Shown here piece by piece: positions 1 to 64,000 of a stretch of DNA of 64,000 nucleotides. Origin of the DNA: Marinobacter bohaiensis. GTDB taxonomy: Bacteria; Pseudomonadota; Gammaproteobacteria; Pseudomonadales; Oleiphilaceae. Position 1 is the first letter of the stretch. Each line of letters opens with the position of its first letter. The translations under genes were made by a program, and so were the position numbers. The stretch is from assembly GCF_003258515.1 (NCBI RefSeq), contig NZ_QGEH01000007.1:62001-126000 (forward strand), written 5' to 3'. Below the pieces are notes generated by a model, which was not told the DNA's origin, ran no database searches, and saw only the letters and a program-made list of their open reading frames with translations.

Positions 1-1387
1 TGACCAGACCCAGCTTGTGGCCGGTCTCGGTCAGGCGCAGGTCGGCGTTGTCTTCGCGCAGGATCAGACGGTATTCCGCACGGCTGGTGAACATGCGGTA
101 CGGCTCGGAGGTGCCCATGGTGATCAGGTCGTCCACCAGTACGCCCAGATAGGCCTCGTCCCGGCGCGGGTACCAGGGGTCTTTTTCCTGCGCCCGCAGC
201 GAAGCGTTGATGCCCGCCAGCAGCCCCTGGGCGCCGGCCTCTTCGTAGCCGGTGGTGCCGTTGATCTGACCGGCAAAGTAGAGCCCGCCGATGAACTTGG
301 TTTCCAGCGTGTGGCGCAGGTCCTGCGGGTTCAGGTAATCGTACTCGATGGCATAGCCGGGACGCGTGATGTGCGCGTTCTCGAAGCCCGGGATCGAACG
401 CACCGCCTTGAGCTGGATATCGAACGGCAGGCTGGTGGAGATGCCGTTGGGGTACAGCTCGCTGACCGTCAGGCCTTCCGGTTCGACGAAAATCTGGTGC
501 GAGTCCTTGTCCGCGAAGCGGTTCACCTTGTCCTCGATGGACGGGCAATAGCGCGGGCCCACGCCCTCGATGTCGCCGGCAAACATGGGCGAGCGGTCAA
601 AGCCGCTGCGGATGATGTCGTGGGTCTCCTCGGTAGTGCGGGTCACGTAGCAGCACACCTGCTCCGGGTGCTGGTCGCGGGAGCCCAGGAAGGACATGAC
701 CGGGGTCGGGTCGTCCCCCCACTGTTCCTGCATCACCGAGAAATCGACGCTGCGACGGTCGATGCGCGGCGGCGTGCCGGTTTTCAGGCGACCGACGTTG
801 AACGGCAGTTCGCGCAGGCGCTGTGCCAGGGCAATCGCGGGGGGATCGCCGGCACGGCCGCCGGCGTGGTTCTTCAGCCCCATGTGGATAACCCCACCCA
901 GGAAGGTGCCGGTGGTCAGCACCACGTTGGCGGCGCTGAAGCGGATACCGGTCTGGGTCACCACGCCGCGCACCTGGTCGCCTTCGACGATCAGATCGTC
1001 GGCGGCCTGCTGGAAGATGGTCAGGTTGGGCTGGTTTTCCAGCACCTCGCGGATGGCGGCTTTATAGAGCACGCGGTCGGCCTGGGCGCGGGTCGCGCGC
1101 ACCGCCGGTCCCTTGCGGGAATTGAGCACCCGGAACTGGATACCGGCCAGATCCGTGGCCTGCGCCATGGCGCCCCCGAGAGCGTCGATCTCCTTGACCA
1201 GATGGCTCTTGCCGATCCCGCCGATGGCGGGGTTGCAGGACATCTGGCCCAGGGTCTCAATGTTGTGGGTCAGCAGCAGCGTACGGGATCCCATCCGCGC
1301 GGCCGCCAGGGCAGCCTCGGTACCGGCATGGCCGCCGCCGATTACGATGACATCGAAACGATCCGGGAACTCCACAATACACCTCAT
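1..1387 (-). CDS. mnmG: tRNA uridine-5-carboxymethylaminomethyl modification enzyme MnmG (5' part; gene runs off the left edge)
   Basis: MnmG is the FAD-binding partner of MnmE and modifies the wobble uridine of certain tRNAs in the cytoplasm. About 462 codons of the usual ~630 are in the window; the C-terminus lies beyond position 1. Visible are the N-terminal dinucleotide-binding motif [14 protein letters not shown], the family block [19 protein letters not shown], and both MnmG signatures, [12 protein letters not shown] and [14 protein letters not shown]. The ATG at 1387 gives a short leader. A GTG at 1375 preceded by AGGTG gives the more typical N-terminus [14 protein letters not shown] and may be the true start. 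mnmG normally sits next to mnmE, but here mnmE is about 26 kb away at 27621-28982. A perfect DnaA box lies inside the gene at 883-891. Identification is secure; only the start is open. Confidence 0.96.
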
Positions 1388-1795
1388 GGGAATGGGGAAC
1401 CTCTGATTCAGCCAGAAGTTCCTGAACAAAATGGGTGCGAAGTATACCGCTTACGCCGGGCAAATTGCAGGGGTTCTGAATACTTTTTAACCAGCCCTTA
1501 GAGCCTTTGGGAATAAACACCTTTCAATTCGCAAAAATTGCTTGGCGGCTCAACTGGTTGTGAGGCGCACCTGAGAAAACTTTTCAAAAAACTTATCCAC
1601 ACTGCGGCCAAGTCCCAAACGGCCAAATAACAACAATAAATCATTGATATAAATAAAATAAAAAGTCACTTTCTCACGACTTCTTCAAGGTTATTCATGC
1701 TTTTATCCACAACCCCGGGCGTGCCCTCCGCACAAACGCCCCCGACCGAAAAGCGGCGATCGGCATGGGGGTAAACGCTTACCCGCCGGGACCAC
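1388..1795. other. Intergenic region upstream of mnmG: AT-rich block with two perfect DnaA boxes
   Basis: No gene is seen here. The region holds the mnmG leader and promoter. A strongly AT-rich stretch at about 1624-1675, very unlike the GC-rich surroundings, is flanked by two same-orientation DnaA boxes (TTATCCACA) at 1593-1601 and 1703-1711. This arrangement resembles an origin unwinding element; an AT-rich mnmG promoter is the simpler alternative. In E. coli the origin lies next to the mnmG (gidA) gene, which makes the resemblance worth testing. Confidence 0.55.
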
Positions 1796-3676
1796 TCAGG
1801 CCCGCCCTCCACGCAGGGTTTTCACCGCGTCCTCAAGGCCCGCGGCGCTCACCCGTCCGGGTTCCCAGGCTGGCCCGGCCACCAGCCCGATGCGCGACCA
1901 GAATCGCTTGGGTGGATGGGTGCCAGCGGTACCGCCTTTGTGACTGAATACGCTGCCCCAGAGCCCCTGCAACGCCATGGGCACGACCGGCACCGGGGTC
2001 TGCTCCACCAGCGTCTCGATGCCCTGGCGGAAGCGGTCAATCTCGCCGTCGGTGGTGAGTTTGCCTTCCGGGAAAATGCACACCACGTTGCCCGCTTCCA
2101 GTTCCTCCGCCACCTTCTGCAGGGCCGCGTCGTAGACCTCGGGCTTCTTGCTGCGCGGTGCAATGGGAATGGTCTGGGCCAGACGGAAGAACCAGCCCAG
2201 CAACGGCGAGCGGAAGATTCGCTCGTCCATGATGAACCGCACCGGACGCCGCACGGCGCCGGCGATCACCAGGGGATCGGTGTAGGACACGTGATTGCAG
2301 ACCAGGATCGCCGGCCCCTCGTCCGGAATGTGTTCCAGCCCCTCGTGACGGACCCGGTAAATGGTGTGCGACAGGCACCAGATGATGAAACGCAGGGCGA
2401 ACTCGGGCACCTGGGCGTAGACATAACCGGCCACCACCAGGTTGGCAATGGACAGCACCAGCAGGAATTCGGGAATGCTCAGCCCTAACGGGCCCAGCAT
2501 CAGGGCGCCCACCAGCGCACTGACCACCATGAACAGGGCGTTGATCACGTTCAGCGCGGCGATCACCCGGGCCCGCTTGGCGGCCTCGGCCCGCTGCTGA
2601 ACGAACGCGTAGAGCGGCACGATGAAAAAGCCGCCAAACAGCCCAACGCCCAGCAGATCCGCCAGCACCCGCAGACCGGAGGCGCTGGTCAACAGGCTCA
2701 TCCATGTGGATTCCACTGGCGCCGCCGGCACGCTGAAGTACAGGTCCAGCCCGAACAGGCTCAGGCCCAGCGACCCGATGGGCACAATGCCCAGCTCCAC
2801 CCGGTGGCCGGAGAGCTTCTCACACAGCATCGAGCCCAGGGCGATGCCGATGATGAACACCGCCAGCAGCAGGGTCACCACGGTTTCGTCCCCCAACAGG
2901 TCGACCTTGGCGAAGTTGGGGAACTGGGTCAGATAGGCCGCGCCCAGGAACCAGAACCAGGAAATGGCCAGGATGCCCTGGAACACGGCGTGGTTTTCCC
3001 GGGCGATGCCGATCAGGCGCCAGGTTTCCCGCAGCGGCTGCAGGCGCAGCGTCAGGTCCGGCGAGGCGGCGGATGCCGACGGCACCTGCCGCGCCGCCAG
3101 ATACCCCAGCACCGCCATCACCAGCACGCCGATGGCGATCCAGTGCACCGCGTCGGCGCCGACCATGACCACGCCCGCCAACAGCATGCCCAGCAGGATC
3201 GCGACGAAGGTGCCCATCTCCACCAGGGCGTTGCCGCCGACCAACTCGTCGTCCCGCAGCACCTGGGGCAGGATGGCGTATTTCACCGGCCCGAAGAACG
3301 CCGACTGGGTGCCCATCAGGAACAGCAGGAGGAACATCACCTCGTACCAGCCCTGCCAGAGACCCACGGCAGCGACCAACATGATCAGGATCTCCGCCGC
3401 CTTGACCCAGCGAATCACCCGCGCCTTGTCGTACTTGTCCGCCACCTGCCCGGCAATGCCGGAAAACAGGACGAACGGCAGGATGAACAGCAGCGCCGCC
3501 AGGTTCACCGCCACGTCTGTGGATAACCCCAGCAGGCCGCGCGCCACGCCGTAGGTGATCAGGAACAGCAGCGCGTTCTTGAAGAAGTTGTCGTTGAGGG
3601 CGCCCAGGAACTGGGTCAGGAAGAACGGCAGGAAACGTCGCTGCCCCATCAGCCGGAACTGGCTTTGATCCGCCAT
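1796..3676 (-). CDS. MFS transporter fused to a PlsC-type 1-acylglycerol-3-phosphate acyltransferase (LplT-Aas-like)
   Basis: The N-terminal ~430 residues are a twelve-helix-type major facilitator domain resembling lysophospholipid flippase LplT (FFLTQFLGALNDNFFKNA near the start). The C-terminal ~180 residues are a PlsC/LPLAT acyltransferase with the catalytic NHxxxxD motif (CNHVSYTDPL, about residue 460) and the FPEG glycerol-phosphate-binding motif (about residue 534). By family knowledge such fusions take up lysophospholipids and re-acylate them at the inner membrane. The AMP-ligase (Aas) domain found in longer homologues is absent, so the acyl donor must come from elsewhere. ATG at 3676 is chosen because AAAGGA lies about 10 nt upstream; an in-frame TTG at 3739 would add 21 residues. 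A perfect DnaA box sits at 3518-3526. The substrate is inferred. Confidence 0.85.
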   Translation of the reverse strand: MADQSQFRLMGQRRFLPFFLTQFLGALNDNFFKNALLFLITYGVARGLLGLSTDVAVNLAALLFILPFVLFSGIAGQVADKYDKARVIRWVKAAEILIMLVAAVGLWQGWYEVMFLLLFLMGTQSAFFGPVKYAILPQVLRDDELVGGNALVEMGTFVAILLGMLLAGVVMVGADAVHWIAIGVLVMAVLGYLAARQVPSASAASPDLTLRLQPLRETWRLIGIARENHAVFQGILAISWFWFLGAAYLTQFPNFAKVDLLGDETVVTLLLAVFIIGIALGSMLCEKLSGHRVELGIVPIGSLGLSLFGLDLYFSVPAAPVESTWMSLLTSASGLRVLADLLGVGLFGGFFIVPLYAFVQQRAEAAKRARVIAALNVINALFMVVSALVGALMLGPLGLSIPEFLLVLSIANLVVAGYVYAQVPEFALRFIIWCLSHTIYRVRHEGLEHIPDEGPAILVCNHVSYTDPLVIAGAVRRPVRFIMDERIFRSPLLGWFFRLAQTIPIAPRSKKPEVYDAALQKVAEELEAGNVVCIFPEGKLTTDGEIDRFRQGIETLVEQTPVPVVPMALQGLWGSVFSHKGGTAGTHPPKRFWSRIGLVAGPAWEPGRVSAAGLEDAVKTLRGGRA

Positions 3677-4108
3677 GCGTGGTGGTCCTTTGTTTTCTTT
3701 TTCAGGGGCCGTCAAGGCCGGAAAGTCCGTTTTTTTCAACGCAGGAGTGTGCGGTAACGCCTGCGCCGCCGCAACTCACGCCCGGCCGGACGATCAGCGC
3801 CCGCACTCATCAGAGGCAGTCGCACCATAAAAATGCATTTGCGGACAGAATTCAGCGTCTGACACACCAGACAACGTTTATTTGACACCCGAATGGCGCG
3901 GGCGCCGTCAGAGTTTGATCACCGTGGCATGGCGTTCGCATTGGTTATCGGTTGGGAAACCCGTCATGTCATCCCATCTCAGGACGAGCATTGGACGATA
4001 TGCCCGGCACGATCAAAGCGAACACCCAAAACACAACAGAGCGCGATGGAGTGCCTTGCCTGCGCCGTGTGACCGGAACCGGTGTTGTCCGGCACTAAGA
4101 GAGCATCC
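3677..4108. other. Divergent intergenic region between the MFS/acyltransferase and EAL genes
   Basis: The two flanking genes are transcribed away from each other, so promoters for both must lie here. I see no convincing open reading frame, RNA gene or strong sigma-70 promoter by eye. Confidence 0.5.
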
Positions 4109-5365
4109 ATGTCGTATGTCGCTTCACTGAAAGCCACGTTCAACCGCACCACCCGCCAGCCACTGCGGGACTATGACTACACATCCGTGTTCCAGCCCAT
4201 CTTCAGTCCCACGCACCAGCGTCTGGTGGGTTACGAAGCACTGATGCGCGCCAACCGTGACGGCGAAGCCATCGCTCCCCTTGAGGTGTTCCAGCAGGCT
4301 GAGGCGCTGCACCAGACCGAATGCCTGGACCGGCGTCTGCAGTCGCTGCACATCAGGACCTTCACCCAGCACCAACCCGACACCTGGCTGTTCCTCAACA
4401 TCAGCCCTGCCAACTGCGTTCAGCCGGAAAAGGCGTTGGCGCACCTGGAGCAGGCCTGTCTCGACCACGATCTGCATCCCGCCCAGGTGGTGCTGGAACT
4501 GGTGGAAACCGCCACCGACAACAAGGCCCAACTGCTCGACTTCGTACAGCGGGCCAGAGCCTGGGGTTTCCAGATCGCGGTGGACGACTTTGGGATCGGT
4601 GATTCCAATTTCGAGCGGGTGTGGCAGCTGGAGCCGCTGATCATCAAGATCGACCGCAGCCTGCTGGTCAATGCCGAGGTACACCTGCGCGCCCGACAGT
4701 TGCTCAACGGGCTGGTGAGCCTGATCCGGGAGAGTGGCAGCCTGGTGCTGATTGAAGGCATCGAAACCCCGGACCAGGCGCGCATTGCCCTGGCCACCGG
4801 GGCGGACCTGCTGCAGGGCTTCCTGTTTGGCTACCCGGCCCCGCTGGATAAACCACGCACCGCCCCGGAACTGGACTTCGCCGAACACCTGGCGGTGGTC
4901 CAGCGCCACAACCGCCAGGCGGATTATCAGCATTCGGGTTACCTGGACAGCCTGCGCCTGGAAGTGCTGGAGGCCTGCCAGCGCATCGCCGGCCACGACA
5001 CCCTGGCCGATGCCTGCATGGGGCTGCTGAAACGGCGCGGCATCAAGCGCTGCTTTATTCTGGATGCCGACGGCATTCAGCAAGGCGGCCTGGCCAGCGA
5101 GACGCGGGTGCGCCACACCACGCGATTCAACCCGCTCTATCAGTCGAGCGGCGCCTGCTGGTCACATCGGGAGTACTTCCGGCGTGCGCTGGAGCAGCCC
5201 GGCAAGATCAACGTCAGCAGACCCTACGTGGCCCTGCCGGATGCCGTGCGTACCATCACGCTGTCGGCCAGCATCACCCGCCACGGCACGACCCAGGTGT
5301 TCTGCGTCGACCTGCACCCCAACGAGCTGTTCGACGGCCAGCTGGATTTCCCCGACAGCCTGTGA
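4109..5365 (+). CDS. EAL-domain cyclic-di-GMP phosphodiesterase with a C-terminal sensor-like domain
   Basis: Predicted soluble protein of 418 residues. The EAL domain spans about residues 23-250 and keeps the catalytic set: YEALMR (E43), the asparagine of LFLNISPAN, the glutamate of LELVE, DD in AVDDFGIGDSN (about 158), the lysine of IIKIDRSL (about 179), the glutamate of IEGIET (about 215) and a QGFLFG loop. It should therefore hydrolyse cyclic-di-GMP to pGpG. The last ~140 residues (FILDADGIQQGG, CWSHREYFRRAL, VSRPYVALPDAVRTITLS) resemble the PAS/Cache-like C-terminal domain of YkuI-type proteins and may bind a ligand. No GGDEF domain or membrane segment is visible. ATG 4109 is chosen; an in-frame GTG lies at 4082. 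It converges with the RND gene, with a DnaA box at 5377-5385 between them. Confidence 0.88.
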   Translation: MSYVASLKATFNRTTRQPLRDYDYTSVFQPIFSPTHQRLVGYEALMRANRDGEAIAPLEVFQQAEALHQTECLDRRLQSLHIRTFTQHQPDTWLFLNISPANCVQPEKALAHLEQACLDHDLHPAQVVLELVETATDNKAQLLDFVQRARAWGFQIAVDDFGIGDSNFERVWQLEPLIIKIDRSLLVNAEVHLRARQLLNGLVSLIRESGSLVLIEGIETPDQARIALATGADLLQGFLFGYPAPLDKPRTAPELDFAEHLAVVQRHNRQADYQHSGYLDSLRLEVLEACQRIAGHDTLADACMGLLKRRGIKRCFILDADGIQQGGLASETRVRHTTRFNPLYQSSGACWSHREYFRRALEQPGKINVSRPYVALPDAVRTITLSASITRHGTTQVFCVDLHPNELFDGQLDFPDSL

Positions 5366-5389
5366 ATAACCGGACCTGTGGATAAAACG

Positions 5390-8300
5390 TCAGGTCTCGT
5401 CCCGCCGCGGTGACTGCACCGACCCGGCCAGGGTGCCTGTGCTCCCCTGCCCCCGAATTTCCGCCTCCAGCGCCTTTTCCACCGCGTTGGTGGACTTGGC
5501 AAAGCGGGCGATCAGGTTGTACAGCACCGGAATGATGAACAGGGTCAGCGTGGTGGCGAAAATCAGCCCGCCCAGCACCACCGCGCCGATGGCCGCCCGA
5601 CTTTCCGCGCCCGCGCCGGTGGCGATCACCAGCGGCACCGCGCCGAAAATGGTGGAAATGGTGGTCATCAGCACCGGCCGGAAGCGCAGGATGGCGCCTT
5701 CGACGATGGCGTCGTGGACGCTACGGCCCTCATCCCGCAACTGGTTGGCGAACTCCACGATCAGGATACCGTTCTTGGCCATCAGCCCCAGCAGCATGAT
5801 GATCCCGATCTGGCTGTAGATGTTCAGGCTGATGCCGGACCACCAAAGGGCCATGAGCGCGCCGGTGACCGCCAGCGGCACCGACAGCATGATGATCAGC
5901 GGGTGGATCCAGCTCTCGAACTGGGCCGCCAACACCAGGAAGACAATGATGAACGCCAGCACGAAGGTGATGTAGATGGCGTTGGAGGATTCCTCGAACT
6001 CCCGGCTCAGGCCCTTGTAGCTAATGCGCGCCTCCGGCGGCAGGTTATCCACAGCCAGCTGGTTCATGTAGGCCAGGGCCGACCCCAGGTCGTAGCCCGG
6101 CGCCAGCGAACCGCTGATCACCACCGCCGGCAGCCGGTCGATGCGGCGCAGGTCCGGGTTGGCGCCGATTTCCTGCAGGTTGACCAGCGCCCCCAGCGGA
6201 ATCAGCTCGCCGCCGTCCCGGGGTCGCAGGAAGATGTTGTTCAGGTCCGACGGCGTGGCCCGGTCGGCGTCCGCCGCCTGCAGGATCACGTCGTACTCCC
6301 GGCCCCGGTCAATGTAAGAGGTCACCTGCCGCGAAGCCAGCATGGTCTGCAGGGTGTTGCCCACATCCTGCACGGTAACGTCGAGATCGGCGGCACGCTG
6401 GCGATCCAGGCTGACCCGCAGCTCCGGCCGGGTCAGCTCGAAGTCGGTCTCCAGGTTGAGCAGATTGGGATTCTGCTTGGCCCGTTCCAGGATTTCCTCG
6501 CTCCAGGCCTGCACCGTGTCGTAATCCGGCCCGCCGATCACGAACTCGATGGGCTGATTGAAACCGCGCTGCCCCAACCCCGGCGGGTTGACCGCCACCG
6601 AGCGCACGCCGGGCACTTCCGCCAGCTTGGGAAACAGCTGGGCACTCAAGTCCTGCTGCTTGATGTCGCGCTCGGCCCAGTCCGTCAGCCCCAGGATCAG
6701 GAAGGCGTTATCCGCCTCCTCTCGAAAACCCACGATGGCCAGCAACCGGTCCGCCACACCTTCTTCGATGTAGGGCAACAGGCGTTCCTCGATCTGGCGC
6801 ACGTGATGATCAGTGTACTCCACCGTCGATCCGCGCGGCGCCTTGGTGGGCATGATGATCACGCCGCGATCCTCGGTGGGTGCCAGCTCCTGGGGCAGGC
6901 TGGGGAAAATCACCGCCGACAGCAGGATGCCCGCCAGGCCCAGCCCCAGGACCAGGCCCGGCTGGCGCAGGGAGAATTTGAGCAGGCGTTCGTAGCCCCG
7001 GTTGAGGCCGTTGAACAGACGCTCGGAGAACGCCCACAGGCGATGGCCCTCGGCGGTTTCCGGGCTGTGCCTGAGCCACTTGGAGCAGAGCATCGGCGCC
7101 AGGGTCAGCGCCACCAGGCTGGAGACGATCACCGCGCTGGCCAGGGTAAAGCCGAATTCCCCGAACAGCCGGCCGATGTTGCCGCCCATGAACGAAATGG
7201 GCACGAACACCGCCACCAGCGTCAGGGTGGTGGCGATCACGGCGAAGGCCACCTGCCGCGCCCCCAGATAGGACGCCAGCAGCGGCGGTTCGCCGTTGTC
7301 GATGCGGCGCTGGATGTTCTCCAGCATGACGATGGCGTCGTCCACCACCAGGCCGATGGCGAGGATAATCGCCAGCAGCGTCAGCACGTTGATGGAAAAG
7401 CCCATGATGCCCAGGCCGATGAAGGCGCCGATCACCGCCACGGGGATGGTCACCGCCGGAATCAGGGTGGCGCGCCAGGAACGCAGGAACACGAAGATCA
7501 CCAGGATGACCAGGGAGATGGCGATGCCCAGCGTGATCATCACCTCCTGGATGGAGGCGCGGATGAAGATGGACTCGTCGTAGCTCTGGCGGATCGACAC
7601 TTCCGGTGGCAGAGTTTCGCGGATGTGCTCCATTTCCGCCCGCACCCGGTCGGACACGGCCACGGTGTTGGCCTTGGACTGGCGGATGATGCCCATGCCG
7701 ATAGCGGTACGGCCGTTGGCGCGCAGGCGGCTGGTATCGGATTCCACCCCCATCACCACATTGGCCACTTCGCCCAGGCGCAGCAGGTCGTTGCCGTCGC
7801 GGCGGACCACCAGGTTGCGGAACTCGTCCACGGTGGATAAGCGCCCCTCGGCGCGCACGGTGAAGTCGCGGTTGGTGGACTCAATGGACCCGGCCGGCAA
7901 TTCCACGTTATTGGCGCGCAGGGCCGATTCCACCTCCGACACGGTGATGTCGTGGGACGCCAGCTTCTCCCGCTGCAGCCAGACGCGGATGGCGTAGCGG
8001 CGCTCGCCGCCGATCTGCACGTCCGCCACCCCGTCCAGCACCGACAGCCGGTCGGCCAGCACCCGCTCCGCGAAATCGCTGAGCTGGGCGGCGTCCCACT
8101 CGTCGCTCTGCAGGGTGACCCACATCATCGGGCGGGCGTCGGAATCCGCCTTGCGCACCACCGGCGCGTCGGCCTCGTCCGGCAATTCGTCGGCCACCCG
8201 GGCGATGGCATCGCGCACGTCGTTGGCGGCCACGTCGATGTCGCGGTCGGTGGTGAATTCGATGGAGGTGCGGGACTCGCCCTGCTCGGTACTGGACTCG

Positions 8301-8539
8301 ATGGAACGGATACCCTCGACGCCACTGATGGCACCCTCGATCACCTGGGTGATCTGGGTGTCCACCACTTCCGCGGCCGCGCCGGTGTAGTCGGTGGCGA
8401 TGGACACCTGGGGCGGGTCGATGTCGGGGTATTCACGCACCGGGAGCCCGCGCAGGGCGGCGATGCCGAACACCAGGATCAACAGGCTGATGACCGTGGC
8501 GAATACCGGTCGCTTGATGGACACATCGGAGAGGATCAT
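5390..8539 (-). CDS. RND multidrug efflux permease (HAE1 / AcrB-MexF family)
   Basis: Full-length inner-membrane proton-driven efflux pump of 1049 residues, the usual size for AcrB/MexF. Proton-relay residues are present: the paired aspartates in GLVVDDAIVMLENI of helix 4 and the lysine in GLMAKNGILIVEFANQ of helix 10. The start (MILSDVSIKRPVFATVISLL) is typical. It is preceded by the periplasmic adaptor gene with only 2 nt between them, so the two are co-transcribed. No TolC/OprM-type outer-membrane channel is encoded nearby, so a channel from another locus must be used. Substrates cannot be read from sequence. A perfect DnaA box lies at 6045-6053. Confidence 0.95.
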   Translation of the reverse strand: MILSDVSIKRPVFATVISLLILVFGIAALRGLPVREYPDIDPPQVSIATDYTGAAAEVVDTQITQVIEGAISGVEGIRSIESSTEQGESRTSIEFTTDRDIDVAANDVRDAIARVADELPDEADAPVVRKADSDARPMMWVTLQSDEWDAAQLSDFAERVLADRLSVLDGVADVQIGGERRYAIRVWLQREKLASHDITVSEVESALRANNVELPAGSIESTNRDFTVRAEGRLSTVDEFRNLVVRRDGNDLLRLGEVANVVMGVESDTSRLRANGRTAIGMGIIRQSKANTVAVSDRVRAEMEHIRETLPPEVSIRQSYDESIFIRASIQEVMITLGIAISLVILVIFVFLRSWRATLIPAVTIPVAVIGAFIGLGIMGFSINVLTLLAIILAIGLVVDDAIVMLENIQRRIDNGEPPLLASYLGARQVAFAVIATTLTLVAVFVPISFMGGNIGRLFGEFGFTLASAVIVSSLVALTLAPMLCSKWLRHSPETAEGHRLWAFSERLFNGLNRGYERLLKFSLRQPGLVLGLGLAGILLSAVIFPSLPQELAPTEDRGVIIMPTKAPRGSTVEYTDHHVRQIEERLLPYIEEGVADRLLAIVGFREEADNAFLILGLTDWAERDIKQQDLSAQLFPKLAEVPGVRSVAVNPPGLGQRGFNQPIEFVIGGPDYDTVQAWSEEILERAKQNPNLLNLETDFELTRPELRVSLDRQRAADLDVTVQDVGNTLQTMLASRQVTSYIDRGREYDVILQAADADRATPSDLNNIFLRPRDGGELIPLGALVNLQEIGANPDLRRIDRLPAVVISGSLAPGYDLGSALAYMNQLAVDNLPPEARISYKGLSREFEESSNAIYITFVLAFIIVFLVLAAQFESWIHPLIIMLSVPLAVTGALMALWWSGISLNIYSQIGIIMLLGLMAKNGILIVEFANQLRDEGRSVHDAIVEGAILRFRPVLMTTISTIFGAVPLVIATGAGAESRAAIGAVVLGGLIFATTLTLFIIPVLYNLIARFAKSTNAVEKALEAEIRGQGSTGTLAGSVQSPRRDET

Positions 8540-8541
8540 GG

Positions 8542-9636
8542 TCAGCCTTCCTGACGGTCCGGCCAGCCACCGCCGATCAGGGCGTTCTCGCCTTCGATGA
8601 CTTCCACGGCGTCGCCGCTGCTGAGTCGATCCTGGCCGGTAATGACCACGGCATCGGATTCGCTCAGGCCGCTGGCTACTTCCACCCGGCCGGGCGAGCG
8701 GGTGCCCAGCTCCACCGGCTGGCGCCGGGCCTGGCCGTCCACGGCGAGGAAGACGTACTGGCTGTCGCCGCGGGTCATCACCGCCTGCTCGGGAATCACC
8801 AGCGCACGGCGGGTGTCCAGGGTCAGGGACACGGCCATGAACAGTCCCGGCCGCAACACACCGTCCGGGTTGTCGATCACCGCCTTGACCGGCAGCGAGC
8901 GGGTCAGGGGGTTAAGCCGGGAGTCCATTTCCGACAGGGCGCCGTCGAAAGAACGCCCGGCGTAGGCGGCGGTACCCGCCCGCAGCGTCTGGCCCATGCT
9001 GATCTGGCCCAGGTAACGCTCGGGAATGGAAAACGTCAGCTCCATCGGGTCGATGGCATCCAGGGTGGCGATGCTGTCGCCGGCATCCAGGTAGGTGCCG
9101 ACACTGACATCGGTGAGGCCAACCACACCGGCAAACGGCGCCCCGATGCGGTGGTTATCCAGGCGGGTGCTGGCGGCGATACGCTGGGCCTCCGCGACGC
9201 TCAGGGCGGTGCGCAACTCGTCCACCTCGGACTGGGAAATACTGCCGCGGCCCTGCAGGCGCGAGGCGCGATCGTACTTGGTGCGGGCATCGCGCAGCTG
9301 GGCTTCGGCCACCTGCAGGTCGGCGCGGGCCTGGCGGTCGTCGAGCTGGACCAGCAGCTGCCCCTTATCCACAGCGGCGCCCTCGTTAAAAGCCAGCGCC
9401 ACCACCCGACCGCTGACTTCGGCACTGAGCACCACATCCTCACGCGCCTGCAGGGTACCGACGGATTCCACCACATCCTGCACCTCGGCCATGCGCGGAT
9501 AGACCACGTTCACCTTGCTGGCGGGTCGGGCCGCCTGCTGGCCCGACGCCTCGGTGCGCTGCTGCCACCAGACGCCACCGGCGCCGGCCGCGGCAATGAC
9601 CAGGACGGCCACTGCGATCAGGATCTGTTTTCCCAT
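8542..9636 (-). CDS. RND efflux periplasmic adaptor subunit (membrane fusion protein, HlyD/MexE-like)
   Basis: Protein of 364 residues with one N-terminal membrane anchor (ILIAVAVLVIAAAGAGGVWW) and no lipobox cysteine. It then shows the adaptor order: a biotinyl-lipoyl half (SGRVVALAFNEGAAVDKGQLL), a helical hairpin (about 95-160), the second lipoyl half (APFAGVVGLTDVSVGTYLDAG), then beta-barrel and membrane-proximal domains. It should bridge the permease encoded just downstream to an outer-membrane channel. It lies 27 nt after the DUF3833 lipoprotein, suggesting a three-gene operon. DnaA box at 9365-9373. Confidence 0.94.
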   Translation of the reverse strand: MGKQILIAVAVLVIAAAGAGGVWWQQRTEASGQQAARPASKVNVVYPRMAEVQDVVESVGTLQAREDVVLSAEVSGRVVALAFNEGAAVDKGQLLVQLDDRQARADLQVAEAQLRDARTKYDRASRLQGRGSISQSEVDELRTALSVAEAQRIAASTRLDNHRIGAPFAGVVGLTDVSVGTYLDAGDSIATLDAIDPMELTFSIPERYLGQISMGQTLRAGTAAYAGRSFDGALSEMDSRLNPLTRSLPVKAVIDNPDGVLRPGLFMAVSLTLDTRRALVIPEQAVMTRGDSQYVFLAVDGQARRQPVELGTRSPGRVEVASGLSESDAVVITGQDRLSSGDAVEVIEGENALIGGGWPDRQEG

Positions 9637-9663
9637 AACGTCCTTCCATCGGTCCGGGCGGCC

Positions 9664-10203
9664 TCAGGGGCTCCGCCGCTGGATCACCAGCACCAGCTCG
9701 CCCACCGTCACGCCCCACTTGCTCATGCGGGTTTCGTTGATCACCGTGTCCGGCGTGACGGCAATCATCCAGTCGTCCATGCGGACATCGATGGTGTCGT
9801 CCCCGTACGGCACTCGCAGCACGTAGTTCATGTGGATGGCGTTGCCGCGCCAGCTCATGTGTCCCGGTTCCACCACGTCCCCGGCGGTCGCCCGATAGCC
9901 ATCGCCGTCCGGGGTCAGCGTCCAGGTGCGGGTCTGCACCTCGCCGTCATCGAAGCGGAATACCTCGTCCAGCGTGCCCACACCCGCACTGTCCCAACTG
10001 GCTTCGATATCCGCGTCGAAGGTGCGGATGACCGTGCCGCTGTAGTCTTTGACCACGCCCCGGGCCGTCAGTGCGCCGTTGAAAAATCCGCGCGGGGAGA
10101 GTGTCGGCTCGCGCCCGGCGTAATCGTTCAGGGACGGACTGACGCAACCGGCCGTGATCAACAGGGCAACCACCAGTGCCAGCCGTGCTCCCAGACGTCT
10201 CAT
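9664..10203 (-). CDS. DUF3833-family lipoprotein
   Basis: About 180 residues. The N-terminal signal peptide ends in a lipobox-like LLITAGC, so a lipid-anchored envelope protein is likely. The body matches my recollection of DUF3833 (FFNGALTARGVVKDYSGTVIRTFDADIEASW; later MSWRGNAIHMNYVL), a family of unknown function common in marine gammaproteobacteria. It begins the RND operon (27 nt before the adaptor gene), so an accessory envelope role with the pump is possible but inferred only from position. ATG 10203 follows AAAGGTAAT; further ATGs at 10230 and 10224 also follow an AAGG and cannot be excluded. Confidence 0.8.
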   Translation of the reverse strand: MRRLGARLALVVALLITAGCVSPSLNDYAGREPTLSPRGFFNGALTARGVVKDYSGTVIRTFDADIEASWDSAGVGTLDEVFRFDDGEVQTRTWTLTPDGDGYRATAGDVVEPGHMSWRGNAIHMNYVLRVPYGDDTIDVRMDDWMIAVTPDTVINETRMSKWGVTVGELVLVIQRRSP

Positions 10204-10462
10204 ATTACCTTTGCGTGCACTCATATGCATGAACCTTCAAAAAATTCTGATCGCCAATGATTGCTTTTCGATTACGCCCCCGAACCGCCGACGGACCAGT
10301 CGAAACGCCACCGTCATTTCGGCCAATTGACTCAACCGACAGGGGCCCGGGCGGTTTTCGTCAATGGCAGCCCTCAGCGATTGTCGTACAACGAGCACAA
10401 CCGCCTGGTCCGATGGATCAACGCAGCGTTTATTCCGCTATTCAGAACCGGAAGGTGAGACT

Positions 10463-12283
10463 ATGCCGACCTACAAGGCGCCTGTGCGCGATATCAAATT
10501 CCTGTTGAATGAAGTGTTCGACTATCCAAAACACTACGCGTCGCTCAAAGCCGGCGAGCAGGCGACGCCGGACATCGTCGACGCCATTCTCACCGAGTGC
10601 GCGAAGTTCTGTGAGGAAGTCCTGAGCCCCCTGTACCAGTCCGGCGACGCCGAGGGCTGCAAGCTGGAAAACGGCGAAGTGACCACGCCGTCCGGCTACA
10701 AGGAGGCCTACCAGCAGTACGTGATGGGCGGCTGGCAGGGTTTGTCGGCGCCGGAAGAGCTTGGCGGCCAGGGCCTGCCCGCCTCCATGGGTCTGCTCAA
10801 GCAGGAAATGATGGGCACCGCCAACTGGTCGTTCAGCATGTACCCGGGGCTGTCCCTGGGCGCCATGAACACCATCCAGCTGCACGGCGACGATCAGCAG
10901 AAGCAAACCTACCTGGTGCCCCTGACCGAGGGTCGCTGGGCCGGCACCATGTGCCTGACCGAACCCCAGTGCGGCACCGACCTGGGCCAGGTCAAGACCC
11001 GTGCCGAGCCCCAGGCCGACGGCAGCTACCGGATCACCGGTACCAAGATCTTTATTTCGTCCGGCGACCACGACCTGACCGAGAACATCGTCCACGTGGT
11101 TTTGGCGCGCCTGCCGGACGCCCCGAGGGGCACCAAGGGCATCTCCCTGTTCATCGTGCCCAAGTTCCTGCCGGATGCCGACGGTGGCGTGGGCGAACGC
11201 AACGGCGTCAGCTGCGGCAGCCTGGAAAAGAAAATGGGCATCAAGGCCTCCGCCACCTGCGTCATGAATTTCGACGACGCCACCGGCTACCTGATCGGCC
11301 CGGAGAACGAAGGCCTGAACTGCATGTTCACCTTCATGAACACGGCCCGCATAGGCACCGCCATCCAGGGCGTGGGGCCGGCGGAGCTGTCGTACCAGTG
11401 GGCGCTCGACTACGCCAGGGACCGGCGCTCCATGCGCGCCCTGTCCGGCAAGAAGGAACCGGACCAGGTGGCCGATAGCCTGATCCACCACGCCGACGTG
11501 CGGCGCATGCTGCTCACCCAGAAGGCCATCGCCGAGGGCGGCCGGGCCATGCTCTATTACTCCGCGCGCCTGGCGGACCACATGGTCGAAGGTCACCTGG
11601 ACGGCGATGACAAGAAGGTCGAGACCTACGACGACAAGCTCGGCTTCCTGACCCCGATCCTCAAGGGCTTCCTGACCGAGATGGGGTACGAGGCGGCCAA
11701 CCTGGGGATGCAGGTGTTCGGTGGCCACGGCTACATCAGCGAGCACGGCATGGAACAGATCGTGCGCGATACCCGCATCGCCACCCTGTACGAGGGCACC
11801 ACCGGCATCCAGGCGCTGGACCTGCTGGGCCGCAAGGTGATGCTGATGACCCAGGGCGGCGCGGTGCGCGAGTTCACCCTGCGGGTCTCCAACTTCGCGC
11901 GCAAACACGTGACCAACAAGGCCTTGCGTCCCTACGCCTGGGAGCTGCTCAAGCTGGCCGCCCAGTGGAACCTGCTGACGGTTCGCCTGATGCTGGCGGC
12001 GCGCAAGGACCGGGACGTGATCAGCGCCGCCGCCCACGACTTCCTGATGTTCAGCGGCTACGTGACCATGGCCTACATGTGGGCGCGCATGGCGGTGGTG
12101 GCCCATGAACGCCTGGAGAAAGGCGGCGAAGAGTCCGAGGATTTTTACCGCGCCAAGCTGGCCACCGCGGAGTTCTACTACGACCGCCTGCTGCCCCGCG
12201 CCCAGGCCCACGCCACCAGCATGCTGACCCCCACCCGCAACCTGATGCAGCTGAATGCGGACGACATGACCTTTACCCACTGA
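10463..12283 (+). CDS. Acyl-CoA dehydrogenase (large, with C-terminal extension domain)
   Basis: FAD-dependent acyl-CoA dehydrogenase of 606 residues, longer than the ~380-residue classic enzyme because of an extra C-terminal ~130-residue domain, as in the larger bacterial acyl-CoA dehydrogenases of fatty-acid beta-oxidation. Key blocks are [19 protein letters not shown] (flavin and substrate contacts), [16 protein letters not shown], and [18 protein letters not shown] near residue 450, whose glutamate is the expected catalytic base. ATG 10463 follows AAGGTGAG at good spacing; the reading frame is open further upstream but lacks support. It is divergent from the RND operon and ends at a strong terminator. 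Acyl-chain preference is not known. Confidence 0.93.
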
Positions 12284-12343
12284 GCCGGGCGGGCGGTTAT
12301 CCACAGGCTGCCCGTCAACCCGACTCCATTGTGTTATCCACAG

Positions 12344-12373
12344 ATCCCGGCCCGCGCCGGGATTTTTCGTTTT
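12344..12373 (+). terminator. Rho-independent terminator after the acyl-CoA dehydrogenase gene
   Basis: An 8-bp perfect stem, ATCCCGGC (12344-12351) and GCCGGGAT (12356-12363), with a CCGC loop is followed by TTTTCGTTTT. Two perfect DnaA boxes (12297 and 12334) lie between the stop codon and this hairpin. Confidence 0.85.
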
Positions 12374-12508
12374 GAAATCCGGGGGTTGAAACTTATCCCC
12401 AACGCCCTAACCTCACTCACGCATTCATTCGCCAACGAGGTGACTCACGACGTTATTCGCTAACACGCGTTGAGCTTTCGTGCTCGCAAAAAAGTAGGAG
12501 GTTCGATC

Positions 12509-13444
12509 ATGGACATTCGATCTGACGACTTTTATCCCACCCGCCTGGAACGTCCACAAGCACGCTTCGACCGGCTCGATCCGGTTATCCACAGCCAGGG
12601 CAGCGCCCGCCAGGACGGCCCCCTGAGCGAAACCGAACTGGCCCGGTACGAGCGCGACGGGTTCCTGGTGTTCGACCGCTTCCTCGACGAAACCACCGTC
12701 CGGAGATTCCGCGAGGACCTGCGCCGGTATGAGGACGACGAGGCGATCCTGCGGTCCGAGGGCACCATCACCGAACCCGGCAAGCAGGAAATCCGCTCGA
12801 TATTCAGCATTCATGAGCTGTCCGACCGCTTCGACCGCCTGACCCGCGATCCACGCATCCTCGACATGGTGCATCAATTGTTGGGCAGCGACGCTTACAT
12901 CCACCAGTCCCGCATCAACTACAAGCCCGGTTTTCACGGCAAGGGCTTCGACTGGCACTCGGACTTCGAAACCTGGCACGCCGAAGACGGCATGCCGCGC
13001 ATGCGCGCCGTCAGCTTTTCCATCGCCCTGACGGACAACACCCCGTTCAACGGCCCGCTGATGCTGGTCCCCGGTTCCCACAGGCAGTTTATCCCCTGCG
13101 TCGGCCGCACCCCGGAGGACAACTATCAATCCTCCCTGAAAAAGCAGGAACTGGGCGTGCCCAGCCAGGGTGACCTGAACGACATGATCGACCGCCAGGG
13201 CATCCAGGCGCCCACCGGTCCCGCCGGCTCGCTGATCATTTTCGAGTGCAACACGCTGCATGGCTCGAACGCCAACATGTCCCCCTGGCCGCGCAGTAAT
13301 CTGTTTTTCGTCTACAACAGTGTGGAAAACCGCCTTGAAGCGCCGTTCTGCGGCAACAAATCACGCCCCGACTTCCTGGGCAGCCGTGCCAATACCGAGG
13401 CACTGACGCCCTTATCGCAGGACCCACTGACCCGGGTCGGATAA
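12509..13444 (+). CDS. ectD: Ectoine hydroxylase EctD
   Basis: Non-heme Fe(II)/2-oxoglutarate dioxygenase that converts ectoine to 5-hydroxyectoine, a compatible solute for salt and heat stress; cytoplasmic. The 311 residues match the family size. The EctD signature FHGKGFDWHSDFETWHAEDG is clear. It supplies the first two metal ligands (HSD), and the third is the histidine of NTLHGSNANMSPWPRSN. ATG 12509 is preceded by AGGAGG at ideal spacing, so the longer in-frame start at 12470 is rejected. ectABC are not adjacent, so the gene stands alone here. A DnaA box lies inside at 12585-12593. This gene is the best ecological clue to an osmoadapted marine host. Confidence 0.95.
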   Translation: MDIRSDDFYPTRLERPQARFDRLDPVIHSQGSARQDGPLSETELARYERDGFLVFDRFLDETTVRRFREDLRRYEDDEAILRSEGTITEPGKQEIRSIFSIHELSDRFDRLTRDPRILDMVHQLLGSDAYIHQSRINYKPGFHGKGFDWHSDFETWHAEDGMPRMRAVSFSIALTDNTPFNGPLMLVPGSHRQFIPCVGRTPEDNYQSSLKKQELGVPSQGDLNDMIDRQGIQAPTGPAGSLIIFECNTLHGSNANMSPWPRSNLFFVYNSVENRLEAPFCGNKSRPDFLGSRANTEALTPLSQDPLTRVG

Positions 13445-13677
13445 GGACTGGGCCGGTTTTTCCCAGGCCCCGAAAGCCGGCCAGGCGATGTGTCACAATC
13501 CACATTCCGACAGCAATCGAGGTGCCCCGGCTTGTCGCCTGGCGTTTTTGCATCTAAACAGAAGGCAGACCAGCGTCCGGATCCGACAAGCCGAGCCCGT
13601 ACCATGACCGCCTGTGGATAACGTCGCCGCGGCGAACGTTCGGGTCTGGATTCTCTTCCTCAGCGCAAGGACACGCC

Positions 13678-14331
13678 ATGACCCGACTTATCCACAGCTG
13701 GCCCCTGCTCGGCCTGCTCGCCAGCGTTCTCTGGCTCAGCGCCTGCTCCAGCCCGCAACCCACGTCGTCCACAACCGTGACCGAGAACAGTCAGCTCCGT
13801 GGCGATCCCTCCGGCTCCTACGATTCGATCATCACCCTGGCGGTCACCGCCAATCAGGAATACCGCCGCACCATTGAACGCACCCTGGCCGCCAAGCTGA
13901 TCGATCGGGGTTTTGAGGTAGCGCGCCTGGCGGACGATGACCTGACCTGGGACGATCCCGAGCGGCTGACCCGGACGGTCAACGACCTGGCCGCGCGAGC
14001 CGGTGCCGACGGTGTCCTCATCACGACCCTGGTGCGCGAGGAAGGCGAACAGAACTACGTGCCCATGCAGGTGATCCAGCGTCCGATCAGTGTGGGGTTC
14101 GGCGCCCACGCCCAGACCTACATGGATACCACTGTGGCGCCGGGTTACTATGAACAGACGCGAACCTACGTGCTCAAGACCACCCTGTTCGACACCGCTT
14201 CCGGGCAATCGGTCTGGGAGCTCTACTCCAACACGGTCAATCCGGGTTCGCTGGAGTCGGCTGCACGGGATTACGCCGTAGCTGTGGCCGAAGTCCTCAA
14301 CCAAGACGTTCAACACGGAAGTCGACCATGA
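13678..14331 (+). CDS. Putative lipoprotein of unknown function (DUF4136-like features)
   Basis: Protein of 217 residues with a signal peptide ending in lipobox LSAC (cysteine about residue 23), followed by a low-complexity Ser/Thr linker. The mature part has an alternating fold with a repeat of the type seen in outer-membrane lipoproteins that respond to ageing or stress (RTIERTLAAKLIDRGFEVA; GVLITTLVREEG; SVWELYSNTVNPGS). I do not recognise a specific family with certainty. It overlaps the next lipoprotein gene by 4 nt (ATGA), so the pair is translationally coupled. A DnaA box begins 10 nt after the start, within the signal-peptide codons (13688-13696); another is just upstream at 13613-13621. 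Confidence 0.75.
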   Translation: MTRLIHSWPLLGLLASVLWLSACSSPQPTSSTTVTENSQLRGDPSGSYDSIITLAVTANQEYRRTIERTLAAKLIDRGFEVARLADDDLTWDDPERLTRTVNDLAARAGADGVLITTLVREEGEQNYVPMQVIQRPISVGFGAHAQTYMDTTVAPGYYEQTRTYVLKTTLFDTASGQSVWELYSNTVNPGSLESAARDYAVAVAEVLNQDVQHGSRP

Positions 14332-14867
14332 TCCACACGCATTGCGGCCTGATCGGCCTGTTGTCCTGTACGCTGCTGGCCGGTTGCAGCGGCTGGCAAT
14401 CCGTCTCCCTGGGTAGCGACGATCCCTGCGCCAGCCTGCAGGCTGTGGTCGCCGACTATCCCGACGGCTTTGCCAGCTACCGCGGCAAGGCCTCGAGCTA
14501 CAACCTGCTTACCGTGTACCGGGCCAAGGAACAACTGGTCAGCGGCCATTGTGAAATCTGGGCCTGGGACCAGACGGACGCCGCCTATGCCTGCAACCTT
14601 AACGCCCCCAACGCCGAGGTCGCCGAGCAACGCTGGCAGAAGACCGATCAGTTCGTGCAGCAGTGCCTGGGTGCCGACTGGGAACGGACCGAATTCTCCC
14701 GCGAGCGCAACGGCGATGCCGCCGGAAACGGCAGCCGTTACGCCCCACCGCAGGGCGAGCCAGTGGTGTCTGTCCACAGCATCAGCCGCAGCGGCGGCCC
14801 GCGCACGCAGCGGACCACCAGCCTCTACATCGGCAGCCCGGCGCGTGTGGATAAGTTGACGGAATGA
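14328..14867 (+). CDS. Putative lipoprotein of unknown function, coupled to the preceding gene
   Basis: Protein of 179 residues with signal peptide and lipobox LLAGC (cysteine about residue 20). The mature part carries further cysteines (DDPCASLQ, GHCEIW, AYACNLN, QQCLGADW), which could form disulfides in the periplasm, and a Ser/Arg/Gly-rich C-terminal tail. I recognise no family. The start codon lies inside the upstream gene's last codons (4-nt overlap), so the two proteins probably act together. A DnaA box spans 14846-14854, near the stop. Confidence 0.72.
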   Translation: MIHTHCGLIGLLSCTLLAGCSGWQSVSLGSDDPCASLQAVVADYPDGFASYRGKASSYNLLTVYRAKEQLVSGHCEIWAWDQTDAAYACNLNAPNAEVAEQRWQKTDQFVQQCLGADWERTEFSRERNGDAAGNGSRYAPPQGEPVVSVHSISRSGGPRTQRTTSLYIGSPARVDKLTE

Positions 14868-14901
14868 ATCCGTCGGCCGACCGGGTCCGGTAACCGATGG
14901 G

Positions 14902-15696
14902 TCAGAGCGCGTTGATCAGCATCCGCGTCGCGACCAGGAACAGCAGCGCACCGAAACAGCGTTTGAGGGTCGGCGCGGGAATGCGGTGACTCAACGCCAC
15001 GCCGAGCGGCGCGGTGATCACGGTAAAGCCAGCGATCAGCGCCGCGGCAGGTAGGTAAACGTAGCCCAGCGACCCGTCCGTGATGGTCGTATTCCAGCCG
15101 GAGATCACATAGCCGATGGTCCCGACCAGCGCCAGGGGCAGCCCCAGGGTGCTGGAGGTGGCCACGGCCCGCTGCATGGGCACGTTAAAGAACACCATCA
15201 GCGGCACCATCACATTGCCACCACCAATCCCCGCCAGACCCGATAGCGTTCCACTGAACAGCCCCAGCACCGAGGTGCCGACCGGCCCCGGCATCGAGCG
15301 GGACGGATTGGGTGTCCACTTGCTGAGCATGATGATCGACACCAGCAACAGGAAGCAGGCAATGCCCACCTCCAGCACCACCGGCGGCAACTGACCGGCA
15401 ATAAAGCCGCTCAGGAAGCTGCCTGCGACCACCAGCAGGGCCCAGCGCCGGAAGATCGACCAGTCCACGGCCTGGCGTTTGATCTGGGCCCGGGCCGCCG
15501 AGATGGACGTAAAGATAATCGTACACAGGGAGGTGGCAACCGCCGAGATCACGATGTAATCGGCGGGAAAGCCCTGACCGGCCAGGATCATCACCAGCGC
15601 CGGAACGATGACCACGCCCCCGCCGATGCCCAACATGCCGGCCAGGATGCCGGCCACGATACCCAGGCCGGAACAGGCCAGAATCATTTCCATCAT
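14902..15696 (-). CDS. Sulfite exporter TauE/SafE family membrane protein
   Basis: Integral membrane protein of 264 residues with the family start GIVAGILAGMLGIGGGVVIVPAL and the internal repeat TLSGLAGIGGGNVMVPLMVFF; the paired GxxGIGGG motifs are typical of TauE/SafE. About eight helices are expected. Characterised members export sulfite or sulfoacetate. The start codon overlaps the end of the gamma-glutamyltranspeptidase-like gene (ATGA, 4 nt), and this is the last gene of a seven-gene operon starting at 23256. Substrate is inferred: the pairing with a peptide importer and transpeptidase suggests disposal of a sulfur-containing product. Confidence 0.9.
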   Translation of the reverse strand: MMEMILACSGLGIVAGILAGMLGIGGGVVIVPALVMILAGQGFPADYIVISAVATSLCTIIFTSISAARAQIKRQAVDWSIFRRWALLVVAGSFLSGFIAGQLPPVVLEVGIACFLLLVSIIMLSKWTPNPSRSMPGPVGTSVLGLFSGTLSGLAGIGGGNVMVPLMVFFNVPMQRAVATSSTLGLPLALVGTIGYVISGWNTTITDGSLGYVYLPAAALIAGFTVITAPLGVALSHRIPAPTLKRCFGALLFLVATRMLINAL

Positions 15697-17303
15697 GGTT
15701 TTTCTTCCATTGTTTCAGTGGATTGGCCCAGACCGGTTCCCTGGCCTCGTGGATCATGCATCGCTTCCCGGACGCCATTCGGACGCACCCGGATCGCCCC
15801 GGCCTGGCCGGAGAACGGGCTGAGTTCGGGCAGCCATTCCACGTCGTGGCCTCGTGCTCTCAACGACCTGGCCACATCATGGCCGGCCGGCTCTTCCAGT
15901 TTCAGGTTCTCGGTGCTGCCAAAGAAACTGCGGCCCTGCAGAAACCGCGGCGCGTGAAGGGCCGCTTCCAGGGACTGGCGATGGTCGATCAGTTGCGTCG
16001 CCAGTACCATCTGTGTCTGGGGCTGACCGTCGCCGCCCTGGGTGCCGAAGTAAAGCTGTTCGCCATCGTCTGCCAGGTAGCAGGACGGGTTCAGCGTGTG
16101 CGCGGGCCGCTTCCCCGCCGCCCAGCAGTTTGGATGCTTCGGGTCAGGATGGAAGCCCGCCGCCCGGTTCAGCCACAGTACGCCGGTGTCGCCCACCAAA
16201 CAGCCGGACCCGAAATCGTGAAACAGGCTCTGGATCAGGCAGGCGGTACGTCCGTTGCGGTCGCTGGCGGCCAACCAGACCGTGTCCGCCGGTTGCGCGG
16301 GTTCCCGCCAGTGGACGGCGCGCCCGGGGTCAATGCGAGCAACGTCGGCATCCGCCTGCGCTGTGGATAACTGAGACAGGCCATCCAGCCCGGACCACCG
16401 CGGATCGCACAGCTCGCGGTTGCGATTCACCAGCTGTTGCTTGATGGCTTCGACCAGGTAGTGATAGTAATCGGCTCCCAGGTTGGGCAGGCCGGCCAGG
16501 TCGATGCGATCCAGTGCGTGCAGCGCGCGCAAAGTGTACAGGCCCTGGCTGGGCGGCGGTATATTAAACAGTGAGCCCTGCCGGTAGCGAATACGCAGCG
16601 GCTCGACCCGCTGGGCCACTGTTCGTCTCAAGTCGGTCCGGTTCAGGCCGTTGCCCAGGGCCGCAAACCCCTCGGCCAGGGCGTCACCGATGTCGCCGTC
16701 GTAGAAGTCGTCCACACCGGCCGCAGCCAGGCGACGCAAGGTCGCGGCCAATTGCGGCTGGCGCAGGCGGTCGCCTTCGTGGAGCAGATGTCCTGCGCGG
16801 TTGTAGCAGAGCCTGTGCAGGTCAGGCAGGTCGGCAATCAGCTCGGCACGCTGCTGCTGCCAGAACACCTGGCTGGCGGACACGCCACAGCCCTGTTCCG
16901 CCAGCCCAATGGCGGATTCCAGCAGATCCGGCCAGGTCATTCGCGAGTGCCAGCGATGGCGGCTCCAGTCGTGGGCCATCGACCAGCTGCGCAGGGCGCC
17001 GGCGGTCGTGGCGGCCGACGCCGGCCCCCGTTCGCTGATCCCGCCGCCATCCGGCAGGCGCTGGCCGGCCTGACCGAGACCCAGGATGGCGTCCACCCGG
17101 TGCCCGTCACTGAGCAGCCACATGGCGTCGCCGCCTAACCCGGTCATGTGTGGATAAACGGCACAGAGCGTGGCGCTGGCGGCCAGAGCCGCATCAATGG
17201 CACTGCCACCGGCGTCAAGGATGGCCAACCCCGATTCACTGGCCCGTGCATCGGGCGTGCAAATCACGCCCCCTGTGGATATCGCGGTCTGTGGATAAGT
17301 CAT
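15693..17303 (-). CDS. Gamma-glutamyltranspeptidase family hydrolase (cytoplasmic, YwrD/HpxW-like)
   Basis: N-terminal-nucleophile hydrolase of 536 residues. The order GGSAIDAALAASATLCAVYPHMTGLGGD near the N-terminus, then NIPPPSQG, DFGSGCLVGDTGVLWLN, KRPAHTLNPS and GTQGGDGQPQTQ is that of the gamma-glutamyltransferase superfamily. The self-cleavage threonine appears to be in ADTVWLAASD, whereas classic enzymes have TTH there. No signal peptide is visible, so it should act in the cytoplasm on an imported substrate. ATG 17303 (MTYPQTAIS) is preferred over the longer 17360 start, which overlaps the GntR gene. Three DnaA boxes lie in the gene. Oxamate hydrolase HpxW belongs to the same superfamily, so the true substrate may not be gamma-glutamyl. 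Confidence 0.88.
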   Translation of the reverse strand: MTYPQTAISTGGVICTPDARASESGLAILDAGGSAIDAALAASATLCAVYPHMTGLGGDAMWLLSDGHRVDAILGLGQAGQRLPDGGGISERGPASAATTAGALRSWSMAHDWSRHRWHSRMTWPDLLESAIGLAEQGCGVSASQVFWQQQRAELIADLPDLHRLCYNRAGHLLHEGDRLRQPQLAATLRRLAAAGVDDFYDGDIGDALAEGFAALGNGLNRTDLRRTVAQRVEPLRIRYRQGSLFNIPPPSQGLYTLRALHALDRIDLAGLPNLGADYYHYLVEAIKQQLVNRNRELCDPRWSGLDGLSQLSTAQADADVARIDPGRAVHWREPAQPADTVWLAASDRNGRTACLIQSLFHDFGSGCLVGDTGVLWLNRAAGFHPDPKHPNCWAAGKRPAHTLNPSCYLADDGEQLYFGTQGGDGQPQTQMVLATQLIDHRQSLEAALHAPRFLQGRSFFGSTENLKLEEPAGHDVARSLRARGHDVEWLPELSPFSGQAGAIRVRPNGVREAMHDPRGQGTGLGQSTETMEEKP

Positions 17304-17307
17304 CGCG

Positions 17308-18006
17308 TCACGCCCCACTCGCCGAGGACGCCTGTCCCGGCGGCCGGTGCTCGGCAACAAACTCAGCCGTCATGGCGCTGACCGTCTGGACATGCAGGCG
17401 CATCAGCCGCGCCACGCCATCCGCGTCGCCCGCGACGACGGCCTGGACGATGGCCTCATGCTCTTCCCAGGAACGGCTCATGCGGTTGTGCAGCCGGAAC
17501 TGGGCCCGGCGGAATGGCGCCAGCCGGGTGCGGGTGGCGATCGCCAGGTCCTGCAGCTGCGGGCTCTGCGCCGCCTCGAAGATCAGGTCGTGGAACGTCT
17601 GGTTGAAGCGGGCGTAGGCATCGGTACAGCCATCGCGCACCAGGTGTACCGAATCCCGATGGATCTGTTGCAGGCGTTCGCGCTGCTCCCGGTTCATACG
17701 CAGCGTTGCCAGCCGCGCCAGGGCCGCCTCCAGCTCTGCCATGGCTTCGTACAGGTCGGTCAGCGCTTCGGGGGACAGGGTTGCCACCACCACCCCGCGA
17801 TTGGGACGGTGGGTCACTAGGCCCATCGCCGCCAGGTGACCGAAGGTCTCCCGGATGGGCGTCCGCGAGACGCCAAAGCGCTCGGCCATGCCCTGAGCAT
17901 CCAGCTTGGTGCCGGGAACCAGGCGGCCGCTGACAATGTCATCGGCCAAAGTCTGGACGATCGCGTCCACCACGGTTCCCTTGCGCACGGTGGGTTCTGA
18001 AGTCAT
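17308..18006 (-). CDS. GntR-family transcriptional regulator (FCD/FadR subfamily)
   Basis: Regulator of 232 residues. The N-terminal winged helix contains LDAQGMAERFGVSRTPIRETFGHLAAMGLV (recognition helix around SRTPIRE). The C-terminal all-helical FCD ligand domain has RFNQTFHDLIFEAA and a conserved histidine-rich pocket (HNRMSRSWEEHEAIV, RLMRLHVQT) that often binds metal plus an organic acid. It sits inside the ABC-transpeptidase operon, overlapping the ATPase gene by 4 nt, and most likely controls that operon in response to its substrate. The operator is not identified. Confidence 0.93.
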   Translation of the reverse strand: MTSEPTVRKGTVVDAIVQTLADDIVSGRLVPGTKLDAQGMAERFGVSRTPIRETFGHLAAMGLVTHRPNRGVVVATLSPEALTDLYEAMAELEAALARLATLRMNREQRERLQQIHRDSVHLVRDGCTDAYARFNQTFHDLIFEAAQSPQLQDLAIATRTRLAPFRRAQFRLHNRMSRSWEEHEAIVQAVVAGDADGVARLMRLHVQTVSAMTAEFVAEHRPPGQASSASGA

Positions 18007-19688
18007 ACGTCGGTTACTTCCCTGCGACTTTCGGGCGGATGAGGAATGGCCGCCAGCAACTGGCGGGTGTAGTCCGAGGCCGGGTTGTCCAGCAATTGCT
18101 TCGACTCGCCCTGCTCGACGATGGCGCCGTTCTGCATCACCAGAATCCGGTCACACAGCAGGCGCACCACGTTGAGGTCGTGACTGATGAACAGGTAGCT
18201 CATACCCAGCCGGTGCTTGAGATCCTCCAGCAGGTTGAGTACCACCGCCTGGACGGAGACGTCGAGCGCGGCGGTCGGTTCGTCGAGGATCAACAGGCGC
18301 GGCTCCAGGGCAATGGCCCGGGCGATACCGACCCGCGCTTTCTGTCCACCGGACAGCTGGTGAGGAAAACGGTCCAGAAGATGACGCGGCAAGCCGACCA
18401 GATCCGCCAGTTCCTCCACCCGCCGATCGCGATCGCCGCGGGTTAAGCCTCGCCCGAGCCGACGCAACGGATCGCTGATGGAGCGGGCCGCGGACCAGCG
18501 GGGATTGAGGCTGTCGGTGGGGTCCTGGAACACCATCTGCAGCTTGCCGCGTAACGGATGCGCGGCGAACCGGGCGCTGGAGATCGCACCGATATCCTCA
18601 CCGGCAAAGCGGATTTCTCCGGAGGTTGCATCCAGCAATCGCATGATCATCGCCGAGGTAGTAGATTTTCCACAGCCGCTCTCGCCCACCAAACCCAGGC
18701 TTTCGCCTTCGCGAATGGTCAGGGACAGGTCGTTAACCGCCAGATGGCCGCCCGCGGCACCCGGCTTGCCGAACTGCTTTTTCAGGTGACGGATCTCGAG
18801 CAGCGGGTCTCCCACCCGGACCTCTGTCGGCAACGACTGGGCCTGGGCCCGCAAGGCGGGCGGCAACAGATCCCGTACCTGGGAATCCCGGTGCGGGGTG
18901 GCTTGCAGCAACTGGCGTGTGTAGGGCTGTTGCGGGTTGTGGAAAAGTTCGGCGGCCGCGTTTTTTTCCACAACCCGCCCCTTCTCCATGACCACGAGGC
19001 GATCGCAGTAGGCCGCCGCCAACCCGAGGTCATGGGTAATCAGGATGGTGGCCATGCCGTACTCGCGGGTCAGCTCGACAATCAGATCCATCACCGCCTT
19101 CTGGGTGGTCACGTCCAGGCCTGTCGTCGGCTCGTCGGCAATCAACAATTGCGGCCGGCACGCCAGGGCCATGGCAATGACCACCCGCTGGCACATGCCG
19201 CCGGACAACTCGAACGGATAGGCGTGGAAACGCTTTTCCGGATCGCGGATTTTTACCGACCGCAAAATATCCACAGCCTTATGCACAGCGTCCCCACGGG
19301 TGGCCTGACTGTGCTGGATCAGTACATCGGCGACTTGCTGGCCGACCTTGCGGATAGGGTTCAATGCGGCCCGCGGGTTCTGGAAGATCATCGAAATCTC
19401 GCGCCCGCGCAGGTCGCGCATGTCTTTTTCCCGGGCTTTGTGCAACTCCATCCCGCCGTAGACGATGCGGCCGTTGGCGATGCGCCCGGCGCGGTCGAGA
19501 ATCCGCATCACGGCATAGGACGTCACCGACTTGCCCGACCCGGACTCGCCGACAATGCCCAACGTCCGGCCCTTGGCGAGGTCCAGCGACACGTTATCGA
19601 TAGCTCGCACGATGCCGTTACGTGTGGAAAAGTCCACACTCAGGCGCTGGACGTCCAGCAGTGGTACCGTTTGCTGTGTCTCCGTCAT
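18003..19688 (-). CDS. Dipeptide/oligopeptide-type ABC transporter ATPase, two fused nucleotide-binding domains
   Basis: Single polypeptide of 561 residues carrying both ATPases of a peptide/nickel-family importer, like GsiA. Domain 1: Walker A GESGSGKS (about 45-52), signature LSGGM, Walker B LLIADEPT. Domain 2: Walker A GESGCGKST (about 340), signature LSGGQKARV, Walker B LLILDEPTAALD. Each half ends with the oligopeptide-transporter C-terminal tail (FHNPQQPYTRQLL; DNPASDYTRQLL). It lies 10 nt after the permease gene and powers import through the two permeases upstream. Confidence 0.94.
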   Translation of the reverse strand: MTETQQTVPLLDVQRLSVDFSTRNGIVRAIDNVSLDLAKGRTLGIVGESGSGKSVTSYAVMRILDRAGRIANGRIVYGGMELHKAREKDMRDLRGREISMIFQNPRAALNPIRKVGQQVADVLIQHSQATRGDAVHKAVDILRSVKIRDPEKRFHAYPFELSGGMCQRVVIAMALACRPQLLIADEPTTGLDVTTQKAVMDLIVELTREYGMATILITHDLGLAAAYCDRLVVMEKGRVVEKNAAAELFHNPQQPYTRQLLQATPHRDSQVRDLLPPALRAQAQSLPTEVRVGDPLLEIRHLKKQFGKPGAAGGHLAVNDLSLTIREGESLGLVGESGCGKSTTSAMIMRLLDATSGEIRFAGEDIGAISSARFAAHPLRGKLQMVFQDPTDSLNPRWSAARSISDPLRRLGRGLTRGDRDRRVEELADLVGLPRHLLDRFPHQLSGGQKARVGIARAIALEPRLLILDEPTAALDVSVQAVVLNLLEDLKHRLGMSYLFISHDLNVVRLLCDRILVMQNGAIVEQGESKQLLDNPASDYTRQLLAAIPHPPESRREVTDV

Positions 19689-19698
19689 CGCAGGCTCC

Positions 19699-20592
19699 TC
19701 AGGTCCGGCGCAGGGGATCGACCAGATCCCGCAGGCCGTCCCCGATCAGGTTGAAAGTGAACACCGCCAGCATCAGCGCGAGTCCCGGGAACAGGGCCAG
19801 CCACCATTCACCGGAAATGATGAAGTTGGCGCCCTCGGCGACCATGATCCCCCACTCCGGCGTCGGTGGCTGGACGCCCAGCCCGATGAACGACAGGCCG
19901 GCGGCGTTGAGGATGGCCCAGCCCATGTTCAGGGAAATCTGCACCATCATCGGCGGCAGGGTGTTGGGAAACACATGCCCGAACAGCACCCGCAGCTCCG
20001 AGTTTCCCGACAGCCGAGCCGCCTGTACGAAACCGGCATTGCGGCGGATACTCACTTCGGCCCGGGCCATCCGGGCGTAGAACGGCAGGTTGATGATGGC
20101 CGTGGCGTAGACGATGTTTTCCACCGTATTACCGGCCGCAGCCACAATCCCCATCGCCAGCACGAACAGCGGGAACGCCATGATCGTGTCCACCAGGCGT
20201 CCGGTGATGCGGTCGGTCCATCCTCCGAAGTAGCCGGCGAAAGCCCCCGTCACGGATCCGATCAGGAACGATATCGCCACCGCCGATACGGAAATCAGCA
20301 GGTCCAGCCGGGTGGCCACGACAACCCGGGAAAACACATCGCGGCCCAGGTGGTCGGTGCCGAACCAGTGACTGGCGCTGGGCGCCTGAAGCGCCGGCCC
20401 CACGCCTGTGGCCAGCGGATCGAAGGGCACCAGCACCGGCCCGAGAATGGCCATCAGCACGAACAGGGCGAACAATCCGAACGCGAGGCCGGTCATCGGG
20501 TTGTCGGCCATCACGTGCTTGAGGTGCGCCCAATAGCCCGAACGGGCCCGTTGATCGGACACCGACGGCTTGGCGGGCGTTGCAGCGGTCAT
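19699..20592 (-). CDS. ABC transporter permease, DppC/GsiD-like
   Basis: Inner-membrane permease of 297 residues with the N-terminal OppC-type segment (MTGLAFGLFALFVLMAILGPVLVPFDP), the HWFGTDHLGRDVFSRVV motif typical of DppC-class subunits, and an EAA loop (ARAEVSIRRNAGFVQAARLSG). It pairs with the DppB-like permease, 3 nt upstream in the operon, to form the channel. A glutathione- or peptide-type substrate is plausible from the downstream transpeptidase, but specificity is set by the binding protein. Confidence 0.93.
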   Translation of the reverse strand: MTAATPAKPSVSDQRARSGYWAHLKHVMADNPMTGLAFGLFALFVLMAILGPVLVPFDPLATGVGPALQAPSASHWFGTDHLGRDVFSRVVVATRLDLLISVSAVAISFLIGSVTGAFAGYFGGWTDRITGRLVDTIMAFPLFVLAMGIVAAAGNTVENIVYATAIINLPFYARMARAEVSIRRNAGFVQAARLSGNSELRVLFGHVFPNTLPPMMVQISLNMGWAILNAAGLSFIGLGVQPPTPEWGIMVAEGANFIISGEWWLALFPGLALMLAVFTFNLIGDGLRDLVDPLRRT

Positions 20593-20595
20593 GAA

Positions 20596-21624
20596 TCAGG
20601 CCTCCTCGCCCACACGGGGATCAATCAGGGTGTAGACGACGTCGATCAGCAGGTTCAGACCAACGAACAACAGCGCCATGCACAGGACAAAGCCCTGCAC
20701 CGCGGCGTAGTCCGAGACCACCAGCGCTTCCACGGCGAATGAGCCGATCCCCGGCCAGGCGAAAACTTTTTCCACAAGCACGTTGGCCCCCAGCAGAAAC
20801 GAGAACACCATGCCCAGCGTCGTCACCACCGGCAGCAATGCGTTGCGGAAGGCGTAGGTGATCAGCACACGGCAGCCGCTCAGTCCCGCGGCCCGAGCGG
20901 TGCGGACATAGTCACTGCCCAGGGTCTGCAGCATCGCCGCCCGGGTCATCCGCGCAATCGGAGCGAGCACGAACAGCGCCAGGGTCACCAACGGCAGGGC
21001 CATCTGCGCCAGGGCAGCGCGGAACACCTCCCAGTCACCGGCAATCAGCGCGTCGATGGTATAGAAACCGGTGACCGACTCCGGCGGCAGATAGAAGATG
21101 TCGAGCCGCCCCATGGGCGCCGGCGCCCAGCCCAGCAGGTAATAGAAGACGTACATCAGCGCCAGACCGGTGAAAAAAATGGGCAGCGACACCCCGGCAG
21201 TCACCAGGAAACGGCACAGGTGATCGATCCAGGTATTGGGGCGCGTGGCCGCCATCACACCCAGTGGAACGGCAATCAGAAAGGCCAGCAACAATGCTCC
21301 GAGGGTCAGCTCCAGGGACGCGGGCAGTCGCGTCGCCAGCTCGGCGGACACCGTCTGGCCAGTGGAGATGGCCGTGCCCAGATCCCCTTGCGCCAGGTCC
21401 CCGACGTAGTCAACGAACTGGACCGGCAGTGGCTGGTCCAGGCCAAGGTTCTTGCGTACGGCCTCGATCGACTCCTGGTCCGCCATCTGTCCGGCGAAGT
21501 ACGCCGCCGGATCTCCCGGCAGCGCCCGAGTCAGCAGGAAACAGACCACCAGGATGCCGAACACCGTGGGAATCGCCTGCAGCAGACGCATCCCCACCCG
21601 GCGGCTCTTCAATGCCAGGGACAT
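20596..21624 (-). CDS. ABC transporter permease, DppB/GsiC-like
   Basis: Inner-membrane permease of 342 residues with the DppB-class start (RLLQAIPTVFGILVVCFLLTRALPGDPA), the VQFVDYVGDLAQGDLGTAI periplasmic loop and an EAA motif (MLQTLGSDYVRTARAAGLS). It is the partner of the DppC-like protein encoded 3 nt downstream, and lies 18 nt after the solute-binding-protein gene. Confidence 0.93.
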   Translation of the reverse strand: MSLALKSRRVGMRLLQAIPTVFGILVVCFLLTRALPGDPAAYFAGQMADQESIEAVRKNLGLDQPLPVQFVDYVGDLAQGDLGTAISTGQTVSAELATRLPASLELTLGALLLAFLIAVPLGVMAATRPNTWIDHLCRFLVTAGVSLPIFFTGLALMYVFYYLLGWAPAPMGRLDIFYLPPESVTGFYTIDALIAGDWEVFRAALAQMALPLVTLALFVLAPIARMTRAAMLQTLGSDYVRTARAAGLSGCRVLITYAFRNALLPVVTTLGMVFSFLLGANVLVEKVFAWPGIGSFAVEALVVSDYAAVQGFVLCMALLFVGLNLLIDVVYTLIDPRVGEEA

Positions 21625-21642
21625 GATTGGCTCCTTACGGAA

Positions 21643-23256
21643 TCAGGCGGGTTTCAGCGGTCGTACATCCATCTGGCGATGGAACCAGTATTCGTAGCCC
21701 TGCACATCGGCATTCAAGGCCACGTTGAGCGTCGGCTGCCAGAGGGGGATCCGCGGAATGTCGTCAAACGCCAGCTCAATCATGCGGGTAACGTTGGGTG
21801 CGTAGCGCGGATCGTCCATGGGCATGTCCAGGGTCTGCTCGACCAGACGGGCCATTTCCGGGTTGTCGTAGTTGTAGGAGTTGAACAGGTTGCCCTTGAT
21901 ATAAGCCCAGAAGAAGTAATAGTCCGGCGTGTTGAGCCAGCCGCCGAAGTTCTCCATGTGCAGGGGCAGTTTCTTTTCCACAAGGGCAATGGTGCGCCAG
22001 TTGGCGCCGGGAATCTTTTCCAGGGTGGCCTTGATTCCAATCTTGCCCAGTCCCTGCTGGACCAGCAGCGCAGCCGGCTCAGCCCAGTCCGCCTGGGACA
22101 GGCTGAACGACAGGGGCACCTCAAAACCGTCCTTGTAATCGGTCTGGCCCAGCAGTTCCCGCGCCTTCTCCAGGTTGTAGTCGTACGGCGAACGCTGGGG
22201 CCAGGCAATGTTATCCACAGAGGAGGAGCCTCCCCACATGGGAACGCCCTGTTGGTAGGCTGCCTGCTCAAAAATGGACTGATAGGGAATGGCCCAGGCA
22301 ATGGCCTGACGCACCCGCTTGTCCTGGAAGGGCTCGAAGTTCAGGTTGGTGCACAGGGAATAGATGCAGTTCTCGATCGGGGTACTGACCACCTTCACGC
22401 CCGGCTTGCTCGCCAGCTCCCTGGCGTCCTTGTTGGGAATGTTCTGGGAAACCGAGACGTTGCCCCGCTCGATCAGGGCGCGACGGGTCGACTGGGCCGG
22501 GATTTCACGCACAATCACACGGCTGAAGCCGGGCTGCGGTCCGCTGGCCCAGTCTTCGTTGCGGGTATAAACCAACTGCTGTCCGGGATCCCAACGAGTG
22601 ATCTGGAATGCCCCGGAACCGGCCGGGTTGCGATGCAGGTACTCAGTCGCCCAGGGGTCCTGGTCGGTAGCGTGAGCCCGGGCGACGGTAGCGTTGATGA
22701 CGATCGGAATCGGTGTTGCCAGGTCCGGCAGCGACAGTTTCGACGCAAACGGCAGGGTGATGCGAAACGTTTTGTCGTCCACCGCCTCGAACTGCTCGGG
22801 GCTGGTAAAGCGCCCAGCTTTCATTTGCACCGTTGGGAAGCCGCCGAGGGACACCGCCCGGTCGAAGGACCACTTCACGTCGTGCGCCGTGACCGGTTTG
22901 CCGTCCCAGAAGGTGGCGTCCTTACGTAACTGGAAGGTCATCACGGTGCCGTCATCGCTGAGATGCCAGGATTCGGCCAGCTCCGGCTGTACGTCGCTGT
23001 AATCGTAGGACAGGGAGCCGTCCTCCAGTGTCTTGGTACCAAAGGTTACCAGCCGGTCGTAACAGTTGATCGCAACCTGGTAGCTGTCGCGATTGGTCCC
23101 GCTCCTGTGGATATCCAGACTGTTGATCGTGCCACCGAACACAACGACGGCCGTGTCCTGCCCCGCAGCCTGGGCGGGAATGGCTTTCATCAAAGGCAGA
23201 ACACTGGCACCCAGCGACAGGGCCGAAACCCCTTTAACGAATTCGCGACGCTTCAT
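21643..23256 (-). CDS. ABC transporter substrate-binding protein, family 5 (peptide type), Tat-exported
   Basis: Periplasmic binding protein of 537 residues, first gene of the operon. The N-terminus MKRREFVKGVSALSLGASV carries a twin-arginine motif followed by a hydrophobic stretch and an AQA cleavage site, so export through Tat is expected. The body has the SBP_bac_5 features LAESWHLSDDGTVMTFQLRK and FWDGKPVTAHDVKWSFDRAV. ATG 23256 follows GGAG at 9 nt; the longer frame start at 23304 has no support. Family members bind peptides, nickel or opines, and the ligand here is unknown. A DnaA box is at 22211-22219. Confidence 0.93.
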   Translation of the reverse strand: MKRREFVKGVSALSLGASVLPLMKAIPAQAAGQDTAVVVFGGTINSLDIHRSGTNRDSYQVAINCYDRLVTFGTKTLEDGSLSYDYSDVQPELAESWHLSDDGTVMTFQLRKDATFWDGKPVTAHDVKWSFDRAVSLGGFPTVQMKAGRFTSPEQFEAVDDKTFRITLPFASKLSLPDLATPIPIVINATVARAHATDQDPWATEYLHRNPAGSGAFQITRWDPGQQLVYTRNEDWASGPQPGFSRVIVREIPAQSTRRALIERGNVSVSQNIPNKDARELASKPGVKVVSTPIENCIYSLCTNLNFEPFQDKRVRQAIAWAIPYQSIFEQAAYQQGVPMWGGSSSVDNIAWPQRSPYDYNLEKARELLGQTDYKDGFEVPLSFSLSQADWAEPAALLVQQGLGKIGIKATLEKIPGANWRTIALVEKKLPLHMENFGGWLNTPDYYFFWAYIKGNLFNSYNYDNPEMARLVEQTLDMPMDDPRYAPNVTRMIELAFDDIPRIPLWQPTLNVALNADVQGYEYWFHRQMDVRPLKPA

Positions 23257-23470
23257 TTTGCATGCTCCATGAAAAAATATTTTCAAGGATTGCATGCAGT
23301 GCATGTGCCACTATTAAATCCAAAAGAAAAAACAATTACAAAACAAAAACTTGAAAACAAATAAGGGACTCCGTAACGAGCCCAGAATTAACGCCAGTCG
23401 GTCTTTAAAGGAGTCTGAGCGGGCAGCCCCCGACAGCAATGCACCATCCAAGAACAGGAAATTGCATACA

Positions 23471-23507
23471 AAAAAGCACCTGGGGGCAAAAACCCGCAGG
23501 TGCTTTT
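23471..23507 (-). terminator. Rho-independent terminator downstream of the first orphan binding-protein gene
   Basis: An 11-bp stem, AAAAGCACCTG on the minus strand with its complement, has a short loop containing further G-C pairs and is followed by a T-run on the minus strand. The plus strand also reads into CTTTTC, so it may work in both directions. It separates this gene from the ABC operon promoter. Confidence 0.8.
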
Positions 23508-23525
23508 CTGGAAAAACGGTAGGAA

Positions 23526-24272
23526 TTAAAGGCCGTACTTGTCCTCGATCGCTTCATACATACCGGATTCGTGGACCTGACGCAGCGCTTCCTTCAATTC
23601 ATCCACAATCTCGTCGGACGTGGCCGGGTTCATGGCCAGGTAGAGTTCGGTCTTGTTGAAGGAATAGACGGGCACCAGGCCCTCAACGTCCTGCTGGGAA
23701 GCGAAGTACGGGCCGGCCAGACGGTCGGCGATCCACAGGTCGATCTGCTCCAGTGCCAGACGCTTGGGGTTCAGGTCGTCGCTGTCGAGCTGGGATACGG
23801 TGTAGCCGCGCTTGAGCAGGTACTGGGTCATGACGTCACCGCGATAGCCGCCGATGGTCTTGCCCTTGGCATCTTCCAGTTCGTCCATCTCGATGTCGCT
23901 GCCCGGCGGTGCAAAAACCGTCCACAGGTTATGGGTCAGTGGCCCCACCCACTTGAATTTCGGAGCGCGATCCTCGGTGTAGGTAGTGCAGAAGATACCG
24001 TGGTTGGGCTTGTCCAGGACCCGGTTGTAGCCGTAGTCCCAGTTGCGCAGCTTCATCACGTATTCGAGGTCGGTGTGGGACATGATGGCCTTGACCATCT
24101 CGGTGCACAGACCGTCGATATCCTCCCCCTTGTGCTCGAACGCGCGGCCGGAAGCGCTCATGTTATACGGGGGGAAATTCTCGGTGTAGAAATAGAGCTT
24201 GTCCGCAGCCTGGACTCCCATCGGGGACAGCAGGGACGCAGAGAGCAGGCACAGGGCTAGCAGTTTTCGCAT
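23526..24272 (-). CDS. Periplasmic substrate-binding-like protein (family 3 / amino-acid type), copy A
   Basis: Protein of 248 residues with a Sec signal peptide (MRKLLALCLLSASLLSPMGVQA). The mature N-terminus, LYFYTENFPPYNM, is the usual beginning of family-3 periplasmic binding domains. No permease or ATPase is adjacent. It is closely similar along its whole length to the next gene upstream (24560-25312): both share YNMSASGRAFEH, GPLTHNLWT, DRL-GPYFASQQDVE and end EAIEDKYGL. This indicates a tandem duplication. ATG 24272 follows GGAGAAG. Ligand unknown; such orphans may feed a distant transporter or a sensor. Confidence 0.88.
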   Translation of the reverse strand: MRKLLALCLLSASLLSPMGVQAADKLYFYTENFPPYNMSASGRAFEHKGEDIDGLCTEMVKAIMSHTDLEYVMKLRNWDYGYNRVLDKPNHGIFCTTYTEDRAPKFKWVGPLTHNLWTVFAPPGSDIEMDELEDAKGKTIGGYRGDVMTQYLLKRGYTVSQLDSDDLNPKRLALEQIDLWIADRLAGPYFASQQDVEGLVPVYSFNKTELYLAMNPATSDEIVDELKEALRQVHESGMYEAIEDKYGL

Positions 24273-24559
24273 TTTGGGTACTTCTCCGTCGCATGGAATG
24301 ACACCCGAAACCACGGGTGGCCACCACTGCGAACCGGTCTGTTCCCCGAGCTGGCCGGGGGTCCAATGGCGAGCCCAATGATCCGGATGATAAAAAACGG
24401 AAAAAGTCTACCCCAAGGCCGGGGCGCAATGCGTCAGCTTCCCTGTTCGTTTTTGTAAATCAATTTCTGTTAAACCACTGAATCTGGATGCAAAAAAACG
24501 TGAAATCGCGAGTATCCCGCATGACCCGGCGGCCCACCAACCGGTAACCGCCGTCCCGG

Positions 24560-25312
24560 TTACAAGCCGTATTTGTCTTCGATCGCTTCGTACAGGCCAT
24601 TGCTGTGGATAGCTTCCAGGCCGGCCTGAAGTTTATCCACAATCGCGTCCGGGGTTTCCGGGTTCATGGCGAGATAGAGGTCGGTCTTGTTGAAGGAAAA
24701 GATCGGTTTGATGTTTTCCACATCCTGCTGCGAGGCAAAGTAGGGGCCACCCAGCCGATCGGCCAGCCAGACATCGATCTGTCCCAGCGACAGGCGTTTG
24801 GGATTGAGTTCGTCGCTGTCCAGTTCCGACACCTTGTAGCCATGCTTCTCCAGGTAGACCGCCTTGACGTCATTGCGGTAGCCGCCGATTGTCAGCCCTT
24901 TGACATCGCTGAGCTTGTTGACCTGGAGCGTGCTGTCGTCCCGGGCAAACAGAGTCCACAGATTGTGGGTCAGCGGGCCCACCCACTTGAACAGCGGCTT
25001 GCGGTCGTCAGTCAGGGTGGTGCAGAAGAGACCGTGGTTGGTTTTGTCCAGGACGCGGTGGTATCCATAATCCCAGGTCCGCAGCTTCATGCGGTATTCC
25101 AGGTCGGTCTCGGCCATGATGGCCTTGACCATTTCGGTACACAAGCCGTCTATATGGTCTCGCTTGTGCTCGAACGCCCGACCGGAGGCGCTCATGTTAT
25201 AGGGCGGGAAATTCTCGGTGTAGAAGTAGAGTTTGTCATCGTCGGCATGGACCACCGTAGCGGGCAGCAGCCAGGCGCAGAAGAGTGAGCAAACAACCAG
25301 GAACTTGCTCAT
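24560..25312 (-). CDS. Periplasmic substrate-binding-like protein (family 3 / amino-acid type), copy B
   Basis: Protein of 250 residues with signal peptide MSKFLVVCSLFCAWLLPATVVHA and mature start DDDKLYFYTENFPPYNM. It is a paralogue of the neighbouring gene (copy A), with the same length and conserved ends. The two genes are 287 nt apart in the same orientation, and the upstream position makes this the first to be transcribed. Differences concentrate in the middle (DDSTLQVNKLSDVKG here against PGSDIEMDELEDAKG in copy A). A DnaA box overlaps codons near the C-terminus (24633-24641). Confidence 0.87.
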   Translation of the reverse strand: MSKFLVVCSLFCAWLLPATVVHADDDKLYFYTENFPPYNMSASGRAFEHKRDHIDGLCTEMVKAIMAETDLEYRMKLRTWDYGYHRVLDKTNHGLFCTTLTDDRKPLFKWVGPLTHNLWTLFARDDSTLQVNKLSDVKGLTIGGYRNDVKAVYLEKHGYKVSELDSDELNPKRLSLGQIDVWLADRLGGPYFASQQDVENIKPIFSFNKTDLYLAMNPETPDAIVDKLQAGLEAIHSNGLYEAIEDKYGL

Positions 25313-25584
25313 GCGTTGTGTCTCCAGAGGTACGTCGGTTCACGGTTGGAACAGGCGTTTTCCCCTGTGCATAGACCGAGCCACAATAAAGCGGGAACGT
25401 TAAGACCTTCTGGTTATTAACTTTTTTCACTGCTCAAGTTCGATGCCAGCAGCCAGATAGCCGCCTGCCCGCCCACTTCTGGTTCAGGCCGCGCTCGGCT
25501 GGTGCAGGACCTCGTTCCAGACATGAGAACGTCGGAATGCTCATGGTTCGGATGGCATCGACGACACAATACCCGCTAATCCGT

Positions 25585-26466
25585 CTAGGACCCGCCTGAC
25601 AGGCGGAGTGTCCGTACCAAGAGGTCATAAAGGCTATTCACGGCTGGAGACCCCAGTGATTCCCAGCTCCGGTAGACAGAGACTTCCATTGGCTCCAGCG
25701 GACCAAGGCCATGATCGCTCCCCAGGATCTCCAGATGGTCTGGCGTACTGCACTGGGTCAACACCGCAACGGCGAGCCCGCTCTCAACGGCTGCGACCTG
25801 ACCCGCCACGCTGGAGCTTTCGTACACCACCCGATAGCGACGCCCCTGCAGTGCAAGCGTTTTAATGGCACAGCGTTTCGCGAGACTGGAGCTTTCATAT
25901 ACCGCGATAGGCAACGGGTCGCGTCGCCATACCTCGAACTGCGGCGATCCCACCCACACCAACGGCTCATGAAACAACACCGCTCCATGACGCGGATGCT
26001 CCCGCGAAACCAGCGCCATGTCCAATTCGCCTCGCTCAACGCGGGGTATCAACAATGTCGACTGCTCACATACCAACTCGATTTCCACCGAGCCATGGTA
26101 TGGCGCAAATCGTTTCAGTACCGGAGTAAAGTACTTGGCGGCATAGTCATCAGGAACACCTAACCGGATGCGACCAGTCAATTCATCGCCATGAAAAGCC
26201 GCCTGGGTCTCAGCGTGGAGATCGAGCATTCGGCGAGCGTAGCCCAACAGCTTTTGCCCCTCAGGGGTTAGTTGGTGTTGGCGGGGGCCCCGCAGCAACA
26301 GCCGGCAGCCCAAGGCGGCTTCCAGCTTTTTCAGTTGCATGCTGACAGCCGACTGGGAGCGGTGGACTTCCGGTGCCGCCGACGAGAGCGATCCAGCATC
26401 CACGACAGCAACAAAGCACTTGAGCCAGTCAACCTGCAAATTTTGATACGCCAAGCGGACCCCCAC
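25585..26466 (-). CDS. LysR-type transcriptional regulator
   Basis: Regulator of about 290 residues. The N-terminal helix-turn-helix (FVAVVDAGSLSSAAPEVHRSQSAVSMQLKKLE) is a textbook LysR domain, followed by a LysR substrate-binding domain (GRIRLGVPDDYAAKYFTPVLKRF; VESGLAVAVLTQ). It is divergent from azlCD with about 100 nt between them, the usual arrangement for a LysR regulator and its target. The start is uncertain: a GTG at 26466 is used, with TTG codons at 26487 and 26454 as alternatives, and none has a strong ribosome-binding site. About 270 nt separating it from the binding-protein gene to the left contain nothing recognisable. Confidence 0.9.
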   Translation of the reverse strand: MGVRLAYQNLQVDWLKCFVAVVDAGSLSSAAPEVHRSQSAVSMQLKKLEAALGCRLLLRGPRQHQLTPEGQKLLGYARRMLDLHAETQAAFHGDELTGRIRLGVPDDYAAKYFTPVLKRFAPYHGSVEIELVCEQSTLLIPRVERGELDMALVSREHPRHGAVLFHEPLVWVGSPQFEVWRRDPLPIAVYESSSLAKRCAIKTLALQGRRYRVVYESSSVAGQVAAVESGLAVAVLTQCSTPDHLEILGSDHGLGPLEPMEVSVYRSWESLGSPAVNSLYDLLVRTLRLSGGS

Positions 26467-26565
26467 TATTAGAAAACCGAATACCAACCTGTCAAATTAT
26501 GCGCTTCTTAAATTTAATCGCCAAACCTATAGTGCTCTCAAGTGAATACAGTGGCAGGGGGGAGC

Positions 26566-27282
26566 ATGGTAACGACCGACAAGGAGCTCCATCAGCTCGA
26601 CAGGTGGCTGGTGTGGTCAGGCTTTAAACAACTTATTCCGATTTCGATCTTCGTCACCCTGTTCGGGGCGGCCTTCGGACTGGCGGCCCGGCAGACCGGG
26701 CTGGATGGCATGCTCACACTCGCTTTGAGTGCGTTGGTTTTCTCCGGCTACGCGTTGTTCGCGCTGCTCGACCAGTGGGGAACACAGATTCCGTTATTTA
26801 CCATGTTATTGACGGCCTTTGCGATCAATGCCCGCCACCTCTTGATGGGGGCCACACTCTATCCCTGGCTGCGTCACCTACCCTGGCCAAAACGCTACGG
26901 CATCATGCTGGTCGCTTCCGATGCCAACTGGGCGATGTCCATGCAGGCCTTTGGTCGGGGCCAGCCTGGGTTGGGGCTCTTGCTGGGCGGTGGCTTGGCC
27001 ATCTGGCTCTTCTGGGTAATGGGTACCTGGATCGGTATTTACTTTGGCAATATCCTCAGCGATCCCAAAAGCCTCGGTTTGGATATGGTGGTGGGGTGCT
27101 TCCTGCTTACGATGGTAGTTGGCGGTGAAAAGAGCCCTCGCACGCTATTCATCTGGACCGTTGCGGCCACTACATCCTTACTGGCTTACCACTATTTGCC
27201 TGAAAACAGTCATGTCGTCGCAGGCACGCTGGCGGGTGGGTTCGCGGGGATACTCAAGAGGTCACAAAACGATGGGCATTGA
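26566..27282 (+). CDS. azlC: AzlC-family branched-chain amino acid exporter, large subunit
   Basis: Membrane protein of about 238 residues with AzlC features: GFKQLIPISIFVTLFGAAFGLAARQ, then FAINARHLLMGATLYPWLRHLPW and ASDANWAMSMQAFGRG. With AzlD it forms a two-component exporter whose characterised members move branched-chain amino acids or their analogues out of the cell. ATG 26566 follows a G-rich sequence at short spacing; an in-frame GTG at 26542 is possible. The divergent LysR gene is the likely regulator. Confidence 0.88.
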   Translation: MVTTDKELHQLDRWLVWSGFKQLIPISIFVTLFGAAFGLAARQTGLDGMLTLALSALVFSGYALFALLDQWGTQIPLFTMLLTAFAINARHLLMGATLYPWLRHLPWPKRYGIMLVASDANWAMSMQAFGRGQPGLGLLLGGGLAIWLFWVMGTWIGIYFGNILSDPKSLGLDMVVGCFLLTMVVGGEKSPRTLFIWTVAATTSLLAYHYLPENSHVVAGTLAGGFAGILKRSQNDGH

Positions 27283-27580
27283 AACCTCAGGCAGCGGCAT
27301 TCTCATTATCGTACTACTGATGGTGGGGGTCACGGTGGCCACGCGCTGGGGCGGCGTCTACGCAATGTCTATCGCCCCCATCAACAATCGGGCCAAACAG
27401 TTCATCAACGCCATGTCCGGCTCAGTGCTGGTTGCCCTGATCGCTCCCATGGCAGAAACCGGGGACATCGGTACCCGCTGGGCATTGCTGGCGACGGCCG
27501 TGGTTATGCTGCTTTCGAAAAAGCCGTTGCTGGCTATCACGTGCGGTATAGCAACGGCGGCGTTAGTGAGGCATTGGTAG
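27272..27580 (+). CDS. azlD: AzlD-family exporter, small subunit
   Basis: Small membrane protein of 102 residues with three to four hydrophobic segments (ILIIVLLMVGVTVATRWGGV; SGSVLVALIAPMAE; KPLLAITCGIATAALV), matching AzlD in size and pattern. It overlaps azlC by 11 nt in another frame, indicating translational coupling. The longer open frame beginning at 27119 runs through azlC and is not supported. Confidence 0.86.
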   Translation: MGIETSGSGILIIVLLMVGVTVATRWGGVYAMSIAPINNRAKQFINAMSGSVLVALIAPMAETGDIGTRWALLATAVVMLLSKKPLLAITCGIATAALVRHW

Positions 27581-27620
27581 GGGTGTTCCGCGCGTCGCAC
27601 CGCCCCCCGGATCGACAACG

Positions 27621-28982
27621 TCACTTGCCAATACAGAAACTGCCGAAAATCTTGCCCAGCAGATCGTCCGGCGTCATGGCGCCGGTGATTTCCCCCAGGG
27701 CGTCCTGGGCCTGACGCAGGTCTTCGGCCAGCAGCTCGCCGGCGCCGAACCCTTCCAGTTGGGCCTGACCCTGGATCATGGCGTCGCGAGCCTTTTCCAG
27801 GGCCACCAGATGGCGCCGCCGCGCCAGGAACCCGCCTTCGGTGGTGGTGGCGTAGCCCATGCAATCCTTCAGGTGATCGCGCAGCACCTCGATGCCATCA
27901 CCAGCCTTGGCGGCGATGCGGATCACCGGCGCCAACGGATTGTCTTCATAGCCGACGTTTTCATGGGACAGGTCGACCTTGTTGCGGATCACGGTCAACG
28001 GCGCGTTCTCGGGCAACCTGTGGATAAAGTCCGGCCAGATGGCTTCCGGGTCCACCGCGTCGGTGGTGGTGGCGTCGACCATCAACAGGATGCGGTCGGC
28101 CTGCTCGATTTCCTCCCAGGCTCGCGCAATGCCGATCCGCTCCACCTCGTCCGGGCTGTCACGCAGGCCAGCGGTGTCGATCACGTGCAACGGCATCCCG
28201 TCGATGTGGATATGTTCGCGCAGCACGTCGCGGGTAGTGCCTTCAATCGCGGTAACAATGGCCGCCTCGCGCCCGGCCAGGGCATTGAGCAGGCTCGACT
28301 TGCCCGCATTGGGCCGACCGGCGATCACCACCCGCATGCCGTCGCGCAGGATCGTCCCCTGCTGGGCTTCGCCGAGAATGCCTTCCAGCTCATCCATCAG
28401 TTGCTGCAGATCGCCGGCCACCTTGCCGTCCGCCAGGAAATCGATTTCCTCCTCGGGAAAATCAATCGCCGCTTCCACATAAATGCGCAGGTGAGTCAGG
28501 TTATCCACAAGCGATTCGATGCGCTGGGAAAAGGCCCCCTGCAGGGAGCGCATGGCGCAGCGGGCGGCCTGCTCGGAGCTGCTTTCGATCAGGTCGGCGA
28601 TGGCCTCGGCCTGGGTCAGGTCCATCTTGTCGTTGAGGAACGCCCGCTCCGAAAACTCACCGGGCCGCGCCAGCCGCGCGCCCTGCTCACAGACTTCCCG
28701 CAGCAGCAGGTCCAGGATCACTGTGCCGCCGTGGCCCTGCAGTTCGAACACATCCTCGCCGGTGAACGAATGCGGGTTGGGGAAAAACAGCCCGATCCCC
28801 TCGTCGATCACCGAGCCATCCCGCGCCAGGAATGGACCATAGTGCGCGTAACGCGGCCTGGGGATAAATCCCAGCACCCGCTCGGCGATGGTCCCGGCAT
28901 CGGGCCCGGACAGACGGATGATGCCGACGCCGGCCCGGCCGGGGGCGGTGGCAATGGCGGCAATGGTGTCGGTGGCGGTCAT
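27621..28982 (-). CDS. mnmE: tRNA modification GTPase MnmE
   Basis: Complete 453-residue MnmE, which works with MnmG on wobble uridines. The N-terminal folate-binding region begins [23 protein letters not shown]. The G domain has [12 protein letters not shown] (about 221), the switch TTRDVL, DTAGLRD and NKVDL. The last residues CIGK carry the conserved C-terminal cysteine. It is separated from yidC by a terminator, so it probably has its own promoter. Its usual neighbour mnmG lies about 26 kb further left. DnaA boxes lie at 28019-28027 and 28501-28509. Confidence 0.97.
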
Positions 28983-29030
28983 GGGCGATCCAGAAGGCAG
29001 ATTCCAGGGATTAGGGGCATGCTAAACGAA

Positions 29031-29054
29031 ACAGGGCTCCTTGCGGAGCCCTGT
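29031..29054 (-). terminator. Rho-independent terminator after yidC
   Basis: A 10-bp perfect stem ACAGGGCTCC / GGAGCCCTGT with a GCAA tetraloop on the minus strand is followed by TTTCGTTT. It lies between yidC (ends 29075) and mnmE (starts 28982) and would end the rpmH-rnpA-yidD-yidC transcript. Confidence 0.88.
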
Positions 29055-29074
29055 GTGTGCCGTTGTTGCGAGGA

Positions 29075-30775
29075 TCAGGCCTTGCTGGCAGCCATTCCCT
29101 CGGATTCGATCTTGCGCGTGATGTAGTACTGCTGCGCGATCGAAAGCACGTTGTTGACCAGCCAGTAGAGCACCAGACCGGCCGGGAACCACAGGAAGAA
29201 GATGGTGAAGACCAATGGCATCAGCTTCATCACCTTCGCTTGCATGGGGTCCGGCGGCGTCGGGTTCAGGCTCATCTGGATGAACATGCTGATGCCCATC
29301 AGGATCGGCAGCACGAAGTAGGGATCCATCACCGACAGATCGTGTATCCACAGGAAGAAAGGCGCGTGCCGGAGCTGGACGCTCTCGAACAGAACCCAGT
29401 ACAGGGAAATGAACACCGGCATCTGCACCAGGATCGGCAAACAGCCGCCCAGCGGGTTGATCTTCTCCCGTTTGTACAGGGCCATCATTTCCTGAGACAT
29501 GCGCTGACGGTCGTCGCCGTACATTTCTCGCAGGCGGGTAAGCTGCGGTGCCACCGCGCGCATGCGGGCCATGGACCGGTAGCTGGTCGCGGACAGCTTG
29601 AAGAACAGCGCCTTGACCGACACCGTCAACAGGATGATGGCGATGCCCCAGTTGGCGAAGATGCTGTGGAACCAGTTCAGCACGATGAACAGCGGGTGCG
29701 CGATGAAGAACAGGAAGCCGAAGTCGACCGTGCGGTCCAGGTTCGGGGCCACGCCTTCCAGGCGATCGATGATTTTCGGGCCGACGTAGGCGCGGGCGCC
29801 CACTTCCGCCTGCTCACCGGGCGCCACCTGGGTGGAACCGCTGACAAAGCCCATCACCGTCAGGTTGTTACGCTGGGTGGTCTGGTATTGATGCTGAGTG
29901 TCCGCGTCCGGAATCCAGGCGCTGATGAAGTAGTGCTGCAGGAACGCCACCCAGCCACCTTCGGCGGTGCGGTTGATGGGCTGCTCCTTGATGTCGTCGA
30001 AATCGTATTTCTGGTACGGGTCTTCGTCGGTGCTCAGCACCATGCCCAGGAACGCCTTGATACCCAGGCTCTGTTGGGCGGTGGGATCGGGGCTGTTGTC
30101 GCGCACGATCTTGCCGGCGAAGTTGCCCTGCCAGGGCTCGCCTGACTGGTTGTCGATCAGGTAACGGACGTCGATTTCGTAGCTGTCGCGCTGCAGGGTG
30201 TAACGCTTGGTGACTTTGACGCCGCTGTCGCTGGTAAAGGCGAGATCCACCGTCAGGGTGTCAGCGCCCTCGTCCAGCGTATAACGATCCGCCTTGGCCT
30301 GGTACGTGGGCACCGGACCGTTGCGCGAGGCGTCAAAGCCGTCCCGACCGATCAGGCCGCTTTCCAGTACATAGGTTCGGAAGTCATTGTTCTGCAACAG
30401 CTCCAACGGGTTGGGCTTGTTCAGGGATTCCTTGTACTGCAGCAATGAAGCGCGCGTGATATTACCGCCGCGCAGGTCAATGGCCAGATCCAGCACGTCG
30501 GTACGAACCTCGATCTGCTGGCTGGCGTCGGCGTCCTGCGTGGTACTGCCGGCAACCTGGGTCTGCCCCTGATCCTCCGGCGTGCCGAACTCGTTGCCGG
30601 TATCGCCGGTGGCGGATGGGCTGTCCAGTGCCGGGGCCTGCTCACCATTCTGGGACTGGGAGCTCTGGGCCACCGGGGTTTCCGGCGTCTGGTGATAATC
30701 TTCGTTCCAGGCGAGCACCATCATGTAACTGACAATGGCAAGGCCTATCCAGAGGATCGTTTTTTGAATATCCAT
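29075..30775 (-). CDS. yidC: Membrane protein insertase YidC
   Basis: Protein of 566 residues that inserts and folds inner-membrane proteins, alone or with SecYEG. It has a single N-terminal helix (KTILWIGLAIVSYMMVLAW), a large periplasmic beta domain with an acidic, Gln/Ser-rich linker, then the conserved five-helix core with RMRAVAPQLTRLREMYGDD, INPLGGCLPILVQMPVFISL and FPAGLVLYWLVNNVLSIAQQ. ATG 30775 lies 4 nt after the yidD stop codon, so the two are coupled; the longer frame start at 30883 is inside yidD. Confidence 0.97.
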   Translation of the reverse strand: MDIQKTILWIGLAIVSYMMVLAWNEDYHQTPETPVAQSSQSQNGEQAPALDSPSATGDTGNEFGTPEDQGQTQVAGSTTQDADASQQIEVRTDVLDLAIDLRGGNITRASLLQYKESLNKPNPLELLQNNDFRTYVLESGLIGRDGFDASRNGPVPTYQAKADRYTLDEGADTLTVDLAFTSDSGVKVTKRYTLQRDSYEIDVRYLIDNQSGEPWQGNFAGKIVRDNSPDPTAQQSLGIKAFLGMVLSTDEDPYQKYDFDDIKEQPINRTAEGGWVAFLQHYFISAWIPDADTQHQYQTTQRNNLTVMGFVSGSTQVAPGEQAEVGARAYVGPKIIDRLEGVAPNLDRTVDFGFLFFIAHPLFIVLNWFHSIFANWGIAIILLTVSVKALFFKLSATSYRSMARMRAVAPQLTRLREMYGDDRQRMSQEMMALYKREKINPLGGCLPILVQMPVFISLYWVLFESVQLRHAPFFLWIHDLSVMDPYFVLPILMGISMFIQMSLNPTPPDPMQAKVMKLMPLVFTIFFLWFPAGLVLYWLVNNVLSIAQQYYITRKIESEGMAASKA

Positions 30776-30779
30776 AGGT

Positions 30780-31067
30780 TTACTGTGTCGGCTGTTTTGA
30801 ATGGTATGAACCGTGTTGTGGGTGCTCGTCCTGAGAATCGGGCGTCCCAGCCGTTGGTGGGACGGGGTCATAACCGCCGGCACACCAGGGATGACAGCGT
30901 AGCAGCCGTCTTAACGTCAGGTAACCGCCGCGCAGGATACCATGCCTTTCAATCGCTTCCAGTGCATAACTTGAGCAGGTGGGGTAGTGGCGGCAGTGGG
31001 AGGCCATGAGGGGACTGATGGCGTACCGGTAAAAGCGGACGGGCAGAAGTACGAGCTGTCGTATCAT
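30780..31067 (-). CDS. yidD: Membrane protein insertion efficiency factor YidD
   Basis: Small protein of 95 residues with the YidD core [21 protein letters not shown] followed by [12 protein letters not shown] and [17 protein letters not shown], including its conserved cysteines. It assists YidC-dependent insertion. It sits between rnpA (19 nt upstream) and yidC. The start at ATG 31067 ([12 protein letters not shown]) is typical; the longer in-frame version overlaps rnpA. Confidence 0.95.
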
Positions 31068-31086
31068 CAGATCCGGTACCCCTGAG

Positions 31087-31461
31087 TCAGCCGGAGGCAG
31101 GCTCCGCTTTACGGGCCTTGCGCCGCAAGCGCTGCCACAGCTCATTTAGAATCCGATGGATTGTCGGATTATCGAGTTCCGCCAACCCCGGTCGGCCCAG
31201 GACAACAATGTCCATCGCGGGTAGATCGTCATGCTGGCGAAAAGTTTCCCGCACCAAGCGTTTCACCCGATTGCGTTGAACAGCCAGCCTCAGATTCTTC
31301 TTCGAGAATATCAAGCCGACCCTGGCGCGCCCGAGGTTATTCGGGGTAGCCAGGATCAGAAAATGCCGGTGCGGAACGCGCACTTGCACCTGATTGAAAA
31401 CCCCACTGAAATCATGGGGTTTGAGCAGGCGATCCTGCTTCGTAAACGTTCTTGGCGGCAT
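31087..31461 (-). CDS. rnpA: Ribonuclease P protein component
   Basis: Basic protein of 124 residues that helps the RNase P RNA trim tRNA 5' ends. The family RNR motif is in [16 protein letters not shown], preceded by [13 protein letters not shown]. It follows rpmH by about 20 nt, the near-universal rpmH-rnpA arrangement. The 3' half is charged and somewhat longer than the E. coli protein. Confidence 0.96.
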
Positions 31462-31480
31462 CGAGACCTGTCAGTCTGTA

Positions 31481-31615
31481 TCAGGCAGACAGGCGGGCGC
31501 GACCCTTGGCACGACGACGGGCAATCACTTTGCGGCCGTTGGCGGTTGCCATGCGGGCACGGAAGCCGTGAACACGCTTACGCTTCAGGACGCTGGGTTG
31601 AAACGTTCTTTTCAT
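31481..31615 (-). CDS. rpmH: 50S ribosomal protein L34
   Basis: 44-residue, highly basic ribosomal protein beginning [18 protein letters not shown] and containing [19 protein letters not shown], essentially the bacterial L34 consensus. ATG 31615 is the start; the 67-residue open frame reaching 31684 is only an upstream extension. It is the first gene of the rpmH-rnpA-yidD-yidC operon and points away from dnaA. Confidence 0.98.
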
Positions 31616-32533
31616 GATGTCGATCTCACGTTCGTGATGTGTGGAATACGTAATCCTGTCTTTTGACTGTCGACCTCCGGGCATCTGCTGGATCGGCAGA
31701 TATCCTCTTGCCGGAGCAACCTGTCAAAAAATGATCAGCCAAAATAGGAGCGCGATTTTAGACAAACGGCGGCTGGAATTCAATCGTTATTGGGGGATTC
31801 ACGGTTTCTACGCAGTTGCTTGTTATGTCGGCGGTGACTGACGGATTTCGATTGGAAGGAGAAGCCACGGATCGATTATCCGAATCCCCGGTGTTTTTCG
31901 GTAACAGTCATAAAAAGTCTCTTTTTCTCTTAAATGAATCTAAGACAGTTACTGTTACTGTTAGGCAGCCGCTTTTCTGTGGATACATCAGAATATTTGA
32001 ATGAAAACATGAGTCTGGAGTATTGAGAAGGTTGGGCGTAAGGCGCCCTGGAGGCTGGGGAAAAGCGGTCATGGAAATGGGGAAAAAATGACCATCCGAC
32101 AAACAGGCGAGTTGTTCATGGATTCGGGCTCAGGTTGTTAGGGGGGTTGCTGACCGCTAAATCACAGAGGTCTGTGGAAAACTTTCTGTCACTGAATTTC
32201 TGTACACAACCCTGTTTTTAACGTGTTAATTATTTGATAAATAATACAAAAGTTATGCACAGGGTGTTTATGGTTTGGAATTTGGGGCTTTTGTTGGGGG
32301 GCTGGCGAGCGTAGAATGAGCCGCTATTCAGGCTTTCCATGAGTCTATTGCTGTTGTTACCCGCTGAAACTGACACCCGGCCCGCGCGGTTATAGGGTGC
32401 TCTGAAGCCGTCGTGCCGGGATTTCCGTTTGATGCACGGCTGTGGCGATGGGCAGTGACTTATAAGAAGAAGGCTGATTTATTCCGTAATCATCCTCATT
32501 CAGGGATTGGCTACGCATTGGAGGCTGGCTTTC
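31616..32533. other. rpmH-dnaA intergenic region, candidate chromosomal origin oriC
   Basis: This 918-nt non-coding gap is where Pseudomonas-type bacteria keep oriC. It contains an AT-rich tract at about 32211-32260, ending in a consensus-type DnaA box TTATGCACA (32253-32261). Weaker boxes are TGTGGATAC (31979-31987) and TGTGGAAAA (32172-32180), and a TTACTG hexamer is repeated at 31949-31963. Surprisingly, no perfect TTATCCACA occurs here although 23 are scattered elsewhere. The rpmH and dnaA promoters must also lie here. Start of replication at this site is inferred from position. Confidence 0.6.
31699..31727 (-). promoter_or_regulatory. Candidate sigma-70 promoter for rpmH
   Basis: On the minus strand a perfect -35 TTGACA (31722-31727) is followed after 17 nt by GATATC (31699-31704) as a weaker -10. 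It lies about 84 nt upstream of the rpmH start codon in the rpmH-dnaA gap. Inferred by consensus only. Confidence 0.55.
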
Positions 32534-34033
32534 GTGCCGCAATCTATCTGGCATCAGTGTCTTGATGTACTCCGGGATGAGTTTCCCGCCCAACAGTTCA
32601 ATACCTGGTTGCGTCCCCTGCAGTCCGACCACCGGGACGACCAGCTCATGCTGTTCGCACCCAATCGTTTCGTGATGGACTGGGTGAACGAAAAGTACCT
32701 GCGTCGTATTGAGGAGGTCCTCAAGGATCTGCTCGGCGGCCAGGCGCCACGCATTCAGATGACCGTCGGCAGCGCGCCTGTCCAGGCTGAGCCGGTGGAG
32801 CGCGCCGCAGCACCGGCGCCCGGTCCGGTGGAAAGCGAAGAGGCGGTCAGCGAGGAGGAAAGGGGCGTGGCCGCCACCGTCGTGGAACGTCCGGCCCCTG
32901 CGCCAGCGGCACCGGCGGCAACCACTTCTTCGCCCGCTCCGGCGCGAACCGCGCAGCCTGCAGCCCATACCGGCGAGCGCCGCAATGTCCAGGTTGAAGG
33001 GGACATCAAGCACCAGAGCTTTCTCAATGAAAGCTTCACCTTCGAAACCTTTGTCGAGGGCAAATCGAACCAGCTGGCACGGGCTGCTTCCATGCAGGTG
33101 GCGGAAAATCCCGGGGGAGCCTATAACCCGCTGTTCCTGTATGGCGGCGTCGGCCTGGGTAAAACCCACTTGATGCATGCGGTGGGCAACGAAATCGTTC
33201 GGCGCAATCCGCGAGCCAAGGTGGCGTACCTGCGTTCGGAGCGCTTTGTGGCGGACATGGTCAAGGCCCTGCAGCTCAACGCCATCAACGAATTCAAACG
33301 CTATTATCGGTCGGTGGATGCCCTGCTGATCGATGATATCCAGTTCTTTGCCCGTAAAGAGCGCTCCCAGGAAGAGTTTTTCCACACCTTCAACGCCCTG
33401 CTCGAAGGTGGCCAACAGGTCATCGTCACCTGCGACCGCTTCCCCAAAGAGATCGCGGACATGGAAGAGCGCCTCAAGTCCCGCTTTGGCTGGGGACTGA
33501 CGGTAATGGTGGAGCCGCCGGAGCTGGAAACCCGGGTGGCGATCCTGATGAAGAAGGCGGAGCAGGCCAACGTGCGCCTAAGCAGCGAAGCCGCGTTCTT
33601 TATTGCCCAGAAAATCCGCTCCAACGTACGGGAGCTAGAGGGTGCGCTTCGGTTGGTGATAGCGAATGCTCACTTCACTGGGCAGGAAATCACCCCGCCG
33701 TTTATTCGTGAGAGCCTCAAGGATCTGTTGGCGCTGCACGAGAAGCAGGTCAGCATCGACAATATTCAGCGCACCGTGGCAGAGTACTACAAGATCAAGG
33801 TGGCGGATCTGCTGTCCAAGCGGCGGACCCGCTCCGTGACCCGGCCTCGTCAGGTCGCCATGTCGCTGTCAAAGGAACTGACCAATCACAGTTTGCCGGA
33901 GATTGGCGATGCTTTTGGCGGCCGCGACCACACCACGGTGCTCCACGCCTGCAAGAAAATCGTTGAACTGCAGGAAACGGACGCGAATATCCGGGAAGAC
34001 TATCAGAATTTCATGCGTCTGCTGACGACCTGA
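32534..34033 (+). CDS. dnaA: Chromosomal replication initiator protein DnaA
   Basis: Initiator ATPase of 499 residues that binds DnaA boxes and opens the origin. Domain I starts [22 protein letters not shown]. Domain II is a long Pro/Ala-rich linker (about 85-160). The AAA+ domain has Walker [17 protein letters not shown] (about 205) and Walker [10 protein letters not shown]. Domain IV carries the DnaA signature [20 protein letters not shown] (about 454). GTG 32534, preceded by GGAGG about 10 nt upstream, is preferred over the TTG at 32507. dnaN follows after 65 nt. Confidence 0.98.
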
Positions 34034-34098
34034 TACCGTTCAGCGACGTCCCGATTACGCTGACCAACTAACATCCATATAAACAGAATCCGAGTGCC

Positions 34099-35202
34099 AT
34101 GAAACTGACGATCAGCCGAGAATCCCTCCTGACACCACTGCAGTCGATTGCCGGGGTAGTGGAACGCAAACAGACCATGCCGGTACTGTCGAACGTATTG
34201 CTGGTGGCTGAAGAAAACACCCTGACGCTTACCGGGACCAATATGGAAGTGGAACTGGTGGGCCGGATCCAGCCGGTGCATGTGGACCAGCCGGGCCGGA
34301 TTACCGTGCCGGCGCGCAAGCTGTCCGACATCTGCCGGGCACTCGGGGACGAATCGCCCATTGAGCTGAGTCTGGAAGGCGATCGTCTGCACCTGCGCTG
34401 CGGAGCCAGTCATTTCACCCTGTCCACGTTGCCGGCAGAGCATTTCCCCAATGTGGAAGACGATGCTGAGAGCTTCCGCCTGGAAGTCGCCCAGTCGGAT
34501 CTGGGCACGATGCTTGATGCGACCGCGTTCGCCATGGCGCAGCAGGACGTGCGTTACTACCTGAACGGCCTGTTGCTCGAAGTGGACGGTGAGCACCTGC
34601 GTGCCGTGGCGACCGATGGACACCGTCTGGCCATGTCCCACCTGGCGATGGCAACCGGCATCAATGAACCCCGTCAGGTGATCGTACCGCGTAAGGGCGT
34701 GCTCGAACTGGGCCGCCTGCTGGACGACGTACAGACACCGGTTACCCTCGTGTTTGGTGACAACCACCTGCGTGCCACCGTGGGCGCTTACACGTTTACG
34801 TCCAAACTGATCGAAGGCAAGTTCCCGGACTACAACCGGGTGATTCCGCGTGGTGGTGACAAGACGATGCTGGCCGATCGCGCGACGCTGAAGAACACGC
34901 TGCAGCGGGCCGGGATCCTGTCCCACGAGAACATTCGCGGTGTTCGTCTGAGTCTGGAATCCGGGCGACTGCAGATTTTCGCCAACAACCCGGACCAGGA
35001 GCAGGCGGAAGATGCGTTGCCTGTGGATTACGAGGGCGAGAGTCTGCAGATCGGCTTCAACGTCGGCTACCTGGTGGACGTGCTCAACGCGCTGGACGAT
35101 GACCAGGTGAAAATCACCCTGTCGAATCCCAACAGCAGTGCGTTGATTGAGGCCCAAAATGACGCGAGTTGCCTGTATGTCGTCATGCCCATGAGGCTAT
35201 AG
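34099..35202 (+). CDS. dnaN: DNA polymerase III beta subunit (sliding clamp)
   Basis: 367-residue processivity clamp. The N-terminus MKLTISRESLLTPLQSIAGV, the internal QQDVRYYLNGLLLEVDG block and the C-terminal DDASCLYVVMPMRL-type ending (here NDASCLYVVMPMRL) are characteristic. It follows dnaA in the usual order, but the next gene is a kinase rather than recF. Confidence 0.98.
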   Translation: MKLTISRESLLTPLQSIAGVVERKQTMPVLSNVLLVAEENTLTLTGTNMEVELVGRIQPVHVDQPGRITVPARKLSDICRALGDESPIELSLEGDRLHLRCGASHFTLSTLPAEHFPNVEDDAESFRLEVAQSDLGTMLDATAFAMAQQDVRYYLNGLLLEVDGEHLRAVATDGHRLAMSHLAMATGINEPRQVIVPRKGVLELGRLLDDVQTPVTLVFGDNHLRATVGAYTFTSKLIEGKFPDYNRVIPRGGDKTMLADRATLKNTLQRAGILSHENIRGVRLSLESGRLQIFANNPDQEQAEDALPVDYEGESLQIGFNVGYLVDVLNALDDDQVKITLSNPNSSALIEAQNDASCLYVVMPMRL

Positions 35203-35332
35203 AGTAAGAGGCAGCTCGGAGGCGGGTCGGACTCTTTCCCGGCCCGCGTAAACCTTCCCAGACAGGTATTGTTCCGGAGTCTGCTGCTGTTGTTCTGCCG
35301 TTCAGGCTCCTTCGGTAACGAGGAGATTTACA

Positions 35333-36601
35333 ATGGTAGTGAATGGCATCAAGGGCGCCTTCCGGATCGGTCAGACTCTGACCGTACTCGGCAAAACCGG
35401 GGTCAACTGGCTCCGGGGAGATCGGCCGCCAACGCCGGCACTGTTGCGGCAGACGTTTGAAAACCTGGGTGCGACCTACATCAAGCTTGGCCAGTTCATC
35501 GCCAGCTCCCCCACCTTTTTCCCGCCCGGTTATGTGGAAGAGTTCCAGAAATGTCTCGACCGCACGCCCGCCCTGCCCTTTTCACTGATGCGGAAAATCC
35601 TGCGCGAGGAACTGAAACAGCCGCTGGAATCCGTTTTCGCGCATATTGATCCGGTCCCGCTGGCATCGGCTTCCATTGCCCAGGTCCATGCCGCTCGGTT
35701 GGTCACCGGTGAAGATGTGGTGATCAAGATCCAGAAGCCGGGTGTGGAGAACATCCTGCTCACGGATCTTAACTTCCTTTACGTATCGGCACGGGTTCTG
35801 GAAACCATTGCCCCAAAACTGTCCTGGACGTCGCTGTCCGGCATTGTCGAGGAAATCCAGCGCACAATGATGGAGGAATGTGACTTCATCAAGGAAGCGA
35901 ACAACCTCAAGACGTTCCGACAGTTCCTCAGTGACAGTCACAACATGGAGGCAACGGTTCCCAGGGTTTATGAAGCCTGCAGTACCCGGAGGGTGCTGAC
36001 CATGGAGCGTTTCTACGGCGTGCCGCTGACCGATCTTGAGTCGATTCGAACGGTCACCAGCGATCCGGAACGCACGTTAATCACCGCAATGAACACCTGG
36101 TTCTCCAGCCTCACCCAATGCGAGTTTTTTCACGCCGACGTTCATGCGGGCAACCTGATGGTGCTGCGCGATGGTCGGGTGGGCTTTATCGACTTTGGCA
36201 TTGTCGGCCGAATCAAGCCGGATACGTGGCAGGCGGTGTCGGATTTTATTTCCGCGGTGATGGTCGGGCAGTTCGAAGGCATGGCGGATGCGATGGTTCG
36301 GATTGGGGTGACCCATGCCAGGATAGACGTCAACCAGTTGGCCGACGATCTTCGGCGTCTGTATAACCAGATGGACCGGATGGTGCCGGACACGCCCACG
36401 CCCTATGCCGCTGAGGAGGCAGAGGACGAGGTTAACAATATCCTGATGGATATGGTGAAGATCGGTGAATCCCACGGCCTGCATTTCCCGCGCGAGTTCG
36501 CGCTGTTGATCAAGCAGTTCCTTTATTTCGACCGCTATGTGCATATCCTCGCACCGGAAATGGACATGTTCATGGACGAGCGCCTGAATCTTCTGCATTG
36601 A
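35333..36601 (+). CDS. AarF/ABC1/UbiB-family protein kinase-like protein
   Basis: 422-residue atypical kinase. Family features in order: ENLGATYIKLGQFIASSP (KxGQ motif), PLASASIAQVHAARL (alanine-rich loop), VIKIQKPG (ATP lysine), EECDFIKEANNL, catalytic loop HADVHAGNLMV (usually HADPHPGN) and metal-binding FIDFGIVGR. It lacks the C-terminal transmembrane pair of UbiB, so it is not the standard ubiquinone gene and may be a soluble paralogue. Members act in quinone or lipid metabolism; the precise role here is unknown. Its position, 130 nt after dnaN and before recF, interrupts the normally compact dnaA-dnaN-recF-gyrB cluster. A parS palindrome lies just past its stop. Confidence 0.9.
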   Translation: MVVNGIKGAFRIGQTLTVLGKTGVNWLRGDRPPTPALLRQTFENLGATYIKLGQFIASSPTFFPPGYVEEFQKCLDRTPALPFSLMRKILREELKQPLESVFAHIDPVPLASASIAQVHAARLVTGEDVVIKIQKPGVENILLTDLNFLYVSARVLETIAPKLSWTSLSGIVEEIQRTMMEECDFIKEANNLKTFRQFLSDSHNMEATVPRVYEACSTRRVLTMERFYGVPLTDLESIRTVTSDPERTLITAMNTWFSSLTQCEFFHADVHAGNLMVLRDGRVGFIDFGIVGRIKPDTWQAVSDFISAVMVGQFEGMADAMVRIGVTHARIDVNQLADDLRRLYNQMDRMVPDTPTPYAAEEAEDEVNNILMDMVKIGESHGLHFPREFALLIKQFLYFDRYVHILAPEMDMFMDERLNLLH

Positions 36602-37478
36602 TTCCAAGAGGCTATCTATCCTGGCCGAAGTAAGATGTTCCACGTGGAACATCTTACTTCGATGCCTTTTCTCCTTCGCTTCCCTTCCCGAGTATCAGTA
36701 AGTCCCTTGTTCAAGGTCATGTCTCTCCTGCTACCGGCCCGTTGAACATCCTTTACCGATAGATCATCAACGGTAATCGGTGAATGACGGCCGAGACTTT
36801 TGGCTCTGCCTGGTCCGCTACTCTTTTCTGCTGGTGACCGTCTTTGGAACTTCGATGCGCCGATTGTGGGTAGGGTAGGGTTTGGCTCTCGGAGCTCCAG
36901 AACTTTGATGACTCCTGGTTAAACTCTGTCCAGAGGAAATCCGAAGCGACAAACCTTAGCGAATCAGAAAGGATATCTGTGGAAAACTTTCTGGGCGGGC
37001 TGTCCGCTGCGGAGATTGGTGCCGTATGCACAGTCGGTCTCCCGGAATGGCTCGACGGAATTTTGGTGCGATAGCAGCCGTGCGCTGACTCAATTGGCGA
37101 GTGCGCTATGTCATTAAGGGCCGCGCCAGCCAAGGCTTTACGCCGTGTTAGCGATATAGGAAGGAGCAGGGCTGGCCAGATTCGTGAGCGGAGTTGGGGC
37201 AGAATCGGTGTTCTGGTCGAAGCCTTCGAGACCGGCCCTTCGCCACGGATTATCCTGTGGACAACTGTGTGGGAGAAATTCGCGCCGGCGCGAATGCCTG
37301 AGTAATTTGGGGAAGCGAGCCAGCGAATTTATACACAGCGGCGGAGCGATTGAGGCGTTTCGGAACGTTGGGTTTAGGAACGCCGTGTTGCTGAAGGATG
37401 TCGACGTCGGGACTGCATTCGCTGCCCGTTAACCTGTAGACTACGGACTGGCCTTTCTGGAACGGACACACCGGGTGC
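36602..37478. other. Long intergenic region between the AarF-like gene and recF
   Basis: 877 nt without a credible gene. It holds a parS-centred palindrome (36626-36661), TGTGGAAAA (36977), TGTGGACAA (about 37248), a consensus-type DnaA box TTATACACA (37329-37337) and an 18-bp palindrome ATTCGCGCCGGCGCGAAT (37278-37295). Small open frames here look like chance. The recF promoter must lie near the right end. It could be a second DnaA/ParB control region or the remains of a lost gene. Confidence 0.5.
36626..36661. other. parS site inside a 36-bp perfect palindrome
   Basis: The core TGTTCCACGTGGAACA at 36636-36651 is the ParB-binding centromere sequence. Symmetry extends to 18-bp arms (36626-36643 and 36644-36661), longer than ParB needs. 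Lying just after the AarF-like stop and followed by CCTTTTCT, the RNA hairpin could also help end transcription. parA/parB are presumably left of mnmG, outside the window. Confidence 0.92.
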
Positions 37479-38597
37479 ATGGCACTACTCAGACTTCAGA
37501 CCCAACAGTTTCGTAACCTGGCGCCCGCCAATCTCAACTTTTCCCCTTCCGTGAACCTGATCTACGGTGCCAATGGCAGCGGCAAGAGCAGCGTGTTGGA
37601 AGCCATTGCCTATCTCGGCCTCGGGCGATCCTTCCGGGTCAATCGTCACGAAGCGGTGGTTTGCCACGGACAAGAGAACCTGACGGTGTTTGGCGAAGTC
37701 CGTGAGCCTGAGCCGGCGGGCGCGTCGCCCCACCCCCTGACCCATCGCATTGGTCTGTTTCGGGATGTCGCCCAGGGCGAGACCCGCTTGAAGGTGGATG
37801 GCGAACGTGTGAAGACGCTTTCCTTCGTGGCGCGTCATTTGCCCGTGTCCGTGATCGATCCGGGGACTTTCGATATTGTGACCGGTGGTCCCGGGAAGCG
37901 TCGGCAGTTTCTCGACTGGTCAGTGTTCCACGTGGAACATGGTTTCTCGACCCTGTGGCAGCAGTGCCAGCGGGCGATTTCGCAGCGGAATAAAATTCTC
38001 AGAAATGGTAGAATTGACGAATCGTTGCTCAGCATCTGGGACCGTCAGTATGTTGCTCTGGCGGAGCAGGTGACTGAAGTCCGAAAAGCCGTGTTCGATC
38101 AGTTCCGCCCGCTGCTGGAGCGCATCATCGAGGATATCGATGCGCCGTGGCGACAGGATCTCAAGTTCGAGTTTTTTCCCGGCTGGGATCGCAAAGCCCG
38201 TCTGGCGGATGTGCTGGCCGGGCACCGGGAGCAGGAATCCAAGGTAGGACATACCCTGTACGGCCCCAATCGTGCCGACGTACGCGTCAAATACCAGGGT
38301 CGCCCGGTGGCGGAAACCCTGTCGCGAGGCCAGCAGAAAACCCTGGTGATACTGATGAAGATTGCCCAGGGCGAGCTGCTCAAGCAGCACGGCCGGCAAT
38401 GCACGTTCTTACTGGACGATATCAACGCGGAGCTCGACGAGAATCACCGTCGAATGCTGGCTGGCAAGCTCCGAGATCTTGGCAGCCAGGTGTTCATCAC
38501 CTCGATCGAACCGCCACGACCTGCCGAACTCTGGCAGGAACCCATGCCCGATTTCAAAGTGTTCCACGTGGAACATGGCGAGTTTACGGAAGAATAA
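37479..38597 (+). CDS. recF: DNA replication and repair protein RecF
   Basis: 372-residue SMC-like ATPase that loads RecA at gapped DNA. Visible are Walker A YGANGSGKSSVLEA (about 30-43), the family block VIDPGTFDIVTGGPGKRRQF, the ABC signature LSRGQQKTLVILM and Walker B LLDDINAELD. Two exact parS sites lie in the gene and, being in the same frame, each encodes VFHVEHG (residues 149-155 and 361-367). gyrB follows after 24 nt. Confidence 0.97.
   Translation: MALLRLQTQQFRNLAPANLNFSPSVNLIYGANGSGKSSVLEAIAYLGLGRSFRVNRHEAVVCHGQENLTVFGEVREPEPAGASPHPLTHRIGLFRDVAQGETRLKVDGERVKTLSFVARHLPVSVIDPGTFDIVTGGPGKRRQFLDWSVFHVEHGFSTLWQQCQRAISQRNKILRNGRIDESLLSIWDRQYVALAEQVTEVRKAVFDQFRPLLERIIEDIDAPWRQDLKFEFFPGWDRKARLADVLAGHREQESKVGHTLYGPNRADVRVKYQGRPVAETLSRGQQKTLVILMKIAQGELLKQHGRQCTFLLDDINAELDENHRRMLAGKLRDLGSQVFITSIEPPRPAELWQEPMPDFKVFHVEHGEFTEE
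37924..37939. other. parS site within recF (first)
   Basis: Exact TGTTCCACGTGGAACA, the 16-bp ParB-binding palindrome, encoding part of VFHVEH in RecF. Identical to the sites at 36636 and 38560. Confidence 0.92.
38560..38575. other. parS site within recF (second, near the 3' end)
   Basis: Exact TGTTCCACGTGGAACA in the last codons of recF, again read as VFHVEHG. With the sites at 36636 and 37924 it makes a cluster of three in 2 kb close to the origin, as expected for a chromosomal centromere. Confidence 0.92.
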
Positions 38598-41036
<2,439 letters not shown>

Positions 41037-41076
41037 AAAGCTGTGGATAGATCTGTTAAAAGATCTGGATATAAAG

Positions 41077-41103
41077 AGCCCGGGCATTGCCCGGGCTTTT
41101 TTA
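41077..41103 (+). terminator. Rho-independent terminator after gyrB
   Basis: A 9-bp perfect stem, AGCCCGGGC and GCCCGGGCT with an ATT loop (41077-41097), is followed by a T-run. It closes the dnaA-to-gyrB block. Confidence 0.92.
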
Positions 41104-41145
41104 TATCTGTGGAAAACTCAATTGAAGGGGAGGATCCGTGGCCGA

Positions 41146-41895
41146 TCAGGACTTGTCTTTGTCGTCCTGGGCGGCGGCCAGGGCCGGTGACAGTACCTCT
41201 TCCAGCTTGAAGCCGGTCAGGTTACGGATGGCGCGCCACAGATAGTAGAAAATGGCGATCATCATGATCATCGAGGGGATGGCGATCATCGGATAGCTCA
41301 CCAGGGTCATCTGGCCCAGCTCCTCATTGAACGCCGGTGTGCCGGACGGGCTGGTGACGATCCATTTGGCGATGATGTAGTTCATCACCGAGGAAAACAG
41401 GAATGTGCCCGCGAAGTAGTAGCTGGCCCGCATCAGACGGGTTTCGAACACCCCTTCATTGCCCTTCTCCACCAGCGCATCGTGGATTTTATCCACATCG
41501 AGCACCGTGCGGTTGTACAGTAGCGTCCGCACCAGTGGATAACGCGTCTTTGTGGATATCAGCACGGCCAGGCCGATGATCAGTGGCACGGCGGCTTCCT
41601 TGATCGCCAGCCATTCGGCATCCAGGTGCAGCAGGCCGATGCCGCCGGTCAACAGGATGCTGATCAGCCCCAGTACCGCAATGAAGTTCTTCTTGCCAAA
41701 GCGGACCAGTTCATACAGACCCCAACCCAATGGAAAGGCCAGCGCCACGATGAGCGCGTTGGCCGACCCCAGGTCCTGCTCGCCGCTGAACTTCATGAGG
41801 ATGACGGAAGGAATAACGATACTGATCAGCAGGTCGGCCCAGGGGCGTTGCTGATGTTTCGGCGCGGTGGCGGCCGCTGAGGATTGTTGACTCAT
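41146..41895 (-). CDS. VC0807-family inner-membrane protein
   Basis: 249 residues with several membrane helices (LLISIVIPSVILMKFSGEQ; ALIVALAFPLGWGLYEL; FIAVLGLISILLTGGIGLLHL; FLFSSVMNYIIAKWIV; MIAIPSMIMMIAIFYYLW). The pattern and the SGEQDLG and SVMNYIIAKWIV segments fit my recollection of VC0807-type proteins, whose function is unknown. ATG 41895 (MSQQSSAAAT) is chosen. A longer open frame to 42171 would run through the tRNA gene and is rejected. In Pseudomonas the corresponding slot between gyrB and gmhB holds an acyltransferase gene. Confidence 0.8.
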   Translation of the reverse strand: MSQQSSAAATAPKHQQRPWADLLISIVIPSVILMKFSGEQDLGSANALIVALAFPLGWGLYELVRFGKKNFIAVLGLISILLTGGIGLLHLDAEWLAIKEAAVPLIIGLAVLISTKTRYPLVRTLLYNRTVLDVDKIHDALVEKGNEGVFETRLMRASYYFAGTFLFSSVMNYIIAKWIVTSPSGTPAFNEELGQMTLVSYPMIAIPSMIMMIAIFYYLWRAIRNLTGFKLEEVLSPALAAAQDDKDKS

Positions 41896-42053
41896 AGTGC
41901 GCGAATCCGGTCGGTCAGGAAGGCTTTGCCGTTGGCAACGTTGCTGCTGGCAGTATACCGAAGAATGGCGGTTACGGCCTGACCTTTCAAGATTGGGATT
42001 GATCTGTGGAAAACGCGGGGTAAATGACGCTAAGTCATTGAAGGGAGGGAAAA

Positions 42054-42130
<77 letters not shown>

Positions 42131-42221
42131 AATTTCGGCCGTATTATACTGATGATTGCGGGGAATGCCACCCCCTTATGCGGTCTTTTTTGCCGGCCGG
42201 CGAGTCAGTCGGTGGGCGGGA

Positions 42222-42776
42222 TCAGGATCCGTCCGCGCCGAGCAGGTTATCCACAAACGCAGACAGATTCTTCCAGACCGTCACAGCGCCCAGAGGCGCT
42301 TTGTGTAGCTCTTTTTCGGTTTGCCGGCCGTTGCCCGTACGAACCAGCGCGGCGGCCTTACAGCCCGCCGCCAGGCCCGCCTCGAGGTCCTTGCGACTGT
42401 CCCCCACCATGATCGCGTCCGTCAGGTCCGCCAGACCCAGTTGGTCGCGGATGTCCTCCAGCAGACCGGTGCGGGGTTTGCGGCAGTTGCAGTCCTCGTC
42501 CGGGTGATGCGGACAGTAGGCGATGCAGTCGATGCGACCGCCCACGGCGTCCACCAGGCGGCGCAGCTGGGCGTGCATGGCGTCGAGGATGAGATGGTCG
42601 TAGAAACCCCGGGCGATGCCGGACTGGTTGGTGGCCACGGCCACCTGATGCCCGGCCCGGGTCAGGCGGCCAATGGCGTCGATGCTGCTGGCTATCGGCA
42701 GCCACTCCTCGACCGAACAGATGTATTCACCGTGGTAACGGTTAATCACTCCGTCGCGGTCGAGGATGATCAGCAT
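42222..42776 (-). CDS. gmhB: D-glycero-beta-D-manno-heptose-1,7-bisphosphate 7-phosphatase
   Basis: 184-residue HAD-superfamily phosphatase of ADP-heptose synthesis for the lipopolysaccharide inner core. The nucleophile motif is ILDRDGVIN (Asp 6 and 8), followed by ATNQSGIARG and the zinc-binding loop CPHHPDEDCNCRKPRTG typical of GmhB, then the acidic MVGDSRKDLEAG. It follows glyS by 4 nt and is probably in the glyQ-glyS-gmhB transcript, as in Pseudomonas. DnaA box at 42247-42255. Confidence 0.95.
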   Translation of the reverse strand: MLIILDRDGVINRYHGEYICSVEEWLPIASSIDAIGRLTRAGHQVAVATNQSGIARGFYDHLILDAMHAQLRRLVDAVGGRIDCIAYCPHHPDEDCNCRKPRTGLLEDIRDQLGLADLTDAIMVGDSRKDLEAGLAAGCKAAALVRTGNGRQTEKELHKAPLGAVTVWKNLSAFVDNLLGADGS

Positions 42777-42780
42777 CGCG

Positions 42781-44862
42781 CTAGCCGGTCGGCAGCAGGG
42801 AAATGTCCGCCACCTGCAGGAACAGGTTCCGCAGGCGATTGAGCAGCGCCAGCCGGTTACGTTTCACGGACTCGTCGTCGGCCATCACCATGACCTCGTC
42901 GAAGAAACGGTCCACCGTCTCGCGCAGATCCGCCAGGGACGCCAGTGCCGCGGCGTAGTCGCCTCGTGCGAACAGCGGCGCAACCTTCTCCGCCTGGGCG
43001 TCCACCGCGTCGGCCAGCGCCTTCTCAGCGTCGTCCTGCAGCAGACTGGCGTCGACGGTGTCGCCCAGACTGTCCCCACCCTGCTTCACCAGGATGTTGG
43101 ACACGCGCTTGTTGGCAGCGGCCAAGGCTTCGGCGGCCGGCAGCTGACGGAATTTTTCCACAGCCTGGATACGCTGTTCGAAGTCCAGCGGCCGGGTCGG
43201 ACGGCGGGCGTGCACCGCCAGGTAAACCTCGGCGCCGATGCCCTGTTCCTCGTAATGGGCGCGGAACCGTTCCAGCATGTAGTCCACCACCGGCGTGACC
43301 GGGTCCTCCACCGTCAGCGAGGTGAAGTTATCGGCCGCCCACTGGCAGCAGGTTTGCAGGTCCAGCGGCAGCTCACGCTCGACGATGATACGCAGCACGC
43401 CCAGCGACGAGCGACGCAGGCCGAACGGGTCGCGGGTACCGGAAGGCGGCTGGTTGATACCGAACAGGCCGACCAGCGAGTCCAGGCGATCCGCCAGTGC
43501 CACCGCGCTACCGGTCAGGCTGCGGGGCAGGTCGTCGCCGGCAAAGCGCGGCATGTACTGCTCGTTCAGGGCCCCGGCCACCTCGTCCGGCTCGCCGTCG
43601 TTGCGGGCGTAGTATTCGCCCATGATGCCCTGCAGGTCGGTGAACTCCAGCACCATTTCGCTGACCAGGTCGGTCTTGGCCAGCATCGCGGCGCGCTCGG
43701 CGTATTGCGGGTTGCCGTCGATGGCTTCGGCAATCTTCTTCGCCAGGCTGGCCACGCGCACGGACTTGTCGTGCAGGCTGCCCAGTTTTTCCTGGAAGAC
43801 GATCGGCTTGAGGGCGTCGATGCGGCTTTCCAGGGTGTGCTTGCGGTCGGTGTCGTAGAAGAAGGCGGCATCGGCCAGACGCGGACGGATGACCTTCTCG
43901 TTGCCTTCGACCACCTGTTGCGGGTCCTTGCTCTCCAGATTGGCCACGGTGATGAACAACGGCAGCATGCGATCTGCGTTATCCACAACGTGGAAGTACT
44001 TCTGGTGTTCCTTCATGGAGGAGATCAGCGCCTCGGCGGGCACGTCCAGGAAGCGTTCCTCGAAAGCGCCCATCAGCGGCACCGGCCACTCGTTGAGGGC
44101 GGTGACCTCGTCCAGCAGTTCCTCATCGATGACGGCCTTACCGTCCTTTTCCTGCGCCAGGCGGGTCACGCCGGCGCGGATCTTGTCGCGACGTTCGGCA
44201 AAGTTGGCCAGCACGTAGCCTTCCTCGCGCAGGACCAGTTCGTAGGCGTCCGGCGTCGGAATAATCAGTTCCTTGGGGCAATGGAAGCGGTGGCCGCGGG
44301 TCTCGTTACCCGCCGGCAGCCCCATGATGTCGGCGTCGATGATCTTGCTGCCGAACAGCAGCACGATCCAGTGCACCGGGCGCACGAATTCGGACTTGTG
44401 GGCGCCCCAGCGCATGCGCTTGGGAATCGGCAGACCGGCCAGCGACTGGTTGACCAGATCCGGCACCAGATCGGCGGTGGCCTTGCCCTGCTCGACGGTG
44501 CGGTAGACCACCCAGGCGCCCTTTTCGGTTTCCAGGGTATCCAGCTGGTCCGGCGTCACGCCCAGGGACGTGGCGAAGCCGGTCAGCGCGCGGGTCGGGT
44601 TGCCGGCGTCGTCGAAGGCCGCCTTCACGGCGGGACCGCGTTTTTCCACAGCCTTGTCCGGCTGGGCGTCGGCCAGGTCACTGACGCGGATGGCCAGACG
44701 GCGCGGCGCGGCAAAGGATTCCACCTTGCCATACTCGATACCGGCGTCGTCGAGGCCTTTGCAGAAACCGGCGGTGAACGCCTCGGACAGCGTCTTCAGC
44801 GCCTTGGGAGGCAGCTCCTCGGTGCCGATTTCGACCAGAAAATCCTGTGTTGCCATGATCAT
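42781..44862 (-). CDS. glyS: Glycine--tRNA ligase beta subunit
   Basis: 693-residue beta subunit of the bacterial two-subunit glycyl-tRNA synthetase. The N-terminus [20 protein letters not shown] is diagnostic, and the C-terminal region is the anticodon-binding helical domain. The ATG at 44862 overlaps the glyQ stop codon (ATGA), coupling the two subunits; a second ATG at 44856 gives MATQDF. DnaA box at 43979-43987. Confidence 0.97.
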
Positions 44863-45803
44863 GCGTCCCCTTTTTCCGCGTCCGCCAGCATTTCTTCACG
44901 CAGGGCATCCGGCGCCATGGGGAAGCCCAGAGCCTTGCGGCTGTCGAAATAGGCCCGGGCCACGGCGCGGGCCAGGGTGCGTACGCGGAGGATATAGCGC
45001 TGCCGCTCCGTCACGGAAATGGCGTGACGGGCATCGAGCAGGTTAAACGTGTGCGAAGCCTTCAGAACCTGTTCGTAGGCCGGCAGGGCCAGGCCCGCTT
45101 CGATCAGGCGCTGGCTTTCGCGCTCGTGAACGTCGAAGCACTGGAACAGGAAGTCGATGTCGGCGTGTTCGAAGTTGTAGGTCGACATTTCCACCTCGTT
45201 CTGGTGGAACACGTCGCCGTAGGTCACCACGCCGTCCGGGCCTTCTGTCCAGACCAGGTCATAGACGCTGTCGACGCCCTGCAGGTACATCGCGATGCGC
45301 TCGAGACCGTAGGTCAGCTCGCCGGTAACCGGGTAGCATTCCAGGCCGCCCACCTGCTGGAAGTAGGTGAACTGGGTGACTTCCATGCCGTTGAGCCAGA
45401 TTTCCCAGCCCAGGCCCCAGGCGCCCAGCGTGGGCGATTCCCAGTTGTCCTCGACGAAGCGGATGTCATGCACCAGCGGGTCCAGGCCCAGCGCCTTGAG
45501 CGAATCCAGGTACAGCTCCTGGATGTTGTCCGGCGATGGCTTGAGCACCACCTGGAACTGGTAGTAATGCTGCAGACGGTTGGGGTTTTCCCCGTAACGG
45601 CCATCGGTGGGCCGGCGGCTGGGCTGAACGTAGGCCGCGTTCCAGGTTTCCGGACCGATCGCCCGCAGGAAAGTGGACGGGTGAAAAGTGCCGGCCCCGA
45701 CTTCCATATCCAGCGGCTGCTGAACGACGCAGCCGTGCCGTGCCCAGAATTGCTGCAGGGCCAGGATAAGGCCCTGGAAAGTCTTGATGTCCGTGTTTGC
45801 CAT
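44859..45803 (-). CDS. glyQ: Glycine--tRNA ligase alpha subunit
   Basis: 314-residue catalytic alpha subunit. Characteristic sequence includes [59 protein letters not shown] and [23 protein letters not shown] 45803 ([10 protein letters not shown]) is the natural start; upstream in-frame codons to 45887 look like leader. About 199 nt separate it from the trkH stop to the right and should hold its promoter. Confidence 0.97.
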
Positions 45804-46002
45804 CTCAGTCACGACGGTTGCCTGTCTATCTCTCTGTGTGTGGCGCCTTGCGCACTGGTTAAGTGGGGATCGGGCGTGTGGAAACAACCCGCGGCGCGCG
45901 CGAAAACCGGCATTATACGCTTCTCGCCACGCTATTTCGAAACCTGTTCGTGTTTTGTACAGTCGACTTGGGCCGCCGCCTCCCCGTCTGGAACGGCGCG
46001 TG

Positions 46003-47451
46003 CTAGCGACGCCAGAAAGCGGGGGTCAGCAGCAACAGCAGGGTGAACACTTCCAGCCGCCCAAGCAGCATGGAAAAGCACAGCACCCACTTGGCGGTAT
46101 CGTTGATGGTGCCGTAATGATAGGTCACCTCGCCCAGGCCGGGGCCCAGGTTGTTGATGGTGGCGCCGACGGCGGTCCAGGCGGTCACCTGATCTAGCCC
46201 GGTGGCCTGCAGGATCACCAGCAGCACCACGAACATGAACATGTAGACCGAGAAGAAGCCCCACACCGCCTGCAGCACCCGGTCCGAGACCGGCCGGTTG
46301 CCCAGTTTGACCGGCATCACCGCGTTGGGGTGCAGCAGGCGTTTCATTTCCCGCGACCCCTGCCGGAAGATCAGCAGGATGCGCACCACCTTGATGCCGC
46401 CGCCGGTGGACGCCGCACAGCCCCCCATGAAGGACATCACGAACAGCAGGAACGGCAGCATGGCTGGCCACACGGAGAAGTCCGCGGTGGCGTAGCCGGT
46501 GGTGGTGGCCAGGGAGACCACCTCGAAGATGCCGCTGGTGACCGCTTCCATGGGGCCCAGAGTGTCGGTGCCGATAAGGACGCCGATGGTGATCAGGCTG
46601 ACCACGATCAGCGCGCCGATATACAGCTTGAATTCCGAGTCCGCCAGATAGAGCAGCGGATTGCGCTGGCGCCAGGCCATGAAGTGCAGCGCGAAATTGG
46701 CGCCGGACAGCACCATGAACACCACCGCGATCATCTCGATCACCGGGCTGTTGAAATAGCCGATGCTGGCGTCGTGGGTGGAAAACCCGCCGATGGCGAT
46801 GGTGGAGAAACTGTGGCCGATGGCGTCGAACCAGCTCATGCCCGCCATCCAGTAGGCAATGGCGCAGATCGCGGTGAGCGACACGTAGATGTACCACAGC
46901 GCCTTGGCGGTTTCCGCGATGCGTGGGGTGAGCTTATTGTCCTTGACCGGGCCCGGTACCTCGGCGCGGTACAGCTGCATGCCCCCGATGCCCAGCATCG
47001 GCAGGATCGCTACCGCCAGCACGATGATCCCCATGCCGCCCAGCCACTGCAGCTGCTGGCGATACCAGAGGATCGAATGCGGCAGGTCGTCGATGCCGGT
47101 GATCACCGTGGCGCCGGTGGTGGTCAGGCCGGAGACGGCTTCGAACAGCGAATCCACGTAGGAATGAGGCGGGTTATCGCTGAGGTAGAAGGGAATCGAG
47201 CCGGCCACGCTCAGTACCACCCAGAACAGGGTGGTGATCAGGAACCCGTCGCGCACCCGCAGGTCGCCGTGCACCGAATGGAACGGCGCCCACACCAGCA
47301 GCCCACCGATGAAGACAATCGCCATGGCGTCGGCGAAGCGCAGCCACTGACCGTCGTCATAGATCAGCGAGATGCCCAGCGGCGGCAGCATGGTGAAGCT
47401 GAACAGCATCATCAGGATGCCGAGGATCTTGAGAATGACCGACAGTCGCAT
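46003..47451 (-). CDS. trkH: Trk potassium uptake channel subunit TrkH
   Basis: 482-residue membrane protein of the low-affinity K+ uptake system. The pore-loop sequences [48 protein letters not shown] and [17 protein letters not shown] correspond to the four selectivity-filter repeats. It follows trkA by 19 nt, and TrkA gates this channel. In a marine cell, K+ uptake is the first osmotic response, in line with ectD in this window. Confidence 0.96.
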
Positions 47452-47470
47452 GAATCGGATTAAACCCGGA

Positions 47471-48844
47471 TCAGAAGAAGGTCAGACCAACCTGGAACAG
47501 GCGCTCGACGTCGCGGATCCGGGACTTGTCCACAAGGAACAGGATCACGTGATCGTCAGGCTGGACGCGCAGGTGGTCGTGAGCAATCAAAACCTCGTTA
47601 TGGCGCACGATGGCGCCGATGGTGGTGCCTTCCGGCAGCGGGATCTCATCCAGCCGCTTGCCCACCACCTTGGACGACCGGTGGTCGCCGTGGGCGATGG
47701 CCTCAATCGCCTCGGCAGCGCCCCGGCGCAGTGAGTGAACGTTTACGACATCACCCCGGCGCACGTGGGTCAGCAGGCTGCCGATGGTGGTCTGCTGGGG
47801 CGAGATGGCCACATCGATCTCGCCGCCCTGGATCAGGTCCACGTAGTCCGGGTTGTTGATCAGCGTCAGCACCTTGCGCACCCCCAGCCGCTTGGCCAGC
47901 AGCGACGCCATGATGTTGGCCTCGTCGTCGTTGGTGACGGCGCAGAAGACGTCGGTGCTCTCGATGTTCTCTTCCAGCAGCAGGTCTTTGTTGGCGGCAT
48001 TGCCCTGCAACACGATGGTTTTGCGCAGGTTTTCCGACAGCATCACGCAGCGGTCCCGGTTGCGCTCGATCAGCTTCACCTGGTAGCGGTTTTCCAGGTT
48101 GTGCGCCAGGCGCTGGCCGATATTACCGCCGCCGCAGATGAAGATGCGCTTGTAGGGTTTTTCCAGCGGTTGCAGCTCGCTCATCACTGAGCGGATGTGG
48201 TCGGTGCCGGCGATGAAGAAGACCTCGTCGCCGTCTTCGATCACCGTGTCCCCCTGCGGGATGATGGGGCGGTCCTTGCGGAAAATCGCCGCTACCCGGG
48301 TATCGATCTTGGGCATGTGGGTGCGCAGGTGAGACAGCTCGTGGCCCACCAGCGGGCCGCCCTTGGTCGCCTGGATGGCGACGAGTCGCGCCAGCCCCTT
48401 GGAGAACTCCAGCACCTGCAGCGCGCCGGGGTACTCGATCAGCCGCGTGATGTGGCGGGTGACCACCTGCTCGGGGCTGATCAGCACGTCGATGGGGAAG
48501 CCGTCGGTGCTGAACAGCTCTTTGCGCGCTAGGTAGGCGTTGGCCCGCACCCGGCTGATCTTGGTCGGCGTCTTGAACAGCGAGTAGGCCACCTGACAGG
48601 CGACCATGTTGGTCTCGTCGCTGTTGGTGACCGCGATCAGCATGTCCGCGTCCTCGGCGCCGGCCTGGCGCAGCACGCTCGGATAGGACCCGCGGCCCTG
48701 CACGGTGCGGATATCGAGCCGGTCCTGGAGCTCGCGCAGCCGGCTGCTGTCACTGTCGATGACGGTGATGTCGTTGGCTTCGTTGGCCAGGTTCTCGGCG
48801 AGGGTGCCGCCGACCTGGCCGGCGCCCAGGATGATGATTTTCAT
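47471..48844 (-). CDS. trkA: Trk system potassium uptake regulatory protein TrkA
   Basis: 457-residue peripheral NAD(H)/nucleotide-binding subunit with two RCK halves: [20 protein letters not shown] near the N-terminus, and [19 protein letters not shown] around residue 233. Each half is followed by a TrkA-C domain. It overlaps rsmB by 4 nt (ATGA) and precedes trkH. Confidence 0.96.
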
Positions 48845-50169
48845 GACGTAGAGGCCTGATTGGCTGCGTGATCGTCCTGTCGGGTCAGGCAGGCGTAGAA
48901 GAACCCGTCGTGCGACCCGGCGTCCGGGAAGAGCTGCCGCCCTGCGCCGGTGTCCTGACCCCAGGAAACCGGCGGCATGGTCAGGACAGCGTCCTCATGC
49001 GCCTTGATAAAGCGTTGGATTATACGGTGATTTTCCTGCGGGAACACGGAACAGGTGGCGTAGACCAGTTTACCGCCCGGTTTCAGGGTGCTCCACAGGC
49101 GCTCCAGCAGACCCATCTGGATGGCGGCCAGCGGCGTGATGTCGTCCTCGCGCCGCAGCAGTTTGATGTCCGGATGGCGGCGGATCACGCCGCTGGCGCT
49201 GCAGGGCACGTCCAGCAGGATGCGGTCGAACGGCTCCCCATCCCACCAGCGCTCCAGGTCGGCGGCGTCGCCGGCGCTGACCGTGGCCGGCAGACGCAGC
49301 CGCTCCAGGTTTTCCCGCACCCGTTCCAGGCGCTGCGCCGACTGATCCAGAGCCACCACCTCTTTGATTTCTGCCTGTGCCTCCAGAATAGCGCAGGTCT
49401 TGCCGCCTGGCGCGGCGCAGGCGTCCAGCACGCGCTGACCGGGGGCCAGGTCGAGCAGTTCGGTGCACAGCTGGGCTGCCTCGTCCTGCACGCTGACGCG
49501 CCCCTCGGCGAAACCGGGCAGCCGGTCGACGCCGCAGGGTTCCGCGAGCTGGATGCCGTGAGGCGCGAAACGGGTGGCGCTGGCCTCGATGCCGGCCTCA
49601 TCCAGCGCGGCCAGGTAGGCGTCGCGGGTGGTCTGGCGGGCATTGACGCGCAGGGTCATGGGCGCCTGCGCGTTGTTGGCGTCGAGAATCGCCTGCCACT
49701 GGTCCGGCCAGTTATGGCGCAGCTTTTCGGTGAGCCACTGGGGGTGGCTGAAGGTCGCGGCCGGCGTCGTTGGCTCGGGCTCGCCGTCGCGCTGGGCCGC
49801 CCGCAGGATGGCGTTCACCAGGCCTGCCAGGTGCGGTTTGCCCAGCGACCGGCAGGCGGCCACGGTTTCATTGAGCACCGCGTGCTCGGCCTGGTGACTG
49901 TGACGCAGCTGGAACAGCGCCTGCAGGATCAGCGGCACCGCAATGCGGTCGCCCTTCTTGAGCGGTTTGTGCAGGCGTGTCTGCAGTTCGGCGTCGAGCC
50001 GGTGGTACCAGCGGCAGGTGCCGTAGCACAGGGCCTGCAACTGGCTGCGGTCCTGTTCCTGGGCCTGGCGCAGGGCCGGTGGCAGCGCATCGGAGAGAGA
50101 CTGCCCCTGGGTGACGGACTGGATCACCCGGGCCGCGAGTGCGCGCAGGGGAAGTTGCTGGCGGGCCAT
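48841..50169 (-). CDS. rsmB: 16S rRNA (cytosine-967-C5)-methyltransferase RsmB
   Basis: 442 residues: an N-terminal NusB-like RNA-binding domain (to about 150) and a SAM methyltransferase domain with [16 protein letters not shown], the catalytic cysteine motif [17 protein letters not shown] and [12 protein letters not shown]. The gene abuts fmt (1 nt apart) and overlaps trkA, matching the conserved def-fmt-rsmB-trkA order. Confidence 0.96.
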
Positions 50170-51105
50170 CTAGTGCAGCACCTCGCCCGGCAGCAGCACT
50201 TCGCGGCCGCCGTTGATCAGGTCCGACACGCTCTGGGCGCGGCTGCCCGGCAATTGCACCCGGGTCAGGCGCAGCACGCCCTCGCCACAGGCCACGTCGG
50301 CGCCGTCCCTCTCCCGGCGCAGTACGGTGCCGGGGGCGGCTGCGCTGGGCGCGTCCAGCACGGTGGCGGCGTGGATGCGCAGACGCTGCTCGCCCACGTC
50401 GGTAAAGGTGCCCGGCCACGGATTGAAGGCCCGTACCAGACGGTCGAGGTCGGTGGCTGGCTGCTGCCAGTCCAGGTGCCCTTCCTGTTTGTTCAGCTTG
50501 TGGGCGTAGTTGGCGTCGGCATCGTTCTGCGGTTCGGGCTGCAGGTTGCCGGCCGCCAGTTCGGCCAGTGCCGTGAGGATGGCCTGCCCGCCGAGATCCG
50601 CCAGGCGGTCGTGCAGACTGCCGCCGGTGTCGTCGGCGTGGATCGGCGTGGTCAGTTTGAGCAGCATGTCACCGGTATCCAGGCCGGCATCCATCTGCAT
50701 GATGGTGATGCCGGTCTCCGTGTCGCCCGCGGCGATGGCGCGCTGGATCGGCGCGGCGCCGCGCCAGCGAGGCAGCAGCGAGGCGTGGATGTTGAGGCAG
50801 CCGCGCCGGGGCAGATCCAGCACCGCCTGCGGCAGGATCAGGCCGTAGGCGGCGACGATCATGACGTCGGCATCGAAGGCAGCCAGCTCCGTCTGGGCGT
50901 CGGCCGGTTTGAGGCTCTCCGGCTGGCACACCGGGATGCCGGCGTCCAGGGCCACCTGCTTCACCGGACTGGGGCTCAGTTTGCGGCCGCGGCCGGCCGG
51001 GCGATCCGGCTGGGTGTAGACGGCCACCACGTCATGGCCGTGCTCAAGCAGCGCCTTCAGTGCGATAGCGGCAAAATCCGGGGTTCCGGCAAAAACGATG
51101 CGCAC
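50170..51105 (-). CDS. fmt: Methionyl-tRNA formyltransferase
   Basis: 311-residue enzyme that formylates initiator Met-tRNA. The formyltransferase core has MRIVFAGTPDFAAIALKALL, LNIHASLLPRWRGAAPIQ with its catalytic Asn/His, and ITIMQMDAGLDTGDML with the aspartate. The C-terminal domain follows. A terminator-like hairpin separates it from def, so it may have its own promoter. Confidence 0.97.
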   Translation of the reverse strand: MRIVFAGTPDFAAIALKALLEHGHDVVAVYTQPDRPAGRGRKLSPSPVKQVALDAGIPVCQPESLKPADAQTELAAFDADVMIVAAYGLILPQAVLDLPRRGCLNIHASLLPRWRGAAPIQRAIAAGDTETGITIMQMDAGLDTGDMLLKLTTPIHADDTGGSLHDRLADLGGQAILTALAELAAGNLQPEPQNDADANYAHKLNKQEGHLDWQQPATDLDRLVRAFNPWPGTFTDVGEQRLRIHAATVLDAPSAAAPGTVLRRERDGADVACGEGVLRLTRVQLPGSRAQSVSDLINGGREVLLPGEVLH

Positions 51106-51177
51106 GCGGCGCCTCCTTCGGTCTGTTGCTGGTCTGTCGGTCTGGGTGTACAGGGTGGCGGGGACCCGTTACAAACG

Positions 51178-51201
51178 AAAAAACCGGGCCTGTTGCCCGG
51201 T
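51178..51201 (-). terminator. Terminator-like hairpin between def and fmt
   Basis: On the minus strand a 7-bp stem ACCGGGC / GCCCGGT with a 5-nt loop is followed by six T residues. It lies after def and before fmt, which are usually co-transcribed, so it may be a terminator or attenuator. Confidence 0.75.
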
Positions 51202-51243
51202 CCTGTCCGATCCATTGTAAACCACAAACGGGTGGGCCTGTGA

Positions 51244-51747
51244 TCAGGCCCGGATCTTGTGCTGTTTTTCCAGCTTCTTGCGAATCCGCGTGCGCTTGAG
51301 CGGACTGAGGTAATCGACGAACAGCTTGCCTTTGAGATGGTCCATCTCATGCTGGATACAGACCGCCAGCAGCCCGGTGGCCTCTTCCTCGAACGCGTCG
51401 CCGTTGCGGTCCAGGGCGCGGATCATGACGTGATCCGGCCGGTTGACCTCTTCATAGAAGCCCGGCACCGACAGACAGCCTTCCTGCATACCCTGCAGGT
51501 CGCCTTCGAGCACCTCGAATTCCGGGTTGATGAAGACCCGCGGCTCGCTCTGGTCTTCCGACAGGTCCATGACGATGATCTGTTCGTGCCAGTTCACCTG
51601 CGTCGCCGCCAGGCCGATCCCCGGGGCGTCGTACATGGTCTCGAACATGTCATCGATCAGCTTGCGGTGCTCGTCGGTGACGGTCTCGACCGGCTTGGCT
51701 ACGGTCCGCAGGCGCGGATCGGGGAATTCCAGAATCTCAAGTATCAT
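51244..51747 (-). CDS. def: Peptide deformylase
   Basis: 167-residue metalloenzyme that removes the formyl group from new proteins. The three motifs are [18 protein letters not shown] and [12 protein letters not shown] (HExxH variant with metal histidines). ATG 51747 ([14 protein letters not shown]) is the family start; the longer frame from 51786 is not supported. Confidence 0.97.
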
Positions 51748-52121
51748 GGGTATCAAATCGTTTGGTTGACCGCGTTTCCTGGCCAAAATGCGACGGTGTA
51801 CCGCACATTGACCCTCCCGTATCCTCTATGATCGGGATCGCGCGGCGAGTTTCAAGATGACGTCCTCAATGGCGCCGATAGTCTATTATCTATCATCTCC
51901 CGGGCTGATTACAAACTGACCAGGCATGACAGAACCCCCTGCGAACGCCGGCCGGGCCTGTTACTGTCTGAATCCAGAATTTACTGGAAGAACAAAAGAT
52001 AACATCACAAACCGACTGACATCTTCTATAGTAGGGGGATGTGGGTAGCGGAACCGTTTCGCCGGACGCCAAGCGGGCTCAGGTTCCACCGGACAAAGTA
52101 AAGCAATCAAGGACCCGGACA
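51748..52121. other. Divergent intergenic region between def and the LysM gene
   Basis: About 370 nt with promoters expected in both directions. A TATAGT (about 52027-52032) may be the -10 of the LysM gene, but no good -35 accompanies it. A short GATAG...CTATC inverted repeat lies near 51875. No gene is seen. Confidence 0.45.
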
Positions 52122-53147
52122 ATGAGGAAACTGCTGTATGTTCTGACGGCTGTGTTGCTGCTGGTGCAGGGAGCACATGCGGCCGGCCCTGAGTTACGGT
52201 CGGACCATCCCGATCGCTACACTGTCGTCAAGGGCGATACCCTCTGGGACATTTCATCCCGCTTTCTGGACAACCCCTGGTACTGGCCGGAAATCTGGCA
52301 CGTGAATCCCCAGGTCAGCAATCCGCACCTGATCTATCCCGGCGATCAGCTGGCACTGGTCTATATCGACGGCGAGCCTCGTGTGACCAAGGTGGCCAGG
52401 AAAGGCGGCAGTGGTGTGGTCAAGCTGTCGCCCAAGGTGCGCTCCACCCCGATCGACACCCCGGTGCCGGCGATTCCGCTGGACGCCATCGAAGGTTTCC
52501 TGAGCGATACCCGCGTCGTCGACCCGGAGGTGCTTGAGGCCGCGCCCTACATCCTCGAGGGTGAGGATTCCCGCATCATTACCGGCGCCGGCGACACCGT
52601 CTACGCCCGGGGTGAGGCTGAAAACGACAACCTGGGCATCTTCCGCCGCAACCGCGTTTACACCGATCCGGAAACCAACGAGTTCCTGGGGCTGGAAGCC
52701 AAGGCCATCGGTTCCGGTGAGATCACCGACACCAACGGTGAAGTACTGACCATGGAGCTCAAGCGCAGCGACGAAGAAGTCCGCATCGGCGACCGCCTGC
52801 TGCCCACCGAAGACCGCAAGATCAACACCACCTTCTCGCCGAGCGCGCCGGACAGCGACATCACCGGCTCCATGATTGCGGTGGAAGGTGGCGTCACCCA
52901 GATCGGTCAGTACGACGTGGTGGTGATCAACCGTGGCACCCGCGAAGGCCTCAAGCCGGGTAACGTGCTGGCGGTGTTCCAGGCCGGCAACACCGTACAG
53001 GACCCGGTCACCAAGGAAGCGGTCAAGCTGCCGGACGAGCGCGCGGGTCTGCTGATGGTCTTCCAGAGCTATGAGAAACTGAGCTATGGTCTGGTGCTCA
53101 AGGCAACCCGGACCCTGGCGGTCGGTGATCGGGTGAGCAACCCCTGA
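52122..53147 (+). CDS. LysM-domain protein, TsaP-like (type IV pilus secretin-associated family)
   Basis: 341 residues with signal peptide MRKLLYVLTAVLLLVQGAHA, a LysM domain (YTVVKGDTLWDISSRFLDNP to LIYPGDQLALVY, about 30-80) that binds peptidoglycan, and a C-terminal beta-rich domain (VVVINRGTREGLKPGNVLAVF). Position between def and dprA and overall architecture match PA0020 of Pseudomonas, called TsaP, which anchors the type IV pilus secretin. The specific pilus role is inferred. ATG 52122 follows AAGGA. Confidence 0.9.
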   Translation: MRKLLYVLTAVLLLVQGAHAAGPELRSDHPDRYTVVKGDTLWDISSRFLDNPWYWPEIWHVNPQVSNPHLIYPGDQLALVYIDGEPRVTKVARKGGSGVVKLSPKVRSTPIDTPVPAIPLDAIEGFLSDTRVVDPEVLEAAPYILEGEDSRIITGAGDTVYARGEAENDNLGIFRRNRVYTDPETNEFLGLEAKAIGSGEITDTNGEVLTMELKRSDEEVRIGDRLLPTEDRKINTTFSPSAPDSDITGSMIAVEGGVTQIGQYDVVVINRGTREGLKPGNVLAVFQAGNTVQDPVTKEAVKLPDERAGLLMVFQSYEKLSYGLVLKATRTLAVGDRVSNP

Positions 53148-53197
53148 CCCGACCTGTTTGAGCGGATGGACCGCTCGCCTGGACAGACTGGATAGAC

Positions 53198-53231
53198 AAC
53201 GGGAGCCGGTTCGCCGCCTCCCGTTTTTTGT
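53198..53231 (+). terminator. Rho-independent terminator after the LysM gene
   Basis: An 8-bp stem AACGGGAG / CTCCCGTT (53198-53205 with 53218-53225) and a 12-nt loop are followed by TTTTTG. It lies between the LysM gene and dprA. Confidence 0.85.
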
Positions 53232-53298
53232 GGGTGCCGGATGGATAGGCGGTGCCCGGCGCGTCAGGACGATGCGCGTGATCCCAATGGACTGATTT

Positions 53299-54465
53299 AT
53301 GACCGACACGACTGCTCACCACGCCGCCGATGCCTTCCTGCGGGCATCCGACGCCCCCTGGCTGCTGATTGGCCACCTGCCCGGCCTGGGCGATCATCGC
53401 TGGCAGGCCCTGGTGGACCACCTGCCCGATCCGCTGGAACTGCTAGACTTCGACGTCGCCACCCTCAAGGCGCTGGGGCTCAAGCCGCCCGCCCGGGAGG
53501 CGATTCTCGCCTGGCAGCACGGCGACACCAACCAGCCCACCCTGGCCCGGGCGATGGCCGCCTGGCAGCGTTGCGAGGCCCTGAACATCCAGCGGCTGCA
53601 CTGGGCCGATCCGGACTATCCGGCGTTGCTGCGGGAAACCCACGGCGCCCCGCCCCTGCTGTACCTGGCCGGCCAGCGCGATGTGTTGTCCCGCCCACAA
53701 CTGGCGATGGTCGGCAGCCGCAAGGCGACTCGCGCGGGCCTGGAGCACGCCCGGCAATTTGCCCGGGCCCTCACCGAACGCGGCTTTGTGGTGACCAGCG
53801 GCATGGCGCTGGGGATCGACGGGGCCGCCCACCAGGGCGCGCTGGATGCCAACGGTGCCACCATCGGCGTTCTCGGCACCGGCATCGATGTGCCCTACCC
53901 GGCCGCCCACCGCGCGTTGGCCCGGGCGATCCCCGAACGCGGTGCCCTGCTCTCGGAATACCCGCCCGGCACCCGCGCCCGGGCCGGTCACTTTCCCCGC
54001 CGCAACCGGCTGATCAGCGGTCTCAGTCAGGGCACCCTGGTGGTGGAAGCCAATCTCAAGAGCGGTTCGTTGATCACGGCCCGCCTGGCGTTGGAGCAGG
54101 GGCGCGAGGTGTTCGCCATTCCCGGCGCCATCAACAATCCCCAGGTGCGCGGCTGTCACCGGCTGATCCGGCAGGGCGCGACCCTGGTGGAAACGGTCGA
54201 TGATATCGAGGAGGAATTGGCCAGTTGGGGGCCGCCATCGACGGGCCCGGCCGACAGCTCTGCCGAGGCATCGCCGCCGCCGATCCCTGAGCATCTGGGC
54301 GCGCGCGAGCAGCAGATCCTGCGGGCGCTGGAATTCGAGACCTGCAGCACCGACGCCTTGTGCGAGCGGACCGGACTGACGGCGGATGTGCTGATGCAGT
54401 CGATCCTGATGCTGGAGCTGGAAGGGCTGATCCTCACCGTCCCCGGGGGATACCAGCGCGGATGA
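53299..54465 (+). CDS. dprA: DNA-processing protein DprA
   Basis: 388-residue protein that protects incoming single-stranded DNA and loads RecA during natural transformation. It has an N-terminal helical domain, then the DprA Rossmann core (AMVGSRKATRAGLEHARQF; VTSGMALGIDGAAHQGAL; FPRRNRLISGLSQGTLVVEA) and a C-terminal winged-helix domain (about 325-388) separated by a Pro/Ser-rich linker. It heads the conserved dprA-tsaC-hemF-aroE order. Confidence 0.95.
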   Translation: MTDTTAHHAADAFLRASDAPWLLIGHLPGLGDHRWQALVDHLPDPLELLDFDVATLKALGLKPPAREAILAWQHGDTNQPTLARAMAAWQRCEALNIQRLHWADPDYPALLRETHGAPPLLYLAGQRDVLSRPQLAMVGSRKATRAGLEHARQFARALTERGFVVTSGMALGIDGAAHQGALDANGATIGVLGTGIDVPYPAAHRALARAIPERGALLSEYPPGTRARAGHFPRRNRLISGLSQGTLVVEANLKSGSLITARLALEQGREVFAIPGAINNPQVRGCHRLIRQGATLVETVDDIEEELASWGPPSTGPADSSAEASPPPIPEHLGAREQQILRALEFETCSTDALCERTGLTADVLMQSILMLELEGLILTVPGGYQRG

Positions 54466-54568
54466 GTGCGGGTTGTCCGCAGGAGTCTGTTCACCTGCGG
54501 CCCCAGACGCCATAATGCCAGGCCGAAGCAACCGCGGGTGTGGCAACACCTTCAACACGGACTGAGCC

Positions 54569-55162
54569 ATGGATTCGAACACTCCCAGCACAACCCGTCG
54601 CTACCCGCCGGGGTGGTGGCACCTGCGCGAGGCCGTCGGCGCCCTGGAGGCCGGCGGCGTCATCGCCTATCCCACCGAAGCCGTCTGGGGCCTGGGTTGC
54701 GATCCCTGGGACGCCGACGCTGTCGAGCAACTGCTGGCCCTCAAGGATCGCCCCGAGCACAAGGGCGTGATCCTGGTCGCGGCGTCGGTGGCGCAGGTGG
54801 CGCCGCTACTGGATCCGCTGGCGCCCGAGTTGCGCGAACGGGCGGCGGGCTATTGGCCGGGGCCGGTCACCTGCCTGCTGCCGGACCCGGACGAGCTGAT
54901 TCCGCCCTGGATCAAGGGCCGGCACGGCTCGGTGGCGGTCCGGGTGAGTGCCCATCCCGGCGTCCAGCGTCTCTGTCAGGCGTTCGGCGGACCGCTGGTG
55001 TCCACCTCCTGCAATCCCGCCGGTCGCAACCCGGCCCGCAGCCGACTGCAGGTGGCCCGCTATTTCGGCGACACCCTGGACGCCATCCTGCCTGGCCAAC
55101 TGGGCGAGCAGCGTCAGCCCAGCCGTATCATCGACCTGCCATCCGGGCGCCGGTTGCGCTGA
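54569..55162 (+). CDS. tsaC: Threonylcarbamoyl-AMP synthase TsaC
   Basis: 197-residue YrdC/Sua5-family enzyme that makes threonylcarbamoyl-AMP for the t6A37 modification of ANN-reading tRNAs. Features are GGVIAYPTEAVWGLGCDPWD, LKDRPEHKGVILVAAS, WPGPVTCLLP and the STSCNPAGRNPA block. It has the single-domain TsaC length, without the Sua5 C-terminal domain. It lies 24 nt before hemF. Confidence 0.95.
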   Translation: MDSNTPSTTRRYPPGWWHLREAVGALEAGGVIAYPTEAVWGLGCDPWDADAVEQLLALKDRPEHKGVILVAASVAQVAPLLDPLAPELRERAAGYWPGPVTCLLPDPDELIPPWIKGRHGSVAVRVSAHPGVQRLCQAFGGPLVSTSCNPAGRNPARSRLQVARYFGDTLDAILPGQLGEQRQPSRIIDLPSGRRLR

Positions 55163-56934
<1,772 letters not shown>

Positions 56935-57178
56935 GGCCTGGTTGAGACGGCCACCCGGGTGCAGGGAGGCAACAGGACGTCCCTGTCCTTCCTCCAGCGA
57001 GGGTGTCCATTCACTTCCTTCAGGCTTGCGGTGCAGACGCCGCCATGGCTGCAACCGTCTTGACTGCGCCCTTTAACGCTTGGTTACAGGATTGGGGAGG
57101 CCAAGTAGGCTATTCTCTCTGGAGTGCGATTGACCGGGAGGCTGCACGACCGCCTCCGAGAACCATAAAAGGCATTCC

Positions 57179-57952
57179 ATGGATATCCTGACGCTAGTCG
57201 GACTGATCGCCGGCGTGGCGATTGTCACGGTTGCGATGCTGGCCGACGCGACCCTCAGTACGTTCCTGAACATTCCCGGCCTGATGATTGTCCTGGGCGG
57301 CACCTTCGCGGTGACCCTCGTCAAGTTTCGCCTGGCGTCGGTGACCAGCTCCTTTCGCCTTGCCCTGAGCACGGTTTTCCGGGAAAAGACCGACAAGCCG
57401 CTGGCGCTGATCCGCAACGTCGCCGAGCTGGCGCGGGTGGTGCGCAAGGAAGGCATCCTGGGGCTGGAGTCCCATGAGACCGACAACGATTTCCTCAGGA
57501 AAAGCATCAACCTGTGCGTTGACGGCCATCCGCCCGAGCTGATCGAGGAAGCCCTGCTGGAAGACATGCAGCAGCGCATGGAACGCTACGACGTGGCCGA
57601 GCGGATCTTCCGCGGCATCGGCGAGTCGGCGCCGGCCATCGGCATGCTGGGGACCCTGGTGGGTCTGGTGCAGATGCTCAACACCCTGGACGATCCCTCC
57701 TCCATCGGTCCGGCCATGGCCATCGCCCTGCTGACCACCCTTTACGGCGCCTTCATCGCCCAGTTGATCGCCCTGCCGCTGGCGGACAAGATCCAGCTCA
57801 AGGCGGAAGACGAGCAGCGCAACATGACGCTGATCATCACCAGCATCCAGAACATCATGAAAGGGCAGAACCCGCGGGTGATCACCGAACTGCTGTCCGC
57901 CTACATCACTCCGGAACAGCAGCAGGTGCTGGCGCGGGAACGGGAGGCCTGA
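57179..57952 (+). CDS. pomA: Flagellar motor stator protein, PomA/MotA family
   Basis: 257-residue inner-membrane stator subunit with four helices: MDILTLVGLIAGVAIVTVAM, IPGLMIVLGGTFAVTLV, ESAPAIGMLGTLVGLVQML (with the conserved proline) and MAIALLTTLYGAFIAQLIAL. The short length and sequence are closer to sodium-driven PomA than to E. coli MotA. The next gene, 3 nt away, is the partner pomB. Ion choice is inferred from similarity. The 244-nt gap upstream should contain the promoter. Confidence 0.92.
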   Translation: MDILTLVGLIAGVAIVTVAMLADATLSTFLNIPGLMIVLGGTFAVTLVKFRLASVTSSFRLALSTVFREKTDKPLALIRNVAELARVVRKEGILGLESHETDNDFLRKSINLCVDGHPPELIEEALLEDMQQRMERYDVAERIFRGIGESAPAIGMLGTLVGLVQMLNTLDDPSSIGPAMAIALLTTLYGAFIAQLIALPLADKIQLKAEDEQRNMTLIITSIQNIMKGQNPRVITELLSAYITPEQQQVLAREREA

Positions 57953-57955
57953 TCC

Positions 57956-58810
57956 ATGGCGGTGGCCTCCACGGCACGGCAGCGCAAGAAGAAGCAAGGT
58001 GACGGCGGCGCCCCCAGCTGGATCGTCACCTTCGCCGATCTGGCGACGCTGCTGCTGACCTTCTTCATCCTGCTGCTGTCCTACTCCAGCATGGATGTGG
58101 AAAAGTACAAGACCATGGCCCAGTCCCTGGCGGGCGCCTTCGGCAGCAGCGTGATCCAGGACGACGCTGTGGGCGGCAGCCCCCTGACCCTGATCGAAAG
58201 CGAGACGCCGCCGCCGACGCCCGCGCCGGAACCGGCCGTGATTCAACCCGACGTCCCCCAACTGATCGATGACAGCCCCGGCAGCAGCGCGCCGATCACC
58301 GAAGTGCCCGAAGGCGTCACCGAACTGGCTTCGCGCCTGATCCGTCAGCTGGAAGATGAAGTGGCCAGTGAGGCGGTCAACGTCCGCTACGACACCGAGA
58401 AAGTGGTGATGCGCTTCGCCGAGGACGCCACCTTCCAGTCCGGCCGCGCCGAGCTGAAGCCGGAGATGGGGCCGATCATCGACCGGGTGGTGGATGTGCT
58501 GGCGCAGTGCAGTGGTGATGTGGTGGTGGCGGGCTACACCGATGACCGCCCCATCGTCAGCAGCCGCTACCGCTCCAACTGGGATCTGTCGGCGGCCCGC
58601 GCCGTATCGGTGGTGCATGAGCTGGTGATGAACCGTCGTATCCCGGCCGAGCGGGTGGTCGCCGCGGGCCGGGCCGAGACCAATCCTCTGGTGCCCAACA
58701 GTTCGCCGGAAAACCGCGCCCGCAATCGCCGGGTGGAAATCACCGTGCGCGATCCGGAATGCTCGGCGGCGGCGGACACCAGCGACCTGCCGATCGAGAT
58801 CAATCCCTGA
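57956..58810 (+). CDS. pomB: Flagellar motor stator protein, PomB/MotB family
   Basis: 284 residues. One N-terminal helix contains the ion-binding aspartate (SWIVTFADLATLLLTFFIL, D28). A Pro-rich linker follows, then a C-terminal OmpA-like peptidoglycan-binding domain (ATFQSGRAELKPEM; GYTDDRPI; RARNRRVEITV). Together with PomA it forms the stator that powers flagellar rotation. Confidence 0.93.
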   Translation: MAVASTARQRKKKQGDGGAPSWIVTFADLATLLLTFFILLLSYSSMDVEKYKTMAQSLAGAFGSSVIQDDAVGGSPLTLIESETPPPTPAPEPAVIQPDVPQLIDDSPGSSAPITEVPEGVTELASRLIRQLEDEVASEAVNVRYDTEKVVMRFAEDATFQSGRAELKPEMGPIIDRVVDVLAQCSGDVVVAGYTDDRPIVSSRYRSNWDLSAARAVSVVHELVMNRRIPAERVVAAGRAETNPLVPNSSPENRARNRRVEITVRDPECSAAADTSDLPIEINP

Positions 58811-58958
58811 AAGCCCGCCGATTCAGTCTCTTATGACAGCGGGTCAGGTGCTCATTCGCTATTCATATAACGTTCGCGGCCCAAGCCCGTTATACTGTCG
58901 CCCCTTCAGGCACCCAGGTCAGCCTGAGGATAATCAGATCAAATTGATGAGGGCAGTT

Positions 58959-59270
58959 ATGAGTGGACCGGATAAACCCAAGGTGATTGGCGAGGAATGG
59001 AGCGACGAACGGGTCAAGAGTTTCCTGTTCATCACGCCGTACGACACGTCTCTCAATCCGGACTACCAGGTGCTCATCAAGGCGTACCAAGCCATGCGAG
59101 CCGGTGATTTCGAACGCTTCCTGGTGTTCTTTACCGAGGCCGGTCGCGACCTCAACGCCCTGAGCGAGAACGGCCAGACCATTCTCGATCACATCAGCGA
59201 ACACGGTCGCAGCGGCGAGTACGTGGCGTCCCTGAAGAAATTCGGGGCGAAAGGCGCAGCGGAAGCCTGA
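58959..59270 (+). CDS. PA4642-family protein of unknown function
   Basis: 103-residue, probably soluble and helical protein (MSGPDKPKVIGEEWSDERVK; LNPDYQVLIKAYQAMRAGDF; LSENGQTILDHISEHG). It matches my recollection of a small conserved gammaproteobacterial family typified by PA4642; the function is not known. ATG 58959 follows a GAGGG; upstream in-frame codons to 58833 lack support. It converges with the Hsp20 gene. Confidence 0.8.
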   Translation: MSGPDKPKVIGEEWSDERVKSFLFITPYDTSLNPDYQVLIKAYQAMRAGDFERFLVFFTEAGRDLNALSENGQTILDHISEHGRSGEYVASLKKFGAKGAAEA

Positions 59271-59303
59271 GGGCTCCCGCTGCCGGCGGGATACATCACC
59301 CGC

Positions 59304-59759
59304 CTATTCCACCTGGACCTCAATGGAGCGCGGCTGTGCGGGCTCCACTTTCCTCAGGCTCAGGGACAGCACGCCATCCTTGAAGGTGGCGTTGATGTCG
59401 TTCTCCGAGACGTTGTCGGGCAGCGTGAAGCGGCGGATAAACGAGCCGTAGACCCGTTCGACCCGGTGAGTCTTGCCTTCACCGGACTCCTCCTGCTTCT
59501 GGCGTTCCCCCTGCAGGGTCAGCACGCCGTCGTGCACGGTGACCTTCACATCTTCCTTGTTGATGCCCGGCAGTTCCGCCTGGATCTCGAAAGCTTCCGG
59601 TGTCTCCCGGATATCGACGGCCGGCGCCCAGTCACTGCGACGGAACAGGTCGCGGCCTTCGCCTTCGCCCCGTGTGGCCGGGAAGCCGAAGTGGCGGTTG
59701 TAGCGATCCAGCAGATCCTCGAATTCGCTGATGGGATTCCAACGGGTGAGATTGCTCAT
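59304..59759 (-). CDS. Small heat-shock protein, Hsp20/alpha-crystallin family
   Basis: 151-residue chaperone that holds unfolding proteins. The alpha-crystallin domain spans about 45-140 (WAPAVDIRETPEAFEIQAEL, PGINKEDVKVTVHDGVLTLQ, INATFKDGVLSLSLRKVE). ATG 59759 is preceded by GGAGG at 8 nt; the longer frame from 59774 is rejected. A sigma-32-like promoter and a leader hairpin lie upstream, consistent with heat induction. Confidence 0.94.
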   Translation of the reverse strand: MSNLTRWNPISEFEDLLDRYNRHFGFPATRGEGEGRDLFRRSDWAPAVDIRETPEAFEIQAELPGINKEDVKVTVHDGVLTLQGERQKQEESGEGKTHRVERVYGSFIRRFTLPDNVSENDINATFKDGVLSLSLRKVEPAQPRSIEVQVE

Positions 59760-59798
59760 GGTGTAGTCCTCCAAAACGAACCTGAAATCATGTTGAGT

Positions 59799-59821
59799 CG
59801 TCCCCGGGTCGGCCGGGGACG
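59799..59821 (-). promoter_or_regulatory. Leader hairpin upstream of the Hsp20 gene
   Basis: A 9-bp perfect stem CGTCCCCGG / CCGGGGACG with a 5-nt loop lies about 40 nt before the start codon. It may be part of a temperature-sensitive leader, but no anti-Shine-Dalgarno pairing was found by eye. Confidence 0.4.
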
Positions 59822-59898
59822 TACGACATCAGCTCCGTTCAAGGAAGATCCCGTCAGTGGCGCCTACTGAATAGGGTTTCCTGAACTGGCTAGTTTCG

Positions 59899-59927
59899 AA
59901 TGTAGGATCGCCCGGATGGATTTCAAG
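59899..59927 (-). promoter_or_regulatory. Candidate sigma-32 (heat-shock) promoter of the Hsp20 gene
   Basis: On the minus strand CTTGAAA (59921-59927) is followed after about 14 nt by CCTACATT (59899-59906), resembling the heat-shock consensus CTTGAAA-N(11-16)-CCCCATNT. It would give a leader of about 130 nt. Consensus match only. Confidence 0.5.
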
Positions 59928-59971
59928 AGGCCATTATTTGATCTGGATCAGGAAAAACCACAGCCGTTGCC

Positions 59972-60520
59972 TCAGCCGGAGGTGGTCGCGTCGGCGCGGT
60001 ATTCGTCCTTGAGTTTGACGTAGTTGGCGGCGGTGTAGGTGAAGAAACCGCGTTCCTTGTCGGTCAGCGGGCGCGCCTGCTTGCAGGGGCTGCCGACATA
60101 CAGGTAGCCGGACTCCAGGGTCTTGCCCGGCGGCACCAGGCAGCCGGCAGCGACAATCACTTCGTCCTCCACCACGGCGCCGTCCATGATGATCGAGCCC
60201 ATGCCCACCAGCACCCGGTTGCCGATGGTGCAGCCGTGCAGCAGCGCCTTGTGGCCGACGGTGACGTCCTCGCCCAGGGTGAGCGGGTAGCCGTCCGGAT
60301 TGTAGTCGCTGGCGTGGGTGATGTGCAGGACCGAGCCGTCCTGGATGCTGCAGCGGGCACCGATGCGGATGCGGTGCATGTCGCCACGGATGACCGTCAT
60401 CGGCCAGACGGAGACATCGGGGCCGAGTTCCACGTCGCCGATCACCACGGCGCTGGGGTCGATCCACACGCGATCGCCGGTTTTTGGGCTGTACCCCTTG
60501 TGAGAACGTACTTGAGTCAT
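59972..60520 (-). CDS. Gamma-carbonic anhydrase family protein (hexapeptide-repeat, YrdA-like)
   Basis: 182-residue left-handed beta-helix protein with repeated hexapeptides (VVIGDVELGPDVSVWPMTVI; IGARCSIQDGSVLH; LGEDVTVGHKALLHGCTIGN; AVVEDEVIVAAGCLVPPGK). Histidines in GDMHRI, GHKALLHG are the probable metal ligands. Whether it truly hydrates CO2 cannot be told. It is divergent from prlC, the same neighbour as in Pseudomonas (PA0066-PA0067). Confidence 0.92.
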   Translation of the reverse strand: MTQVRSHKGYSPKTGDRVWIDPSAVVIGDVELGPDVSVWPMTVIRGDMHRIRIGARCSIQDGSVLHITHASDYNPDGYPLTLGEDVTVGHKALLHGCTIGNRVLVGMGSIIMDGAVVEDEVIVAAGCLVPPGKTLESGYLYVGSPCKQARPLTDKERGFFTYTAANYVKLKDEYRADATTSG

Positions 60521-60731
60521 TACATAGATCCTATGTCTATCCGCTTGCGGGCGGCGTTGGCGTATGATGATTCCTACAGTAGAGCACCGGTCCCGTGCCT
60601 GTCACGGTCCCGGCGGCGCCCGCAAACGATCCATCAGCGACCCGATCCGGCGAACGCTGTCGGAATCAACCAACTCGGTGAATATCGGCGAGTGAGCCCA
60701 TCGGCGAGTGAGCGAGTGAGAAAGGAGCCCC

Positions 60732-62777
60732 ATGAACAATCCCCTGCTGAGTGATGATCTGCTGCCCCGCTTCGACCACATCCGCGTCGAGCATATGGAA
60801 CCGGCCATCGACCAGATCCTGAGCGACAACCGCATGCAGATCCAGGACCTGGCCAGCCAGGCCGAGCCGACCTGGGACACGCTGTTCCAGCCCATGCAGT
60901 CCCTGGACGATCGCCTGAACAACGCCTTTTCCATTATCTCTCACCTCAACGGCGTGATGAACAGCGACGAGCTGCGCCAGGTGTACAAGCGCTGCCTGGA
61001 AAAACTGACCGAGTACGGTACCGAGCTGAGCCAGAACACCGAACTGTGTAACGCCTACAAGCGGCTCGCCGAAGGCCCGGATTTCCAGAAGCTGGATGAA
61101 GCCCAGCGCAAGGCCATCGACAACACCCTGCGCGACTTCCACCTGGGCGGTGTCGACCTGCCCGACGACGAGAAGAAGCAGTTTGCCGAGTTGTCCAAGG
61201 AATTGTCAGAGCTGACCAATCGCTTCAGCGACAACGTACTGGACGCCACCCAGCACTGGTTCAAGCACATCGCCGACGAGAGCGAACTGGCGGGCGTCCC
61301 CGAGTCGGCGCTCGATGGTGCGCGTCAGGCCGCGCAGCAGCGCGATCTGGACGGCTTCGTCATCACCCTGGATTTCCCCAGCTTCTTCCCGGTCATGACC
61401 TACGGCGACAACCGCGAGCTGCGCCGCGAAGTCTACGAGGCGTTCGTTACCCGCGCGTCCGACGTGGGTCCGGATGGTGGCCAGTGGGACAACACGCCGG
61501 TGATGGCGGAAATTCTCAAGCGCCGTCACCAGCAGTCGCAGCTGCTGGGCTTCGACAACTACGCCGAGCGCTCACTGGCCACCAAGATGGCGCGCAGCGT
61601 CGACGAGGTGATGCAGTTCCTGCAGGAACTGGCGGCCAAGTCGCGGCCGGTGGCGGTGCAGGAATACGATGACCTCAAGGCGTTCGCCCGGGACGAGTTC
61701 GGCGTGGACACGCTGGAAGCCTGGGACATCGGCTACTACAGCGAGAAGCTGCGCCAGGCGCGTTACGACATCTCGCCGGAAACCCTGCGCCCCTGGTTCC
61801 CGGTCAACACCGTGGTGGGCGGCCTGTTCCAGGTGGCCGAGCGCCTGTTCGACGTGTCCATCGAGGCGGACAACGACGCCGAAACCTGGCACGACGACGT
61901 CACCGCCTACCGCATCAGCCGCGGTGGCGAGCCGGTGGCCTGGTTCTACCTCGACCTCTACGCGCGTCAGGGCAAGCGTGGCGGCGCCTGGATGGCGGAC
62001 TGCCGGGTGCGCTGGCGCAACCTGCGCGGCACCCTGCAGAAGCCGGTGGCATTCCTGACCTGCAATTTCACGCCGCCGGTGGGTGACAAGCCGGCGCTGC
62101 TGACCCACGACGAGGTCACCACCCTGTTCCACGAGTTCGGCCATGGCCTGCACCACATGCTGACCCAGGTCGAGGTGGCGGACGTGTCCGGCATCAACGG
62201 GGTGGCCTGGGACGCCGTCGAGCTGCCCAGCCAGTTCCTCGAGAACTGGTGCTGGAATCCGGAATCCCTGGGCCTGATCGCCAGACATTACGAGACGGGC
62301 GAGCCGCTGCCCCAGGACCTGCTCGACAAGCTGCTGGCGGCGAAGAACTTCCAGTCCGGCATGCAGATGGTGCGGCAACTGGAATTCTCGCTGTTCGATT
62401 TCCGCCTGCACGCCGAGTTCACCCCACAGGCTCCGGTGAACCCGCTGGACATGTACCGCCAGGTGCGCTCCGAGATTGCCGTCACCGAGACGCCGGAATT
62501 CAACCGGTTCCCCAACGCCTTCTCCCACATCTTCGCCGGCGGTTACGCGGCGGGTTACTACAGCTACAAGTGGGCCGAGGTGCTGGCCGCGGACGCCTTC
62601 TCCCTGTTCGAGGAGAAGGGCATTTTCGATCCCGCCACCGGCCGGTCGTTCCTGGAGAATATCCTGGAGCGCGGCGGCTCGCGCGAGCCCATGGAGCTGT
62701 TCAAGGCCTTCCGGGGTCGCGAGCCCCAGGTGGACGCCCTGCTGCGCCAGAGCGGTATCACCCCGCAGGCGGCCTGA
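60732..62777 (+). CDS. prlC: Oligopeptidase A (M3 family metallopeptidase)
   Basis: 681-residue cytoplasmic zinc peptidase that degrades short peptides and cleaved signal peptides. The metal motif HEFGHGLHHM sits at about residue 466, with the family blocks FYLDLYARQGKRGGAWM and VELPSQFLENWCWNPESL following in order. It precedes yheV by 56 nt. Confidence 0.97.
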   Translation: MNNPLLSDDLLPRFDHIRVEHMEPAIDQILSDNRMQIQDLASQAEPTWDTLFQPMQSLDDRLNNAFSIISHLNGVMNSDELRQVYKRCLEKLTEYGTELSQNTELCNAYKRLAEGPDFQKLDEAQRKAIDNTLRDFHLGGVDLPDDEKKQFAELSKELSELTNRFSDNVLDATQHWFKHIADESELAGVPESALDGARQAAQQRDLDGFVITLDFPSFFPVMTYGDNRELRREVYEAFVTRASDVGPDGGQWDNTPVMAEILKRRHQQSQLLGFDNYAERSLATKMARSVDEVMQFLQELAAKSRPVAVQEYDDLKAFARDEFGVDTLEAWDIGYYSEKLRQARYDISPETLRPWFPVNTVVGGLFQVAERLFDVSIEADNDAETWHDDVTAYRISRGGEPVAWFYLDLYARQGKRGGAWMADCRVRWRNLRGTLQKPVAFLTCNFTPPVGDKPALLTHDEVTTLFHEFGHGLHHMLTQVEVADVSGINGVAWDAVELPSQFLENWCWNPESLGLIARHYETGEPLPQDLLDKLLAAKNFQSGMQMVRQLEFSLFDFRLHAEFTPQAPVNPLDMYRQVRSEIAVTETPEFNRFPNAFSHIFAGGYAAGYYSYKWAEVLAADAFSLFEEKGIFDPATGRSFLENILERGGSREPMELFKAFRGREPQVDALLRQSGITPQAA

Positions 62778-62833
62778 TCACTGAACGAGAATCCGGGGCG
62801 GCCAACGGGTCGCCCCAACACTGTGGAGAGCCC

Positions 62834-63094
62834 ATGGCGACCCCCAAACGCTTTATTGCCGGCGCCATCTGCCCCCGCTGCGGTGAGATGGACAAGATCA
62901 AGATGCAGCAGACCGACGAAGGCCAGTTCCGAGAGTGCGTGGCCTGCGGCTTCGAGGATGCCCAGACCCCCGAAGGTGAGCCCATCGGCGAGCTGGAGAC
63001 CCGGGTCAACAAGCGTGACAACGAGGACGATCACACCGTCAAGCAGGTGGTGTTCTTCAAGGCGGCAGCGGATGACAGCGAAGACGACGGATAA
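62834..63094 (+). CDS. yheV: YheV-family putative zinc-ribbon protein
   Basis: 86-residue protein with two CxxC pairs (CPRCGEMDK and CVACGFED) and an acidic C-terminus, matching YheV/DUF2387. Function unknown. It follows prlC, as in E. coli and Pseudomonas relatives. ATG 62834 has GGAG upstream. Confidence 0.92.
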   Translation: MATPKRFIAGAICPRCGEMDKIKMQQTDEGQFRECVACGFEDAQTPEGEPIGELETRVNKRDNEDDHTVKQVVFFKAAADDSEDDG

Positions 63095-63107
63095 AGCGTT
63101 GTTTTCA

Positions 63108-63224
63108 AATGTAGCCGAAGCTTCAGCTTCGGAGGGCCCGCCAGGGCCCCAAGGTTCCCCCCGCATCGGGACTAGAACCCGGCTGCCCTGCGGGCGGCTC
63201 GAAAGCTGAAGCTTCCGCTACATT
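63108..63224. repeat. REP-like inverted repeat element between yheV and the antiporter gene
   Basis: Outer arms of 22 nt (63108-63129 and 63203-63224) match at 21 positions (AATGTAGC then GAAGCTTCAGCTT). The ~73-nt interior is GC-rich and itself partly complementary. Size and position, in an intergenic gap between convergent genes, suit a REP/BIME-type element. No second copy is seen in this window. Confidence 0.65.
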
Positions 63225-63250
63225 GATCGGGTACCCTGCGAATCTGATCC

Positions 63251-63288
63251 AAAAAAAGGCCCAACCAGCAACTGGTTGGGCCTTTTTC
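63251..63288. terminator. Bidirectional rho-independent terminator
   Basis: A 12-bp perfect stem AGGCCCAACCAG / CTGGTTGGGCCT with a CAA loop is preceded by an A-run and followed by a T-run, so it can serve both yheV (plus) and the antiporter gene (minus). Confidence 0.92.
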
Positions 63289-63308
63289 GTTAGCGATTCT
63301 GGTAAGCC

Positions 63309-64000
63309 TTACAGCGTCATCGCCGCCAGCCAGCCGAACGCCAGCAGCGGCAGGTTGTAGTGCAGGAAGGTCGGCACCACCGTGTCCCAGATGTGGTTGT
63401 GCTGGCCGTCGGCGTTGAGGCCGGCGGTGGGGCCGAGGGTGGAGTCCGAGGCCGGTGAGCCGGCATCCCCCAGCGCGCCGGCGGTGCCCACCAGGGCGAC
63501 GATCGCCAGCGGGCTGAAGCCCAGTTGCAGCGCCAGCGGCACGTAGATCGCGGCAATGATGGGGATGGTGGAGAAGGACGAGCCGATGCCCATGGTGATC
63601 AGCAGCCCGACCACCAGCATCAGCAGCGCCGCCAGGGCCTGGTTGTCGCCGATGGCGCCGACGGAGCTTTCCACCAGCGTCTTGATGTCGCCGGTCTCGC
63701 GCATCACCTCGGCGAAGCCGGAGGCGGCGATCATGATGAAACCGATCATCGCCAGCATCTTCATGCCTTCGGTGAACAGGTCGTCCGCTTCCTTCCACTT
63801 CACTACGCCGGAGACGTTAAAGAGCACGAAGCCGGCCAGCGCGCCCAGGATCATGGAATCGAGCATCAGCTGCACCACGAACGCCACCACGATGGCCGCC
63901 AGGGCCATGATCAGCGTCCACTGGCTGTACTGGATGTCCACCCGCTCGGTGCGCTCGATGGTTTTCATGTCGTAGTCGCGGCCCTTGCGGTAGGTGAAGA
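63309..64000 (-). CDS. Na+/H+ antiporter, NhaC superfamily (C-terminal part; gene runs off the right edge)
   Basis: The frame is open from 64000 to the stop at 63309, so the methionine at 63968 is internal and the N-terminal part lies outside the window. Visible are several helices ([60 protein letters not shown]) and [20 protein letters not shown], a block typical of NhaC/YuiF-type exchangers. Exact ion or substrate is inferred. It suits a saline habitat. Confidence 0.82.

What the first reader, a model, noticed from the sequence alone, without database searches (positions are those of the whole stretch)
883..43987. Perfect DnaA boxes are strewn through about 43 kb around the origin, mostly inside genes
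TTATCCACA occurs 23 times by my reading (14 plus, 9 minus), against about 0.5 expected by chance in 64 kb. Seventeen are within coding sequences, in varied genes and both orientations, and nine fall between 12297 and 17298. None occurs from 43988 to 64000. This suggests selection for a DnaA-titrating or origin-organising domain, perhaps analogous to E. coli datA but spread out. Codon preference is a weak alternative, since sites occur in both orientations and in non-coding DNA.
Basis: partly seen in the sequence, partly recalled or inferred. Interest (0 to 1): 0.78.

Follow-up and report, generated by a model that had tools for sequence, protein, structure and literature searches.

The report
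DnaA-box-rich origin domain in Marinobacter
In this marine bacterium, over half of the genome's perfect binding sites for the replication-starting protein DnaA sit in the 2% of the genome around the likely replication origin, mostly inside genes, which looks like an evolved sponge that stops replication from restarting too soon.

Summary
In detail: 23 perfect TTATCCACA boxes, 17 in genes, none after 43,987. The window shows only part of the feature. In the whole genome (Marinobacter-like, 4.76 Mb) 31 of 59 perfect boxes lie in one 85-kb stretch, about -42 to +42 kb around a probable oriC upstream of mnmG. TTATCCACA is the most over-represented 9-mer there. Base composition, codon use and repeats are ruled out: 18 of 34 coding positions whose protein sequence permits a perfect box carry one, against 4 of 70 in sampled stretches elsewhere. 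Ten of 11 genomes of two Marinobacter-type genera are enriched; of seven other genera (one genome each) one is, and E. coli has 4 boxes in 88 kb. Single boxes are conserved little above background, so density near the origin appears to be selected rather than given sites. The yidC-dnaA-gyrB genes are avoided. SeqA was not found; Hda was. Best explanation: an origin-proximal DnaA titration domain, the layout that published theory says would keep titration working at fast growth. The concept is known from E. coli; this compact, gene-embedded form is an extreme variant. DnaA binding and function are inferred, not shown.

The parts
1..43987 (.). part of the DnaA-box-rich domain that lies in the window; it continues about 41 kb to the left of the window (contig 21005-62000)
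   Evidence: 31 exact boxes in contig 21005-105987, 23 of them in the window
1..1429 (-). 5' part of mnmG (gidA); carries the conserved intragenic box at 883
   Evidence: mnmG profile match at contig 61519-63357; gene call to 1429: box identical in 10 of 10 Marinobacter-type genomes compared
1450..1720 (.). probable oriC: AT-rich segment (78% AT in the best 60 bp, from 1626) between two perfect boxes 110 bp apart, upstream of mnmG
   Evidence: a same-orientation perfect pair about 110 bp apart lies 0.17-0.41 kb upstream of mnmG in 14 of 18 family genomes examined; one perfect box in 3, none in 1 (G019)
883..891 (-). perfect DnaA box in mnmG, conserved
1593..1601 (+). perfect DnaA box, probable oriC
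1703..1711 (+). perfect DnaA box, probable oriC
3518..3526 (-). perfect DnaA box in the aas-like gene 1796-3739
5377..5385 (-). perfect DnaA box, intergenic; TTATTCACA 16 bp away
6045..6053 (+). perfect DnaA box in the RND permease gene
   Evidence: identical in 6 of 10 relatives compared
9365..9373 (+). perfect DnaA box in the RND adaptor gene
12297..12305 (+). perfect DnaA box, intergenic group
12334..12342 (+). perfect DnaA box, intergenic group (37 bp from the previous one; TTATCCCCA 59 bp further)
12585..12593 (+). perfect DnaA box in the PhyH-family gene
13613..13621 (-). perfect DnaA box, intergenic
13688..13696 (+). perfect DnaA box in ORF 13678-14331 (no Pfam match)
14846..14854 (-). 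perfect DnaA box in ORF 14328-14867 (no Pfam match)
16362..16370 (-). perfect DnaA box in the gamma-glutamyltranspeptidase gene
17149..17157 (-). perfect DnaA box in the gamma-glutamyltranspeptidase gene
17290..17298 (-). perfect DnaA box in the gamma-glutamyltranspeptidase gene; ATATCCACA 16 bp away
22211..22219 (+). perfect DnaA box in the SBP_bac_5 gene
24633..24641 (+). perfect DnaA box in the SBP_bac_3 gene
28019..28027 (-). perfect DnaA box in mnmE
28501..28509 (+). perfect DnaA box in mnmE
41489..41497 (+). perfect DnaA box in ORF 41146-42171 (no Pfam match)
42247..42255 (+). perfect DnaA box in a HAD-hydrolase gene
43979..43987 (+). perfect DnaA box in glyS; rightmost box of the cluster
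29075..41036 (.). gap: yidC-rnpA-dnaA-dnaN-recF-gyrB block without perfect boxes in this genome
   Evidence: permissive coding sites used over 11 genomes: 0 of 19 (g1) and 2 of 14 (g10)
32507..34033 (+). dnaA (508 aa)
   Evidence: over the TIGR00362 cut-off
31620..32506 (.). rpmH-dnaA intergenic region: second candidate origin or dnaA control region; only variant boxes (31978, 32173, 32253)

Best explanation
An origin-proximal DnaA titration domain. About 30 perfect boxes and 15 TTTTCCACA boxes have been scattered by selection through roughly 85 kb around the origin, where protein sequence allows them. Just after initiation the forks copy this stretch first, doubling over half of the cell's perfect sites within about a minute (fork speed recalled). 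The new sites soak up DnaA and hold its free level below the threshold for another start. Shown: the clustering, its closeness to the origin region, its specificity for the DnaA-box 9-mer, independence from codon use, recurrence in most Marinobacter-type relatives with high turnover of single sites, and no SeqA found. Inferred: that DnaA occupies the sites in cells and that occupancy limits re-initiation.
For: Clustering: 31 of 59 genomic boxes in 1.8% of the genome. Specificity: 31 observed against 0.25 expected (third-order Markov); the 1680 strand-collapsed permutations, the motif included, average 0.18 and the next highest is 5; TTTTCCACA (15 in the core, 8 in 361 kb of other sequence) and ATATCCACA (6 and 4) are enriched; no conserved flank, so no repeat element. 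Codon control: 18 in coding against 0.33 +/- 0.59, maximum 3 of 400 shuffles; 18 of 34 permissive sites occupied against 4 of 70 in sampled stretches elsewhere; between mnmG and yidC 13 of 14 are occupied. Relatives: within 40 kb of the mnmG origin 10 of 11 Marinobacter-type genomes are enriched at p<0.001 (the other p=0.05), against 1 of 7 genomes of other genera; permissive occupancy 10-58% against 0-6%, permuted motifs 0.2-3%. Turnover: over ten relatives 35 of 121 aligned boxes are identical, where 9-24% of all 9-mers are. In one pair compared, 4 of 7 proteins at +25 to +40 kb of G037, which hold its densest patch, have no match in the origin contig of this genome, and 2 more are the gyrB end and its neighbour. 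DnaA domain IV looks nearly identical to that of E. coli by eye. SeqA in 0 of 18 genomes with E. coli positive; Hda over cut-off in 17 of 18. [quoted passage not shown] My minimal model: uniform sites give premature initiations at some or all tau/C below 1, depending on the refractory time, while G000-like and G037 layouts stay at one initiation per doubling in every setting.
Against: No binding data. In E. coli ChIP-seq, DnaA prefers double boxes 2-3 bp apart (PMC11317965, passages), whereas these are mostly lone boxes with no conserved neighbour, so occupancy may be weaker than assumed. About 31 boxes is small beside the roughly 300 DnaA per origin quoted for E. coli (PMC10977104, passages), so the domain is a main sink only if DnaA copy number is low here. 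G001, same genus, has only two boxes beyond the oriC trio within 40 kb, and its layout was not stable in the first simulation (short refractory time), so the trait is not essential to the genus. G019, of another genus, is also enriched (3 boxes, p=9e-4). The cumulative GC-skew minimum lies at or beside mnmE-yidC in 13 of 18 genomes and at mnmG only in G019, so the centre of the domain is uncertain; the symmetry about mnmG in G000 is not seen in relatives. The edge is graded in G037 (33, 7 and 2 boxes per 100 kb at 20-43, 43-100 and 100-200 kb).
Confidence: 0.6

Rival explanations
1. Origin organisation: DnaA bound at many nearby sites folds or tethers the origin region (a nucleoprotein domain for segregation or origin identity), and titration is a by-product.
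For: The domain is compact in this genome (no perfect box for 60 kb beyond its right edge) and covers both candidate origins.
Against: No common spacing of box pairs; positions turn over between species; no shared left-right symmetry. The permissive-site edge within genus g1 is not significant on its own (5 of 22 inside, 2 of 39 beyond +45 kb, p=0.09).
Confidence: 0.2
2. Scattered nucleotide-switch sites: groups of boxes act like datA or DARS and change the DnaA-ATP/ADP ratio rather than merely binding DnaA.
For: A few close groups exist: 12297/12334/12393, 5361/5377, 17274/17290.
Against: Most boxes are solitary; pairs within 60 bp that include an exact box number 17 over 11 genomes and share no common spacing.
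Confidence: 0.08
3. Another DNA-binding protein that reads the same 9-mer is the real target.
For: DnaA binding was not tested here, so no call excludes it.
Against: The enriched variants fit DnaA boxes (TTWTNCACA type, position 1), and the DnaA recognition domain looks conserved.
Confidence: 0.05
4. By-product of base composition, codon preference, a repeat family or an acquired island.
For: Most boxes lie in genes (20 of 31 by the gene calls).
Against: Permutations, Markov expectation, synonymous shuffles, permissive-site comparison, unrelated flanks, and boxes on both sides of the origin and in relatives.
Confidence: 0.02

Closest known systems
E. coli and Salmonella origin-region DnaA-box enrichment (Olivi et al. 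2025, PMC12371093)
   Same: Boxes accumulate around oriC above uniform and permuted-motif expectation, read by the authors as favourable for titration.
datA of E. coli
   Same: Lowers available or active DnaA after initiation; near the origin.
   Different: One compact multi-box locus with IHF that promotes ATP hydrolysis; here mostly lone boxes over 85 kb, mostly inside genes. IHF sites were not tested.
oriC-proximal DnaA-box clusters of Bacillus subtilis (Okumura et al. 2012, seen only as cited in PMC5295017)
   Same: Boxes outside the origin restrain initiation; deletion of all six clusters gives early initiation.
   Different: Six discrete clusters in a Firmicute, not a scatter inside genes; [quoted passage not shown] subtilis.
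Autoregulated initiator-titration model with sites near the origin (Berger and ten Wolde 2022, PMC9640692)
   Same: Says that only origin-proximal titration sites would prevent premature re-initiation at high growth rates.
   Different: A theoretical case that its authors judged inconsistent with E. coli; no organism is named for it in the passages seen.

Membership tests
Origin-proximal DnaA-box enrichment (E. coli type) | Box density near oriC above uniform and permuted-motif expectation | tested here: met
Origin-proximal DnaA-box enrichment (E. coli type) | Enrichment persists when the boxes of oriC itself are left out | tested here: met
   24 boxes within 40 kb outside -0.6..+0.5 kb, density 44 times that of the rest of the genome
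Origin-proximal DnaA-box enrichment (E. coli type) | Conserved in related genomes | tested here: met
   10 of 11 Marinobacter-type genomes p<0.001 (G001 p=0.05); 1 of 7 genomes of other genera in the family
Origin-proximal DnaA-box enrichment (E. coli type) | Strand preference of the boxes | tested here: inconclusive
   outward 66 of 108 about mnmG (p=0.03), but 61 of 112 about yidC (p=0.4)
datA-type locus | Compact cluster of boxes with an essential IHF site | tested here: not met
   for the domain as a whole: mostly lone boxes over 85 kb; IHF sites not tested
Initiator titration system | DnaA occupies the sites in the cell and free DnaA falls after they are copied | not testable with these tools
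   needs ChIP-seq or single-molecule tracking
SeqA-dependent control | SeqA gene present | tested here: not met
   no match to PF03925 in 18 of 18 genomes, E. coli control positive
oriC next to mnmG (E. coli type) | AT-rich segment with conserved DnaA boxes upstream of mnmG | tested here: met
   perfect pair in 14 of 18 family genomes
oriC next to mnmG (E. coli type) | Cumulative GC-skew minimum at the site | tested here: not met
   minimum at +27.5 kb in G000; at mnmG only in G019 of 18

The most novel reading that the evidence does not exclude
In Marinobacter, where no SeqA is found, an origin-flanking field of perfect DnaA boxes written through synonymous codon choice is the main brake on re-initiation: a natural case of the near-origin titration architecture that theory says would be robust at fast growth and that E. 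coli was judged not to have.
Probability: 0.35. Interest if true: 0.85.

Novelty: new variant of a known kind. Interest (0 to 1): 0.72.

Why it matters
Whether titration by itself can control bacterial replication has been argued for decades, and E. coli is a hard test because SeqA, datA, DARS and RIDA overlap. A lineage without a detectable SeqA that has filled about half of its protein-permitted positions near the origin with perfect DnaA boxes offers a natural system in which the sites can be removed by synonymous recoding, with protein sequence unchanged. The species series (5 to 27 boxes within 40 kb of the mnmG origin) allows dose comparisons. It also looks like a replication-control signal written into synonymous codons across unrelated genes.

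Tried and rejected
Codon preference, base composition and repeats were tested and rejected. A domain strictly symmetric about the mnmG origin was attractive in G000 (-42.4 to +42.6 kb) but relatives do not share it: genus g1 carries boxes mostly 20-43 kb left of mnmG and between mnmG and yidC, genus g10 mostly between mnmG and yidC and right of gyrB, so I do not claim it. A sharp common right edge: the pooled contrast (30 of 59 inside, 2 of 39 beyond +45 kb) mixes genera, because sequence beyond +45 kb was held for genus g1 only; within g1 it is 5 of 22 against 2 of 39, p=0.09, so I do not claim it. Strand orientation was weak and depends on the assumed origin. Fixed spacing of box pairs: none. 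Conservation of single boxes: little above background except the box inside mnmG, the oriC pair and 6045. Single-mismatch forms at positions 4, 6 and 8 are too rare (0-1 each in the core) to test. The first simulation used too short a refractory time, so uniform sites failed everywhere; it was replaced, which reran uniform, G000 and G037 only. In one search the G040 layout wavered slightly (CV up to 0.09) and G001 failed at two of five growth rates. The background includes one stretch (C1:570001-590000) that I chose knowing it held four boxes, which makes that comparison conservative. The core interval 21005-105987 was set by its outermost boxes after seeing them; the fixed-distance tests around mnmG avoid this. 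Genome sizes of most relatives are the rounded values given by the tool.
Full report
What was checked. The window holds 23 exact TTATCCACA, 14 plus and 9 minus, at the positions given, against 0.2 expected. It lies at 62001-126000 of a 168-kb contig of a 4.76-Mb genome. The closest DnaA relatives listed are Marinobacter halodurans and M. mangrovi at 91% identity. Matching contig lengths suggest that G002 and G003 are those two species and that genus g10 includes M. pelagius (G028); this is inference.

Extent. The genome has 59 exact boxes; 31 lie between contig positions 21005 and 105987, so the feature runs 41 kb beyond the left edge of the window. The reversed motif occurs 8 times genome-wide. 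In 20,000 random placements of 59 sites the fullest 85-kb stretch held 10.

Specificity. In the 85-kb core TTATCCACA is the most over-represented 9-mer (31 against 0.25); the 1680 strand-collapsed permutations, itself included, average 0.18 and the next has 5. Among single-mismatch forms TTTTCCACA (15 in the core, 8 in 361 kb of other sequence) and ATATCCACA (6 and 4) are clearly enriched; other forms at positions 1 and 5 are few but lean the same way, TGATCCACA is not clearly enriched (2 and 5), and forms at positions 4, 6 and 8 are too rare to judge. This fits the DnaA consensus TTWTNCACA. Bases beyond the 9-mer are not conserved, so it is not a larger repeat.

Codon control. With home-made gene calls, 18 boxes lie in genes wholly inside the core; 400 synonymous shuffles give 0.33 +/- 0.59, maximum 3. 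Counting coding positions where some synonymous spelling would give a perfect box, 18 of 34 are occupied in the core and 4 of 70 in the sampled rest (Fisher p=1e-7). Between mnmG and yidC 13 of 14 are occupied. Caveat: occupied sites count as permissive by definition.

Where the origin is. The window starts in mnmG (minus strand). Its upstream region has two perfect boxes 110 bp apart around an AT-rich stretch, and such a pair lies there in 14 of 18 family genomes examined, one box in 3 and none in G019. This is the E. coli position. A second candidate is the rpmH-dnaA region 30 kb away, which here holds only variant boxes. Within 40 kb of mnmG the cumulative GC-skew minimum lies at or beside mnmE-yidC in 13 of 18 genomes and at mnmG only in G019, which favours the second candidate. 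DoriC notes that two potential origins are predicted in some Gammaproteobacteria and that it keeps the gidA one (PMC6323995, one passage). I take mnmG as probable, not proven; the domain covers both.

Relatives. Within 40 kb of the mnmG origin, genus g1 has 27 (this genome), 5, 11, 12, 10 and 8 boxes; genus g10 has 7, 14, 25, 11 and 10; one genome from each of seven other genera has 3, 3, 4, 1, 4, 4 and 3, of which 10 of 22 are at the mnmG origin itself. Leaving out -0.6 to +0.5 kb, enrichment over the same genome's remainder has p<0.001 in 10 of 11 Marinobacter-type genomes (G001 p=0.05) and in 1 of 7 others (G019). Permissive occupancy within 43 kb is 20 of 37 here, 21 of 36 in G037, 13 of 26 in G028, 2 of 20 in G001, and 0-6% in the seven others, with 60 permuted motifs at 0.2-3%. 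E. coli MG1655 has 4 perfect boxes in 88 kb around oriC, two of them at oriC.

Pattern inside the domain. Permissive coding sites used, genus g1: 13 of 39 at -43 to -20 kb, 1 of 32 at -20 to 0, 23 of 40 between mnmG and yidC, 0 of 19 in yidC-gyrB, 5 of 22 from gyrB to +45 kb, 2 of 39 beyond. Genus g10: 3 of 19, 3 of 21, 14 of 25, 2 of 14, 25 of 37, with nothing held beyond. The yidC-gyrB block is avoided in both (p=7e-6 and 0.002), although g10 does have 6 perfect boxes in that interval when non-coding DNA is counted. DnaA bound inside a transcribed region can block RNA polymerase (PMC11317965, passage), which could explain the avoidance; this is inference. Raw density falls beyond 43 kb in G004 and G040 (to 0.88 per 100 kb at 43-100 kb) and more gradually in G037. 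Individual boxes turn over: 35 of 121 aligned boxes are identical over ten relatives, where 9-24% of all 9-mers are identical. In the one pair of genomes compared for gene content, the genes around the densest patch of G037 mostly have no match in the origin contig of G000. So density near the origin, more than given sites, appears to be kept.

Mechanism. SeqA gave no match in 18 of 18 genomes while the E. coli control is positive; Hda is over cut-off in 17 of 18. Berger and ten Wolde state that varying the number or affinity of titration sites cannot prevent premature re-initiation at high growth rates and that only placing sites near the origin would, which they judged inconsistent with experiments in E. 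coli (PMC9640692, passages). In a minimal deterministic titration model without SeqA, evenly spread sites gave premature initiations once doubling time fell below the replication time (throughout that range with the shortest refractory time, mainly at tau/C 0.7-0.9 with longer ones), while the G000 layout (28 distant boxes assumed evenly spread, because the contigs are unplaced) and the G037 layout kept one initiation per doubling in all settings tried. At fork speeds recalled as 0.6-1 kb per second, 42 kb takes about a minute.

Known or new. Origin-proximal enrichment and titration are in print for E. coli and Salmonella (PMC12371093: abstract, section 6 and part 1 of the discussion seen), and box clusters are said to restrain initiation in B. 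subtilis (PMC5295017, passages). A search for DnaA boxes with Marinobacter listed two papers, unrelated by title and abstract. Searches on box distribution, clusters, density and titration listed no paper on Marinobacter boxes among the rows shown; passages of PMC5835720 and PMC4948915 were also seen. The library holds open-licence papers only. I file it as a new, extreme variant of a known kind. Function remains inferred.

Noticed in passing
window 29075-41036, and the equivalent block in ten relatives: The yidC-dnaA-dnaN-recF-gyrB coding block uses 2 of 33 permissive box positions (0 of 19 in g1, 2 of 14 in g10) although neighbouring stretches use about half; cause unknown (transcription roadblock or dnaA control are candidates).
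   Followed up: partly
L209-L218; G069, G078, G083, G105, G108: In at least five of ten genomes from other gammaproteobacterial families (listing capped), perfect boxes recur as an inverted pair TTATCCACA-N5-TGTGGATAA. The ten copies fetched lie outside the longest ORFs, often beside a further box-like sequence. They resemble DARS cores (recalled); no exact pair of this kind is among the 59 boxes of this genome.
   Followed up: partly
window 883-891: A perfect box inside mnmG is identical in all ten Marinobacter-type relatives compared, unlike most other coding boxes.
   Followed up: yes
contig 80001-110000 (window 18001-48000): The variant TTTTCCACA concentrates in the right part of the domain (14 of 18 on the contig stretch read), while TTATCCACA peaks at contig 60001-80000 (16 of 32).
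   Followed up: no
G003:C12:166040-196680 and G000:C1:572209-587387: Smaller groups of perfect boxes away from the mnmG origin: 8 in 31 kb in G003 and 4 in 15 kb in this genome.
   Followed up: no
window 12283-12425: Intergenic group of two perfect boxes 37 bp apart plus TTATCCCCA; a possible datA-like locus.
   Followed up: no
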